A DNA stretch of 49,855 nt from Flavisolibacter longurius (lineage in GTDB: Bacteria > Bacteroidota > Bacteroidia > Chitinophagales > Chitinophagaceae). The DNA lies in NCBI GenBank assembly GCA_014163555.1, contig JACJGO010000032.1, forward strand, positions 1-49,855. The letters are read 5' to 3'. Both the position numbers and the translations under genes were made by a program. The notes beneath the pieces were generated by a model, which worked only from the letters and a program-made list of their open reading frames with translations, did not search any database and was not told the DNA's origin. This document shows positions 1-49,855 of the stretch, in pieces (within the stretch, counting starts at the first letter, position 1; each line of letters begins with the position of its first letter).

Positions 1-79
1 ACCGGCTTTGTTTGCGATACAGTCCCTGCAAGACCTCCACCTCCTCACCAATCTCTTTGCTGTAGTTTAAACACTTCAT
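1..79 (-). CDS. 5' end of an unidentified leftward gene (partial)
   Basis: An open frame of 26 codons starts at the ATG read leftward from position 79 and runs off the window edge without a stop. The peptide begins MKCLNYSKEI and is polar and charged, with the look of a helical N-terminus. I do not recognise the family; the N-terminal helix-turn-helix part of a transposase is one possibility, but this is a guess. No clear promoter element or ribosome binding site precedes it. The fragment is too short for a firm call. Confidence 0.3.
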   Translation of the reverse strand, partial: MKCLNYSKEIGEEVEVLQGLYRKQSR

Positions 80-203
80 GACCTAACCCGCACATATACC
101 GTACCTAATAATTCAAAACGGTATAAAAGCGACCTACAATTGTTCCGGATTCTTGTTTTGAGTGCAAACTCATATAATCACTGATTAAAACTAATTTGCC
201 TTT

Positions 204-710
204 ATGGAAACAAAACCGTCCTTTCCTGCGAAGCATTCACCAACTGCTTTCTTTACATTGGTCACGCATCCGGTTAAGTTGAAACTCTACCTGCTGAAAA
301 ACCTGCCCTCCGCATTTTTTAGTGGTTTAAAAGTTGTTCATGCCAATGAGAAACAATGCCAGGTTTCGGTTCCCTTCAAATGGTTTACACAAAATCCTTT
401 TCGATCCACCTATTTTGCCTGCCTTAGCATGGCGGCAGAACTTAGCACGGGTGTTCTTGCCATGGCTTCTGTTTACGGAAGGAAACCCTCGGTGAGTATG
501 CTAATTACGGGCATGGAATCCCGGTTTTATAAAAAGGCAAAGGGTAAAACATATTTCTGTTGTGAAGACGGCGACATTGTCACTACTGCTGTTGATTTAG
601 CCATAACAAGCGGGAATGGACAGGAAATAAAACTCTATTCCCGCGGAACAAACAGTGACGGAGATGTGGTTGCAGAATTTTGGTTTACTTGGTCATTCAG
701 TGCCCGGTGA
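204..710 (+). CDS. DUF4442 domain protein, hotdog-fold thioesterase-like
   Basis: A 168-residue protein matching in length and pattern the DUF4442 family of Bacteroidota (PFKWFTQNPFRS near residues 57-68, then an alanine-rich helix SMAAELSTGVLAMASV). DUF4442 proteins are assigned to the hotdog fold and are presumed acyl-CoA thioesterase-like; no substrate is established. There is no signal peptide, so it should be cytosolic. The sequence CTAATTTG at 191-198, five bases before the ATG, resembles the Bacteroidota -7 element with one base missing between TA and TTTG. It is followed 70 bp later by pyrB, which has its own promoter-like element, so the two are probably separate units. Confidence 0.75.
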   Translation: METKPSFPAKHSPTAFFTLVTHPVKLKLYLLKNLPSAFFSGLKVVHANEKQCQVSVPFKWFTQNPFRSTYFACLSMAAELSTGVLAMASVYGRKPSVSMLITGMESRFYKKAKGKTYFCCEDGDIVTTAVDLAITSGNGQEIKLYSRGTNSDGDVVAEFWFTWSFSAR

Positions 711-765
711 GTTGTTGAAGGAAATCTCGTTTTTGTAGAGCAAATGCTGGAAAACGAAACTGTTT

Positions 766-773
766 TATATTTG
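766..773 (+). promoter_or_regulatory. -7 element TATATTTG before pyrB
   Basis: Exact match to the Bacteroidota consensus TAnnTTTG, ending seven bases before the pyrB ATG, so transcription would begin at or within a few bases of the start codon. No convincing -33 TTG at the usual distance was seen. Confidence 0.55.
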
Positions 774-780
774 ACCTTTA

Positions 781-1704
781 ATGGCACTTTCTACCCGACA
801 TCTCCTTGGTATCAAAGACCTGATCCCTTCTGATATTTCGCTTATTCTGGATACAGCCAAACAGTTCAAAGAAGTTCTGAACCGGCCGGTGAAAAAGGTT
901 CCCTCGCTTAGAGACGTTACGATCGTCAACCTTTTTTACGAAAACTCAACCCGTACCCGGATTTCTTTTGAACTGGCGCAAAAGCGACTGTCTGCCGATG
1001 TGATCAATTTCAGTGCGTCGGGATCTTCGGTTTCCAAAGGTGAAACGCTTTTGGATACGGTCAATAACATTTTATCCATGAAGGTGGATATGGTTGTAAT
1101 GCGGCACAGTGCTTCCGGGGCGCCGCATTTTCTATCGCGACATATTCCAGCCGCTATCATCAATGCCGGTGACGGTATCAATGAGCACCCAACGCAAGCC
1201 CTTCTGGACGCTTATTCCATGACAGAGGTATTCGGCAGTTTAAAAGGTCTGCGGGTGGCCATCATTGGCGATATCATGCACAGCCGGGTAGCGCAAAGCA
1301 ATATCTATCTTCTGTCAAAGATGGGAGCGGAGGTGATTGTTTGTGGTCCGCCTACCCTTATTCCAAAATATATGGAAGAAGCCTTTCCTGTTAAAGTTGA
1401 ATACGACGTGAATAAAGCACTTCAATGGTGCGATGTGGCCAACGTTCTGCGGATTCAACTGGAGCGGCAGAACCAAGTCTTGTTTTCTTCGCTACGGGAA
1501 TACAGCCTGGTGTATGGAATCAACCGGGAACGGTTGGCAAAGCTCAACAAAAAAGTCACGATCATGCATCCTGGCCCAATCAACCGCGGTGTGGAACTGG
1601 ACAGCGATGTGGCCGACGGCGATCAATCCATAATTTTACAACAGGTGGAAAATGGTGTAGCGGTGCGTATGGCTGCGTTGTACCTTTTGTCCAACCCTTC
1701 ATAA
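781..1704 (+). CDS. pyrB: Aspartate carbamoyltransferase catalytic chain
   Basis: Joins carbamoyl phosphate and L-aspartate to N-carbamoyl-L-aspartate, the committed step of pyrimidine synthesis, in the cytosol. The 307 residues carry the family signatures: carbamoyl-phosphate loop STRTR (56-60), the SKGE loop (85-88), HPTQALLD (136-143) and HPGPINRG (263-270). Length is normal for the catalytic chain. No pyrI regulatory-chain gene lies alongside; the next gene is coaD, 25 bp on. pyrE lies 1.2 kb downstream, so two pyrimidine genes sit close together but are separated by coaD and a leftward NUDIX gene. The start is set by the conserved N-terminus and the -7 element just ahead of it. Confidence 0.97.
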   Translation: MALSTRHLLGIKDLIPSDISLILDTAKQFKEVLNRPVKKVPSLRDVTIVNLFYENSTRTRISFELAQKRLSADVINFSASGSSVSKGETLLDTVNNILSMKVDMVVMRHSASGAPHFLSRHIPAAIINAGDGINEHPTQALLDAYSMTEVFGSLKGLRVAIIGDIMHSRVAQSNIYLLSKMGAEVIVCGPPTLIPKYMEEAFPVKVEYDVNKALQWCDVANVLRIQLERQNQVLFSSLREYSLVYGINRERLAKLNKKVTIMHPGPINRGVELDSDVADGDQSIILQQVENGVAVRMAALYLLSNPS

Positions 1705-1729
1705 AATTCTTCAACTTAAGCCTTTTGGT

Positions 1730-2224
1730 ATGCGCATAGGACTGTTTCCCGGTACGTTCGATCCTGTCACATTCGGACACATTGATATTATTGACCGGGC
1801 ACTGCCCCTTTTTGATAAATTATATATAGGGGTGGGTATAAACGCCAACAAGCAGCCTATGTTTTCGGCTGATGTAAGGGTGCAATGGATCAATGAGATC
1901 TATCAAAAGGAAACCAAGGTAGAAGCCATTATGTACGAGGGCTTGACGGTGGATTGCTGCAAGAAAATTGGGGCCACGTATATTGTCCGAGGCATCCGGT
2001 ATGTAAACGATTTTGAATATGAAAAGGCCATTGCAGACATGAACCGGAGCCTTGACGATAACATTGAAACCGTTTTCCTGACCTGTTTACCCAAATATAC
2101 TTCGGTTGCCTCTACACTGGTCAGGGACGTGATCCGAAATGGCGGTGATGTCTCCCAGTTTGTTCCGGATGTGGTACTGAAATCCATTCACCAGATGGAA
2201 GAGTCGCGGCAAGTGCTTATTTAA
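1730..2224 (+). CDS. coaD: Phosphopantetheine adenylyltransferase
   Basis: Transfers AMP from ATP to 4'-phosphopantetheine, giving dephospho-CoA, the penultimate step of coenzyme A synthesis. The 164-residue protein starts MRIGLFPGTFDPVTFGH, with the nucleotidyltransferase T/HxGH motif as TFGH (14-17), and ends with the SVASTLVRDVI segment equivalent to the ISSTxxR ATP-binding motif. Length is normal. It follows pyrB by 25 bp and may be co-transcribed. Its stop overlaps the stop of the leftward NUDIX gene by about 8 bp, a tail-to-tail overlap. Confidence 0.97.
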   Translation: MRIGLFPGTFDPVTFGHIDIIDRALPLFDKLYIGVGINANKQPMFSADVRVQWINEIYQKETKVEAIMYEGLTVDCCKKIGATYIVRGIRYVNDFEYEKAIADMNRSLDDNIETVFLTCLPKYTSVASTLVRDVIRNGGDVSQFVPDVVLKSIHQMEESRQVLI

Positions 2225-2858
2225 CGTCTGGCTGCAATAAAGATATTCCTGCCTTCAGCACTTCAGCTACCGATGCATAAGCACTGTCTATATAGGGCTG
2301 TATTTCGGTTATAGGCACCCAAATGCTTTGAGCAATGTTTTCATTCGTTTGCGGTGTCAGGGTTGTTTTCTTTGCTGCTTTTACCAAGTACCAATGCGAT
2401 TCCTTTAAAATTTTGCGGCCATCCTGCTGGTAAGTATGGTAGGTAATAAGGAGGGGCTTTTCCAGGGTCAGGAAACCGGCGCCGGTTTCCTCGCTGATCT
2501 CCCGTATGGCGCATTCTTCCAAGGTTTCCCCATCGTCAAGTTTTCCTTTGGGCAGATCCCAGTGCCCCAGGCGGTGAATAAGCAGTAAATCATGCTGTTT
2601 GGTGTATACAAGCCCTCCGGCTGCCTGAATAACCTCCAATTGTGCTTTAAAAGCCTCCAGCAGGTCTTGGATATTGTCGTGTTTGAACACGCCGTAATAA
2701 AATTCAGGCTGATCCAGTTCGTGGAGCATGGTTTTTACAGCAGCAGGACTTAATTCGTCCAGAAAGATAGTTGTAGGGCGGTGAAGATAGTCTTCAATTT
2801 CAGCAGTCAGGTTGTTTACCAGGAAGAGTGGCTTGTTCTGGACATAAATTGTAACCAT
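2217..2858 (-). CDS. NUDIX hydrolase
   Basis: Hydrolyses an unknown nucleoside diphosphate-linked compound. A complete Nudix box G-x5-E-x7-REIxEExGA spans residues 105-127 of 213. The N-terminal 80 residues are an extension before the Nudix fold with no domain I recognise. The start ATG shares a 44-bp divergent region with pyrE. On this strand TATATTCG (2875-2882), a one-base variant of the -7 consensus, lies 16 bp before the ATG. The substrate cannot be deduced. Confidence 0.9.
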   Translation of the reverse strand: MVTIYVQNKPLFLVNNLTAEIEDYLHRPTTIFLDELSPAAVKTMLHELDQPEFYYGVFKHDNIQDLLEAFKAQLEVIQAAGGLVYTKQHDLLLIHRLGHWDLPKGKLDDGETLEECAIREISEETGAGFLTLEKPLLITYHTYQQDGRKILKESHWYLVKAAKKTTLTPQTNENIAQSIWVPITEIQPYIDSAYASVAEVLKAGISLLQPDVK

Positions 2859-2890
2859 AGAAATTTCCTTGCAACGAATATACCATCCAA

Positions 2891-2898
2891 TACCTTCG
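2891..2898 (+). promoter_or_regulatory. -7-like element TACCTTCG before pyrE
   Basis: One-base variant of TAnnTTTG ending four bases before the pyrE start codon, the same tight spacing seen at other genes here. It lies in the 44-bp divergent region shared with the NUDIX gene. Confidence 0.4.
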
Positions 2899-2902
2899 CA
2901 GC

Positions 2903-3538
2903 ATGACTGATGCTATTGTTACAGCCGAGAAATTATTGCAGGCTGGCGCTGTTAAACTACGTCCAAACGAACCGTTTACCTGGGCCAGTAGCTGGAAAAG
3001 CCCCATCTATTGTGATAACCGTAAGCTTCTTTCGCTGCCATTTACCCGCGATTTTATCAAAAGTGAACTTGCAAACGTTGTATTTGAAAAATTTGCCGAT
3101 GCGGATGTCATAGCCGGCGTAGCTACAGCAGGAATTGCCTGGGGAGCCATGGTAGCCGACCAGTTAAAACTGCCATTTATTTACGTTCGTCCCAAACCAA
3201 AAGAGCATGGCATGGGAAATCAAATAGAAGGGGAAATACAGCCAAATCAACGGGTTGTGGTAGTGGAAGACCTGATTTCAACCGGGAAAAGCAGCCTCCA
3301 AGTGGTGGATGTGCTCCGTCGGCAGGGTGTAACAGTAGCGGGTATGGTTTCTATCTTCAGTTACCAGTTTGCCAATGCGCAGGAAGCGTTTCAAGAGGCC
3401 GACGTACCCTTTTTCTCACTTACCGATTATCCCAATCTTCTGCAATTGGCTTTACAGAAGGGAATAATCCAGGAAGAAGAGCGTGAAATTTTGTTAAAGT
3501 GGCGGGCCGACCCTGCTGGCTGGACCGGAGTTCAGTAA
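2903..3538 (+). CDS. pyrE: Orotate phosphoribosyltransferase
   Basis: Converts orotate and PRPP to orotidine 5'-monophosphate in pyrimidine synthesis. The 211-residue protein has the PRPP-binding signature VVVVEDLISTGKS (118-130), the flexible loop RPKPKEHGMGNQIEG (96-110) and the FTWASSWKSPIYCDNR segment near the N-terminus typical of PyrE. Length is normal. It is divergent from the NUDIX gene and 20 bp upstream of the heavy-metal-binding-type gene, with which it may be co-transcribed. Confidence 0.97.
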   Translation: MTDAIVTAEKLLQAGAVKLRPNEPFTWASSWKSPIYCDNRKLLSLPFTRDFIKSELANVVFEKFADADVIAGVATAGIAWGAMVADQLKLPFIYVRPKPKEHGMGNQIEGEIQPNQRVVVVEDLISTGKSSLQVVDVLRRQGVTVAGMVSIFSYQFANAQEAFQEADVPFFSLTDYPNLLQLALQKGIIQEEEREILLKWRADPAGWTGVQ

Positions 3539-3558
3539 ATTCGGAAAAACAATTCAAC

Positions 3559-3957
3559 ATGAAGAAAATTCTGTGCACTTTGTTGGCTGTTGGCTTTTCG
3601 TCGCTAGCCGCCATGGCGCAAACCAAACCTGTGGAATCTGTAAAGATCAGTACACCCACTATGCAGTGTGAAATGTGCAAAAGCCGGATTGAGCAGTACC
3701 TGAAACGCATCGATGGCGTGACCTACGTAAACGTGGCAGTCCGGAAAAAAGAAACGGCTGTAAAATACCTGACAGATCGGACCAATATTGAGATGATCAA
3801 AACCTCCATTGCAAATGCCGGCTATGACGTGGCGCAGCCAAAAACGGATCCCGCTGCTGCGGCTGTGATTGAAATTGCCGCTAATCCCGATTCTTACAAA
3901 TTGTTGCCCAAGTGCTGTAAAAAACCGGAAGACGGAGGTGGAATGCCCAAACAATAA
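3559..3957 (+). CDS. Secreted heavy-metal-associated (HMA) domain protein
   Basis: A 132-residue protein with a signal peptide (MKKILCTLLA..., cleavage expected after AMA at about residue 20), then one ferredoxin-like HMA domain with the metal-binding CxxC as C37-E-M-C40, and a short C-terminal tail with a CC pair. HMA domains bind copper or other soft metals; here the domain is exported rather than part of a P-type ATPase. The frame stays open upstream to 3499, but those codons overlap pyrE and the signal peptide fixes the start at 3559. A hairpin terminator follows directly. Metal and partner are unknown. Confidence 0.85.
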   Translation: MKKILCTLLAVGFSSLAAMAQTKPVESVKISTPTMQCEMCKSRIEQYLKRIDGVTYVNVAVRKKETAVKYLTDRTNIEMIKTSIANAGYDVAQPKTDPAAAAVIEIAANPDSYKLLPKCCKKPEDGGGMPKQ

Positions 3958-3970
3958 AAACTTTTACGAT

Positions 3971-4002
3971 AAAAAAATCCCGCTGTTCAGCGGGATTTTT
4001 TA
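3971..4002. terminator. Bidirectional intrinsic terminator
   Basis: Perfect stem ATCCCGCTG / CAGCGGGAT with a TT loop, an A-run on the left and a T-run on the right, so it can stop the rightward HMA gene and the leftward LEA gene that converge on it. Confidence 0.85.
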
Positions 4003-4461
4003 TGGGAGTAAGGCTGCATCCAACCGGTGTTGGCCTTGGTAACGGATCTCCTTGGTAATGAAAATTCCTGCCTTGCCAATTCTTGCCTTTCCTTCGGCCC
4101 TCATAAATACCTGACTTTTTAGCAGTTTTTTTAAATCACTATTTACCAGGGTGGAAAGTGCAATTTCTCCCGATAATGGTATTACAAACTCTGCATTCTT
4201 TTTTACGTCTACCAGACTGTCCTGTGTAAACTCTCCCAGATACACGTCTTCAACATAAACTTTTGCTACTGTCTCTTTGACAGCGACTGAGAAGTTGTTG
4301 GGGTTGAAGTATACCATTTGGAACCGTATCCCGACGCCAGATAGGGAAGGTCTGTTAATGTGGAAATCCCTCAATTCCCGAAATTCTGGTTCCTCAATTT
4401 TTGCGCAGCCCCAAAGGATACAAGTCACTAACAAACACAGTAGGAGACCATTCTTCATCAT
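4000..4461 (-). CDS. LEA type 2 family lipoprotein
   Basis: A 153-residue protein with a lipoprotein signal: hydrophobic segment then lipobox LWGC (cysteine 19). The rest (FHINRPSLSGVGIRFQMVYF, NPNNFSVAV, later VKKNAEFVIPLSG) fits the LEA_2/WHy immunoglobulin-like fold, in which NPN after a beta-strand is characteristic. Such lipoproteins are common in Bacteroidota; their function is not established. Two consecutive ATGs occur at the start (4461 and 4458); either would serve. It is followed by the shared terminator and preceded by a gene-less gap. Confidence 0.75.
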   Translation of the reverse strand: MMKNGLLLCLLVTCILWGCAKIEEPEFRELRDFHINRPSLSGVGIRFQMVYFNPNNFSVAVKETVAKVYVEDVYLGEFTQDSLVDVKKNAEFVIPLSGEIALSTLVNSDLKKLLKSQVFMRAEGKARIGKAGIFITKEIRYQGQHRLDAALLP

Positions 4462-6035
4462 AGAATGAATTTCAAAAAATATGCTAACACTACATATAAC
4501 AATAAATTTCTACTAAAATAAGTAGCTAAAAATTAAATAACATTCTTAAATTTTTTTACTAAAAGTATTAGTAGTATTTTTTAATGTAAACATCTTTAAT
4601 TCAAGTACTTAAAAATTTTTATTGAATATGTAAATAAGAATTTTTGTAAACTTTTTTATTATAATTATAACTCAGTTGTGCAAGATCATTATGGTAAAAA
4701 AAATGATTATAAAGTGTTGATTTATATATGTGAAACAATGCTTGATAAAATTATTTGTTAGATGGTTTGATTAATTAATAAAATAGGTACTTTAACTTTC
4801 TGCCTATAAAACTAGATTCTTCATTATAGGCGTAAAATTTTCTCATTGGGTCTCGGAGCCAAAAAAATTAGAGGCTCCTATTGGGCATTATAATGCGTTT
4901 AAATGCTATATCATGTTTTGTGGATAAGCCCAAGTTTTTCCTTTTATTGTCCAATTTATTTAACGCTTATGAAAAGTAAGAGCGTGTGTAGTTTTGGCAG
5001 GATGAGCAGGTGGATTCAAAAATTATATCTTCCCTTTCATGTTTGAGATCACATTTTATTTAGTAGTTAGAAAATGGAAATAGATCTCAAAACAAAAACA
5101 TCAGTATTGAGCTTTGCTGCCATGGTCTTTGATTACTGATTAAAATCTGAAGAGTTGATGACAGAATGTCGCTTTTAAAATGATACTTTATTCGAAGACT
5201 TTTATGTCTAATAAAACCTCAATATCTTCTATACAGAGAGCTAGGACGGGAACAGAAATTACTTGTACCCATCTTAATAGGTTTCCAGTATTTTGGTTAT
5301 CGTTCATATAATTGAACTGGGAGCATACTATGAACAGACTCTACATTCACCAAAGGCTAAATTTGAGGGGGAACGTTTTCATAGTAATGAGGCTAAGAAG
5401 GCTGAGCTATTTTCTATTCAAATGGTTTGCGGTGGAGGTGATAATTGGGCTATTCCATCCCGGCAAACAGGGTTATAAGGCATAATTATATCGATTCAAA
5501 TCATGGTTTTTCGTGCACTAATATGCCATAGGTTTCCACAGTTTAGCTAAAAATCCAAGTAAGAAATTGGGATAAAAGCTACCAAAAAAGGATTCTTGTC
5601 CAGAGCTTCAGTATGCTAACAATAGCTTATTACTTTTAAGTTTTGGTAAAAAACCGGGTTTTCAATTCGGTCGAATTCAGTGAAATCGGCCGTATAAATC
5701 AATCGCATTTGGAAAAGATTCTAATACAAATAGAGTAGTAGCTGGCAGGCCCTAGGGTTGCTGAGATCATTTCCGGAGAATGAAAAGCCGTAAAAAAGCC
5801 AGTTTCTTTTAACTTCCTCCACCTCCAAAAAACTAAACTTTTGTCTGACCGCTCAGGAACATTTGATAGTTTCCGGCACCTTTTCTGAAAGAAACAACAG
5901 GCCTTTTTTAGACGGTTTGAGCAAAGGGAAGAACTCGCCACAGAAAGAGAGGACTACTGTTTCTCTTTAAACCAGCGATTCTAAACCTTCTCGTCGATTG
6001 AATAGGCAGGATATTCTCAGCAAAAAGGCGCAAAA
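4462..6035. other. Gene-poor, AT-rich gap of about 1.57 kb
   Basis: No open frame here shows coding character. The first 380 bp are strikingly rich in A and T compared with all neighbouring DNA. Two short hairpins follow one another (4802-4831 and 4855-4878). The only frames above 60 codons (5293-5478 rightward, 5699-5941 leftward) have no recognisable domain and atypical composition. From about 5640 the base composition returns toward that of the neighbours. It may be a decayed mobile element or hold an untranslated RNA; I cannot decide. Confidence 0.55.
4802..4878. other. Two consecutive hairpins in the gene-less gap
   Basis: GCCTATAA (4802-4809) pairs with TTATAGGC (4824-4831) around a 14-base loop. 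GGAGCC (4855-4860) pairs with GGCTCC (4873-4878) around an A-rich loop. Neither has the T-tract of a terminator. Confidence 0.35.
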
Positions 6036-6058
6036 AAAACAGCCCAAAAGGCTGTTTT
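6036..6058 (-). terminator. Intrinsic terminator of the blaI-blaR1 unit
   Basis: Stem AAAACAGCC / GGCTGTTTT with a five-base loop, just beyond the leftward blaR1-like stop at 6078, with a T-run when read leftward. Confidence 0.75.
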
Positions 6059-6077
6059 CAATTCAATGATCACACAA

Positions 6078-7793
6078 TTATAGTTTGATAACTTTTTTGG
6101 GGTTTCTGGCCGATTTGATCTCTTCTAAGTTTCTTTGCAGGGCTTCTTTTGCCTGCTGAATCTGATCTACAGAAGCATCCGGCATCGGCGTATTGGCGCA
6201 CCTGGCTTTGGCGGCTGCTTTCACGTTGCGTTCTGCTTTTTCCAGTTCGGTCAGTGCCTGTTTGTATATGGTATGGATGCTATCCAACTGAACTTGCGAC
6301 ATAGCTTTCGCCACGCTGGCATCAATCGCTTCCCAATCCAGTTTATCGTAATTCGCTTTCAGGTTTTGTTCAATATTGCTCCAGGCAATTTTTTCCAATT
6401 CATGTAGGTATTCCTGTTTGGCAATTGCTTTTTCGCGGGGATCCATTACTTCACCAATAGAAGCTTCAATCTCTTTCCACTGGATGGTTTTGGCTACTTT
6501 TTTTGTGGCTTCCACTGCTGACTTCACCTTTTCCTTTTCCTCTGAGGTAAGACTGCCGTCGACATTGTCATAATTTACCGGTATAAAATTGTTGGCAACA
6601 GGCGCTGGGTTTTTCTCAATTACTGGCTGAGGCTCTGCTGCATTGTAGTCATAGATCTCAATCTTTACCTCGTCCGTTACAGGATCCTCGGTATAAGTTG
6701 CTTTCGCCGTAAATTCAGATTCCTTCATGGCAGGAATCAGCTCCCGTGTTTCCACCGTTCTTGGATTATTGTTTAGCTGCCAGGGGGTTAGCAAGGCAAC
6801 ATCGCTGGTATAAGACATGGCTTCCCCGGTTCTGGCATCTTTAATAATGAGAACCGAATTAAAAAGAAGCACACAAAACATGGCCAGAAACAGCGGGACG
6901 ATCTGCACCAGTTTAAAGGTTTTTTTCTTTTCCATACCAACAATTTTTTCGATGCGGGTTAAGAGGTTTTGCTTTCCGGCAGCGGCCATGGCAAGCGCCT
7001 GATGGCGACCGGAGAATTTTTCCAAATGAAGCAGGGCAGAAGCATACCCAACTTTATCGTACCCGAATTGCAGCACCAGTTCATCGCAGCAGGCTTCCCG
7101 TTCGGATTCTATAATATTCATGAAGGATTTAACGAAGGGATTGAAGTACAAAAGCGTGTAGATTACCGATACCACCAGGTTCAGAAGATAATCGTAGCGG
7201 CGGATGTGGGAGAGTTCATGAAGCAAAATGGCTTCCACCTGTGTGGTGGAAAGGTTGTTCATGGCTGCAACCGGCAACAGAATAATGGGCTTCAGGTAGC
7301 CAACGGTTACCGGTGAGGTTACCAGGGTGGATACCGCTACTTTTACTTTTTTGGTAATACCCAGCAAGAAGGAAACTTTTTGCACATATAGACGGTATTC
7401 CGCCTTCGCCTTTATTTGTCCTTCCTGTTTGATTCTTTTAACAAACGTCCAGTTTCTGAAAAGCCTGACAGCGGGAAATACCAATAAGAATAAATATGTC
7501 ACCGAAGCAGACAAAAGGCAAACATTCAACAGGCTGTTGGAATGGTTGATGGTGTTTTCGAAAATGGCGTAAGAAGTAGCGTTGTTTTGATAATACAGCG
7601 CAAACGTGGTGACAAACCAGGCAAATCCCAGAATAACCGCACTGACAGATGCCTGGTATTTGCGGGTGGCAGACAGTTTAAAAAGGTGGTTCACACTGGA
7701 AAAAATTGCCCATAGGAGCGCCATTTGCCAGATGCTGTTAAGGGTTGCCCATCCTAATGCCTGCAAAAAATGGGACTGCGACAAAGCGGCCAT
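6078..7793 (-). CDS. BlaR1-like M56 family membrane metallopeptidase
   Basis: A 571-residue sensor/protease of the BlaR1/MecR1 peptidase family M56, thought to cleave or inactivate its partner BlaI-type repressor. Membrane segments lie near residues 20-37, 50-68, 90-110 and 200-220, with another near 297-317. The zinc site is HELSH (192-196) followed by the EREACCDE segment (231-238). After the last membrane segment the family's penicillin-binding sensor domain is absent; instead there are about 250 residues rich in lysine, glutamate and alanine, with predicted long helices. The signal sensed is therefore probably not a beta-lactam bound covalently. The start is one base after the blaI-like stop: one operon. 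Confidence 0.88.
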   Translation of the reverse strand: MAALSQSHFLQALGWATLNSIWQMALLWAIFSSVNHLFKLSATRKYQASVSAVILGFAWFVTTFALYYQNNATSYAIFENTINHSNSLLNVCLLSASVTYLFLLVFPAVRLFRNWTFVKRIKQEGQIKAKAEYRLYVQKVSFLLGITKKVKVAVSTLVTSPVTVGYLKPIILLPVAAMNNLSTTQVEAILLHELSHIRRYDYLLNLVVSVIYTLLYFNPFVKSFMNIIESEREACCDELVLQFGYDKVGYASALLHLEKFSGRHQALAMAAAGKQNLLTRIEKIVGMEKKKTFKLVQIVPLFLAMFCVLLFNSVLIIKDARTGEAMSYTSDVALLTPWQLNNNPRTVETRELIPAMKESEFTAKATYTEDPVTDEVKIEIYDYNAAEPQPVIEKNPAPVANNFIPVNYDNVDGSLTSEEKEKVKSAVEATKKVAKTIQWKEIEASIGEVMDPREKAIAKQEYLHELEKIAWSNIEQNLKANYDKLDWEAIDASVAKAMSQVQLDSIHTIYKQALTELEKAERNVKAAAKARCANTPMPDASVDQIQQAKEALQRNLEEIKSARNPKKVIKL

Positions 7794-7794
7794 T

Positions 7795-8181
7795 TTACTG
7801 TTTTTTGAGGTTCTCGATCAGCTTTTGAATTTCATCCAGCTCCTCGGCGGATACTTTTTGCTCTCCGCTACCCAACGCCTGCAATACCAGTTGTGTCGAC
7901 GATCCGCCGAACAGTGAATCAATCATTTTGGTCAATAAATGTTTTTGTGTTTTTTCTTTGTTTACGGCAGCCTGGTAAATATGGGTCCGCATGCTTTCGT
8001 CACGCTTCACTAAGCCTTTTTCATGCATGATCTGCATGAGTTTTAAGGTAGTGGTATAGCCCACTTCTTTTAATTGTGCCAGTTCTTCATGTACATCACG
8101 GACAGTGGCCGTACCATTTTTCCAAAGAATTTGTAGAATCTCCAGTTCGCTTTCAGTTGGTTTTACATATTTCGGGGCCAT
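7795..8181 (-). CDS. BlaI/MecI/CopY family transcriptional repressor
   Basis: A 128-residue winged-helix repressor (PTESELEILQILWKNGTATVRDV at the N-terminus, then EVGYTTTLKLMQIM as recognition region, and a C-terminal dimerisation helix). Family members repress their own operon until proteolysed through a BlaR1/MecR1 partner, whose homologue follows after a one-base gap. The Bacteroidota pairs of this kind are often not linked to a beta-lactamase gene, and none is visible here. A candidate operator lies 26 bp upstream. Confidence 0.92.
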   Translation of the reverse strand: MAPKYVKPTESELEILQILWKNGTATVRDVHEELAQLKEVGYTTTLKLMQIMHEKGLVKRDESMRTHIYQAAVNKEKTQKHLLTKMIDSLFGGSSTQLVLQALGSGEQKVSAEELDEIQKLIENLKKQ

Positions 8182-8200
8182 TGCAAAACATTTATGGGGA

Positions 8201-8222
8201 CTAATTTACGACCATTTTCGTA
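8201..8222 (-). promoter_or_regulatory. Candidate promoter and operator of the blaI-blaR1 unit
   Basis: An inverted repeat TACGA-N6-TCGTA occupies 8207-8222. Read leftward, TAAATTAG at 8208-8201 is a one-base variant of the -7 consensus TAnnTTTG and overlaps the repeat, the expected arrangement for autorepression. BlaI-family operators are dyads with TACA/TGTA-type half sites, so the half sites seen here are related but not identical. Confidence 0.35.
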
Positions 8223-8381
8223 TTAAAGAAATGCTTTGTCCATATTTAATTTTAGTTAACGATTTTTAACGATAAGCGGTAGAAAGTTTACATAACCGAC
8301 TACATAATCAGATGGATGGTGTCGGAAATTTACATTGGCGCAGTTCTTTTTGCGTCCCTGGCAAAACCTGTAGCTTTACGT

Positions 8382-9308
8382 ATGACTAACATCGTTACAC
8401 TCACTTTTAATCCCTGCATCGATAAAAACACAACGGTTCATGGGATTGTTCCGGAGAAAAAGCTCCGTTGCGCCAAAGCCCAATATGGTCCGGGCGGAGG
8501 TGGCATCAACGTGTCACGAGCACTTATGAATCTCGGACAGTTGTCAACCGCCATTTTTCCCATCGGTGGTTATTCGGGTAAATTTTTACTGCACCTGATG
8601 ACGTTGGAAAACATTCCTTTCCGTACGATCGAAACTGCAACCCATACAAGAGAAAATTTTATTGTCCTGGATACGGCGTCCAATCTTCAATACCGATTCG
8701 GCATGCCGGGAAATCACATTGAAGAGGGGGAGTGGAAGGCATTGCTTTCAGAATTGGAAAAAAGTGAAGCTGATTATATTGTTGCCAGTGGAAGCTTGCT
8801 GCCCGGAATGCCGGCTGATATTGTGGCCCAGGTTGCGGCCATCGCCAAAAACATAGGTGCCAGGCTGGTACTGGATACTTCCGGGGAAGCCTTGAAAAAA
8901 GCACTGGATGTTGGTGTTTACCTTCTCAAACCCAACCTGGGCGAACTGAGTTCATTGGTAGGGCAGGAATTTCTGGAACCAGACAAAGTGGATAGCCTGG
9001 CCCGGGAAATTATTTCCCGCGGACAGTGCGAGGTGATGGTTATATCCATGGGAGGAGAAGGCGCTAAACTGATCACCTTACATGAAAGTTATCATGTGGT
9101 GTCACCGGATGTGGAGGAAGTGAGTACGCTTGGCGCCGGCGATAGCATGGTAGCGGGTATGGTTTTGGCGCTTTCGCAAAACAAGCCCCTGAAAGAAGTT
9201 TTGCAGATGGGTGTTGCCTGCGGTACGGCGGCTACCATCACCCATGGCTCTGAATTGTGCCGGAAAGAAGATGTGAAGAATCTTTTTAACGAGATTACTG
9301 CGTCCTGA
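8382..9308 (+). CDS. pfkB: 6-phosphofructokinase, PfkB type
   Basis: A ribokinase-family sugar kinase of 308 residues, closely resembling E. coli PfkB (Pfk-2) throughout: GGGGINVSRA (38-47), YRFGMPG (104-110), SGEALKKAL (167-174), KPNLGELS (183-190) and the catalytic GAGDSMVAG (251-259). It should phosphorylate fructose 6-phosphate to the 1,6-bisphosphate; tagatose 6-phosphate or fructose 1-phosphate kinase activity is possible. The frame extends upstream to 8316, but homologous proteins start at MTNIVTLTFNP, and TAGCTTTA (8371-8378), a -7-like element, lies three bases before the ATG at 8382. It is a single-gene unit with its own terminator. Confidence 0.85.
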   Translation: MTNIVTLTFNPCIDKNTTVHGIVPEKKLRCAKAQYGPGGGGINVSRALMNLGQLSTAIFPIGGYSGKFLLHLMTLENIPFRTIETATHTRENFIVLDTASNLQYRFGMPGNHIEEGEWKALLSELEKSEADYIVASGSLLPGMPADIVAQVAAIAKNIGARLVLDTSGEALKKALDVGVYLLKPNLGELSSLVGQEFLEPDKVDSLAREIISRGQCEVMVISMGGEGAKLITLHESYHVVSPDVEEVSTLGAGDSMVAGMVLALSQNKPLKEVLQMGVACGTAATITHGSELCRKEDVKNLFNEITAS

Positions 9309-9380
9309 GAAAGCCGTACCTGCTCATAAATAATCTTTAAACGCCTTCCAGTACAGATTCTTAACGGCTTATAAAAACCA

Positions 9381-9413
9381 AAAATCCTTTATATGATGCA
9401 TGAAGGATTTTTT
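9381..9413 (+). terminator. Intrinsic terminator after pfkB
   Basis: Stem AAAATCCTT / AAGGATTTT with a 13-base loop and a T-run on the right. Confidence 0.65.
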
Positions 9414-9460
9414 ATGGGTGAAAGAATCTTTTACGTAAGAATTTTTCTTAGGGTAAGTGC

Positions 9461-9497
9461 AAAAAAAAGTCCCCGCAAAGCAGTAGCGGGGAACTTT
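9461..9497 (-). terminator. Intrinsic terminator after hppA
   Basis: Stem AAGTCCCCGC / GCGGGGAACTT with one unpaired base, followed when read leftward by a run of eight T. It lies just past the hppA stop at 9520. Confidence 0.75.
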
Positions 9498-9519
9498 ATG
9501 TGTCTCTCACAAAGCAGAA

Positions 9520-11781
9520 CTATCGTAAATGAATTGTATTCTCGGAAGGTAACGTTTGCTGATTTACACTAGAAGACAGTTCAACTTTTGTATTCGCTGC
9601 ACGTTCTTCAGAAATATTTTTTGTGTCAAACATTTCGGCAAGCGTTGGCGCAATAACCAGGGATACAATCGACATAAGTTTGATGAGGATATTCATCGAA
9701 GGACCGGAAGTATCTTTAAACGGATCTCCTACGGTATCGCCGGTTACAGACGCTTTGTGGGGGTCTGAACCTTTATAATATTTCTGTCCATTGATATCCA
9801 CGCCTTTTTCGAAACTTTTTTTGGCGTTATCCCAGGCACCACCGGCGTTATTCTGGAACATTCCCATCAAAACTCCGCTAACGGTAGCGCCAGCCAAAAA
9901 GCCACCCAGGGCTTCAGGACCCAAAAGGAAACCAATAATAAGTGGAGATACAATGGCAATTGCACCCGGCAGCATCATTTTTTTGATCGAAGCTTCGGTT
10001 GAGATCGCTACGCATTTGTCATACTCGGGTTTTCCTTTTCCTTCCATGATACCCGGAATTTCGCGGAACTGGCGGCGAACTTCTTCCACCATCGCCATTG
10101 CAGCTTCACCCACCGCACGGATGGCTAGGGATGAAAAAATGAAGGGGATCATGCCACCCACAAATAAGGAAGCCAGTACATCCGCTTTATAAATATCGAT
10201 GCCAGTAATACCGGATACACCAACAAACGCAGCAAAAAGCGCCAACGCCGTAAGGGCGGCCGAGGCAATGGCAAAACCCTTACCTGTTGCGGCCGTCGTG
10301 TTCCCAACCGCATCCAGCGTATCGGTTTTTTCCCGAACCTCTTTTGGCAATTCACTCATTTCAGCAATACCACCTGCGTTATCGGCAATTGGTCCGAAGG
10401 CATCAATGGCCAACTGCATGGCGGTTGTTGCCATCATACCGGCAGCAGCAATGGCAACGCCATACAGTCCGGCAAAAGCATACGAACCATAGATACCACC
10501 TGCTAAAACCAGGATAGGAAGGAAAGTGGATTCCATTCCCACGGCCAATCCACCAATTACATTGGTAGCATGACCGGTAGCCGACTGACGGGTAATGCTC
10601 AGTACGGGGCGTTTTCCCATCGCAGTATAGTATTCCGTAATAATGCTCATCAGGGTTCCTACAACCAGACCGACCAGAATGGCGTAAAAAACGTCCATTT
10701 TATCAAATTCAAACCCACGCAGGAACATCTGCCCGTCGGGTAAGATAAAGTTGCAAAGGAAATAAGCGGCAATGGCGGTGAGAATGATCGAACCCCAGTT
10801 ACCAAGGTTCAGGGCATTCTGTACCACACTTGTTTTGATACCTGAACTGTCCGATATGCGAACAAACCAGGTACCCACTATAGAGAAAAGAATCCCCACG
10901 CCGGCGATAAGCATCGGCAGCAGGATGGGAGAGAAACCATCAAAACCATCGCTCAGGGCAACTGGATTGGTCATGACATCGGTTGCACCCACTTCATGTC
11001 CCAGCACAATCGTTGCCAGAACGGTTGCTACATAAGAACCAAAAAGATCAGCGCCCATACCGGCAACGTCACCAACATTATCACCCACGTTATCGGCGAT
11101 TGTCGCTGGGTTGCGCGGATCATCTTCGGGAATCCCGGCTTCCACTTTACCCACCAGGTCCGCGCCTACGTCGGCAGCTTTGGTATAGATACCGCCGCCT
11201 ACACGGGCAAACAGGGCAATACTTTCGGCACCCAGCGAAAAACCGGTCAGGGCTTCAATGGCACGGGTAACCTCGTGGCCTGTGGCCAAAACACCTGGCG
11301 CCAGCCATTTTAATAAGATAATAAACAAACCACCCAATCCAAGCACTGCCAGACCGGCAACACCCATACCCATAACAGCACCGCCGGTAAAGGAAACATT
11401 CAGGGCTTTGGAAAGAGAGGTCCGTGCAGCATGTGCAGTGCGAACGTTTGCCTTAGTGGCAGCACGCATGCCAATGTACCCGGCCAACGCACTGAAGAAA
11501 GCACCAATAATAAAAGCAATGCCGATAAACCAATGTGATTCTGCGCTGAGGCTGCCCATGAAGAAAAGAAGTGCGGCAACGATAATTCCAAAATAGGTCA
11601 AAATTTTCCACTCTGCTTTCAAAAACGCCATTGCACCTTCAGCAATGTAATTTGAAATCTCTTTCATGCGGTCAGTTCCGGCGTCTTGTTTGCTCACCCA
11701 TGCATATTTCCAAAAGGTGTACAGAAGCCCGATCAATCCCATAGCAGGGACGAGATAAGCATAAGAATCGAATGAACTCAT
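9520..11781 (-). CDS. hppA: Membrane-bound pyrophosphatase (ion pump)
   Basis: Hydrolyses cytosolic pyrophosphate and pumps H+ or Na+ across the inner membrane. The 753-residue protein has about 16 membrane segments and the family signatures DVGADLVGK (204-212) and DNVGDNVGD (230-238). Position 497 in [10 protein letters not shown] is alanine where potassium-independent enzymes have lysine, so this is a potassium-dependent form; whether it moves sodium or protons cannot be told from what I can see. The frame is open to 11862, but the added 27 residues are polar and unlike the family, and a -7 element TATCTTTG lies inside them, so the start is the ATG at 11781. It has its own terminator. Confidence 0.96.
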
Positions 11782-11809
11782 ATCGACGTTTTGATTTTTT
11801 AACGGTTGG

Positions 11810-11817
11810 CAAAGATA
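11810..11817 (-). promoter_or_regulatory. -7 element TATCTTTG before hppA
   Basis: Exact TAnnTTTG match read leftward, 28 bases before the ATG at 11781. It lies within the longer open frame and excludes the start at 11862. Confidence 0.6.
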
Positions 11818-12062
11818 GGGGTTTCGGGTATTGAGCGGTAGCGCCTGCTTTTTTTCCTGCAAAGCTTTGTGTGGCCTGCGTTTTCAGTCATAAAACAGTT
11901 GGTGAAAAGCAAAATTTATCTGGTGAAATTGTTTTTATCGATACAAAAAAAATAATGTTTTTCCGACGTTAAGAGAACTGCCATCAGATGGAAAAGCTTT
12001 TCCTGAATCCAAATAATAAGCTGGCATATATTTTTAGTAGTGTATAAAAAAGGAATTTAGTT

Positions 12063-12557
12063 ATGAAGGCATCAACGGTATTCGCTGGCGGACTGGCAGG
12101 AGCTACAGCAGTAACATTGATTCATGAAGGTATAAAAGCCGTCGTTCCCCAGGCACCACGGATGGACAGGTTGGGAATGCAGGCCATTGCAAAGGGCTTG
12201 CGCAAAGCCAATAAAAAAGTACCTAACCAGCAGGCACTGTTTACCCTTGCTATGGCGGGAGACCTGGTCAGTAATGCACTTTACTACAGCGCTGCCGGAA
12301 TCGGCAATGAAAAAAATCTTTGGATACGCAGTTCTCTATTAGGATTGGCTGCAGGCGTTGGCGCCCTGGTGCTTCCGGAACCCATGGGACTGAACAAACA
12401 ATACAGCAACCGTACTGTGGCCACACAGGTAATGACAGTAGGTCTTTATGTGGCCGGAGCTCTGGCAACTGCGGCAGTGATTAAAATGCTCAACAAAAAA
12501 AAGCAGCAAAACCATAAAGAATGGGAGCGCAGGCTTGTAACGTCTGCCATGGGATAG
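12063..12557 (+). CDS. Hypothetical membrane protein
   Basis: A 164-residue protein without a domain I recognise. It has a glycine/alanine-rich hydrophobic N-terminus (residues 5-20), hydrophobic segments near 72-95, 100-115 and 133-152, and a lysine-rich C-terminal tail (KKKQQNHKEWERR), suggesting three or four membrane segments. The reading frame is clean and is followed by a terminator, so it is very likely real. It is flanked by hppA (divergent) and nrnA, with no functional hint from either. Confidence 0.7.
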   Translation: MKASTVFAGGLAGATAVTLIHEGIKAVVPQAPRMDRLGMQAIAKGLRKANKKVPNQQALFTLAMAGDLVSNALYYSAAGIGNEKNLWIRSSLLGLAAGVGALVLPEPMGLNKQYSNRTVATQVMTVGLYVAGALATAAVIKMLNKKKQQNHKEWERRLVTSAMG

Positions 12558-12616
12558 TGGAGGAAATAGAGAGCTTAGTTTTTCGCAACAATTGCTTTTT
12601 AAATAATAAGAATTCG

Positions 12617-12648
12617 ACCGACAGCCTTCGCTGCCGGTTTTCTTTTTT
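12617..12648 (+). terminator. Intrinsic terminator
   Basis: Nine-base stem ACCGACAGC / GCTGCCGGT with one mismatch, a CTTC tetraloop and a T-rich tail, 60 bp after the stop of the membrane protein. Confidence 0.65.
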
Positions 12649-12741
12649 GGGACCGGATAGAAGGAAAATCGGTTTTAACACACCATCAAAATCGGAATGT
12701 AGAAGAATTGTCCTTTAACGAAGCCGTTCAAAACTTTCCTA

Positions 12742-12749
12742 TACTTTTG
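12742..12749 (+). promoter_or_regulatory. -7 element TACTTTTG before nrnA
   Basis: Exact TAnnTTTG match ending eight bases before the ATG, implying a near-leaderless transcript. Confidence 0.55.
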
Positions 12750-12757
12750 CGCCTTTC

Positions 12758-13765
12758 ATGAAAGAAATTCACGAACTGTACGAAAAGCTGGCGGAGAAAA
12801 GGAAAATCGTCATCACTACACACCAGAAGCCTGATGCGGATGCCATGGGTTCATCATTGGGACTGGCGCATTTTCTCCGGCAATTTGGTCATGAAGTAAC
12901 CGTTATTTCGCCCACCAATTGGGCCCGATGGCTCGATTGGATGGAAGGCACGGCCGATGTTTTGGATTACGAACTGCACCGCTCCGAAAGCGATGCAAAA
13001 TTGGAGGAAGCCGAGTGGCTGTTTTGTCTCGACCATAACCATTTCAGTCGCACCAAAAGCATGGCACCAAAGCTGGCCCAGATCCAGTGTACCAAAATTC
13101 TGATTGATCATCACCAGGAGCCTGATAGCGCTTCGTTTCACTATGGGGTTTCCAATACCGGTAAAAGTTCAACATGCGAGATGGTGTATGATTTTATTAC
13201 CGGTTCGGGACACCGCGATAAGATCAATGTTTTTATTGCTGAATGCCTGTATGCTGGAGTAGTGGCCGATACCGGATCCTTCCGGTTTTCTTCCACCCAT
13301 GCTTCCGTGCACCGCATGGTGGCCTATCTCAAGGAAATGGGTCTGGAGCATACAAAAGTGCATGAGGCCCTCTATGATAATTTCCTGGAGAACCGCCTGC
13401 GTTTTCTAGGTCATGTATTGACCAATCGCCTTGAAATTAATTATCAACTGAACACGGCCCTGATCTGGATTTCCAAACAGGAGTTGCAAAAGTTTGACAT
13501 TCGCACCGGTGACACCGAAGGACTTGTAAACTACCCGCTTTCCATTCAAGGCATCAAACTGGTGGGTCTTGTGATTGACCGGGACGAAGAACGCAAATGG
13601 AGCTTTCGCAGTAAAGGAACATTTGATTGCAATACGTTTGCACGAAAGTATTTCAGCGGGGGCGGGCATTTTAATGCCGCCGGCGGCCGTGACGGAGAAT
13701 CCCTTCAGGAAACCGTTAAAAAATTCAAACAAGCTATTGAGGAAAATAGCGCTCAATTACAATAA
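12758..13765 (+). CDS. nrnA: DHH/DHHA1 phosphoesterase, NrnA-like
   Basis: Bifunctional oligoribonuclease and 3'-phosphoadenosine 5'-phosphate phosphatase family: degrades short RNA oligonucleotides and pAp in the cytosol. The 335 residues hold the metal-binding motifs of the DHH domain, DADAMGS (26-32), LDHNH (91-95), IDHHQEPD (116-123) and ADTGSFRFSST (170-180), then the DHHA1 domain with GGGHFNAAGG (301-310). Length is normal. No orn gene is seen here, in keeping with NrnA serving as oligoribonuclease in many bacteria. It lies 13 bp before the FKBP gene and is likely co-transcribed with it. Confidence 0.9.
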   Translation: MKEIHELYEKLAEKRKIVITTHQKPDADAMGSSLGLAHFLRQFGHEVTVISPTNWARWLDWMEGTADVLDYELHRSESDAKLEEAEWLFCLDHNHFSRTKSMAPKLAQIQCTKILIDHHQEPDSASFHYGVSNTGKSSTCEMVYDFITGSGHRDKINVFIAECLYAGVVADTGSFRFSSTHASVHRMVAYLKEMGLEHTKVHEALYDNFLENRLRFLGHVLTNRLEINYQLNTALIWISKQELQKFDIRTGDTEGLVNYPLSIQGIKLVGLVIDRDEERKWSFRSKGTFDCNTFARKYFSGGGHFNAAGGRDGESLQETVKKFKQAIEENSAQLQ

Positions 13766-13778
13766 TTAAATCACAGAA

Positions 13779-14735
13779 ATGAAACGCACATCGCATTTTT
13801 TCGTATTGGCCTTGCTGGCACTTGGATTCACGGCCTGCAAGCAAACCGAATTCAAAAAAACAAAAGACGGATTTCCCTATAAAATTTTTAGCAGTGGAAA
13901 AGGTGAGGAAATTAAGCCGGGCTATTTTGTAAGCCTTCACCGCACGTCTAAAATCGAAGACAGCGTGTTGGAAACGTCGTATGGCAACCCACCTCAATTT
14001 CTGCCGATTCCCAAAGACAGCAGTGCAGCCGGTGGCGGTAACGAACTAATGAAGATGCTGCTGGAAGCCCGTGAAGGCGATAGCATCCAGATCAATCAGC
14101 CTGTTGATTCCATTCTGAGTAAAAACCCGATGGCCGCGCAGGATTCTTTTATTGTTTCGAATAAAGGAAAAAACCTGGTAACCATATTTAAAGTGGTAGA
14201 TGTTTTTAAAACAGAAGAAGAAGCGCAGGCGGCATTCGAAAAACAAAATATTGAAGCCTACAACAAGCGTCCCGGTATCTCAGAACAGCGCAAAAAGGAC
14301 GAGGCAGCCATTGAAGCTTATTTGCGTACAAATAATATTCAGGCACAGCGTACGCCCTGGGGTGCATATGTGCAGGTAGTGGAGCCAGGCACGGGTCCTA
14401 AGCCGAAATATGGCCAATACATGATGCTTCGTTACACTGGTACTGACATGAGCGGAAAAGAATTTGATTCCAACAACAAACCCGGTGCACAACTGTTGCC
14501 TGTGCAACTGGGAGCCGGTGGTTCGATCATCGGATTTGAAGATGCCCTGAAAAATCTGTCAAAAGGAGCGAAGGCAAATGTATATGTTCCTTCCTTTATC
14601 GGATATGGTGCCGAAGGGCGTCCCCCGGTGATTCAGCCAAACCAGAACCTGATCTTCAACATTGAAGTGGTAGACGTTGCTGATGCACCACCAACGCCGG
14701 CAGCACCGGCTCCGCCAGTTTCTCCAGGAAGATAA
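13779..14735 (+). CDS. FKBP-type peptidyl-prolyl isomerase lipoprotein
   Basis: A 318-residue lipoprotein: signal peptide with lipobox FTAC (cysteine 20), a first FKBP-like region (about 35-150, lacking several active-site residues) and a C-terminal FKBP domain (about 205-300) with GAGGSIIGFEDAL, GAKANVYVPSFIGYGAEG and the usual closing LIFNIEVVDV. It ends in a proline/alanine-rich tail of about 18 residues. It should assist folding of envelope proteins in the periplasm. It follows nrnA by 13 bp and is closed by a strong terminator. Confidence 0.9.
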   Translation: MKRTSHFFVLALLALGFTACKQTEFKKTKDGFPYKIFSSGKGEEIKPGYFVSLHRTSKIEDSVLETSYGNPPQFLPIPKDSSAAGGGNELMKMLLEAREGDSIQINQPVDSILSKNPMAAQDSFIVSNKGKNLVTIFKVVDVFKTEEEAQAAFEKQNIEAYNKRPGISEQRKKDEAAIEAYLRTNNIQAQRTPWGAYVQVVEPGTGPKPKYGQYMMLRYTGTDMSGKEFDSNNKPGAQLLPVQLGAGGSIIGFEDALKNLSKGAKANVYVPSFIGYGAEGRPPVIQPNQNLIFNIEVVDVADAPPTPAAPAPPVSPGR

Positions 14736-14764
14736 TTGTTTGTATCTGATCTTACCCGATATTT

Positions 14765-14794
14765 ACAGTCCCGCTGCGGCGGGACTGTTTTTTA
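14765..14794 (+). terminator. Intrinsic terminator after the FKBP gene
   Basis: Perfect ten-base stem ACAGTCCCGC / GCGGGACTGT with loop TGCG and a T-run. Confidence 0.85.
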
Positions 14795-14947
14795 TCCTGC
14801 ACTGTGGAAACAAGGCTCCGTTTTTAATCCAAAATCAAAAACCACCATCCGAAGCCTTTGAAACAAGCCTTAATGTACCCGAATACTCCAATCCCTTTCA
14901 CCAAAATGAAACGGGTTGACACACCATAATATCTTACTGTATGAGAG

Positions 14948-14972
14948 AAAGGCAGCCAATTGGCTGCCTTTT
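14948..14972. terminator. Terminator between converging FKBP and folP
   Basis: Perfect stem AAAGGCAGCC / GGCTGCCTTT with an AATT loop. It overlaps the last bases of folP; the T-tract is better on the rightward strand, the leftward tail being TTTCTCTC. Confidence 0.6.
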
Positions 14973-15798
14973 ATTTTTGATACGCCAGGTAAAGATCAAT
15001 GGCTTCTTTGGCTTCTTTTACATCATGGGCCCGAAGAATTGTGGCGCCGTTCATGAGGGCAATGGTATGTAGCACGGTTGTACCATTAAGTGCTTTTTCC
15101 GGAGTTGTGTTCAGCGTTTTGTAAACAGTACCCTTGCGGGAAAGCCCGGCCAGCACAGGTTTGCCCAATTGCTGAAAAAAATAGAGCTCCCGCAGCAATT
15201 GAAAGTTATGGGTTATTGTTTTTCCAAAGCCAAATCCGGGGTCGATAATAATATCGTGTATCCCTTGCCGTTGAAGACTTTTTATAGCTAAGGAAAGCTG
15301 GTCAAATACTTCCAGGGTAACATTTACATACGACGGATTTTTCTGCATGGTTTGCGGATCGCCTTTCATGTGCATCAGTACATAGGGAACACCCAGTTTG
15401 GCAACAGTGGGAAGGAGGTCTTTGTCAAGAGTTCCTGCACTGATATCATTGACGATGGCAGCACCGGCAGCTATCGCCTCTTTGGCTACCACCGCATAAA
15501 AGGTATCAATAGAGATGGCAGCTTGTGGGAAGTTGCGGTGAATAGCTTTAATTGCCGGTATCACACGTTTCAATTCCTCGTCTGCCGAAACCCGTTCACT
15601 GTTTGGTCGAGTGCTTTGTCCGCCGATGTCTAGTATAGCTGCACCATCAGTCAGCATTTGCTCCACCCGCTGCAACAGGTTGTCCGATTTTGTTATACGG
15701 CTGCCGGCAAAAAACGAGTCTGGTGTGGTGTTTAAAATGCCCATGACAACAGGCTTGTCGAGCACCAGGAGTTGGCCCTTGCAATTGAGTGTGAACAT
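14971..15798 (-). CDS. folP: Dihydropteroate synthase
   Basis: Condenses 4-aminobenzoate with dihydropterin pyrophosphate in folate synthesis; target of sulfonamides. The 275-residue TIM-barrel has GILNTTPDSF (20-29), the DIGGQSTRPNS signature (57-67), IVNDISAG and IIDPGFGFGKT. Length is normal when started at MFTLNCKG. The frame is open to 15849, but the extra 17 residues are translated from a repeat array and span a -7-like element, so the ATG at 15798 is preferred. It is a single leftward gene between two rightward ones. Confidence 0.95.
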   Translation of the reverse strand: MFTLNCKGQLLVLDKPVVMGILNTTPDSFFAGSRITKSDNLLQRVEQMLTDGAAILDIGGQSTRPNSERVSADEELKRVIPAIKAIHRNFPQAAISIDTFYAVVAKEAIAAGAAIVNDISAGTLDKDLLPTVAKLGVPYVLMHMKGDPQTMQKNPSYVNVTLEVFDQLSLAIKSLQRQGIHDIIIDPGFGFGKTITHNFQLLRELYFFQQLGKPVLAGLSRKGTVYKTLNTTPEKALNGTTVLHTIALMNGATILRAHDVKEAKEAIDLYLAYQK

Positions 15799-15822
15799 TA
15801 GCGGTTGTGCCTTACTTTTGAG

Positions 15823-15830
15823 CGAATGTA
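15823..15830 (-). promoter_or_regulatory. -7-like element TACATTCG before folP
   Basis: One-base variant of TAnnTTTG, 24 bases before the ATG at 15798. It lies inside the longer open frame and argues against the start at 15849. Confidence 0.4.
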
Positions 15831-15841
15831 GAGAAAAGCTT

Positions 15842-15904
15842 TTAGCCATTCGCTTTTAGCCACTAGCTAAAAGTTGTATGATTGTGCTAACGGCTTACAG
15901 CTAA
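15842..15904. repeat. Inverted heptad array A (folP / DUF1599 divergent region)
   Basis: Left arm, in seven-base steps from 15842: TTAGCCA, TTCGCTT, TTAGCCA, CTAGCTA. Right arm 15884-15904, read on the opposite strand from its far end: TTAGCTG, TAAGCCG, TTAGCAC. The words share the core TAGC in constant phase and are inverted between arms, with a 14-base spacer. The right arm ends 12 bases before the DUF1599 start. Confidence 0.6.
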
Positions 15905-15916
15905 TCACTAAAGACC

Positions 15917-16459
15917 ATGTCCACCATCGAACAGTACAATCAGGTTATCAGAACGTGTGAAGATATTTTTTTAAAAAAGACAACCGATTATGGCACGGCA
16001 TGGCGTGTCCTCCGCACCATTTCTATTGTTGATCAGATTTATATCAAAGCCTACCGCATTCGCACCCTACAGGAAGTAGGGGAGCAAAAAGTTGGCGATG
16101 ATATTCCGGGTGAATTTATCGGCATTATCAATTACGCTGTTATCGGGCTTATCCAGTTGGAATTGACGGAAACTGATGAAGAAGAATTGTCGACGGCCAC
16201 AGTAAAAGTCTTTTACGACAAATACATTGAAAAAGCACAAAATCTGATGCAGGCAAAAAACCATGATTATGGTGAGGCCTGGCGGCAAATGAGTCAGGAA
16301 AGTTTTGTGGACCTTATTCTGATGAAACTGCAGCGTATGCGGCAGATCCTTTCCAACAAAGGAAAAACCCTGATCAGTGAAGGCCTGGATGCCAATTATT
16401 ACGACTTGATCAATTACGCTGTGTTTGCGCTTATCTTACAAAACGAATCGAAAACCTGA
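15917..16459 (+). CDS. DUF1599 domain protein with internal duplication
   Basis: A 180-residue cytosolic protein made of two copies of the DUF1599 unit (also called nucleotide modification associated domain 1). Copy one spans about 20-83 and copy two 113-175; matching landmarks are DYGTAWR (24-30) with DYGEAWR (117-123) and IINYAV (70-75) with LINYAV (164-169). The biochemical role in Bacteroidota is not established. It lies 5 bp before the BT_3928-type gene, a neighbour pair I recall as conserved in Bacteroidota. Confidence 0.88.
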   Translation: MSTIEQYNQVIRTCEDIFLKKTTDYGTAWRVLRTISIVDQIYIKAYRIRTLQEVGEQKVGDDIPGEFIGIINYAVIGLIQLELTETDEEELSTATVKVFYDKYIEKAQNLMQAKNHDYGEAWRQMSQESFVDLILMKLQRMRQILSNKGKTLISEGLDANYYDLINYAVFALILQNESKT

Positions 16460-16464
16460 CCGCT

Positions 16465-17640
16465 ATGCGCATTGCCGTAAAAGCCGTTCAACTGATTGTT
16501 GGATTCCTGTTTATTATCTCAGGCCTGGTAAAGGCAAATGATCCCATTGGTCTCAGCTATAAAATGCAGGAATTTTTTGAGTTGTGGTTAGCAGGCTTTT
16601 CTTCGGGATCGTTTGTAGCCAATGCACTGGCAGCTATGCACGGGGCATCGTTGGGACTCTCCATCTTTATGATCACGTTGGAAATTGTTGCTGGCGTTGC
16701 GTTGTTGTTAGGATGGAGGAAAAGAGCTGTGCTTTGGTTGCTGTTGGCACTCATTGTCTTCTTTACATTCTTAACAGGTTATGCCTATCTCTCCGGTAAG
16801 TTTACCAACTGCGGTTGCTTTGGCGATTGCCTTCCCATTACACCGTTTGCCTCTTTCCTGAAAGACATTGCACTCTTGGCCCTGATTGTTTTTTTGCTGA
16901 TCGGTCAAAAACATATCCGGCCTGTATTAACACCCGGCATACGAACCGCAGTGTTAAGCATCAGTCTTATCTTCAGCCTGGCCCTGCAATGGTATGTCCT
17001 CAACAATCTGCCGATTGCTGATTGCCTGCCTTTTAAAAAGGGTAATAACCTGTCTGCGCAAATGAAGCCGCCACCGGGTGCGGTGCCTGATAGTTTTGCC
17101 ATCCGGTTTATTTATGAAAAGGAGGGAAAACAATATGAATTTGCACCCGAAAGTTTACCCGATGATTTTACTACCTACAAATTCATCGACCGCAAGCAAA
17201 CCCTCATTCGCAAAGGCAATGCCGATGCGCCCATCAAAGGTTTTACCTTAACCAATGAAGCAAAAGATTCCATAACAGGAAACACGGTGGATTATACGTC
17301 GGAACTTCTTTCTGCAACAAGAGCAATTATCATTTTTGCACTTCACTTCGATAACCCCAAATGGGTAAATGAAACAAAGCCGCTCATTCAGGCAGCAACA
17401 AAACAAGGCATACCGGTTGCGGTGGCTTCTTCCAATTTTACAAGTGCAAAAGAAGCCTTTGAAAATGCAGCCGTGACTGGCGTGCAGTTTTACAATACGG
17501 ATTTTACCATTGTAAGAACGGTTGCCCGAACCAATCCCACCATACTTTATCTGGAGAACGGGACCGTCGTAAAAAAATGGAGCGAAAACGACCTGTCTGA
17601 AAGCGCTGCATGGTTTTCTGAACCGGGAAAAAAAGACTAG
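16465..17640 (+). CDS. BT_3928-type DoxX/MauE-like membrane protein
   Basis: A 391-residue protein with four N-terminal membrane segments (about 5-23, 62-82, 88-108 and 130-145) of the DoxX/MauE fold, including the cysteine cluster CGCFGDC (116-122) typical of MauE-like redox partners, another membrane segment near 152-172, and a soluble C-terminal domain of about 200 residues carrying a thioredoxin-like pattern (AIIIFALHFDNP, GIPVAVASSN, PTILYLENG) without a CxxC. The family is named from Bacteroides; its function is not established. A role in periplasmic thiol or quinone chemistry is inference from the MauE resemblance. Three bases separate it from the permease gene. Confidence 0.82.
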   Translation: MRIAVKAVQLIVGFLFIISGLVKANDPIGLSYKMQEFFELWLAGFSSGSFVANALAAMHGASLGLSIFMITLEIVAGVALLLGWRKRAVLWLLLALIVFFTFLTGYAYLSGKFTNCGCFGDCLPITPFASFLKDIALLALIVFLLIGQKHIRPVLTPGIRTAVLSISLIFSLALQWYVLNNLPIADCLPFKKGNNLSAQMKPPPGAVPDSFAIRFIYEKEGKQYEFAPESLPDDFTTYKFIDRKQTLIRKGNADAPIKGFTLTNEAKDSITGNTVDYTSELLSATRAIIIFALHFDNPKWVNETKPLIQAATKQGIPVAVASSNFTSAKEAFENAAVTGVQFYNTDFTIVRTVARTNPTILYLENGTVVKKWSENDLSESAAWFSEPGKKD

Positions 17641-17643
17641 CCT

Positions 17644-18690
17644 GTGTTGACATTTATCCTTCGCAAATTAGCGTACGGTCTGTTGGTGCTCATCGGCGTC
17701 GTCATCCTGGTGTTTGTCCTCTTCCAGGGTTTTGGCGATCCCTCGCGGCTGGTGATGGGACAAACTGGCGATGCCAAAACACAGGAAAATATCCGGCGTG
17801 AATTATACCTGGATCAACCCAAGTGGAAACAGTTTCTGTTTTATCTCAACGACATTTCACCGCTTTCTATTCATACAATAGAAGAAATTTCAGCAAAAGA
17901 ATTAAAAGGCGTTTTTATCGGTGGTGAAACAAAATTGGCCGTGAAGCTGCCATACCTGCGAAAGTCGTATCAAACCAAAAAGCCGGTTGGAGCGGTGTTG
18001 ATGGAAGCGTTACCCGGTACGCTGATGCTGGCGTTTGCAGCCATGGCCATTGCTGTCATCATTGGCATTCCGCTGGGTGTGCTGGCGGCTGTGAAGCAAA
18101 ATACTTGGATGGATACGTCAGCGGTTTTTGCCTCGATTGTAGGCATCTCGGCGCCCTCGTTTTTTATGGCCATTATCATGGCTTATTTGTTTGGATTTGT
18201 GTGGAGCGACTGGACAGGTTTACACATAACCGGAAGCTGGTTTGACATTGATTCGGAAGGAGCACGCCGCTTAACGCTTCAAAACCTGATTTTACCTGCA
18301 TTCACACTGGGCATCCGGCCCTTGGCGATCATCACTCAATTGACCCGCAGCGCCATGCTGGATGTGCTGGACCAGGATTATATCCGCACGGCGTATGCAA
18401 AAGGCTTAAGCCGCAGCACCGTTATCTGGAAACATGCGTTGCGCAATGCTTTAAACCCCGTGATTACGGCCATTACCGGTTGGTTTGCCGAACTGCTGGC
18501 CGGTGCGTTTTTTATCGAATGGATATTTGGATGGAAAGGCATTGGCAAAGTCACAGTCGATGCATTGGAAAAGCTGGACTTTCCTGTTGTGATGGGTTCT
18601 GTATTGGTTTCCGCTACTTTCTTTATCCTCGTGAATGTTTTGGCCGATGTTCTATATGGCGTAGTGGACCCTAGGGTTCGGGTGAAATAG
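17644..18690 (+). CDS. ABC transporter permease, OppB/DppB type
   Basis: A 348-residue inner-membrane permease: N-terminal membrane segment (10-32), then about 65 soluble residues, then the family core (GALPGTLMLAFAAMAIAVIIG onwards), five more membrane segments and the EAA loop region (RTAYAKGLSRSTVIWKHALRNALNP, near 245-270). It starts at GTG 17644 or the next codon, TTG 17647; no ATG fits. Oligopeptide or nickel uptake is the usual role of such permeases, as a heterodimer with a second permease. No partner permease, ATPase or binding protein lies nearby. Confidence 0.88.
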   Translation: MLTFILRKLAYGLLVLIGVVILVFVLFQGFGDPSRLVMGQTGDAKTQENIRRELYLDQPKWKQFLFYLNDISPLSIHTIEEISAKELKGVFIGGETKLAVKLPYLRKSYQTKKPVGAVLMEALPGTLMLAFAAMAIAVIIGIPLGVLAAVKQNTWMDTSAVFASIVGISAPSFFMAIIMAYLFGFVWSDWTGLHITGSWFDIDSEGARRLTLQNLILPAFTLGIRPLAIITQLTRSAMLDVLDQDYIRTAYAKGLSRSTVIWKHALRNALNPVITAITGWFAELLAGAFFIEWIFGWKGIGKVTVDALEKLDFPVVMGSVLVSATFFILVNVLADVLYGVVDPRVRVK

Positions 18691-18773
18691 TTTGCGCTTC
18701 TTTCAGGGTTGAAACACTGAAACAAATTAAAAAATATTCAACCTCAGCCAAAGGAATGTTAACCCGAATAGGC

Positions 18774-18781
18774 TATCTTTA
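18774..18781 (+). promoter_or_regulatory. -7-like element TATCTTTA before the CBS gene
   Basis: One-base variant of TAnnTTTG, 48 bases before the ATG at 18830. Confidence 0.3.
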
Positions 18782-18829
18782 GGAACAAGCCATAACCTTA
18801 CACCAATTTCCTAACATTAAAACTGTGCT

Positions 18830-19273
18830 ATGGAACAAGTAGCAGAACTTTTGACCCGCATGTATCCGCAGTTTAATACTGCTTCCGCTAACTGCCTTGT
18901 AAGCGATGCACTTTACCAGATGTGTTGCGAGAATGTAGATTACCTGATCATAATGGAGGACAACAAATTCATGGGCATTATAACCGACCATGATATTGCC
19001 TCCCGGATTCTGTTTGAAAACCGGCCTTTGAACCAGATTGAAGTACGAGAGTTTATGAACACCGCATTGCCGGTGGCTACTCCTGAAACTTCGTTGCAAC
19101 ATTGCATGAAACTGATGGAGCGTTACAATGTACGGCACCTGGCCATTTACGACCATTTTGATTTCAAAGGCGTGGTATCAAGTTATGAATTGATGCAGGA
19201 AGCGTTGAACAAACGCAGCGGGCTCTTTGAAGAAGATGAGCCGCCGCGGCAAGGATACCCTTGGAATTATTGA
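18830..19273 (+). CDS. Two-CBS-domain protein
   Basis: A 147-residue soluble protein with a Bateman pair of CBS domains (about 12-70 and 75-135); GIITDHDIASRI and DFKGVVSSYELMQ are the usual strand-helix signatures. CBS pairs bind adenine nucleotides or related ligands and regulate other domains; here nothing else is attached, so it is a stand-alone sensor. Its stop overlaps the stop of the leftward DUF721 gene by seven bases. Confidence 0.88.
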   Translation: MEQVAELLTRMYPQFNTASANCLVSDALYQMCCENVDYLIIMEDNKFMGIITDHDIASRILFENRPLNQIEVREFMNTALPVATPETSLQHCMKLMERYNVRHLAIYDHFDFKGVVSSYELMQEALNKRSGLFEEDEPPRQGYPWNY

Positions 19274-19548
19274 ATAACAATGTCCTCAATCACCTTTTCA
19301 CCCAAAGCTTCGTTTACACGAAGCTTTATTTTTTCCTTTTGATAGAGAAGTTCTTGTTTGAGGGGAGCAACGTTGGTGGTAATAAAAAGTGTTTTGTTGA
19401 TCACCTTAATTTTTTCGGTGTATTTGGCAATGGTCTTACCCATTACTTTTTCCCACACTTCTTCAATCTGGTAAGCTTGTATGGAACCTTTCAGACGGCT
19501 TTGCGCCAGGTAAAGCTTGATGGCATCGCCAATGGAGTATTGTCCCAT
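19267..19548 (-). CDS. DUF721 (DciA-like) protein
   Basis: A 93-residue protein with the DUF721 pattern (IEEVWEKVMGKTIAKYTEKI, then LFITTNVAPLKQELLYQKEKIKLRVNE). DUF721 includes DciA, the helicase operator of bacteria lacking DnaC/DnaI; Bacteroidota proteins are short versions and their role as helicase loaders is inference. TACCTTCA (19553-19560, read leftward), a variant -7 element, ends four bases before the ATG. Confidence 0.85.
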   Translation of the reverse strand: MGQYSIGDAIKLYLAQSRLKGSIQAYQIEEVWEKVMGKTIAKYTEKIKVINKTLFITTNVAPLKQELLYQKEKIKLRVNEALGEKVIEDIVIQ

Positions 19549-19573
19549 GCGGTGAAGGTAAGGAGAAGTTGGG

Positions 19574-19794
19574 AGTTTGGGGTTTGGGGTTAGGCGTTTG
19601 GGGTTGGCGTAAATAGTAGAAAAATCTTTTTCCTGCGAGTTCTTTTCAATAAACAGAAATGAATGAAATGATTCCCGCTAATGAAAAAGATGTCCTATCC
19701 GGAACGTATTCAACATAAGTTTTGCCTGTATTCGAGCAGTCACATCAACCTGAATAACCCCCAAAGCCAAACGCCAAACCCCAAACCCCAAACC
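19574..19794. repeat. Inverted heptad array B
   Basis: Left arm 19574-19609 and right arm 19759-19794 are inverted copies matching at 31 of 36 positions, 149 bases apart. In seven-base steps the left arm reads GTTTGGG, GTTTGGG, GTTAGGC, GTTTGGG, GTTGGCG; the right arm, on the other strand, reads GTTTGGG, GTTTGGG, GTTTGGC, GTTTGGC and then breaks phase. The right arm ends three bases beyond the redoxin stop, and the left arm begins 26 bases upstream of the DUF721 start. The region between has no coding sign. Confidence 0.75.
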
Positions 19795-19797
19795 TTG

Positions 19798-20397
19798 TTA
19801 CTTAACCCGCTTGATACCGCAACCAACCGAACGGGTTTTGGTAAGAGAAACATCTTTTCCGTTCAGCATTTCATCCATGGCCAGCCAAAGATGTTTGCGT
19901 TGTACACTGGATTCATTGGGATTGTCGTCAATAGCGCCATGATAAACCAGTTTGCCTTCTTTGTTGAACAGGAAATTTTCCGGTGTACGGGTGGCGCCAA
20001 AAGCATCCGCCAGTTTGTTGGCATCATCCACAACATAATACCAGTTGAATTGCTGCTCCTTAGCATATTCTTTCATGGCTTCAAACGAATCATCGCCATC
20101 CCGTTCGGCAGCGTTCGAATTGACCAGAATAACGCCAACATCATTTTTCATGGCATAGGCGGCAATATCGCGGGTACGCTGCTGGTTCTTTTTTACATAC
20201 GGGCAGGTGTTGCAACTAAACATCACCAGTACACCATTTTTCCTGACGGCATCTTTCAAGGAAACGTTTTTGCCACTAACATCTTTCATCTTCACATCGG
20301 CAAGAGGCATCGTAGCTCCAATGGGCAATTCGGCAGGCGGCGCAAACGATACAAGCACAATGAAGGCCAGGCTGCAAAGCAGGACTATTTTTTTCAT
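19798..20397 (-). CDS. Secreted redoxin (thioredoxin-like) protein
   Basis: A 199-residue AhpC/TSA-type redoxin with an N-terminal signal peptide (MKKIVLLCSLAFIVLVSFA). The redox centre is C62-N-T-C65 in VMFSCNTCPYVKKN; PENFLFNKEGKLVYHGAIDD is the usual cis-proline strand region. It should act in the periplasm as a thiol oxidoreductase or peroxidase-like protein; the exact partner is unknown. Related proteins are often annotated as alkyl hydroperoxide reductase. Its stop codon abuts the right arm of array B, which may shape its mRNA end. Confidence 0.88.
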   Translation of the reverse strand: MKKIVLLCSLAFIVLVSFAPPAELPIGATMPLADVKMKDVSGKNVSLKDAVRKNGVLVMFSCNTCPYVKKNQQRTRDIAAYAMKNDVGVILVNSNAAERDGDDSFEAMKEYAKEQQFNWYYVVDDANKLADAFGATRTPENFLFNKEGKLVYHGAIDDNPNESSVQRKHLWLAMDEMLNGKDVSLTKTRSVGCGIKRVK

Positions 20398-20497
20398 ATA
20401 AAAATCGTTTGGCTAAAGTTCCGTAAAATACCGTTTGTGCTATTGCCATTGGTGTAGCAAAACCCTTCTTTCATCAAACAATCCGGTGTCCCCCGCT

Positions 20498-21535
20498 TTA
20501 CCCACCTGTTTGTTTTGTGCTATCGGCACCGACCCGGCGCCGGTCTTCCTGCCAGTAGCCTCTTGCTTTTTGCAGGTGTTCGTCAAACGTGGTGCTGAAC
20601 AGGTGGCCGTTGAGCCGGCTGTTGGCAACAAAATAAAGGAACGGCGTTTGTGCCGGGTTCAGTACGGCATCGATCGTAACTTTTGATGGCGTGCTGATAG
20701 GGCCTGGCGGCAGTCCTTTGTTGCGATACGTATTGTAGGGTGAAGCGATTTGGAGAATCGGTCCGGCAATGCGTTTCAGGGCAAAATTGCGGGCGGCAAA
20801 TTTAAGTGTAGGATCAGCCTGCAGTGGCATTCCAATCTTCAGTCGGTTTAGATACACGCTGGCAATGGTATCTTTTTCTTTGTGATTGGTGGTTTCTTCT
20901 TCGATGATAGATGCTAGTATATACGTTTCTTTTGGCGACAGACCAATGGCTTTAGCCTTGGCTTCCCGCTCTTCACTCCAAAACTTCTGCGATTCGGCGG
21001 CCAGACGTTTGTACACGGCAGCAGGAGAGGTGGACCAAAGGAATGAATAGGTATCGGGAACCACATTCCACAAAACGGAAGCTGTGTCCGTTTGGTAGGT
21101 TTGCAGAGAGTCGGCGTTGTTTAAAAACGAAATCATCTGTAGTGAATCAAATTCAAATTTTGACCCCGTTAGCCGGGCAAAATCTTCTTTTGTCCGAAGC
21201 TTTGTGATGGTCAGATTTACGGGGTCCTGTGCCCCATTGCGCAGCTTACGAACAATGGACAACACGCTGCTTCCTTTTTGAATTTCGTACCGCCCGGGCC
21301 TGATTTTTTCCCAATAATCCAGCATGCCGGCTAGGAATGTAAATGCCGTGGTATTGGAAACAATGTTATTGGCTTCAAGGGAGTCCAGAACCGATGCTTT
21401 TGTTGCACCGGAAGATGGAATGTAGAGGGTTTCCGTTTTTGCTTTAAAGCCCGTTCCCGGACCAAGAAATACCCAGGCTGCAACAAGACCACCTACCAAC
21501 AGGATAATCAGAACAATCCAGACCAGTTTTTTCAT
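20498..21535 (-). CDS. mltG: Endolytic murein transglycosylase
   Basis: Cleaves nascent glycan strands and is thought to terminate their growth. The 345 residues consist of an N-terminal membrane anchor (5-25), a LysM-like small domain, and the YceG/MltG catalytic domain with the signature ASIIEEET (208-215) containing the catalytic glutamate, VYLNRLKIGMPLQADPTLKFA (227-247) and SPYNTYRNKGLPPGPISTP. Length is normal. It lies downstream of secG in the same direction but separated by a terminator. Confidence 0.95.
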   Translation of the reverse strand: MKKLVWIVLIILLVGGLVAAWVFLGPGTGFKAKTETLYIPSSGATKASVLDSLEANNIVSNTTAFTFLAGMLDYWEKIRPGRYEIQKGSSVLSIVRKLRNGAQDPVNLTITKLRTKEDFARLTGSKFEFDSLQMISFLNNADSLQTYQTDTASVLWNVVPDTYSFLWSTSPAAVYKRLAAESQKFWSEEREAKAKAIGLSPKETYILASIIEEETTNHKEKDTIASVYLNRLKIGMPLQADPTLKFAARNFALKRIAGPILQIASPYNTYRNKGLPPGPISTPSKVTIDAVLNPAQTPFLYFVANSRLNGHLFSTTFDEHLQKARGYWQEDRRRVGADSTKQTGG

Positions 21536-21550
21536 AACGCTTCAAAATAA

Positions 21551-21580
21551 CAAAAAACCCTGCCGGGAAAGCAGGGTTTG
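21551..21580 (-). terminator. Intrinsic terminator after secG
   Basis: Stem AAACCCTGC / GCAGGGTTT with a seven-base loop and, read leftward, a run of T. It closes the miaB-secG operon. Confidence 0.75.
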
Positions 21581-21604
21581 TAAAATATCGTTTTGTGGAA
21601 ATGG

Positions 21605-21940
21605 TTAGGGTTGCTGTGGAGCCGGGTTTACAGGCTGCGGAGCCGGTGCAGGAGCAGTTTGCTGCGTATTGGTAACACCGCTTCCCAGGTTGTCGGCACG
21701 GTTGATCGACTCACCGCCGGAAATGAAAAGTGTGGAAACAATACAAAGCACGGCAATCACTCCGGCAAAGATCCAGGTGCCTTTTTCCAGCACATCGTTG
21801 GTTTGTTTTACGCCCATAAACTGGTTGCTGAAGCCGGCAATGTTTCCTGCCAGGCCACCGCCTTTGGGGTTTTGCACCAACACAATCAGCGTCAATACGA
21901 CACAAGCCAGGATGATCAGAATGATAAATAAGGTGGTCAT
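21605..21940 (-). CDS. secG: Preprotein translocase subunit SecG
   Basis: Small accessory subunit of the SecYEG channel. The 111 residues have two membrane segments (3-24 and 52-72) with the cytoplasmic loop LVQNPKGGGLAGNIAGF typical of SecG, and an asparagine/proline/glutamine-rich tail (residues 85-111). The ATG overlaps the stop of the upstream acidic protein in the tetranucleotide ATGA, suggesting translational coupling. It is the last gene of the operon. Confidence 0.95.
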   Translation of the reverse strand: MTTLFIILIILACVVLTLIVLVQNPKGGGLAGNIAGFSNQFMGVKQTNDVLEKGTWIFAGVIAVLCIVSTLFISGGESINRADNLGSGVTNTQQTAPAPAPQPVNPAPQQP

Positions 21941-23007
21941 GATCCTTTTAGATTTTCAATTTTGGCAGCAAAATAAGCCTTTTTGGAGGGATTAAGCAAA
22001 CTTAATTTGTTATAGGTTTCTATAGCTTTTTGGTGAGCGCCTTGTTTGGCCCAAACCTCGGCCATGGCTTCGGTAACGATCTCGCTTTCCTCCACCGAGT
22101 GATTGGCCATGTTGGCCACGCTTTTTTCGGCGGTTGATTGCGGCGACTGTGCCATCTCGGCTGCCGGCAGACGTTTCATGACTTTCAACCACTCTGTAAA
22201 ACTCCGGAGTTGTTTCGAAAGTTTGTCTTTTGAAAAATCGTTTGCTGATACCTTAATGCCTTGCGAAGCGAAATAATCTACGGTATGATAAGGCTCGAAT
22301 AAGATGTCGCCACTTGCTGCAGGAGTTGTTGTTTCAGACTGCAAAACAGGAGAAGCATTGGTTTCAGGAGCAACGACTTCCAAATCGTTTGTTGTTGCCT
22401 GTGCTATCGTTTCGGTAGTTTCGTTTTCGGTAATGGGTTCCGGAACTGTTTCAACTTCTTCTTTTGTTGTCAATGTAACCGGAGGTTCCTCAGGTAACGG
22501 TTCTACTGGTAGCACATGCGGTTCGGCTGGTGCTTCAATTTCTTCCGAAAGAATATCCGGATCTGGAAAAACGGTAGTGGCTTCAGCTGGAGGAACATCT
22601 GCAGGTTCTTCTATACTTACGACAGCTGGTTCCTCTTCCTGTATTTCAGGTTCGATGGATGTGGGATTTATAACCGCTAAATCGGCATCAGGAGTTTCAG
22701 CAAATGAAGTTGTTGCCATTTCATTGCTGGCCTCTTTCTCTTCTGCAAACAAATCATCCATTGAATAATCATCCGCAGAAAGAAAATGATCAAACTGCAG
22801 CGGATCATGAAAATACAGAACAGCTTTCCGTTGTTGTGCGGCCGCATCCGGTGAGCCGGCAGCCTTTAGTTTTTCGAGCAATAAAAACTGGGCCGGTGCA
22901 AAAAAAGGGAACCGTTTGGTGATGTGCTGCAATTCTTCCAGGCTACATTCTTCTATGGAGGATTTGCCAAGCAGGTGCTGAGCCAATGCATGTATTCGTT
23001 CGCTCAT
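21937..23007 (-). CDS. Acidic protein with helical ends and a disordered middle
   Basis: A 356-residue protein of unknown function. Residues 1-75 are helical (LAQHLLGKSSIEECSLEELQHI, then a TPR-like stretch). Residues about 80-235 are strongly acidic and rich in Glu, Pro, Thr and Val, clearly low-complexity and probably disordered. Residues about 238-355 return to ordered sequence and end in a TPR-like pair of helices (EVWAKQGAHQKAIETYNKLSLLNP). No signal peptide is present, so it should be cytosolic. It lies between lptE and secG and is coupled to secG by ATGA overlap, hinting at an envelope-related job, which is inference only. Confidence 0.75.
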   Translation of the reverse strand: MSERIHALAQHLLGKSSIEECSLEELQHITKRFPFFAPAQFLLLEKLKAAGSPDAAAQQRKAVLYFHDPLQFDHFLSADDYSMDDLFAEEKEASNEMATTSFAETPDADLAVINPTSIEPEIQEEEPAVVSIEEPADVPPAEATTVFPDPDILSEEIEAPAEPHVLPVEPLPEEPPVTLTTKEEVETVPEPITENETTETIAQATTNDLEVVAPETNASPVLQSETTTPAASGDILFEPYHTVDYFASQGIKVSANDFSKDKLSKQLRSFTEWLKVMKRLPAAEMAQSPQSTAEKSVANMANHSVEESEIVTEAMAEVWAKQGAHQKAIETYNKLSLLNPSKKAYFAAKIENLKGS

Positions 23008-23024
23008 AGAAGGGGCAAGTTACA

Positions 23025-23573
23025 TTACCAATTGGAAAAAAGCCGGTTGAAAATTTCATCCGAAAGGTTGCGGATCATTTCTTCCAATAGTGATGCTTCT
23101 GCCGCCTGCAGTGATTGCTGCGCACTGAAATCAAAGCTTCGGCTGATGTCAAATTTTTCTTCCGGCCTGCCAAAGCGGGATAGCGAAATCTGCACACTGA
23201 CCGTTAAGCGGTTGACCGATGTTTGCTGCTGCCCGTTGTTGGTGGTTACACCTGTTGTGCTAACGGAGTACTGCGTGATCTGTCCCCGGATATTGTAGTC
23301 GGCGTTATCGTTATTGGTATTGGTAAGCCTTGTCTGGTTCTGCACCTTTGTGCGAAACCGCTCCGTTAAAGCCGGTGTGATCTGTGGGTTCACATAAGCA
23401 GCCCGGTTTTCGAAAGGTTCAATGCGTACTGTTTTGGCACTGTCCACCACATTTCCTTTTTCGTTGAAGCTGTAAATGCCGCAGGAGGAAATGGCTAACG
23501 TCAAAAGAAAAAAGCCAGCAAATGGTGCTGCCAATAGCAGCAACTTGTTCTTTTTTAAAAAGGTTTGAAACAT
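23025..23573 (-). CDS. lptE: LptE-type LPS assembly lipoprotein
   Basis: The outer-membrane lipoprotein that plugs the LptD barrel during lipopolysaccharide insertion. The 182 residues carry a signal peptide ending in lipobox ISSC (cysteine 31), followed by GIYSFNEKG, the TVRIEPFENRA strand and RFRTKVQNQTRL, the pattern of Bacteroidota LptE proteins; sequence conservation across the family is low, so the call rests on pattern and context. It lies 33 bp downstream of the sigma-54 activator gene in the same operon. Confidence 0.82.
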   Translation of the reverse strand: MFQTFLKKNKLLLLAAPFAGFFLLTLAISSCGIYSFNEKGNVVDSAKTVRIEPFENRAAYVNPQITPALTERFRTKVQNQTRLTNTNNDNADYNIRGQITQYSVSTTGVTTNNGQQQTSVNRLTVSVQISLSRFGRPEEKFDISRSFDFSAQQSLQAAEASLLEEMIRNLSDEIFNRLFSNW

Positions 23574-23606
23574 GGTGTTTGTATGATTTGCTCCTGACGT
23601 TTGTAT

Positions 23607-24848
23607 TTATTGATCGATGTCGTATTCTTTCAGTTTGCGGTACAAGGTGCGTTCGCTGATACCCAGGTCCATGGCCGCATCTTTCCGTTTGTTGCGATGC
23701 TTTTTCAGGGCTTTGATGATCAGCTCTTTTTCCTTGTCCATGATGTTGAGGCTTTCATCCACTTCTTCGTGGGCATGAATATCAGACGCATTATGCATGA
23801 TAACCGGTTGCGCCGCTACGGGCTGGTGGGAGGGCACCATCATCTGCCCGCCATCTACCCTTTGCAGGTCTTTTACACCATCCAAGAAGGAAGGATTTTG
23901 CGCTGCCACAGACGGGTTCTGCAACATTTCTAAAAACAGTTTCTTTAACTCGGTTACATCCCGCTTCATGTCAAAGAAAAGCTTGTACAGGATCTCCCGT
24001 TCGTTGTTGAATTCATGAGAATCCTGCCCCGCCGGATGTGCCAGCACCGGCAGGCGATTCATTTGTGTATGCTCGGGAAGAAAACGTCCAAGTTCTTTAA
24101 GAGAAACTTGCTTTTCCTTGGCGAGAACGGAAATCTGTTCGGCCAGGTTTTTCAGCTCCCGAACATTGCCGGGGAAGGGATAGTTCGTCAACATCACTCT
24201 GGCGTCTTCATCCAATTGCACCGGTGTGGTTTTGTACCGCTCGGCAAAATCCACCACAAACTTTCGAAACAAAACAAAAATGTCTTCCTTGCGGTCACGT
24301 AAAGACGGTACGCGAATAGGCACCGTATTCAACCGGTAATACAGGTCTTCCCTGAATTTACCATTCTGTACCAGTTGTAAAAGATCTTTGTTGGTGGCAG
24401 CTATCACCCGCACATCTGTTTTCTGCACCTTAGATGAACCCACGCGGATAAACTCGCCGCTTTCCAGTACCCGCAGCAGACGGGCCTGGGTACCCAACGG
24501 CATCTCTCCAATTTCATCCAGAAAGATGGTACCGCCATTGACGGTTTCAAAATAGCCTTTGCGACTGTCCACCGCTCCTGTAAAAGATCCTTTTTCATGA
24601 CCGAACAGTTCGGAGTCGATGGTGCCTTCGGGAATGGCGCCGCAGTTAACCGCAATAAATGCGTTGTGCTTTCGGGCAGAAAGCGAATGAATAATATGCG
24701 AAAAAGCCTCTTTTCCCACGCCGCTTTCGCCTGCAATGAGCACTGTCAGATCCGTATTGGCCACTTGCACGGCCACTTCCAATGCGTAGTTTAAAGCAGG
24801 GGAGTTTCCAATAATGCCAAACCTGTTTTTAATACTTTGTAAATCCAT
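23607..24848 (-). CDS. Sigma-54-dependent Fis-family transcriptional activator
   Basis: A 413-residue AAA+ activator of RpoN-dependent promoters. It begins directly with the AAA+ module: Walker A GESGVGKE (40-47), the sigma-54-contacting loop GSFTGA (87-92, serine for the usual alanine), Walker B GTIFLDEIGE (106-115). There is no N-terminal receiver, GAF or PAS domain. A linker of about 100 residues (roughly 265-365) precedes the C-terminal Fis-type helix-turn-helix (KDAAMDLGISERTLYRKLKEY). Lacking a sensor it is presumably controlled by level or by a partner. It follows miaB by 9 bp; the neighbours suggest envelope functions. Confidence 0.92.
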   Translation of the reverse strand: MDLQSIKNRFGIIGNSPALNYALEVAVQVANTDLTVLIAGESGVGKEAFSHIIHSLSARKHNAFIAVNCGAIPEGTIDSELFGHEKGSFTGAVDSRKGYFETVNGGTIFLDEIGEMPLGTQARLLRVLESGEFIRVGSSKVQKTDVRVIAATNKDLLQLVQNGKFREDLYYRLNTVPIRVPSLRDRKEDIFVLFRKFVVDFAERYKTTPVQLDEDARVMLTNYPFPGNVRELKNLAEQISVLAKEKQVSLKELGRFLPEHTQMNRLPVLAHPAGQDSHEFNNEREILYKLFFDMKRDVTELKKLFLEMLQNPSVAAQNPSFLDGVKDLQRVDGGQMMVPSHQPVAAQPVIMHNASDIHAHEEVDESLNIMDKEKELIIKALKKHRNKRKDAAMDLGISERTLYRKLKEYDIDQ

Positions 24849-24857
24849 TCTGTTGAT

Positions 24858-26276
24858 TTATACGATTTCGCCAAACAACGTTGCCTGCGAGCAGTCGTGA
24901 ATCTTTACGTTCACATAGTCGCCGGGCTTCAAGTCAAATGTTCCTTTGCTAAAAATCACCACCTTGTTCTGTGAATTCCGTCCCATCCAGGCTTCGTCGC
25001 TCCGGCGGGAATTTCCTTCTATCAATACCTTGAATGTTTTGCCAATGTCCTTTTTGTTGCTTTGCAGTGAAAGCCGGTTCTGGGTTTCCACAATCTCCTG
25101 CAATCTTCTTTTTTTCACCTCTTCAGGGATGTCGTCGGTATAACGGCGCTGGGCCAGTGTGCCGGGGCGTTCGCTGTAGAAGAACATATAGCTCATATCG
25201 TAACCGGCGTATTCCATCATACTCACGGTTTCTTTGTGCTCTTCTTCGGTTTCGGTACAGAAGCCGGCAATAATATCGGATGAAATGCCGCAGTCGGGCA
25301 TGATCTCTTTGATCCTGTCCACTTTGGCCATATACCATTCCCGGGTGTAATTGCGGTTCATCAGTTGCAATACACGGGTAGAACCGCTTTGCAGGGGCAG
25401 GTGAATGTATTTGCAGATGTTCTCGTACTTCGCCATAGTATAAAGCACATCATCTGTAATATCCTTCGGATGCGAAGTAGAGAAGCGAACCCGCAGATCC
25501 GGCGAGATAAGGGCCACCATTTCGAGCAGGTTGGCAAATGTTACCGTTGGCGCATCGTCGGATACAAAGTAATAGGAGTCTACGTTTTGGCCTAATAGGG
25601 TTACCTCCTTATAGCCTGCATCAAACAGTTCCTGGCATTCATGCAGGATACTGGCGGCATCACGACTGCGTTCCCGTCCGCGGGTAAAAGGCACCACGCA
25701 AAACGAACACATGTTGTTGCAACCCCGCATAATGCTTACAAAAGCAGTAATGCCATTGCTGTTCAGGCGAACCGGTGCAATGTCGGCGTAGGTTTCGTCA
25801 CGACTCAGCAGCACGTTCACTCCCTTCTGCCCACCGGTTGCCTCCGTAATCAACCCGGGAAGGGTACGGTACGCATCCGGCCCAACCACCAGGTCTACAA
25901 GCTTTTCTTCTTCCAGGAATTTTGCCTTCAGGCGTTCGGCCATGCAGCCCAAAACCCCAACCAGCGTGGCGGGCTTTGCTTTTTTCAGTTTTTTAAACTC
26001 CGTCAGCCGCTTCCGCACGGTTTGTTCAGCCTTTTCCCGGATGGAACAGGTATTCAGTAAGATCAGATCTGCCTCTTCGTAATTGCGGGTGGCACCGTAC
26101 CCTTCTTCGTAAAGAATGGAAGCAACAATCTCACTGTCGCTGAAGTTCATCTGGCAGCCGTAGCTTTCGATATAAAAGTGCCGTTTGTATTGGGATTGGT
26201 CGCCCTGGAAAGGAGAGTAGGCTTCTCCCTGGCGGGCTTCGTCCTGTTTTTTATCGATAAAAAGTTCCTGCATCAT
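24858..26276 (-). CDS. miaB: tRNA-2-methylthio-N6-dimethylallyladenosine synthase
   Basis: Radical-SAM methylthiotransferase that adds the 2-methylthio group to i6A37 of tRNAs. The 472 residues contain the N-terminal UPF0004 domain with cluster ligands C41, C77 and C111, the radical-SAM motif C186-x3-C190-x2-C193 ([17 protein letters not shown]), and a C-terminal TRAM domain. Length is normal, with about 30 extra N-terminal residues. It is the first gene of the leftward operon; the start at 26276 (two ATGs in a row) is supported by a -7 element 13 bp upstream. Confidence 0.96.
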
Positions 26277-26289
26277 AATAAGGTGGGGT

Positions 26290-26297
26290 CAAAGATA
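26290..26297 (-). promoter_or_regulatory. -7 element TATCTTTG before miaB
   Basis: Exact TAnnTTTG match read leftward, 13 bases before the ATG; likely promoter of the miaB-to-secG operon. Confidence 0.6.
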
Positions 26298-26356
26298 AAC
26301 AAATCGCCTCTTCGTGACAGGTTGTCAGCAGCATGGGGGTTTCTTTTTGCAATCCC

Positions 26357-26386
26357 TTTGCAGTTTGGGCTTTTGGATTATCTTTA
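26357..26386 (+). promoter_or_regulatory. Promoter of the 26.4-kb membrane protein gene
   Basis: TTTG at 26357-26360 and TATCTTTA at 26379-26386 are 18 bases apart, close to the Bacteroidota -33/-7 arrangement, with one mismatch in the -7 part. The ATG follows after 19 bases. Confidence 0.45.
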
Positions 26387-26405
26387 AAGGAAACTGGCTG
26401 TTGAC

Positions 26406-26855
26406 ATGAGGATTTCCCGAAATCAATACCGGGCTTTTTACGCATCGCTGATCATTATCGCCTTTTTTATACCGGCGTATGATAATATCAGTGCTGTCGG
26501 TTTTTTAAACCTGGCTTTTGGTACGGTCAGCAATGACGACGAGATGACGATGGTTGATTTTATCATTATCTCGTTTCCGCTTTTGCTCATTCCACTCACA
26601 GCGCTAATTATTCTTTTCAAGTCGCTCCGGAAAAAAGCTTTAAACAGTCTTCTGCTGAGTCTTCCTTTTTTCTCCCTTGCCTTTTTTATGCTGTTGCTTT
26701 CATTTGATATGAACAAGGAGGTGAACAATTCCGGCATTTTCAGCTTGATAAAGAATATGGGCTTTGGCTTTTACATTGTTTGTTTGGCTTCTTTGCTGCT
26801 CCTTTTTTCGCAAAGCCGGCGAGAGGCTTTGAACTCCGGGTCGCAGCGTTGGTAG
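26406..26855 (+). CDS. Hypothetical membrane protein
   Basis: A 149-residue protein with four hydrophobic segments (about 11-25, 50-72, 82-100 and 115-135) and basic loops between them, so an integral inner-membrane protein. No domain was recognised. A promoter-like pair precedes it, and it is divergent from miaB. The last residues (SRREALNSGSQRW) are polar. It stands alone before the outer-membrane barrel gene, about 95 bp away. Confidence 0.65.
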   Translation: MRISRNQYRAFYASLIIIAFFIPAYDNISAVGFLNLAFGTVSNDDEMTMVDFIIISFPLLLIPLTALIILFKSLRKKALNSLLLSLPFFSLAFFMLLLSFDMNKEVNNSGIFSLIKNMGFGFYIVCLASLLLLFSQSRREALNSGSQRW

Positions 26856-26937
26856 GATACCCCTGGCCGTGAGCAGGCATTAACTATAATTAACTTGCTT
26901 CTTCCACCCGAACCTTTCTCTCTAACGCTAGAGAGGA

Positions 26938-26945
26938 TACCTTTG
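26938..26945 (+). promoter_or_regulatory. -7 element TACCTTTG before the outer-membrane barrel gene
   Basis: Exact TAnnTTTG match ending five bases before the ATG, so the transcript is probably leaderless. Confidence 0.55.
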
Positions 26946-26950
26946 ACGGT

Positions 26951-29359
26951 ATGCGGCTTTTGTTCTTCATTTTACTATTTGTCACCCTCAAAGTTTCTGC
27001 CCAGGAAGGTGTGATTGGAGGAACGGTGTTGGATGATAAGAACAAGCCATTGGAAAGTGCAACTGTACAGATTGCGTTACTTGGCAGTGCGTCTTTTCAA
27101 AAAACGTCTTCCTCGGATGGAACTGGCGGTTTTCTTTTTTCAGGATTGCCCATGGGGTATTACCGCTTGGTTGTTTCCTATGTGGGGTTGCAAAACCTGA
27201 CCATCGACAGCATTTACCTGCGTCCGGATCGATTCGATTTTCAACTGGGCGAACTGGTAGTAAAACCAAAGGAAACCGCAGGCCTGAACGAGATCATCAT
27301 CTACGCTGAGAAACCCCTGATTCAAAGCAAAGACGGGAACATCACCTTTAATGTGAGTGAATCGGCAACAAGCCAGGGCAGCAATGCCAGTGACCTGCTG
27401 ACACAGGTGCCCCTGGTTTCAAAGGACGCTGATGGTAAGGTAACCGTTCGCGGCAAAGAACCAAAGATACTCATCGATGACAAGCCGGTGGAGATGAATG
27501 CGCAGCAATTGCAGGACCTGCTGGAATCGCTTCCCGGGAATGCGATTGAAAAGATTGAGGTCATGACCAACCCACCACCGCAATATGCCAACGAGCAGGG
27601 TGGTGTAATCAATATTGTTACCCGCAAGGGAACCGTAGGCTTTAATGGCCGGTTAAATGTGTATGCCGGTACCCGCGGCGAAAAAGGATCGAATGCGCAT
27701 TTCACTTACCGCAAAACCGGGCTTTCTATAAATATCAATGGCGGAATTTCGGATAATGATTACCGTGGGATGGGCTATTCGATAAGGCAGAACCTGTACG
27801 CAGATAGTTCAAACTTTTTTAAAACAAACAACCAGTACAATAACAGCTCTCTTCGTCCCAACTTCCGCGCTTCGGTTGATTACGAGATTACAAAAGAGCA
27901 CCAGTTGAATTTTGTGGCGCAGATTAATCAAAACCGGTCCAACAACACCAGCACCACCGAATTTCGAAATATTAATCGTTTTGATGAATTGTACCGGCTG
28001 AGCAACCGTTCGGTGAGCAGCCAAAACCAGAACAGGAACACGAACCTGGCCCTGAATTATACGTTTCGCAGCCATCGTCCCGGTGAAGTATTGCGGGTGT
28101 TCACCAGTTACTGGGCAGGCGACCAATCCTCGGACCGACTGTTCTTTCAACAATTTTTCCGGCCTGATTATACGCCAACCGGTTACGACAGCACCAACCA
28201 GCAGGTGAACGGCACCGAAAATACCGGCTACAATGTACGGGTAGCCTACGACCGGCCCATTGTTGGACAAAAAACATTTTTATCAGTTGGTAGTTATTTC
28301 ACACATTCGGCTTCGGATGTAAGGGTTGATGCCGCTTACAAAAACAAGTTGGACGGCACATTTCTGCCGCTTGACCTGCAAAGCAATTTTTTCCTGTTTA
28401 ACCAGGATATTACCAATTTCCGCCTTTCGGTAAAACAGGTATTTCAGCCCGACTTTAGTTCAACGGCCGGTGTGTCGGAAGAGCAAACGGTGATTCACTT
28501 TGACCTGCTGAAAGCGGGAAAGGACACATCAAACCGTTATTGGACCCTGTTGCCGTTTTTTAATCTCAGCAAAACCTGGGGCGATGTCAACCTTTCGGTT
28601 GCGTACCGAAAATCCATTCGCCGGCCGGGTGTGAATGAGCTCAACCCCACGAGGGACTATTCCGATCCATTTAATACAAGAGGCGGCAATCCCGGTTTGT
28701 TGCCTTCCACCGCCGATAATTTTGACCTGGTAATCGGGCGGTCGAAAAATTCGCTTTATACCAATCTAGGACTCGGTTACAATAAAGTACATACCGTTTT
28801 TAGCCCGATTCGCAGCTTGCTAGGTGATGGCACTACGCAAACGATCTGGCAAAACATCAGCGGGAAACGGGAATATGAAGCGAGTATGTGGAGTGGTTAC
28901 ACCGTGGCCCGGAAGCTGCGTTTCAATGTAAGCGCCAGTTATGTTTACAACCGGTACAGTGATTACGATAAACAGCATCGCCGGTACCGGGATGCCGGTT
29001 CATTTACTTCGAACCTGAATGTAAACTACACCTTCAAACAAAATTTTACCACCACCGGGAACCTGAGCTTCAACCGGTTTGCCAGTCCGCAAGGAGTAGC
29101 CCGCAGTACTGTGAATACAAATATTGGCCTGCAGGCAAGGCTGCTAAAAAGAAAACTGACACTGGCCCTGAATATGACCGATCCTTTCTTCCAGTTGCGC
29201 AACCGCAACTTTACATACGGGCCCAATTTTATCCTGGAAAATTTCAACAATACGCAAACGCGGAACTTTCGCCTGAGTGTAGGCTATGGCTTTTCAAAAA
29301 CCACCACCAAGCGGCAAACCGCTACGGAGAAGGCGGTTCAGAATCTGATAAAAAGCTAG
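26951..29359 (+). CDS. TonB-receptor-like outer-membrane beta-barrel protein
   Basis: An 802-residue outer-membrane protein: signal peptide (residues 1-17, ending VSAQ), a carboxypeptidase-regulatory-like beta domain (about 20-100; GVIGGTVLDDKNKPLESATV), a plug domain (about 125-225; LLTQVPLVSKDADGKVTVRG) and a barrel of the OMP_b-brl_3 type to the C-terminus. No SusD-like partner or TonB-box is evident, so the ligand is unknown and the protein is not a SusC homologue. Such proteins are common in Chitinophagaceae, often next to regulatory genes, which is not so here. Confidence 0.9.
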   Translation: MRLLFFILLFVTLKVSAQEGVIGGTVLDDKNKPLESATVQIALLGSASFQKTSSSDGTGGFLFSGLPMGYYRLVVSYVGLQNLTIDSIYLRPDRFDFQLGELVVKPKETAGLNEIIIYAEKPLIQSKDGNITFNVSESATSQGSNASDLLTQVPLVSKDADGKVTVRGKEPKILIDDKPVEMNAQQLQDLLESLPGNAIEKIEVMTNPPPQYANEQGGVINIVTRKGTVGFNGRLNVYAGTRGEKGSNAHFTYRKTGLSININGGISDNDYRGMGYSIRQNLYADSSNFFKTNNQYNNSSLRPNFRASVDYEITKEHQLNFVAQINQNRSNNTSTTEFRNINRFDELYRLSNRSVSSQNQNRNTNLALNYTFRSHRPGEVLRVFTSYWAGDQSSDRLFFQQFFRPDYTPTGYDSTNQQVNGTENTGYNVRVAYDRPIVGQKTFLSVGSYFTHSASDVRVDAAYKNKLDGTFLPLDLQSNFFLFNQDITNFRLSVKQVFQPDFSSTAGVSEEQTVIHFDLLKAGKDTSNRYWTLLPFFNLSKTWGDVNLSVAYRKSIRRPGVNELNPTRDYSDPFNTRGGNPGLLPSTADNFDLVIGRSKNSLYTNLGLGYNKVHTVFSPIRSLLGDGTTQTIWQNISGKREYEASMWSGYTVARKLRFNVSASYVYNRYSDYDKQHRRYRDAGSFTSNLNVNYTFKQNFTTTGNLSFNRFASPQGVARSTVNTNIGLQARLLKRKLTLALNMTDPFFQLRNRNFTYGPNFILENFNNTQTRNFRLSVGYGFSKTTTKRQTATEKAVQNLIKS

Positions 29360-29379
29360 GGAACGGACAGCTAACGTCT

Positions 29380-29901
29380 TTACTGGTTTGTCTGCGGCGC
29401 CAGGGAGAGTTTTTTGCCCAGCCAGGAGGATTGCACAGGAATGATCCAGTCGTTTTCCAGTTCAGCTTTTGTTTGCACCAGGTTGTTGAAGTAGAGCGTT
29501 TCACCCGTTACAAAACCATTCTGCACCGCATAGGCCAACTGGTTCATCGGCAATACCTGGATTTTATCTTTTACCACAAAAGCAAGATTGGTGCGGTTGA
29601 AAAAATCAACGCCAAATTTTTCGCCCAGGGCTTTGATAAACCGCACGGAAGAATCGGTGCTGCATCCGCTGACACCCGCCCTTGTTTCATCGGCCATCAA
29701 TACCACAAACTGCCCGAAAAAAAGATTGCCGAAAGCATCTACATCGGCACCGTGTGATTTCCACTCCTCTGCAAATTGGTTGATCAACTCTTCGGCTTCC
29801 AGGGCTTCGGAAAGAGAGAGTACCCGGTTGCTTTGGTAGATCCAAACGCGACTTTTATCAGCAAAGCTTTCAGGCAATAAGTGTTTGTAATCCAGATTCA
29901 T
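29380..29901 (-). CDS. Conserved hypothetical protein (often mislabelled ABC transporter ATPase)
   Basis: A 173-residue soluble protein with recognisable Bacteroidota-conserved stretches SRVWIYQSNR (18-27), FVVLMADE and VSGCSTDSSVRFIK. I recall relatives carrying the label ABC transporter ATPase, but no Walker A or signature motif is present, so that label is not supported. Function unknown. TAGCTTTG (29906-29913, read leftward), an exact -7 match, lies four bases before the ATG. It follows the Fe-S protein and a membrane protein in the same direction, about 40 bp beyond the latter, but has its own promoter element. Confidence 0.8.
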   Translation of the reverse strand: MNLDYKHLLPESFADKSRVWIYQSNRVLSLSEALEAEELINQFAEEWKSHGADVDAFGNLFFGQFVVLMADETRAGVSGCSTDSSVRFIKALGEKFGVDFFNRTNLAFVVKDKIQVLPMNQLAYAVQNGFVTGETLYFNNLVQTKAELENDWIIPVQSSWLGKKLSLAPQTNQ

Positions 29902-29905
29902 CTGG

Positions 29906-29913
29906 CAAAGCTA
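29906..29913 (-). promoter_or_regulatory. -7 element TAGCTTTG before the 29.4-kb gene
   Basis: Exact TAnnTTTG match read leftward, ending four bases before the ATG at 29901; implies a leaderless transcript. Confidence 0.55.
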
Positions 29914-29943
29914 AGACGGAAACAAAAAAGGCCGTGAATCTTT

Positions 29944-30420
29944 TCAGGAACGAAACTCCCACGAGATGCCCAGTCGATTACAGGTAAAAAGAATAGCAGC
30001 CATTACAAGGCACATAATCGAACCGGTAAACAGCATTCTCAGGTAGAGTTTTCCTGTCGGCTCCAAATTGGAATCGATAAAAGAGTAAATCAGCCAACTC
30101 AGGCCGAACAAGAAAGAGAGAATTAGTAAGGAGAATACCAGCAACATCCCAAAAATGTTGAGGAAGTCTTTTGCATTCCATTTGATCACAAGCGCAACAT
30201 CTTCTTTTGTTTCGGCTTGATTAGTTTCTTTATGCCGGAATGCCAGCAGGGTAGACATAAAAAAAGCGAATACAAAACGGCTTTGTATCTCGGATAAGCT
30301 CCAGAATTCACTTTCACTCTCCTTGAAAAAATAGCTGATCACAGTATTCAGGACAAGGAACCACAGAAAATTACTTGCAGCACTCCGCCAGTATCTTTTG
30401 GTAAGAAATTGTTGCCACAT
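29944..30420 (-). CDS. Hypothetical membrane protein
   Basis: A 158-residue protein with four hydrophobic segments (about 15-32, 46-62, 90-115 and 128-148). No domain was recognised. Its ATG lies one base after the stop of the upstream Fe-S protein gene, so the two are an operon. The frame is clean and composition is like that of neighbours. Confidence 0.65.
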   Translation of the reverse strand: MWQQFLTKRYWRSAASNFLWFLVLNTVISYFFKESESEFWSLSEIQSRFVFAFFMSTLLAFRHKETNQAETKEDVALVIKWNAKDFLNIFGMLLVFSLLILSFLFGLSWLIYSFIDSNLEPTGKLYLRMLFTGSIMCLVMAAILFTCNRLGISWEFRS

Positions 30421-30421
30421 A

Positions 30422-31201
30422 TTATTTCAGGCTTTGAGCTACAATCTCGGCTACATCCAATACCCGAACATTGTCTTCTTTTTCGGCCGCCTTCACTCCA
30501 TCCGTAAGCATGGTGTTACAAAACGGACAAGCCGCCGCTACCACTTCCGCACCGGTGCCGATCGCCTCGGCGCTCCGTTCGAGGTTAATGCGGGTCCTTC
30601 CGGGCTCTTCTTCTTTGAACATTTGTGCACCGCCGGCGCCGCAGCATAGTCCTGTTTTGCGGCAGCGTTTCATTTCAATTAGTTCGGCATCCAGAGCCTC
30701 CAGAACTTTGCGAGGTGCTTCATAAATGCCGTTGGCCCGGCCGAGGTAACAACTGTCGTGGTAGGTAATTTTTTTCCCTTTAAAGCTGCCGCCTTCTTTC
30801 AGCTTGATCCTTCCTTCATCAATCAATTGCTGAAGAAAGGTCGTATGATGGATAACGTCGTAAGTGCCGCCCAGTTCGGGGTATTCGTTCTTGAAAATAT
30901 TAAAGCAGTGTGGGCAGATGGTGACGATCTTTTTTACCTCGTACATATTCAGGGTTTGAATGTTCTGGTAGGCCATCATCTGGAAAAGAAACTCGTTGCC
31001 GGCACGACGGGCCGGGTCGCCGGTGCACATTTCCTCTTTGCCCAATATGGCAAACTTGATTCCGACATGGTGAAGAATGGTGGCAAAAGCTTTGGTGACT
31101 TTCTGGGCCCGCTGGTCGAAGCTTCCGGCGCAGCCTACCCAGAAAAGAATTTCAGGGGTTTCACCGTTAGCCATCATTTCTGCCATGGAGGGAACGTGCA
31201 T
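30422..31201 (-). CDS. CCG-domain Fe-S protein (HdrB/GlcF-like)
   Basis: A 259-residue protein with two cysteine-rich CCG modules as in heterodisulfide reductase subunit B and glycolate/lactate oxidase Fe-S subunits: module one has C24, C59 (single, MCTGDPARR) and C96-P-H-C99; module two has C151, C186-C187-G and C225-P-F-C228. It probably takes part in electron transfer from an organic acid or disulfide, with unusual Fe-S clusters. The usual partner, a larger membrane 4Fe-4S dicluster protein, is not adjacent here. The frame is open to 31279, but a -7 element TATTTTTG lies in that extension, so the start is 31201. Confidence 0.88.
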   Translation of the reverse strand: MHVPSMAEMMANGETPEILFWVGCAGSFDQRAQKVTKAFATILHHVGIKFAILGKEEMCTGDPARRAGNEFLFQMMAYQNIQTLNMYEVKKIVTICPHCFNIFKNEYPELGGTYDVIHHTTFLQQLIDEGRIKLKEGGSFKGKKITYHDSCYLGRANGIYEAPRKVLEALDAELIEMKRCRKTGLCCGAGGAQMFKEEEPGRTRINLERSAEAIGTGAEVVAAACPFCNTMLTDGVKAAEKEDNVRVLDVAEIVAQSLK

Positions 31202-31222
31202 ATTCAATCGTTTGATAAAGGC

Positions 31223-31230
31223 CAAAAATA
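31223..31230 (-). promoter_or_regulatory. -7 element TATTTTTG before the Fe-S gene
   Basis: Exact TAnnTTTG match read leftward, 21 bases before the ATG at 31201. Confidence 0.45.
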
Positions 31231-31242
31231 AGCCGAGAGTCA

Positions 31243-31360
31243 CCAAATGTAAAAACAGAAAAAAGGCAGGTAAAAACAACGGTGAAATCGCATCCGGTCA
31301 CCGATGCAAAACAATGCTATGCCGGTTTTGACTTTTTCCTTTTGACTTTTGCTTTTACCT
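31243..31360. repeat. Heptad array E (Fe-S / ATP-grasp divergent region)
   Basis: Right arm 31326-31360 is five seven-base words: TTTTGAC, TTTTTCC, TTTTGAC, TTTTGCT, TTTACCT. The left part (about 31247-31281) is A-rich and on the opposite strand holds TTTACCT and TTTACAT in compatible steps, so the arms look inverted, though the left arm is poorly conserved. The last right-arm word forms part of the -7-like TACCTTGC (31356-31363) six bases before the ATP-grasp start. Confidence 0.5.
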
Positions 31361-31369
31361 TGCCCGTTC

Positions 31370-32428
31370 ATGAAAAACTGGAAACGTATCTGGGAAAAGT
31401 GGACCAACTGGGAACTCTGGCCCTTTAATGTAATCTATGCACCGCTGGGTCCCTTGTGGTTATGGTATGCAGTCAAAGCCAAAAATTTCTGGTTTTTCAC
31501 GCCTACGGACCCTACCCTGACGTTTGCCGGTTTTGAAGGGGAGGGCAAAAAAGAAATGTATGAGCTTTTACCCGAAGGCATGTATCCGAAAACGGCGTAT
31601 GTCGGTCCTGCACAACCGTTTGAAGAAATAAAAACCATCGTTGCGCAAAAAGGCTTTACCTATCCTTTGTGTGTGAAACCCGAAAGCGGCTTGAAAGGAT
31701 TGTTGTTCAGAAAAGTGGACAGCGAGGAAAAATTATTGGCCTACCACCAGCGGGTACCTGTTGAGTACATCATCCAGGAACTGGTGGAAGCACCGCTTGA
31801 AGTCAGCGTGTTTTATTATCGCTATCCGGCCCAGCAAAAGGGCACCATTAGCGGGTTTATTCAAAAGGAAATGATGCACCTTTTTGGTGATGGAAAACAT
31901 ACGTTGTGGGAACTGATCCAGCAACATCCCAAAGCCAAGCACCGCCTTGAAGAAATGCGGATCAAACATGAACAACATTTGCAAACGGTTATACCTAACG
32001 GTGAAAAATATATTTTAACGCATGCTGCAAACCTGAATAGGGGAGCAAGATTTACTAACCTGCATGCATTGATTGATGAACGCCTGCGGGAGATTTTCGA
32101 TCCGCTGAGTCATCGTTGCCAGTTTTATTACGGCCGTTATGACCTGAAATGCAACAGTATTGAAGAACTGAAGCAAGGAAAATTTATCATCCTTGAATTT
32201 AATGGAACAGGAGCGGAGCCCAACCATGTGTACAATGCTGGATTTTCGTGGAGAAAAGCTTTATCGGAATTTGCCCGTCACTGGAAAGTGATGTACGAAA
32301 TTGGAAGGTACAACAACCGGCATAAAGGCGTACGGTATTGGAGTAACAGGGAGGGCTACCGGTTTTTGCAGCAGGCCCGCAAACATGCCGCCATCCTGGA
32401 AAAAGCCGACCGGGAAATTCTTATTTGA
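31370..32428 (+). CDS. ATP-grasp domain protein
   Basis: A 352-residue protein of the ATP-grasp fold, which joins a carboxylate to an amine or other nucleophile with ATP. Visible are the ATP-binding lysine region YPLCVKPESGLKG (about 102-115), the VEYIIQELVE strand (around 135) and the metal-site segment FIILEFNGTGAEPNH (near 290-304). The N-terminal 60 residues contain a tryptophan-rich amphipathic stretch (WTNWELWPFNVIYAPLGPLWLWY) that may lie on a membrane. The substrate is unknown; peptide or sugar-conjugate ligases are possible. The frame opens at 31349 but MKNWKRIWEK at 31370 is the better start. Confidence 0.8.
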   Translation: MKNWKRIWEKWTNWELWPFNVIYAPLGPLWLWYAVKAKNFWFFTPTDPTLTFAGFEGEGKKEMYELLPEGMYPKTAYVGPAQPFEEIKTIVAQKGFTYPLCVKPESGLKGLLFRKVDSEEKLLAYHQRVPVEYIIQELVEAPLEVSVFYYRYPAQQKGTISGFIQKEMMHLFGDGKHTLWELIQQHPKAKHRLEEMRIKHEQHLQTVIPNGEKYILTHAANLNRGARFTNLHALIDERLREIFDPLSHRCQFYYGRYDLKCNSIEELKQGKFIILEFNGTGAEPNHVYNAGFSWRKALSEFARHWKVMYEIGRYNNRHKGVRYWSNREGYRFLQQARKHAAILEKADREILI

Positions 32429-32541
32429 TGTGAATCGCCAAACATGAACGTAAATTGAATAAATATTTTTTATGATAGGAGGAGTGGTTAAGATTGGGTG
32501 CAACAGCAGTTTCACATTTCACTTCTCCGTCTGACACCACT

Positions 32542-33255
32542 ATGCTGAGGTTTTTACGCATATTCTTCACCGGTATCTTAATAGCTTTTGTTGGCATGCT
32601 GCCGCTGGGTACGCAAAACCTGGCCGCCATGCAAATTGCCATATCCGATGGACTGGAACCTGCTATTTTATTTGCCTTAGGGATGGTGGTGCCGGATGTC
32701 GTGTATGTCTATGTGACCCTGCTTTCCATGCAGTGGATTCAAAAACAAAAAAAATTATTCAAGGCGCTGGAATGGATTACGCTTGCCATAGTGGTTTCGC
32801 TGGCGGCAGCCAATTTTTATGCAGCGTTTCATCCCAGCGTGGAGAAGAATGTACTCTTAAGTAATGCACTGCCCAAGTTTTTGCTGGGGGTTGTCATCAA
32901 CGGAGTCAATCCAATGCAGATCCCATTCTGGTTTGGCTGGAGCACCATATTATTTACCAAAAAAATACTGGAGCCCCGCTGGAAGCACTATCATATTTAT
33001 GCTGCCGGTGTTGCCATCGGTATGTTTGCCGGTACGGCTGTATTTATCTTTGGCGGCCGGTTGATAGCGGATCAGATCAGCAACAATCAAAACCTGCTTT
33101 ATATTTTCGTAGGAATCGTTTTCACCGTTACAGCTTTGATCCAGATCTGGAAAATGCGAAAGAAAAAGGATGCCCTGCACAAACTGGAACATCCTGAAGA
33201 GATTACTGCTAGTTTTGAACCCACGATTGACGAGATTTCAAACCAAACCAAATAA
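32542..33255 (+). CDS. LysE family transporter
   Basis: A 237-residue inner-membrane protein of the LysE/RhtB exporter family, with about six membrane segments and the N-terminal signature GILIAFVGMLPLGTQNLAAM (proline-rich PLG motif after the first segment). It probably exports amino acids or their analogues; the substrate is unknown. The frame extends upstream to a TTG at 32494, preceded at 11 bases by a strong AGGAGG (32477-32482), one of the few Shine-Dalgarno-like sequences here, so that start cannot be excluded; the family N-terminus favours ATG 32542. One base separates its stop from the DinB gene. Confidence 0.85.
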   Translation: MLRFLRIFFTGILIAFVGMLPLGTQNLAAMQIAISDGLEPAILFALGMVVPDVVYVYVTLLSMQWIQKQKKLFKALEWITLAIVVSLAAANFYAAFHPSVEKNVLLSNALPKFLLGVVINGVNPMQIPFWFGWSTILFTKKILEPRWKHYHIYAAGVAIGMFAGTAVFIFGGRLIADQISNNQNLLYIFVGIVFTVTALIQIWKMRKKKDALHKLEHPEEITASFEPTIDEISNQTK

Positions 33256-33256
33256 T

Positions 33257-33748
33257 ATGCTCAATAGAACACTGATTCCTGAATGGAAGCACGAAGCGGA
33301 ATCGACCCGTAAGATTTTGGAAAGGGTTCCGTTTGACAAGGCTGATTGGAAGCCACACGAAAAATCGTATATGCTTGCCCGTATGGCCGGTCATGTAGCC
33401 GAAATTATGCAATGGACAACGGCAACGTTAACCACCGACGGCTTGAATTTTGCCAAAGGCGAATACAAACCGTTTTTCCCCGCATCGAAAGAAGAATTGC
33501 TGGAGCGTTTTGAAAAACATTACCAGGAAGCACTGAGCCAGTTAGAAGCCGCATCAGACGAAACGTTAACAGGTTCTTGGACCTTGCAAAGCGGCGATCA
33601 TGTCATCTTTACTTTGCCCCGTATCGCCACGTTGCGATCTTTTGTTATGAATCACCTCATCCATCACCGTGGGCAGCTTTCCGTTTACCTGCGCTTGTTG
33701 GACGTTCCTGTTCCAGGCATGTACGGACCCAGTGCGGATGAGAGATAA
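33257..33748 (+). CDS. DinB family protein
   Basis: A 163-residue four-helix-bundle protein of the DinB/YfiT superfamily, whose members bind a divalent metal with three histidines and often use mycothiol- or bacillithiol-type thiols. Candidate ligands are H46 (GHVAE), H133 and H137 (NHLIHHRGQLSVYLRLL). The C-terminal PGMYGPSADE is typical. The frame is open to 33170 within lysE, but MLNRTLIPEW at 33257 is the natural start, directly after the LysE stop. The enzymatic role is unknown. Only two bases after the stop begins a GC-rich repeat. Confidence 0.88.
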   Translation: MLNRTLIPEWKHEAESTRKILERVPFDKADWKPHEKSYMLARMAGHVAEIMQWTTATLTTDGLNFAKGEYKPFFPASKEELLERFEKHYQEALSQLEAASDETLTGSWTLQSGDHVIFTLPRIATLRSFVMNHLIHHRGQLSVYLRLLDVPVPGMYGPSADER

Positions 33749-33749
33749 A

Positions 33750-33780
33750 GCCCCCTGTCCCCCGGTGGGGGAACCTAGGT
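33750..33780 (+). repeat. GC-rich repeat, copy 1
   Basis: A 31-bp unit containing GCCCCCT, then the palindrome TCCCCCGGTGGGGGA, then a tail ending CCTAGGT. Inverted partner at 34033-34063 (30 of 31 positions identical). Confidence 0.85.
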
Positions 33781-33832
33781 AAATGGCACTTTTCTTTTTC
33801 AGTCGTTCTTTTACCAATTTATTTCCTTCAAT

Positions 33833-33863
33833 AAAAAAGCCCGTTGATAAAACGGGCTTTTTT
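33833..33863 (+). terminator. Intrinsic terminator after the LysE-DinB unit
   Basis: Perfect stem AAAAAAGCCCGTT / AACGGGCTTTTTT with a five-base loop. Confidence 0.85.
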
Positions 33864-34032
33864 CTTTTTATGTATCAAGCTGAAATAACACTAGTTAGCA
33901 TCCGTTGCGTCGCACACTTCTACGGTTGATAATCTATTCAGCAAAAAGACATTTCATATTTGGGAGATATGGAATGTCAATATATGCATTGTTCTACTGT
34001 GAGAAAAAAACAAATAGTCAAAAGACCAGCCG

Positions 34033-34063
34033 ACCTAAGTTCCCCCACCGGGGGACAGGGGGC
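34033..34063 (-). repeat. GC-rich repeat, copy 2 (inverted)
   Basis: Inverted copy of 33750-33780 with one difference in 31 bases (CTT in place of CCT in the tail). It lies 78 bp before dnaK. Confidence 0.85.
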
Positions 34064-34141
34064 CACCTGCCAAAATTTCACCTTCTCTCCATCAGGCATA
34101 ATCATTGATAACCCTTTATGAACTTTAAAATACAGTAAGCA

Positions 34142-36058
34142 ATGGGAAAAATAATTGGAATTGATTTGGGTACAACCAACAGTTGTGTGGCCGTTATGGA
34201 AGGGAACGAACCCGTCGTAATTGCCAACGACGAGGGCCGCCGTACCACGCCTTCAGTTGTTGCCTTTTTGAAGAATGGTGAACGTAAAGTAGGAGATCCT
34301 GCCAAGCGTCAGGCCATTACCAACCCGCAAAATACCATCATGAGTGTGAAGCGCTTTATGGGACGCCGCTATGATGAAGTGTCAGAAGAAATCAGCCATT
34401 GGAGCTATAAAGTTGCCAAAGGTGACAATAATACCGTTCGTATCGATATTGATGGCAGATTGTACACTCCACAGGAAATTTCTGCCATGGTGCTTCAGAA
34501 AATGAAAAAAACGGCTGAAGACTACTTGGGACAGGAAGTCACCGAAGCCGTTATTACCGTGCCTGCTTATTTTAACGATGCGCAACGCCAGGCAACCAAA
34601 GAAGCTGGTGAAATTGCCGGTCTCAACGTTCGCCGGATTGTAAACGAACCTACCGCTGCAGCGCTGGCTTACGGCCTTGACAAAGGCGGAAAAGATCACC
34701 ATGTAGCCGTGTTTGACCTGGGTGGTGGTACATTCGATATCTCCATTTTGGAACTGGGTGACGGTGTGTTTGAAGTAAAATCTACCAACGGTGATACCCA
34801 CCTAGGTGGTGACGACTTCGATAAAGTGATTATGGACTGGCTGGCCGAAGAGTTCCGCAAAGAAGAGAATGTGGACCTGCGCAAAGATCCTATGGCTTTG
34901 CAGCGTCTGAAAGAAGCGTCTGAAAAAGCAAAGGTTGAGTTGTCGTCTTCCTCTGAAACGGAGATCAACCTGCCTTATATTACCGCTGTGGATGGTGTGC
35001 CCAAGCACCTGGTGAAAAAGCTGACCCGTGCCAGGTTTGAGCAATTGGCTGACAACCTGTTTGAGCGTTGCCTGAAGCCTTGCGAAGCTGCGCTCAGAGA
35101 TGCAGGCATGTCGATTTCGGAAATCGATGAAGTGATCCTGGTGGGTGGTTCTACCCGTATCCCGAAAGTGCAGGAGATTGTAGAGAAATTCTTTGGCCGC
35201 AAGCCACACAAAGGTGTTAACCCTGATGAAGTCGTTGCCATTGGTGCGGCCATCCAAGGAGCGGTTCTGACCGGTGAAGTAAAAGATGTGTTGCTGCTGG
35301 ATGTTACCCCGCTGAGCCTGGGTATCGAAACGCTGGGTGGTGTAATGACAACCCTGATTCCGTCTAACACAACTATCCCAACAAAAAAATCAGAAGTGTT
35401 CTCTACAGCCAGCGATAACCAGCCTGGCGTGCAGATCCATGTGCTGCAGGGCGAACGCGGAATGGCCAAGGACAACAAGAGCCTTGGTATCTTCAACCTT
35501 GATGGTATTCCGCCAGCGCCGCGAGGTGTACCGCAGATTGAAGTGATCTTCGATATCGATGCCAACGGTATCCTGCATGTTACGGCCAAGGATAAAGGCA
35601 CCGGTAAAGAACAAAAGATCCGCATTGAAGCCGGTTCTGGTCTGACCAAGGACGAGATTGAAAAAATGAAGGCAGAAGCGGCCGCTAATGCTGACCAGGA
35701 CAAGCAGGAAAAAGAAAGAGTGGAAAAGATTAACCAGGCCGACAGCCTGATCTTCCAGACCGAGAAGCAGTTGAAAGAGTATGGCGATAAGATTCCTGCT
35801 GATAAAAAAGCGCCGATCGAGTCTGCTCTCAACAACCTGCGTGAAGCGCACAAATCACAGGATATTGCCCGCATTGATGCTGCCGTAACCGAAATGAACA
35901 CCGCCTGGACGGCTGCCAGCGAGGAGTTGTATAAAGCAACCCAAGGTGCCGGTGGTGCCCAACCGGGTGCTGATGGTGGTCCGCAGGGTGGCGGCCCTCA
36001 AGGTTCCGGTAATACAGGCGAAAACGTGACCGACGCTGAATTTGAAGAGGTCAAATAG
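34142..36058 (+). CDS. dnaK: Molecular chaperone DnaK (Hsp70)
   Basis: ATP-dependent chaperone of the cytosol, working with DnaJ and GrpE. The 638 residues show the ATPase domain from [11 protein letters not shown] (5-15) through [12 protein letters not shown] and [11 protein letters not shown], the substrate-binding domain and the helical lid, and end in the charged TDAEFEEVK typical of Bacteroidota DnaK, after a Gly/Gln-rich linker. Length is normal. No dnaJ or grpE is adjacent. It is a single-gene unit with its own terminator. How it is regulated is unclear because no heat-shock element is visible. Confidence 0.98.
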
Positions 36059-36077
36059 GTTTTGCACCATATACCCG

Positions 36078-36112
36078 AAAAACCCACAACACTGATTGTG
36101 GGTTTTTCTTTT
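36078..36112 (+). terminator. Intrinsic terminator after dnaK
   Basis: Perfect twelve-base stem AAAAACCCACAA / TTGTGGGTTTTT with a six-base loop, then a T-rich tail. Confidence 0.85.
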
Positions 36113-36146
36113 TAAAGACTACTTTAGCCCTGCAATCCACCAAAAC

Positions 36147-37598
36147 ATGTGTATGAAACACAGATCCCTGCTGCTTATTACAGCTTCGCTATTGCCGCTG
36201 ACCTATTTGTTTTTTTCGTTTGCCAAACCGGCCTATTCGTTTCTTAGGACCAGTCATACCGATACCCTGCCAGCTTTTGCAAGAGCCACGGGACACATGG
36301 GAAAAAATGTCAGTAATACAACGGGGCTGCTTTCGCTCACAACCGGTATCGACAATTCTTACTACCTGCAGGATTCTCAAAATCGCGTTGGCTATCTCTA
36401 CCTGGAAACAAAAATTGGACGGTATCAAAATACAAAGGCAAAGAAAAACCCTTTGAACATTGCCATTGTATTGGATAGGAGCGGATCTATGGCCGGTGAA
36501 AAAATGGAGTTTGCTAAAAAAGCCGCCAATGATATCATCGATAAACTGGGGCCGGAAGACTTTGTCAGCGTGGTAATTTATGATGAGTTCATCGACGTGA
36601 TTCAACCCGCTACGTCTGTGTTGTACAAAGATTCCATCAAGGTCAAGATCAACAAGGTGAAACCACGCGGCTCCACAAACCTGTGGGGCGGATCGGAAAG
36701 AGGCTACGAACAGGTAAAGGCCAATTACAAAAAAAATTATGTCAACCGGGTGCTGCTTATCAGTGATGGTAACATTACCGCTGGCCCTAAGATTCCTTCG
36801 CGGATCATTGCACAAGTGCAGGCCTTTAAAGACATCAACGGCATTTCCATTTCCACCTTTGGCGTGGGACTGGATTACAATGAGACTCTGATGACTGACA
36901 TGGCCGAAAACGGTGCCGGTAACTATTATTTTATTGACCGGGTTGATAAAATGGCGGCCATATTTGACAAGGAACTGTATGGACTTTTAAACGTTGTGGC
37001 CCAAAATGCAGAACTACGCATTACACTTCCGAAAGGCATAACGGTTGATAAGATTTATCCCTTTCATTATGCCCTTGAAAAGAATGAAGTGGTGATCCGG
37101 TTCCAGGATCTTTTTTCCGAAGACATCAAAGGGTTGATGATGCGGTTTCGGATCGACAATGAGATGAACAAGGAGCTTCCATTTACCACCCGGTTGGTTT
37201 ATACTGACAACACGGATCAGCAACCGAAAACAATTGTCAATGAAAATATACTGGTTCCTATCAAAAACAAGGAACAATACCTGGCCAGCTTTAATAAAAC
37301 CGTAGCCGAACAGGTGGTTCTATTCACAGCCAATGAAAACATGGAAAAAGCCATGTACGAAGTTGACCGCGGAAATTATGAAGCTGCCCGTCGCTATGCA
37401 GAGGCCAACGGTTATATTCTACTTTCCAATGCCCAGTACCTGAAAAGCTCTGGCGAGTTGCAAAAAATGGATTCGGTAACCCGGTTTTATGCGGCTGATA
37501 TTGCGAACATTAAAGCGTTGAGTAAAGATTCGGTGAAACTGATGCAAAAGGACAGAAGGGCGCAGAACTACCAGATCCGGAACAAAAAGCTCCAATAA
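36147..37598 (+). CDS. von Willebrand factor A domain protein
   Basis: A 483-residue protein with an N-terminal hydrophobic signal or anchor (about 8-27) and a VWA domain (about 100-280) whose MIDAS metal site is complete: DRSGS (110-114), T177 in GSTN and D207 in ISDG. A beta-rich C-terminal region of 200 residues follows, ending in helices. VWA proteins mediate metal-dependent protein contacts; this one probably acts outside the cytosol. The frame opens at 36096 within the dnaK terminator region, so the start is MCMKHR at 36147 or MKHR at 36153. It has its own terminator. Confidence 0.88.
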   Translation: MCMKHRSLLLITASLLPLTYLFFSFAKPAYSFLRTSHTDTLPAFARATGHMGKNVSNTTGLLSLTTGIDNSYYLQDSQNRVGYLYLETKIGRYQNTKAKKNPLNIAIVLDRSGSMAGEKMEFAKKAANDIIDKLGPEDFVSVVIYDEFIDVIQPATSVLYKDSIKVKINKVKPRGSTNLWGGSERGYEQVKANYKKNYVNRVLLISDGNITAGPKIPSRIIAQVQAFKDINGISISTFGVGLDYNETLMTDMAENGAGNYYFIDRVDKMAAIFDKELYGLLNVVAQNAELRITLPKGITVDKIYPFHYALEKNEVVIRFQDLFSEDIKGLMMRFRIDNEMNKELPFTTRLVYTDNTDQQPKTIVNENILVPIKNKEQYLASFNKTVAEQVVLFTANENMEKAMYEVDRGNYEAARRYAEANGYILLSNAQYLKSSGELQKMDSVTRFYAADIANIKALSKDSVKLMQKDRRAQNYQIRNKKLQ

Positions 37599-37630
37599 AA
37601 AATGCCGGTTTTGACCGGCATTTTTTATTT
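37597..37630. terminator. Terminator after the VWA gene
   Basis: Perfect stem AAAAAATGCCGGT / ACCGGCATTTTTT with a four-base loop. A-run and T-run on both sides make it bidirectional; it also lies beyond the leftward small membrane protein. Confidence 0.85.
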
Positions 37631-37668
37631 CCTGTATCGTGAAAATAAAGTATAAGAATCCGAAAGGC

Positions 37669-37818
37669 TTAGATGATATCCATCGCCAATACAAAAAAGG
37701 TAAAAACAAACGGCATCACCAGCGTCAGCCAAGGCCAGTTGGTGGCGATGGTGAACAGTAAAAGGGCCGTTGAAACAAAAAACAGGATCCAGTATAAACC
37801 TTTATTTCTCTTTTGCAT
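37669..37818 (-). CDS. Small two-helix membrane protein
   Basis: A 49-residue protein (MQKRNKGLYWILFF...) with two hydrophobic segments (about 8-25 and 28-47) and basic N-terminus. The frame is open to 37902, but TATTTTTG (37835-37842, read leftward), an exact -7 match 16 bases before this ATG, and the loss of hydrophobic pattern upstream favour the short start. No function is known to me. It is divergent from malQ. Confidence 0.6.
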   Translation of the reverse strand: MQKRNKGLYWILFFVSTALLLFTIATNWPWLTLVMPFVFTFFVLAMDII

Positions 37819-37834
37819 TGCTGGAAAATTTTGG

Positions 37835-37842
37835 CAAAAATA
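37835..37842 (-). promoter_or_regulatory. -7 element TATTTTTG before the small membrane protein
   Basis: Exact TAnnTTTG match read leftward, 16 bases before the ATG at 37818. Confidence 0.45.
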
Positions 37843-37973
37843 GGCGAGGAGCCGAAATGGCAAAGTATATTTTTTAAAGCGCTTCACTCCAACCCGATAC
37901 ATGACATCCTTTTCTTATTTTCGCCGGAGTGTCATATGTACACGATTCATAACCTTCTGCAATTGCTATACTC

Positions 37974-40664
37974 ATGAAGATCGAGTTTTATTTACGGTTC
38001 AGGACAACATACGGACAGGCGGTTTTTGTAAGCGGTAACCTTATTTCGCTGGGCAGCAACCAGCCGGCAAAAGCGTTTCCGTTGCAGTACCTGAACGACG
38101 AGTTTTGGTATGGTGCGATAGAGACTGATCCCGCTGAAGTGGGTGCACTGCATTACCGTTATATTTTTACCAACGAAAAAGGGGAAACCATCACGGAGGG
38201 TGAACAGCACCGTTCGATTGACTTTCACAAGACCACCGGTGACCTCCTCCTTATCGATAGCTGGAACGATGAAAGCTTTTATGAAAATGCTTTTTATACC
38301 GCACCCTTCCAAGAAGTGTTTTTGAAAGAAAAAGGCAAGGGAAAAGCAAAAAAGGAAGAAAAGTTTACCCACCTCTTTAAAGTAAAAGCACCGTTGTTGC
38401 AGCCCAACGAAGCCATTTGTTTACTGGGTAGCACAGCCGCTTTTGGTTCTTGGGATATGGCAGCACCGCTGTTGCTAACCAAGAAAGGAGCCTGGTGGAC
38501 ACTGACGCTGAATCTTACCAACACCGCCTTGCCGGCTTCGTACAAATATGGCGTGGCGAATGCGGAGACTGGAGAATTCCTGCGATTTGAAACGGGTGAT
38601 AACCGTGTTTTGTTCAGCAACGACATCGTAAACAAAAAAACAATAGTACATGATGCTTTTGTTCGCCTGCCCAACACTACCTGGAAAGGGGCCGGCGTGG
38701 CCATTCCGGTTTTCAGTTTGCGCAGCCAAAACAGTTTTGGTATCGGTGAATTTCTCGACATCAAGTTGCTGGCCGACTGGGCCAAAGAAACGGGTTTGAA
38801 ATTGATTCAGCTTTTACCGGTTAACGATACCTCCGCAACTTTTACCTGGAAAGACAGTTATCCCTATGCAGCCATTTCTGCTTTTGCGCTTCACCCCATT
38901 TACATCAACCTGCAAAAGGTCGCGGGCAAAAAGGGATTGCAAAAAGTAAAGTCCCTGACCAATACGCAAAAGGCATTGAATGCTTTGCCGGAAGTGGAAT
39001 ACGACGAGGTTATTCGCATTAAGCTGAATGTGCTGCAGGAACTTTATGACGCCGATGACATGGCCTTCCTGCAGGAGACTCCTTTCCTTGAATTCTTCGA
39101 CGATAACAAAACCTGGCTGGTACCGTACGCCGCTTTTTGTTATTACCGCGACAAAAACAAAACAGCCGATTTTTCGCAGTGGAAAACCGGTGCGGTTTAC
39201 AACGAAGCGGAAGTAGCCAAACTTACCTGTGCCAAATCGAAAAGCTATAAGCAGATTGCGTTTTTCTATTTTGTGCAATACCATCTTCACCTGCAACTAA
39301 AAGAAGCGGTAGATTATGCCCACAAAAAAGGACTGGCCATCAAAGGCGATATTCCGATTGGTATCTATCGCAATGGTGCCGATGCCTGGACCGCTCCTGA
39401 ATTGTACAACATGCACATGCAGGCCGGTGCGCCTCCGGATGATTTTGCCGTGAAAGGCCAGAACTGGGGTTTCCCTACCTACAACTGGCAGAAGATGGAG
39501 GAAAATCATTTCGAGTGGTGGAAGCAACGTTTCCACCAGATGAGCAATTATTTTGATGCCTTCCGCATTGATCATATCCTGGGCTTTTTCCGCATCTGGA
39601 GCATTCCTACTGACAGTGTGGAAGGAATTATGGGTCGGTTTATTCCGGCCTTACCGGTAAGCGTACACGAATTTGGCGAGTGGGGCATCTGGTTTGATTA
39701 CGACCGTTTCTGCAAGCCGTTTATCATTGATGCCATCCTGTACCAGCGGTTTGATGGGTTAACGCAGTATGTAAAAGAAACTTTTCTCGATAACAACGAC
39801 AGGGGTGGATTCGACCTGAAAGCAGAATTCAATACCCAACGGAAGGTGCAGGCCTATTTTGCTGAGCAGTCGCAAACCGGAGATAACGAAACGCTGAAAG
39901 GTGGTCTTTTTGACCTGATCAGCAACGTGCTGCTTTTTGAAGAGGAAGGCACCAACCGGCAGGCGTTTCACTTTCGCATATCGATGGAAGATACCACTTC
40001 GTTCCAGCACCTGGACGAGGGCACAAAGCAGAAACTAAAAGACCTGTACGTAAATTATTTCTTCCGCCGGCAGGATGAGTTCTGGAAAGGCGAAGCCCTA
40101 AAAAAGCTACCGGCGTTGAAAGAATCCACCAATATGTTGATTTGCGGCGAAGACCTGGGTATGGTGCCGCACAGCGTACCGGAAGTGATGCAGCGACTGA
40201 GTATTTTAAGCCTGGAAGTACAGCGCATGCCGAAGGACCCGACCATTGAATTTTTCCATCCCCGCAATGCTCCTTATCTATCTGTAGTGACGCCTTCCAC
40301 CCATGATATGAGCACCATCCGAGGCTGGTGGGAAGAAGACAGGGATCGGACCCAACGCTTCTTTAATCACCTGATGGGCGAGTGGGGACCAGCACCATAT
40401 TATTGCGAGCCCTGGGTGAACCGTGCCATTGTGCTGCAGCACCTGTATTCGCCGGCCATGTGGAGCATCTTCCAGTTGCAGGATATTTTAGGCATGAGCG
40501 GTGAACTGCGCAGGGAAAACCCAGCGGAGGAACGCATTAACCTTCCGGCAAACCCGCAGTATTACTGGAACTACCGCATGCATATTCCGCTGGAACAACT
40601 TATTGACGAAGCAAACTTCAACAACGAACTGAAAGATTATATCACCAACAGCGGAAGGGCTTGA
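37974..40664 (+). CDS. malQ: 4-alpha-glucanotransferase with two CBM20 domains
   Basis: Amylomaltase/disproportionating enzyme of family GH77, moving alpha-1,4-glucan segments between chains in maltodextrin or glycogen metabolism. At 896 residues it is much longer than E. coli-type MalQ because two starch-binding CBM20 domains (about 1-100 and 125-235; FGSWDMAAPLLLTKKGAWW in the second) precede the GH77 barrel. The nucleophile is D533 in FRIDHILGFFR and the acid/base E726 in CGEDLGMVP. GH77 also contains an insertion (about 560-700). This is the DPE2-like form found in plants and some Bacteroidota. No signal peptide: cytosolic. Confidence 0.95.
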   Translation: MKIEFYLRFRTTYGQAVFVSGNLISLGSNQPAKAFPLQYLNDEFWYGAIETDPAEVGALHYRYIFTNEKGETITEGEQHRSIDFHKTTGDLLLIDSWNDESFYENAFYTAPFQEVFLKEKGKGKAKKEEKFTHLFKVKAPLLQPNEAICLLGSTAAFGSWDMAAPLLLTKKGAWWTLTLNLTNTALPASYKYGVANAETGEFLRFETGDNRVLFSNDIVNKKTIVHDAFVRLPNTTWKGAGVAIPVFSLRSQNSFGIGEFLDIKLLADWAKETGLKLIQLLPVNDTSATFTWKDSYPYAAISAFALHPIYINLQKVAGKKGLQKVKSLTNTQKALNALPEVEYDEVIRIKLNVLQELYDADDMAFLQETPFLEFFDDNKTWLVPYAAFCYYRDKNKTADFSQWKTGAVYNEAEVAKLTCAKSKSYKQIAFFYFVQYHLHLQLKEAVDYAHKKGLAIKGDIPIGIYRNGADAWTAPELYNMHMQAGAPPDDFAVKGQNWGFPTYNWQKMEENHFEWWKQRFHQMSNYFDAFRIDHILGFFRIWSIPTDSVEGIMGRFIPALPVSVHEFGEWGIWFDYDRFCKPFIIDAILYQRFDGLTQYVKETFLDNNDRGGFDLKAEFNTQRKVQAYFAEQSQTGDNETLKGGLFDLISNVLLFEEEGTNRQAFHFRISMEDTTSFQHLDEGTKQKLKDLYVNYFFRRQDEFWKGEALKKLPALKESTNMLICGEDLGMVPHSVPEVMQRLSILSLEVQRMPKDPTIEFFHPRNAPYLSVVTPSTHDMSTIRGWWEEDRDRTQRFFNHLMGEWGPAPYYCEPWVNRAIVLQHLYSPAMWSIFQLQDILGMSGELRRENPAEERINLPANPQYYWNYRMHIPLEQLIDEANFNNELKDYITNSGRA

Positions 40665-40669
40665 TGTAA

Positions 40670-40743
40670 TTTACCGTTTGCAGTTTGCCGTTCACAGTTG
40701 ACATTGCCCAACAACGGTAAACCGGAAACGGTAAACGGTAAAC
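40670..40743. repeat. Inverted heptad array C (malQ / aroK)
   Basis: Left arm 40670-40702, in seven-base steps: TTTACC preceded by an A, then GTTTGCA, GTTTGCC, GTTCACA, GTTGAC. Right arm 40713-40743, on the other strand: GTTTACC, GTTTACC, GTTTCCG, GTTTACC, GTT. The arms are inverted around a ten-base spacer. The array begins six bases after the malQ stop and ends nine bases before the aroK start, filling the whole intergenic region. Confidence 0.75.
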
Positions 40744-40752
40744 TTTTAGCAA

Positions 40753-41259
40753 ATGAAAATATTTCTGATCGGATTCATGGGCTGCGGTAAAACCTACTGG
40801 GGAAAGCAGTTAAGCCAAAAATTGCAGATTCCGTTTTTTGACCTGGACAGCCTGATCGAAGAACGGGAAGGCAAAAGCGTTACCGCCATATTTGCCGAAA
40901 TGGGCGAGGAGTATTTCCGGATGCTGGAAAAAGACGTGCTGTACCTGGTAACGGAAAGCCACGAAAATTTTGTAATGGCCACCGGTGGCGGTACACCCTG
41001 CTTTTTTAATAACATCGATTACATGAAAAGCCGCGGAACCACCGTTTGGATCAACAGTACCGTGGACAGCCTGTACACCCGGCTGGTTAAGGAAAAAGAG
41101 ACGCGGCCCCTGATCCGCAGCATCCCCGACAACGAACTACGTTCTTATATCATCAAAAAATATTCGGACCGGAAAATATTTTACCAGCAGGCCAACACCA
41201 TCTTAAACGAGGAGGATGTTACCTTAGAGCGCCTGATTGAAAAAACCTTTCACGCCTGA
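40753..41259 (+). CDS. aroK: Shikimate kinase
   Basis: Phosphorylates shikimate at the 3-hydroxyl in aromatic amino acid synthesis. The 168-residue P-loop kinase has Walker A GFMGCGKT (7-14), the shikimate-binding aspartates in DLDSLIE (30-36), FRMLEKDVL (55-63), GGGTP (78-82) and the lid arginine region KEKETRPL. Length is normal. It is followed by the DUF423 gene after 5 bp and then ftsK. The start lies directly after array C, with only AAATTTTAGC-like sequence between. Confidence 0.95.
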   Translation: MKIFLIGFMGCGKTYWGKQLSQKLQIPFFDLDSLIEEREGKSVTAIFAEMGEEYFRMLEKDVLYLVTESHENFVMATGGGTPCFFNNIDYMKSRGTTVWINSTVDSLYTRLVKEKETRPLIRSIPDNELRSYIIKKYSDRKIFYQQANTILNEEDVTLERLIEKTFHA

Positions 41260-41264
41260 TACCT

Positions 41265-41651
41265 ATGCAGAAGATCTATTTAGTCATCGGAACGGTTTTG
41301 GCCGGACTGGGAGTTGCCCTTGGCGCTTTTGGTGCCCATGGATTGAAAAAAATTGTTTCACCGGAAAATGTGGCTACGTACCAAACAGGAGTGCAGTACC
41401 AGATGTATCATGCTTTTGCCCTGATCATCGTGGGCATTCTTTCCGAACGGATCGCCAATCACTATCTCTCTTATGCCGGTGTGTTGTTCGTGGCCGGTAT
41501 CGTTCTTTTCTCCGGTTCGCTCTACCTGATCGTCTCGCTTTATGCCATGAATAAAGCCGTTCCAACGGCCATTGGCATTTTGACACCCATTGGCGGACTT
41601 TTTTTCATACTGGGTTGGATCAGCCTTTTAATCAGCATTCTGAAGAAATAA
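41265..41651 (+). CDS. DUF423 membrane protein
   Basis: A 128-residue inner-membrane protein of the DUF423 family with four membrane segments and the family signature GAFGAHGLKK (20-29), then QTGVQYQMYHAFALIIVGIL. Its function is not known. It follows aroK by five bases and is probably co-transcribed with it; ftsK 68 bp on has its own promoter element. Confidence 0.92.
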   Translation: MQKIYLVIGTVLAGLGVALGAFGAHGLKKIVSPENVATYQTGVQYQMYHAFALIIVGILSERIANHYLSYAGVLFVAGIVLFSGSLYLIVSLYAMNKAVPTAIGILTPIGGLFFILGWISLLISILKK

Positions 41652-41706
41652 GACCAAAATTTTTCAGAAAACCCTTGCCCGGCCTGTGATTCACGGGGTC
41701 AATGAT

Positions 41707-41714
41707 TATCTTTG
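41707..41714 (+). promoter_or_regulatory. -7 element TATCTTTG before ftsK
   Basis: Exact TAnnTTTG match ending five bases before the ATG at 41720. It overlaps the codons after the upstream in-frame ATG at 41702, which therefore cannot be the start of this transcript. Confidence 0.6.
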
Positions 41715-41719
41715 ATTTT

Positions 41720-44485
41720 ATGGCTAACGAGCTTAAATCCAAACCGCCCAAAGTGGCTGAAAAACCGGAGAAGAAAGAAAAAGTGGCAAAGCCCAAAAAA
41801 GCTGCAAGCACCAAAACAACTGCCGGTACCGCATTTAAGAAGGAAAAAGAAGAGAAGGTTGACTTAAAAAAGCTGGCCCGTGACGAACGTACCCAAAAGA
41901 TCATGGGAACCGTTTCGCTGCTGGTGGCTACCTTTCTCGGCATTTCCTTTATCTCTTATTTTTTTACCTGGAAAGAAGATCAATCGCAGATCCTGAACGA
42001 GGGAATTGGTTTTTTGTTTAATGCCGAAACCAAGGTGGCCAACCTCCTGGGTCGCCTGGGTGCCTACATTTCCTTCCTGCTGATTCGCCAGGGCTTTGGA
42101 CTGGCGTCGTTTTTATTCTGCTGTTTCTTTTTTGTGGTCGGCATCAATAAAATTTCCGGCCGCAATGTCTATTCTATCTGGAAGAACCTGCGCTATGTAA
42201 CCGTGGGTCTGATTATCCTTTCCGTAGCCTTTGCCTACGCTTTCTCTGCTTTTGATAGCTTTTCATTCGGAGGCGAAGTGGGCGCCATGATCAAGGATTG
42301 GCTGGTAGGGCTGATCGGCAATGTGGGAACCGGTATTCTGCTCCTAGTGGTGGGTATCTCGTATATCATCTGGCAGTTCAATCCCTCGTTCGATGTTCCC
42401 ATCCGCAACAAAGAGGACGAAGACGGTGAGATTGATTATTCAGGTACCGAGGTTATCGATATTGTAGAAGAGCCGGAAGAAAAACCGGTTGTGGAAGAGA
42501 AAAAAGAGCAGCCGATTTCACCCATTGCCAAAGCTAAAAAAGCCGCCACAGGACCCACGATCAATGATCTTTATGCGGGAAAACCTCCGGTCGAAAAAGC
42601 CGCTGTTCCCAACGCCCTGAACGGCGATGGTGAGATGGTGCTGAGTATCAACCCCAGCAAAGAAGAAAAAGATTTCGGTTTCCAGGTTGTAGAAAAAGAT
42701 GAGCCCGAAGAGGAAGAAATTATTGAGGAAGAAGAGGAGATTATGCCGGTAGAAGAACCCGCCATTGAACCTGTAGTTGACGATATCCTTCACCAGGAAG
42801 AAGACCGCATGACCAAAGAGCTGCCCATTGAAGAACCGAAGATCTACGTTCAGGAACCCAAGCCGGCGAAAAGGATGGAGAAAGCGGCCGAAAGTTTTGA
42901 ACTGGAAATTAAAACGGTGGAAGAGGCTCCGGTTACAGACGAAGTAGGGGAGGAGCGCCAAAAAGATTACAGCGATCTGCCGCCATACGAACCGACGCTG
43001 GACCTCCGCGATTATAAATACCCAACTGTTGACCTCTTGGAGCAACACGGTAGCGAACGAATTGTGCAGGACCCGGCCGAGCTGGAGATGAACAAGAACC
43101 AGATCATCAACACCCTGAAAAACTACGATATTTCCATTCAGAAGATCAGTGCTACGGTAGGGCCAACCGTTACATTATACGAGATTGTGCCGGCCGCCGG
43201 TGTCCGGATCTCCCGGATTAAGAATCTGGAAGATGACATTGCCCTGAGCCTTGCGGCTCTTGGTATCCGTATCATTGCGCCCATTCCGGGTAAAGGAACC
43301 ATCGGTATTGAAGTGCCTAACGTGAAGAAGACCATCGTGAGCATGCGGACCCTGCTGAACGCGGAAAAATTCATTCACAACAACTACAGTCTGCCGATTG
43401 CCATTGGTAAAAAGATCGACAACGAAAACTTTATCGTTGACCTGGCTTCTATGCCACACTTGCTCATGGCCGGTGCAACGGGGCAGGGTAAATCGGTAGG
43501 ATTGAACGCTGTACTGGTATCGCTCCTGTACAAAAAGCACCCTTCGCAGCTGAAGTTTGTTCTCATCGATCCGAAGAAAGTTGAATTGAGTGTTTACCGC
43601 CATATCGAAAATCACTTCCTGGCCAAACTGCCCGGTGAAGAAGATGCTATCATTACCGATACCAAAAAAGTAATTCACACTCTGAATGCGCTTTGTATCG
43701 AGATGGACAACCGTTATGACCTGCTGAAAGAAGCTGGAACACGGAACATTAAAGAATACAACGAGAAATTCACCAAACGTCGCCTCAATCCGCAGAAAGG
43801 TCACCAATACCTGCCATTTATTGTGCTGGTAGTGGATGAGTTTGCCGACCTGATCATGACAGCCGGTAAAGAAGTGGAAATGCCGATTGCCCGCCTGGCG
43901 CAGCTGGCCCGTGCAGTGGGTATTCACCTGATCATTGCCACACAGCGTCCGTCGGTAAATATTATCACCGGTACCATCAAAGCTAACTTCCCCGCCCGTA
44001 TCGCCTTTAAAGTATCAAGCAAGATCGACAGCCGTACGATCCTTGATGCGGGTGGTGCCGAGCAACTGATTGGTAAGGGGGATATGTTGATTTCCTACAA
44101 TGGTGAAATTACCCGTCTGCAGTGTGCTTTTGTGGATACACCGGAAGTGGAGAAGATCGTTGACTTTATTGCGGACCAGCGGGGTTATCCGCAAGCCTTT
44201 CTCCTCCCTGAATATGTTGACGAAAAAGAGCTGGAAGGAAAAGATTTTGACACCAATGATAAAGACCCCTTGTTTGAAGATGCGGCAAAACTTATCGTGC
44301 AAAACCAGATTGGTTCTACTTCACTTCTCCAGCGCCGTATGAAACTTGGTTATAACCGTGCCGGCCGCCTGATGGATCAGTTGGAAGCTGCCGGTGTGGT
44401 AGGTCCCAACCTGGGCAGCAAGGCCCGTGAAGTGTTGATTAAGACAGATGCTGAATTGATGGAATTTTTTGAAACGCTGGGGTAG
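41720..44485 (+). CDS. ftsK: DNA translocase FtsK
   Basis: Septum-anchored dsDNA motor that segregates chromosome termini and activates XerCD recombination. The 921 residues have four N-terminal membrane segments (about 65-190), an acidic, proline-rich linker (about 220-420), the alpha/beta motor with Walker A GATGQGKS (585-592) and Walker B VVDEFADLI, and a C-terminal gamma winged helix (LLQRRMKLGYNRAGRLMDQLEAAGVVG). The short basic N-terminus is KPPKVAEKPEKKEK-like. The start is set by the -7 element before 41720. Confidence 0.96.
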   Translation: MANELKSKPPKVAEKPEKKEKVAKPKKAASTKTTAGTAFKKEKEEKVDLKKLARDERTQKIMGTVSLLVATFLGISFISYFFTWKEDQSQILNEGIGFLFNAETKVANLLGRLGAYISFLLIRQGFGLASFLFCCFFFVVGINKISGRNVYSIWKNLRYVTVGLIILSVAFAYAFSAFDSFSFGGEVGAMIKDWLVGLIGNVGTGILLLVVGISYIIWQFNPSFDVPIRNKEDEDGEIDYSGTEVIDIVEEPEEKPVVEEKKEQPISPIAKAKKAATGPTINDLYAGKPPVEKAAVPNALNGDGEMVLSINPSKEEKDFGFQVVEKDEPEEEEIIEEEEEIMPVEEPAIEPVVDDILHQEEDRMTKELPIEEPKIYVQEPKPAKRMEKAAESFELEIKTVEEAPVTDEVGEERQKDYSDLPPYEPTLDLRDYKYPTVDLLEQHGSERIVQDPAELEMNKNQIINTLKNYDISIQKISATVGPTVTLYEIVPAAGVRISRIKNLEDDIALSLAALGIRIIAPIPGKGTIGIEVPNVKKTIVSMRTLLNAEKFIHNNYSLPIAIGKKIDNENFIVDLASMPHLLMAGATGQGKSVGLNAVLVSLLYKKHPSQLKFVLIDPKKVELSVYRHIENHFLAKLPGEEDAIITDTKKVIHTLNALCIEMDNRYDLLKEAGTRNIKEYNEKFTKRRLNPQKGHQYLPFIVLVVDEFADLIMTAGKEVEMPIARLAQLARAVGIHLIIATQRPSVNIITGTIKANFPARIAFKVSSKIDSRTILDAGGAEQLIGKGDMLISYNGEITRLQCAFVDTPEVEKIVDFIADQRGYPQAFLLPEYVDEKELEGKDFDTNDKDPLFEDAAKLIVQNQIGSTSLLQRRMKLGYNRAGRLMDQLEAAGVVGPNLGSKAREVLIKTDAELMEFFETLG

Positions 44486-44487
44486 TA

Positions 44488-44565
44488 GTTCACTTGTTTA
44501 CAAGTTCACGAGTTCATGAGTTGTATTCATAACATGTAAACCTATGAACTTGTGAACAAGTGAAC
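44488..44565. repeat. Inverted octad array D (ftsK / lolA)
   Basis: Ten eight-base words fill 44488-44565. Left arm: GTTCACTT, GTTTACAA, GTTCACGA, GTTCATGA, GTTGTATT. Right arm, on the other strand from the far end: GTTCACTT, GTTCACAA, GTTCATAG, GTTTACAT, GTTATGAA. The arms meet without a spacer; the outer 16 bases pair at 15 of 16 positions, the inner words less well. It begins two bases after the ftsK stop. Confidence 0.8.
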
Positions 44566-44651
44566 TTCTCTCGTTAACCAAACTTAGTGTTAAGATAGAT
44601 TTTGTCATTAATCCCGGTACGTCTCTTGCCGTCTCAGTGACGTGTTTCGGC

Positions 44652-44659
44652 TATCTTTG
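44652..44659 (+). promoter_or_regulatory. -7 element TATCTTTG before the LolA-like gene
   Basis: Exact TAnnTTTG match 25 bases before the ATG at 44685, with TTG at 44626-44628 as a possible -33. It lies in the longer open frame from 44637 and excludes that start. Confidence 0.6.
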
Positions 44660-44684
44660 CCGACGATTTTACAAAATCATCAAT

Positions 44685-45350
44685 ATGAAGAAATTATTTA
44701 CGCTTTTTACTCTTGTTTCTATATCCGTTTTAGCAACCGCTCAAACGGGAAAAAATCCAACCCAGAATGATCCGGATGCAAAAAAGATCTTAGATGCGGT
44801 GAGCGCCAAGTTCAAAACATTTTCTGCGCCACAGGCTACATTTACCTACCAGGTTGAAAACGCCCAGGGAAAGGCACTTTCCACGAAGAAAGGTTCGGTG
44901 ATTATGAAAGGAAATAAGTTCAGGGTTTCGATGGATGGCATGGAGATTTTTTCCGATGGTAAAACAGTTTGGAACTACGACAAATCAGCCAATGAAGTCA
45001 CCGTGAACAACCTTTCGGAAAGCGGCAGCGGCATGACACCACAGAAAATTTTTACCAACTTTTACGACAAGGATTTTTATTACAAACTGAACGGGGCCAA
45101 AAAACAGGGTGCCAAAACCGTTCAGGAGATTGAACTGACGCCGACAGATAAAACCCGTCCTTACCACAAAGTGTATGTTTTGGTGGACAGGGGAACAAAC
45201 ACCATTTCAAGTGCCCGTTTCCTGGAGAAATCAGGTGGTCGTTACAGCTATACCATCAACACCATGAAGCCAACGGCAACGGTATCAGATGCAGAATTTG
45301 TTTTCAACAAAAGCAAATATCCTGGTGTGGAAGTGGTTGATCTTCGGTAA
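44685..45350 (+). CDS. LolA-like outer-membrane lipoprotein carrier
   Basis: A 221-residue periplasmic protein with a signal peptide (MKKLFTLFTLVSISVLATAQ) and the LolA fold: FKTFSAPQATFTYQVEN, GSVIMKGNKFRVSMDGMEIFSDGKTVWNYDKSANEV, then a C-terminal half of beta-strands. LolA carries lipoproteins from the inner to the outer membrane; LolB is absent from Bacteroidota and LolA relatives there may do more. The frame begins at 44637, but the signal peptide and the promoter element fix the start at 44685. It has its own terminator. Confidence 0.88.
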   Translation: MKKLFTLFTLVSISVLATAQTGKNPTQNDPDAKKILDAVSAKFKTFSAPQATFTYQVENAQGKALSTKKGSVIMKGNKFRVSMDGMEIFSDGKTVWNYDKSANEVTVNNLSESGSGMTPQKIFTNFYDKDFYYKLNGAKKQGAKTVQEIELTPTDKTRPYHKVYVLVDRGTNTISSARFLEKSGGRYSYTINTMKPTATVSDAEFVFNKSKYPGVEVVDLR

Positions 45351-45405
45351 TTGTCTAACCCATGAGTCGTTGGATTTTCACGATGTAAAGGATAAATAAA
45401 TTTTT

Positions 45406-45438
45406 AAAGGCCGCTCAAGCAAAGAGCGGCCTTTTTTT
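45406..45438 (+). terminator. Intrinsic terminator after the LolA-like gene
   Basis: Perfect stem AAAGGCCGCTC / GAGCGGCCTTT with a seven-base loop and a long T-run. Confidence 0.85.
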
Positions 45439-45484
45439 ATCCTGAAAATCCTTGCCATCCCATAAATCATGGTTCAGACTTCCC

Positions 45485-45492
45485 TACATTTG
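45485..45492 (+). promoter_or_regulatory. -7 element TACATTTG before tex
   Basis: Exact TAnnTTTG match 31 bases before the tex ATG. Confidence 0.5.
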
Positions 45493-45523
45493 CCGTCCTC
45501 AAATTTGAAGAACCATTTGTGTT

Positions 45524-47776
45524 ATGGAGTTGAAGTATATCCAGAAAATTGCAGAGAAACTCTCTCTTCGTGTTAATCAGGTAACTAGTATTGATACCAT
45601 GCAGGCTGAAGGCGCAACCATCCCATTTATGGCCCGTTACCGCAAGGAAGCAACGGGTAACCTGGATGAAGTTGTGATTGGCGCTGTAGTGGAAGAAATC
45701 GCCTATTACACCGATCTTGACAAGCGCAAAGCAACCGTCATCAAAACCATCGAAGACTTAGGCAAGATGACACCGGAATTAAAAACAAAAATTGATAACT
45801 GCTACAGCGCAACAGAGCTGGAAGATATTTACCTGCCGTATAAACCGAAGCGGAAAACAAGAGCCACGCAGGCCATTGAAAAAGGTCTGGAGCCGCTGGC
45901 AAAACGACTGTTTGAGCAACAGGCATTCAATCCCGAAGAAGAAGCAGCGAAGTTTGTTACGACCGATGTAAAAGATACCAAAGAAGCCTTGCAGGGTGCC
46001 CGGGACATTATTGCCGAATGGATCAGCGAGCATGAGCAGGCAAGGGCAACGGTGCGCCAGCTTTTCACCGAAAGTGCAACACTGACGTCGAAAGTAATGA
46101 CAGCAAAAAAAGACGACGAGGAAGCGCAGAAATACCGCGATTATTTTGAGTTCAATGAATCCCTGAGCAAAAGTCCTTCGCACCGCATTTTAGCCATTCG
46201 CCGGGCTGAAAAAGAAGGTTACCTGCTAATGGATATCAGCATCGATAAAACCATTGCTGTGGAAAACCTGGAGGAGATTTTTGTCAAGTCATCCAACCCG
46301 GCTGCCGATGAAGTAAAAAAGGCAATTGATGATAGCTATTCCCGTTTGCTGAAACCTTCGATCGAAAACGAATTTCGCCTGGCCAGCAAGAACAAAGCGG
46401 ATGAAGAAGCCATCAATGTCTTTACTGAAAACCTGCGCCAGTTGCTGTTAGCATCGCCGTTAGGTAACAAGAGGATATTGGCGTTGGATCCGGGCTATCG
46501 TACCGGTTGCAAAGTGGTTTGCCTGGATGCGCAAGGTGCCCTGCTGCATCACACCGTGATCTACCTCCACCAGGCTGACAACGCGGTCTATGAACTGAAG
46601 TTCCTGGTGCAGAAATATGACATTGAGGCCATTGGCGTGGGCAACGGTACCGCCGGACGGGAAACTGAAACGTTGGTTCGTTCCATTGATTTTGGTAAAC
46701 CTGTGAGCATCTTCCAGGTAAACGAAAGTGGCGCTTCCATTTATTCCGCATCGGAAGTGGCAAGGGAAGAATTTCCCGACCATGATGTAACGGTCCGGGG
46801 TGCGATTAGCATTGGCCGCCGCCTGCTGGACCCGTTGAGTGAACTGGTGAAGATCGATCCGAAATCGATTGGCGTGGGTCAGTACCAACACGATGTAAAC
46901 CAAACCAAGTTAAAAACAGCGTTGGACAGGGTAGTGGAAAGTGCCGTAAACTTTGTTGGCGTGGATGTCAATACTGCTTCCAAGCACCTGCTGCAGTATG
47001 TTTCCGGCATCAGCGCTTCACTGGCCAATAATATCGTAGCCTACCGTACGCAGAATGGTGCATTCAAAAGCCGCGAAGAGCTGAAGAAAGTACCGATGAT
47101 GGGACCGAAGTCGTTCGAACAATGCGCCGGCTTTTTGCGCATTCCGGGAGCAGCCAATGTTCTGGATGCATCATCGGTTCACCCTGAACGTTATGCCTTG
47201 GTAGAACAGATGGCAAAAGATGTTCAGGCATCGCTGGAGGAACTGATCAAAAACGCAGATGTTCGCAAAAAGATCAATAAAAAGCAATACATCAACGAAA
47301 CCGTAGGAGAATATACTATCGATGATATCCTGAAAGAGTTAGAGAAACCCGGCCGCGACCCCAGGGCGCAGATCGAGGAGTTCCGTTTTGATGATACCAT
47401 CAAAAGCATTGAAGACGTAAAAGTGGGCATGACTGTTCCGGGCATCGTCACCAATATCACGGCCTTTGGCGCTTTCGTGGACATTGGTGTAAAGCAGGAT
47501 GGACTGGTGCATGTGTCGCAACTGAGCAATCGCTATGTATCCGATCCGAAAGAAGTGGTGAAACTGAATCAAAAAGTAACGGTTACCGTAACGGAAGTAG
47601 ATGTGGCCCGCAAACGGATTGCCTTAACCATGAAAGGCAAACAGCCGGTTAGCCATGAACCGCGAACCGTGGGTTCAAAGACGTTTAACAAGCCACTGAA
47701 ACAGGCTAAACCCGCTGCTCCATTGAATAGCTTTCAGAAAAGCCTGATGGATTTAAAGAAGAAATTCGGTGATTAA
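45524..47776 (+). CDS. tex: Tex-family RNA-binding transcription accessory protein
   Basis: A 750-residue protein with the Tex N-terminal helices, the YqgF-like RNase H fold (around 320-460; ILALDPGYRTGCKV), helix-hairpin-helix motifs (about 490-560; ASLANNIVAYR, KKVPMMGPKSFEQCAGFLRI) and a C-terminal S1 RNA-binding domain (about 645-712; ITAFGAFVDIGVKQDGLVHVS). Tex acts on RNA or RNA polymerase and influences transcript levels; the exact role in Bacteroidota is unknown. Length is normal. Confidence 0.95.
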   Translation: MELKYIQKIAEKLSLRVNQVTSIDTMQAEGATIPFMARYRKEATGNLDEVVIGAVVEEIAYYTDLDKRKATVIKTIEDLGKMTPELKTKIDNCYSATELEDIYLPYKPKRKTRATQAIEKGLEPLAKRLFEQQAFNPEEEAAKFVTTDVKDTKEALQGARDIIAEWISEHEQARATVRQLFTESATLTSKVMTAKKDDEEAQKYRDYFEFNESLSKSPSHRILAIRRAEKEGYLLMDISIDKTIAVENLEEIFVKSSNPAADEVKKAIDDSYSRLLKPSIENEFRLASKNKADEEAINVFTENLRQLLLASPLGNKRILALDPGYRTGCKVVCLDAQGALLHHTVIYLHQADNAVYELKFLVQKYDIEAIGVGNGTAGRETETLVRSIDFGKPVSIFQVNESGASIYSASEVAREEFPDHDVTVRGAISIGRRLLDPLSELVKIDPKSIGVGQYQHDVNQTKLKTALDRVVESAVNFVGVDVNTASKHLLQYVSGISASLANNIVAYRTQNGAFKSREELKKVPMMGPKSFEQCAGFLRIPGAANVLDASSVHPERYALVEQMAKDVQASLEELIKNADVRKKINKKQYINETVGEYTIDDILKELEKPGRDPRAQIEEFRFDDTIKSIEDVKVGMTVPGIVTNITAFGAFVDIGVKQDGLVHVSQLSNRYVSDPKEVVKLNQKVTVTVTEVDVARKRIALTMKGKQPVSHEPRTVGSKTFNKPLKQAKPAAPLNSFQKSLMDLKKKFGD

Positions 47777-47808
47777 TAACAAAGCCCTCATTAGAGGGCT
47801 TTGTTATT
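47775..47808 (+). terminator. Intrinsic terminator after tex
   Basis: Perfect fifteen-base stem around CAAAGCCCTC / GAGGGCTTTG with a four-base loop, overlapping the tex stop. Confidence 0.85.
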
Positions 47809-47902
47809 TAGGTTTATAAAATAAAAACAAACAATTTCAGCGAACACTTTTAAGCTTGAATCAGAACGGAAATAGCTAGGTTTAGACCGGAATCGCCATT
47901 GC

Positions 47903-48733
47903 ATGAAGAAAACCAAAAAACGCATTTTGTTGAAAGCGCTGACACTCACCGGGTGTTTTTCTACAGGCGTTATTTATGGTAGCATTGGTGTCATTGCCCT
48001 GCTTTCATTTTTAAAGCTTAAGCAGGGAGGGGCAGATGAGAGCAGTTTCCTGGTTTTGCTGGACAGTTTCCTCGCAGGCCGAGTATTGACCTGGTTAATT
48101 ATTCTGGGAGCCGTTTGTTTTGTGATCTGGCGCTTTTACGAAGCCTTCAAAGACCCGTATAATGTTGGCAATGATGCAAAGGGTATCCTGCTCAGGTCGG
48201 GTGCCGCTTTTAGCTCCGGAGCCGATGCCTTTATTGCGTTTTCTGCTCTACAGGCATTGTTTCAACAACAGGGAGCACGGAAGACAGGAGAGCCGCTGCA
48301 GGAGCAAAGAATGGTAGCAACTATGCTGGAAAATGACTGGGGGCAACCTGTTGTTTTTGCAACAGGAGCGATCGTCTTGCTCACAGCTTTGGTGCTTTCT
48401 TTTTACGGCCTTTCAAGCCGGTATACGGAAACCATCAGGGCGGGGGATTTCAGCAAGGTGTGGAAAAATATTGTGCACGGTTTTGCTTATGCCGGTTATT
48501 TGTCGCGTGGAATTATCCTTGGCATTACAGGCTTTTTCCTGATCAAGGCAGCCGTAACAAATAACAGCACCCATGTTGTCAATACCGATAAAGCTTTTGA
48601 TTTTATCGGGGATCATGTGGGACATGTTTATTTTATTCTGGTGGCCATCGGGACCCTCTGTTATGGCTTGTATATGTTTGTGCTTGGGGTGAATTACGAC
48701 ATTGATGCTGACATCAAAGGACAACGTGAATAA
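47903..48733 (+). CDS. DUF1206 membrane protein
   Basis: A 276-residue inner-membrane protein with six hydrophobic segments in three two-segment repeats (about 15-75, 105-180 and 195-265), the arrangement of the DUF1206 family; each repeat carries a GxxYGSIG-like or AGYLSRGIILGITG stretch. No function is known. It stands alone between tex and the leftward kdsA. Confidence 0.88.
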   Translation: MKKTKKRILLKALTLTGCFSTGVIYGSIGVIALLSFLKLKQGGADESSFLVLLDSFLAGRVLTWLIILGAVCFVIWRFYEAFKDPYNVGNDAKGILLRSGAAFSSGADAFIAFSALQALFQQQGARKTGEPLQEQRMVATMLENDWGQPVVFATGAIVLLTALVLSFYGLSSRYTETIRAGDFSKVWKNIVHGFAYAGYLSRGIILGITGFFLIKAAVTNNSTHVVNTDKAFDFIGDHVGHVYFILVAIGTLCYGLYMFVLGVNYDIDADIKGQRE

Positions 48734-48782
48734 CAGATTTGCTTCCTATCAAAGCGATAAGAATTGCATACTGGAAAGGTGC

Positions 48783-49607
48783 TTATTCTACCACCGCCTT
48801 GCGCAGCTTAACCAGCTTTACCAGCAATTCTTCCAGTAATTCGAGTTTCAGCATATTGGCACCATCACTTAAGGCACAGGAGGGATCGGGGTGCGTTTCG
48901 ATAAAAAGACCATCGGCACCTGTGGCAATGGCTGCGGAGGCAATGGTGCCGATCATCATTGGGTTGCCGCCGGTAACGCCACTGGTTTGGTTGGGCTGCT
49001 GCAGGCTGTGGGTACAATCCATTACTACCGGTACACCGCTTTCCTGCATGACAGGGATGTTGCGATAATCTACTACGAGGTCCTGGTAGCCAAAGGTGGT
49101 GCCTCGTTCGGTGAGCATTACCTTATTGTTGCCTGCATTTTTTATTTTCTCTACGGCAAACTTCATTGAGCCACCGCTAAGGAACTGTCCTTTTTTTACG
49201 TTTACAATTTTTCCGGTTTCAGCGGCGGCCAGCAGCAATTCGGTTTGCCGGCAAAGAAAGGCTGGAATCTGCAGGACATCCACATAGGCAGCAGCCATAG
49301 CGGCTTCGGGTTCGCTGTGAATATCGGTTGTACAGGGCAGACCGTATTGTTTGGCTACTTTTTGTAAGATGGCAAGGCCTCTTTCATCACCCAATCCTGT
49401 AAACGAAGAGGCACTGGTACGGTTGGCTTTGCGATAGGAGGCTTTCAATATATAGGGGATGTTGTATTTTTTACAAAGACCAGATACTTTCTCTGCCACT
49501 TCCGCAACAAGTTCCTCGCTTTCCACCACGCAGGGACCAGCTATCAGGAAAAATGAATTGTCGTCGTATTGCTGGTTGGCGAAAAGCTCTTTCAGAAATG
49601 TATTCAT
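48783..49607 (-). CDS. kdsA: 3-deoxy-8-phosphooctulonate synthase
   Basis: Condenses phosphoenolpyruvate with D-arabinose 5-phosphate to Kdo 8-phosphate for lipopolysaccharide. The 274-residue barrel has IAGPCVVESEE (22-32), LKASYRKANRTS (55-66), TDIHSEPEA (about 99-107) and PVVMDCTHSLQQPN. The KANRTS form and the asparagine in that segment fit Kdo8P synthase rather than DAHP synthase. Length is normal. TACATTTG lies four bases before the ATG. The position close to lptE-type genes is not conserved here. Confidence 0.95.
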   Translation of the reverse strand: MNTFLKELFANQQYDDNSFFLIAGPCVVESEELVAEVAEKVSGLCKKYNIPYILKASYRKANRTSASSFTGLGDERGLAILQKVAKQYGLPCTTDIHSEPEAAMAAAYVDVLQIPAFLCRQTELLLAAAETGKIVNVKKGQFLSGGSMKFAVEKIKNAGNNKVMLTERGTTFGYQDLVVDYRNIPVMQESGVPVVMDCTHSLQQPNQTSGVTGGNPMMIGTIASAAIATGADGLFIETHPDPSCALSDGANMLKLELLEELLVKLVKLRKAVVE

Positions 49608-49611
49608 GGTG

Positions 49612-49619
49612 CAAATGTA
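49612..49619 (-). promoter_or_regulatory. -7 element TACATTTG before kdsA
   Basis: Exact TAnnTTTG match read leftward, ending four bases before the ATG at 49607; leaderless transcript expected. Confidence 0.55.
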
Positions 49620-49650
49620 ATCCGTGCTGAAAATGAAAGAACATGTGTCT

Positions 49651-49666
49651 TCGTGAACCTGTAAAC
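49651..49666. repeat. Possible short octad pair G
   Basis: Two eight-base words TCGTGAAC and CTGTAAAC, which on the other strand are GTTTACAG and GTTCACGA, close to the words of array D. Only two units, and no second arm was seen; the -7 element of the next gene follows at once. Confidence 0.25.
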
Positions 49667-49668
49667 TT

Positions 49669-49676
49669 TAAATTTG
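49669..49676 (+). promoter_or_regulatory. -7 element TAAATTTG before the SDR gene
   Basis: Exact TAnnTTTG match ending seven bases before the ATG at 49684. Confidence 0.5.
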
Positions 49677-49683
49677 CGCACTT

Positions 49684-49855
49684 ATGGCGAAGGAGAAAAT
49701 ATTAGTGATTGGGGCCTCGGGTCAGATTGGGGTGGAGCTGACGCTGGCTTTGCGCAGGCTATATGGGGAGTCGGCTGTGATTGCCTCGGACCTTCGGGAG
49801 CAAAATCCGCTCTTGCAGGGTACGGGGCCGTACGTGAGCCTGGATGTGATGAACA
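49684..49855 (+). CDS. NAD-dependent epimerase/dehydratase (SDR), N-terminal part
   Basis: The first 57 codons of a gene that runs off the window. They encode a Rossmann start with the NAD-binding motif GASGQIG (residues 9-15) and a following strand ending in IASDLRE, where the aspartate should bind the NAD ribose. The pattern MxKEKILVIGASGQIG, then ALRRLYGESAVIASDLR and LDV, resembles SDR-type L-threonine 3-dehydrogenases of Bacteroidota, but the fragment is too short to fix the substrate. A -7 element is seven bases upstream. Confidence 0.75.
   Translation, partial: MAKEKILVIGASGQIGVELTLALRRLYGESAVIASDLREQNPLLQGTGPYVSLDVMN

Follow-up and report, generated by a model that had tools for sequence, protein, structure and literature searches.

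Five intergenic regions in the 49,855-nt stretch of Flavisolibacter longurius DNA analyzed here (the window) were described in a first-pass annotation as degenerate tandem words arranged in two arms of opposite orientation. Are they members of a class, and what would make and keep them? All five sites hold the described arrays (Table 1), at unequal strength: those at 19.6, 40.7, and 44.5 kb are strong, those at 15.8 and 31.3 kb weak. At 19.6 kb, the arms are 38 nt long, 84% complementary, and spaced 150 nt apart, with an RNA fold z score of −7.0. The corresponding values are 31 nt, 81%, 11 nt, and −3.6 at 40.7 kb and, for the 8-mer arrays at 44.5 kb, 25 nt, 92%, 36 nt, and −7.0. The 15.8 kb site is a 14-nt repeat within a single short hairpin (arms 16 nt, 81% complementary; z −3.7, computed on a 38-nt piece), and the period-7 scan found no segment over the detection threshold there. 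At 31.3 kb there is one clear TTTTGAC arm, with a poor partner of 18 nt (78% complementary) and a fold z of −1.5. RNA folds thus reach z ≤ −3.6 at four of the five sites.

Table 1. Array arms at the five window sites and the genes beside them
Site	Feature	Position	Strand	Remark
15.8 kb	weak hairpin, 14-nt repeat GCTTTTAGCCAYTM	15839..15873	.	arms 15839-15854, 15858-15873
15.8 kb	Pfam Pterin_bind gene	14971-15798	-	divergent neighbor
15.8 kb	Pfam DUF1599 gene	15917-16459	+	divergent neighbor
19.6 kb	left arm, GTTTGGG heptamers	19568..19605	+	
19.6 kb	right arm, GTTTGGG inverted	19756..19793	-	
19.6 kb	Pfam DciA gene		-	neighbor
19.6 kb	Pfam Redoxin gene		-	neighbor
31.3 kb	poor left partner	31270..31287	-	78% complementary
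31.3 kb	sole clear arm, TTTTGAC-type heptamers	31326..31358	+	
31.3 kb	gene without Pfam match	31370		starts right after the clear arm
40.7 kb	Pfam Glyco_hydro_77 gene	37974-40664		ends 5 nt before the left arm
40.7 kb	left arm, GTTTACC heptamers	40670..40700	+	
40.7 kb	right arm, GTTTACC inverted	40712..40742	-	
40.7 kb	Pfam SKI (shikimate kinase) gene	40753		comes after the right arm
44.5 kb	FtsK gene (Pfam FtsK domains)	41702-44485		stop codon abuts the left arm
44.5 kb	left arm, 8-mer GTTCAC+NN	44484..44522	+	
44.5 kb	right arm, GTTCAC+NN inverted	44531..44569	-	
44.5 kb	Pfam LolA gene	44685-45350		next gene past the right arm

Abundance and architecture of the arrays

Inverted periodic arrays are real and genome-wide. 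The genome holding the window is called G000, and other G numbers denote compared genomes. A first sample combined the window with 20 stretches, 14 of them picked for a GTTTAC pattern match; its 314 intergenic regions (89.8 kb) held 24 segments of period 7 and 5 of period 8 against 0.1 each in dinucleotide shuffles. Period 14, a multiple, gave 18 segments, and all other periods from 4 to 21 gave 0–2; coding DNA (351 kb) held three of period 7. An unbiased sample was drawn from G000 without regard to arrays, as 26 stretches of 20 kb (6 of the first 20 and 20 later ones). No stretch in it has a listed GTTTAC pattern match, so the sample is, if anything, poor in that word. Period-7/8 arrays were found in 21 of its 333 intergenic regions, as 24 segments (14 of period 7 and 10 of period 8) against 0.2 expected (0.1 each), and periods other than 7, 8, and their multiples gave 0–1. 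The constant word length of seven or eight bases is thereby upheld, as is the clear excess that was to be looked for in a genome scan with shuffled controls. Array and terminator thresholds are our own, and genes were called with our own codon-score script instead of a standard caller. In an order-level sample (20 stretches, 18 from other families), arrays were few (9 of 199 regions).

Each element is a pair of arms, one the mirror image of the other, built from a short tandem word; the word combines a core of roughly six bases with a one- or two-base linker and belongs to a limited set. Counting partners at a score of at least 10, the 53 G000 arrays include 29 with an inverted partner and 0 with a direct partner, which bears out the described inversion; control regions gave a partner in 1.9% of 265 draws. 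Excess over shuffles, together with this excess of inverted partners, led us to reject a chance origin. For the remaining 24, no inverted partner passed the threshold. Sharing of the word between arms was also borne out: among same-region pairs of independently detected arrays, 7 of 10 share it, against 9.8% of 1368 cross-locus pairs, and 3 of 10 have different words. In GTTYAC-type pattern matches with linkers of 0–6 allowed, linker spacing is 2/2 in 14 and 1/1 in 2 of the 16 listed of 29 G000 matches, and 2/2 in 12 of 12 in G003.

Elements occupy several percent of intergenic regions and lie against gene edges, mostly with the G-rich arm first. The median distance to the closest gene edge is 8 nt, against 25 nt at random placement (n = 53), in keeping with the proximity to genes first noted in the window; that edge is a start codon for 27 arrays and a stop codon for 26. 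The G-rich arm comes first in 16 G000 elements, second in 3, and 2 are equal. For other genomes we used 77 ftsK loci, having dropped L051, L052, and L116 (same genomes as G014, G013, and G107); there the counts are 48, 6, and 6. Further overlaps between these loci and the G genomes are possible, and part of the sequence in the G014, G008, G003, G006, and G013 stretches is orthologous to G000; the statistics from G000 and from the other genomes are therefore not fully independent. The other-genome set also gave 25 direct partners, without breakdown per locus, which we suspect to come from the satellite-like loci L109 and L226.

Words and sites in related species

It had been proposed that the word is specific to each site and that architecture alone is shared. 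A limited word set and arm matches at other loci contradict this. The 53 G000 arrays form 14 single-linkage word clusters, a number that varies with the chosen cut-off, and by inspection most of them have no G tracts. Similarity is at least 0.6 in 70 of 1368 cross-locus array pairs (mean of the unit-permuted control, 12.2). For the two elements tested, arms match many other loci; those of the 19.6 kb element match about 19 other genome places at E ≤ 0.05, rows in arm-match lists and pattern searches being counted by eye, and one match extends about 25 nt into the loop. Among the matches listed for the two elements, none confined to the loop fell below E 0.02 (best, 0.027 and 0.044). Since arms alone match, we reject for these two a cassette with a common loop.

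Sites are kept between close species, words are often exchanged, and loops diverge faster than other intergenic DNA, which agrees with the fast turnover anticipated for these arrays. G014 has an array at 11 of 12 sites with a G000 array versus 6 of 81 without (p 2e-9), G008 at 6 of 11 versus 4 of 59 (p 6e-4), and G003 at 4 of 9 versus 3 of 32 (p 0.03, weakening to 0.12 when the G000 gaps are limited to those of 60 nt or more). Most sites are missing in G006 and G013, where the array is kept at 1 of 5 and 0 of 4. Between G000 and G014, loop identity is at most 0.62 at 8 of 9 sites, whereas 44 gaps free of arrays have a median of 0.76; in one or both species, five of the loops do not reach 40 nt. 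With G000–G014 pairs excluded, 22 pairs of orthologous-site words have a median similarity of 0.30, against 0.27 for the null (898 pairs; p 0.18), and 4 of the 22 exceed the null's 90th percentile. Beyond the closest species, then, the word seems mostly different and on average no likelier to agree than between random sites, although numbers are small. As orthologous words in this gapped comparison resemble random ones, gradual drift from word to word is rejected as a general rule. In single cases the core does stay the same and only the linker differs, as with GATATT+1 versus GATATT+2 between G000 and G014 (L036 gap 6176-6266) and GTTYAC+1 versus GTTYAC+2 (L032 gap 16928-17009), so some word switches are linker changes.

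Among the window sites, the gap orthologous to 15.8 kb in G014 has one marked arm with a related word and a second arm by eye. G014 retains GTTTGGG at 19.6 kb and GTTTACC at 40.7 kb; at the latter, G003 has a different word, and G008 has nothing over threshold, with a weak ATTGC-type inverted pair by eye. At 31.3 kb, G003 carries a different word, TTTTACA, in the same place. The 44.5 kb (ftsK-lolA) gap holds GTTTGTR 7-mers in G014 and a lone ATTGCCN segment without clear partner in G008; it has no array in G003, G006, G013, G002, G005, or G015.

A six-base core spaced regularly by linkers of one or two bases would suit a DNA- or RNA-binding protein that recognizes the repeated core, each array being a row of its sites. 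We think this very improbable, since a single genome has 14 word clusters in its 53 arrays and the word at a given site can be exchanged.

Known repeats and mobile cassettes

REP, BIME, and REPIN elements are inverted pairs dispersed through intergenic DNA, able to form stems close to the ends of genes. Each REP family has one conserved palindrome, and REPs are tied to RAYT transposases. The arrays share with them the scattered inverted pairs near gene ends; they differ in having arms made of tandem words, which vary. By analogy with RAYT and REPINs, a mobile cassette served by a transposase in trans could insert as a whole hairpin and replace older ones. Some arrays do occupy gaps that in relatives have little or no sequence. 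With an array, the L036 gap 6176-6266 measures 90 and 103 nt, versus 1–2 nt there in four species; G014 has a filled gap where G000, at window 29359-29379, has an empty one; and the ftsK-lolA gap is a further case. Words dispersed over many loci would fit as well. Against a cassette stand the arm-only matches in the two tested elements, at odds also with a MITE, which has conserved internal sequence; no target-site duplication was made out by eye in six gaps, which were too short or too diverged. Y1_Tnp (RAYT) occurs in 16 of 20 genomes, G000 included, and is missing in G024, G179, G219, and G034. Of these, G024 bears arrays in 2 of 9 regions, so RAYT is rejected as a requirement, and G179 has 8 GTTYAC pattern matches versus 0 for the reversed control. 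Family and phylum searches for a single word with variable gaps found matches in no more genomes than the reversed control did, and the patchiness of GTTYAC therefore lends a cassette no support. Overall, we regard a cassette as improbable.

The five sites are not remnants of one known repeat family, since several word families are seen and an Rfam search of the window at gathering thresholds returned no match; a known Rfam family is thereby rejected. The statement that no inverted form had been described was too strong: two Xanthomonas species have 70 and 75 inverted pairs of GGGAATC heptamers in convergent orientation (PMC4692102). Those repeats are degenerate heptamers, mostly intergenic and near ORFs, with the G-rich arm first in inverted pairs; they lie mostly between the same genes in the two species, varying much in length and sequence, and are scarcer between divergent than convergent genes (PMC4692102). 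Our arrays likewise are intergenic tandem heptamers (with 8-mers also present) in convergent pairs, G-rich arm first, and divergent gaps are poorer in them too: 4 of 118 versus 39 of 449 others in G000, a difference given without significance test, and 13 of 262 versus 93 of 998 in other genomes (p 0.024). The paper follows one G-rich word, proposes G-quadruplexes, and gives the Nostoc word as GGGGAYT (PMC4692102). Here, 7- and 8-mers occur side by side, the word at one site differs between species, and the words are many, inspection of the 14 clusters finding mostly words without the G tracts of a quadruplex. In Xanthomonas, inverted heptamer pairs are thus described for one word. TAACTGA heptamers, found in Beggiatoaceae, some cyanobacteria, and five Bacteroidetes, are similarly intergenic tandem arrays scattered over phyla; as far as the cited text describes them, they differ in being direct arrays of one word, mostly right before start codons, with 1 inverted case in 170 sets of the studied genome (PMC4679880).

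Terminators, selection, and mechanism

Ordinary U-tract (intrinsic) terminators, in which a U tract comes after a short GC-rich stem, were rejected as the identity of the elements, only 6 of 39 array regions in G000 holding one versus 118 of 353 others (p 0.028; non-divergent regions of at least 50 nt, terminator anywhere, our own pattern). Other genomes gave 13 of 89 versus 189 of 728 (p 0.019). Terminator stems in G000 lean toward C first (90 to 51 of 166); under an alternative definition they show no polarity (10 to 7 in G000, 10 to 10 elsewhere). Some arms, judged by eye, flank a terminator of the ordinary kind and do not take its place (G000 L032 gap 7428-7570; G006 L036 gap 8267-8359).

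We tentatively favor, at somewhat less than even confidence in the whole, an explanation in which the window sites belong to a class of intergenic stem elements found throughout the genome and having a selected role. Polymerase slippage of one unit would grow an arm, template switching across a hairpin or cruciform would make the partner and keep the arms alike, and short-homology copying would spread words between loci. Sites would be retained since gene borders benefit from a stem, whatever its sequence; much like REP/BIME hairpins, it may act as an mRNA 3′-end stop, a decay brake, or a transcription insulator in place of an absent U-tract terminator. We think this mechanism the most likely one, on correlational grounds. 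Quasipalindrome correction by template switching is a proposed route from imperfect to perfect short palindromes. It is likewise a DNA-level means of making two arms alike, though proposed for short imperfect palindromes and not for tandem arrays with exchangeable words; sequence-directed mutagenesis is among the subjects treated in PMC4060949. In its favor count the restriction to periods 7, 8, and multiples of these, the inverted but never direct partners in G000, the persistence of sites, the word exchange and fast loop divergence at them, the scarcity of U-tract terminators in array regions, the paucity of arrays in divergent gaps, and the stable folds at four window sites. Weighing against the favored explanation are the 24 of 53 partnerless arrays, the 3 of 10 different-word pairs, the arms flanking terminators, the G-first order as against C-first terminator stems, the loss of most sites in G006 and G013, and the p of 0.12 for G003 with gaps of at least 60 nt. 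Equal proximity to start and stop codons is not predicted by a pure 3′-end role.

Possible, if less probable, is a neutral or selfish replication product: slippage and template switching would remake arrays where insertions do little harm, nothing being selected, and the apparent persistence of sites would be a hot-spot effect. The equal hugging of both gene edges, the partnerless arrays, and the fast turnover of loops and words all fit, as do two papers reporting that, in most genomes, heptamers outnumber every other class of such repeats, and suggesting polymerase slippage (PMC4679880, PMC4692102). The scarcity of terminators in regions with arrays, seen in two data sets, counts against it. 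So do shared sites whose word differs by ungapped comparison (5 of 6 in G008, 4 of 4 in G003), against array rates of 7–9% at other sites, with the qualification that two of these cases differ in the linker and not in the core (G008 L032 16928-17009; G003 L036 8267-8359) and that one, G003 at L032 14818-15043, compares arrays at opposite gap ends, G000 also having a weak copy of the G003 word by eye.

A more novel reading, which we consider unlikely, is that position and mirror architecture are inherited and sequence is not, both arms switching together to another word of the genome's set while the site stays occupied. An active process would then overwrite both arms with an unrelated word, by arm-to-arm and locus-to-locus copying or by a dedicated word-writing enzyme, and selection would act on the fold alone. 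Because neither word nor loop is conserved for long, sequence-based comparison is nearly blind to such elements; periodicity, self-complementarity, and position reveal them. If the sites are selected, a large unannotated layer of gene-border structures would exist in this group, on the scale of the 21 of 333 unbiased intergenic regions. If they are not, the arrays would document slippage and template switching as they occur in nature, the sharp preference for 7/8 units and for G-first polarity being left without explanation. Either way, why heptamers stand out among the longer bacterial repeats, as the cited portions of the literature indicate, becomes testable with close species pairs.

Tandem word arrays in intergenic DNA

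The source genome, G000 (a 5.66 Mb assembly of 58 contigs, of which the window is the complete contig C24, 49,855 bases), was surveyed for intergenic periodicity by plain autocorrelation over periods 4 to 21, with shuffled controls. Apart from periods 7 and 8, with multiples of these, almost no periodicity was detected. A set of 314 regions held 24 period-7 and 5 period-8 segments against 0.1 of each in shuffles, with 14 of the 20 added stretches in this set selected by pattern match. Another set of 333 regions, from 26 stretches picked blind to arrays, yielded 14 and 10 such segments (again 0.1 each in shuffles), and 21 of its regions bore arrays. The first-pass annotation had proposed such a scan, and the excess was found in both sets. 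Its five inverted word-array sites are all present in the window as it described them (see table). The full set, 41 pieces of G000, contains 53 arrays in 43 of 567 regions.

Positions of word arrays and related repeats (kb, window; L numbers, extracted stretches; G numbers, genomes)
Position	Flanking genes (Pfam) or feature	Repeat and folding tools	Sequence by genome
15.8 kb	pterin-binding enzyme; DUF1599	weak
19.6 kb	DciA; Redoxin	strong
31.3 kb	protein with cysteine-rich domains; protein without Pfam match	weak
40.7 kb	glycoside hydrolase 77; shikimate kinase	strong
44.5 kb	FtsK; LolA	strong
L045 gap 2439-2520	array		GGTGAGT in G000, G014; GTTTGAC-type in G008; 8-mer GTTCAC-type in G003
L036 gap 8267-8359	array, convergent gap		GTTTACC in G000, G014; 8-mer in G003; AGTAGC-type arms flanking terminator in G006 (left arm by eye); terminator alone in G013
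L208, gap orthologous to L048:19001-19108	longer inverted repeat		ggcccatcccgaccttcccggtgggaaggccatc... in G014
L204, gap orthologous to L032:7428-7570	longer inverted repeat		ggcccatcccgaccttcccggtgggaaggccatc... in G003

The same two periods were foremost in stretches from 23 other genomes (82 period-7 and 35 period-8 segments), followed by their multiples 14, 16 and 21; any other period gave at most 6 segments. Stretches of six of these genomes (G219, G200, G030, G034, G041 and G036) had no period-7 or period-8 segments. Eighty ftsK loci gave 25 period-7 segments, 9 of them in the stretch L109, and 9 of period 8; multiples aside, period 9 was next commonest (6 segments). Arrays were rare in an order-level sample (9 of 199 regions; 20 stretches, 18 from other families). 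Nine CGATGNN-type heptamer blocks lie 3' of ftsK at L109:7694-8880, in a Chitinophagaceae MAG, with start-to-start spacing of 113-228 nt (122 for the last ones), forming an array of arrays. A 440-nt gap in L226 (about 8,870-9,320; genome G110) is full of AAGGCNA and CCGGTAA heptamer runs, which reach about 120 nt each and exceed most others in length.

Arm architecture and word content

An inverted partner within the same region was found for 29 of the 53 G000 arrays (1.9% in control regions) and a direct partner for none; the corresponding counts in other genomes were 94 and 25 of 145. Same-region pairs of independently detected arrays had a word in common in 7 of 10 cases. The median distance between an array and the nearest gene edge is 8 nt, where random placement would give 25, and this edge is a start (27) or a stop (26) without bias. 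The G-rich arm usually comes first on either strand, by 16 to 3 with 2 equal in G000 and by 48 to 6 with 6 equal elsewhere, whereas ordinary inverted repeats of array-free gaps show no polarity (23 to 21 and 28 to 35). G+T exceeds one half in the first arm of 19 of 21 G000 pairs (2 equal), a bias similar in strength to G richness but weaker in other genomes (41 to 17, 2 equal).

The words had been described at first as site-specific; they are instead a limited set common to many loci. The 53 arrays fall into 14 clusters, the largest holding 12 arrays from 10 loci. Of 1368 pairs taken across loci, 70 are alike; 20 runs with letters permuted within the unit gave 12.2 on average and 17 at most. 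Whole-element searches returned arm matches at no fewer than about 30 other places in the relative G014 and about 19 in G000 (E <=0.05), both counted by eye; among the matches listed for the two whole elements, none below E 0.02 was confined to the loop between the arms.

Each unit seems to consist of a core of six bases plus a linker of one or two. When GTTYAC was searched with linkers of 0 to 6 permitted, the 16 matches listed among 29 in G000 had linkers of 2/2 (14) or 1/1 (2), and all 12 in G003 had 2/2. At least one match occurred in 37 of 244 family genomes (about 49 for the reversed control, by eye) and 26 of 296 phylum genomes (about 32, by eye); because the control matches as many genomes or more, the taxonomic spread of this one word is unreadable from match presence. 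The excess over the control lies at high match counts only: 12 family genomes, among them G000 (29), G003 (12) and G179 (8), had three or more matches, a count that the control reached in only 2 (G094, G095); in the phylum draw 5 genomes had high counts against 2.

Other repeats were seen in these searches. G507, from another family of the phylum, has ten matches of a GTTTACTG-type heptamer pattern on one strand over about 6 kb (G507:C43:990-7001). In G124 and G200, of one genus, GTTTAC recurs with linkers of 5 nt, a period of 11 that departs from the 7/8 rule; these repeats may be coding or intergenic. At G219:C5:303901-304162, one 22-nt GTTYAC match occurs four times in 80-nt steps, a larger tandem repeat.

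Sites and words among relatives

We compared 111 gaps from five G000 pieces with up to five relatives. Of the 45 genes called in the window, 42 have counterparts in G014, with gene order unchanged and mean protein identity of 88%. The window's FtsK shares 90% identity, over the best segment, with that of Flavisolibacter longurius BT320. Arrays were present at 11 of 12 G000 array sites, versus 6 of 81 array-free sites, in G014 (93 pairable gaps); at 6 of 11 versus 4 of 59 in G008 (70); at 4 of 9 versus 3 of 32 in G003 (41); at 1 of 5 versus 1 of 22 in G006 (27); and at 0 of 4 and 0 of 16 in G013 (20). When G000 gaps shorter than 60 nt are excluded, persistence holds in G014 (p 1e-7) and G008 (p 0.007) and is not upheld in G003 (p 0.12).

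In ungapped comparison, G014 kept the G000 word at 8 of 11 sites, G008 at 1 of 6, and G003 at none of 4. Two of the changed-word cases in G008/G003 retain the core and alter the linker alone; one G003 case sets arrays from opposite gap ends side by side. By gapped comparison of 22 orthologous pairs (G000-G014 pairs left out), words were on average no nearer than random (median 0.30 versus 0.27, p 0.18), with 4 of the 22 beyond the null's 90th percentile. Median identity in array-free gaps was 0.76, above that of the loops (at most 0.62 in 8 of 9 sites and 0.70 in the ninth, several loops being short).

At L036 gap 6176-6266 an array is present where four relatives have a mere 1-2 bases between the genes, and the array 3' of ftsK is absent from G003, G006, G013, G002, G005 and G015. 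Both are new arrays. The ggcccatcccgaccttcccggtgggaaggccatc inverted repeat, longer and distinct, stands at sites where relatives hold word arrays, and may be a second dispersed element exploiting the same sites.

Known systems and putative function

In the limited paper collection searched, no account was found of comparable arrays that are both inverted and built from many words. PMC4679880 describes TAACTGA repeats in direct orientation in five Bacteroidetes. The nearest known system is the inverted heptamer pairs of Xanthomonas, already described for a single word (PMC4692102).

U-tract terminators are rarer in array regions (6 of 39 versus 118 of 353 in G000; 13 of 89 versus 189 of 728 in other genomes), and divergent gaps are poorer in arrays (4 of 118 in G000; 13 of 262 elsewhere, p 0.024). 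Both correlations favour some function where transcripts end, whereas the equal nearness to starts, and in G000 a polarity opposite to that of terminator stems, argue against it. Given this evidence on both sides, we consider it only slightly more likely that the stem has a function than that the arrays arose neutrally.
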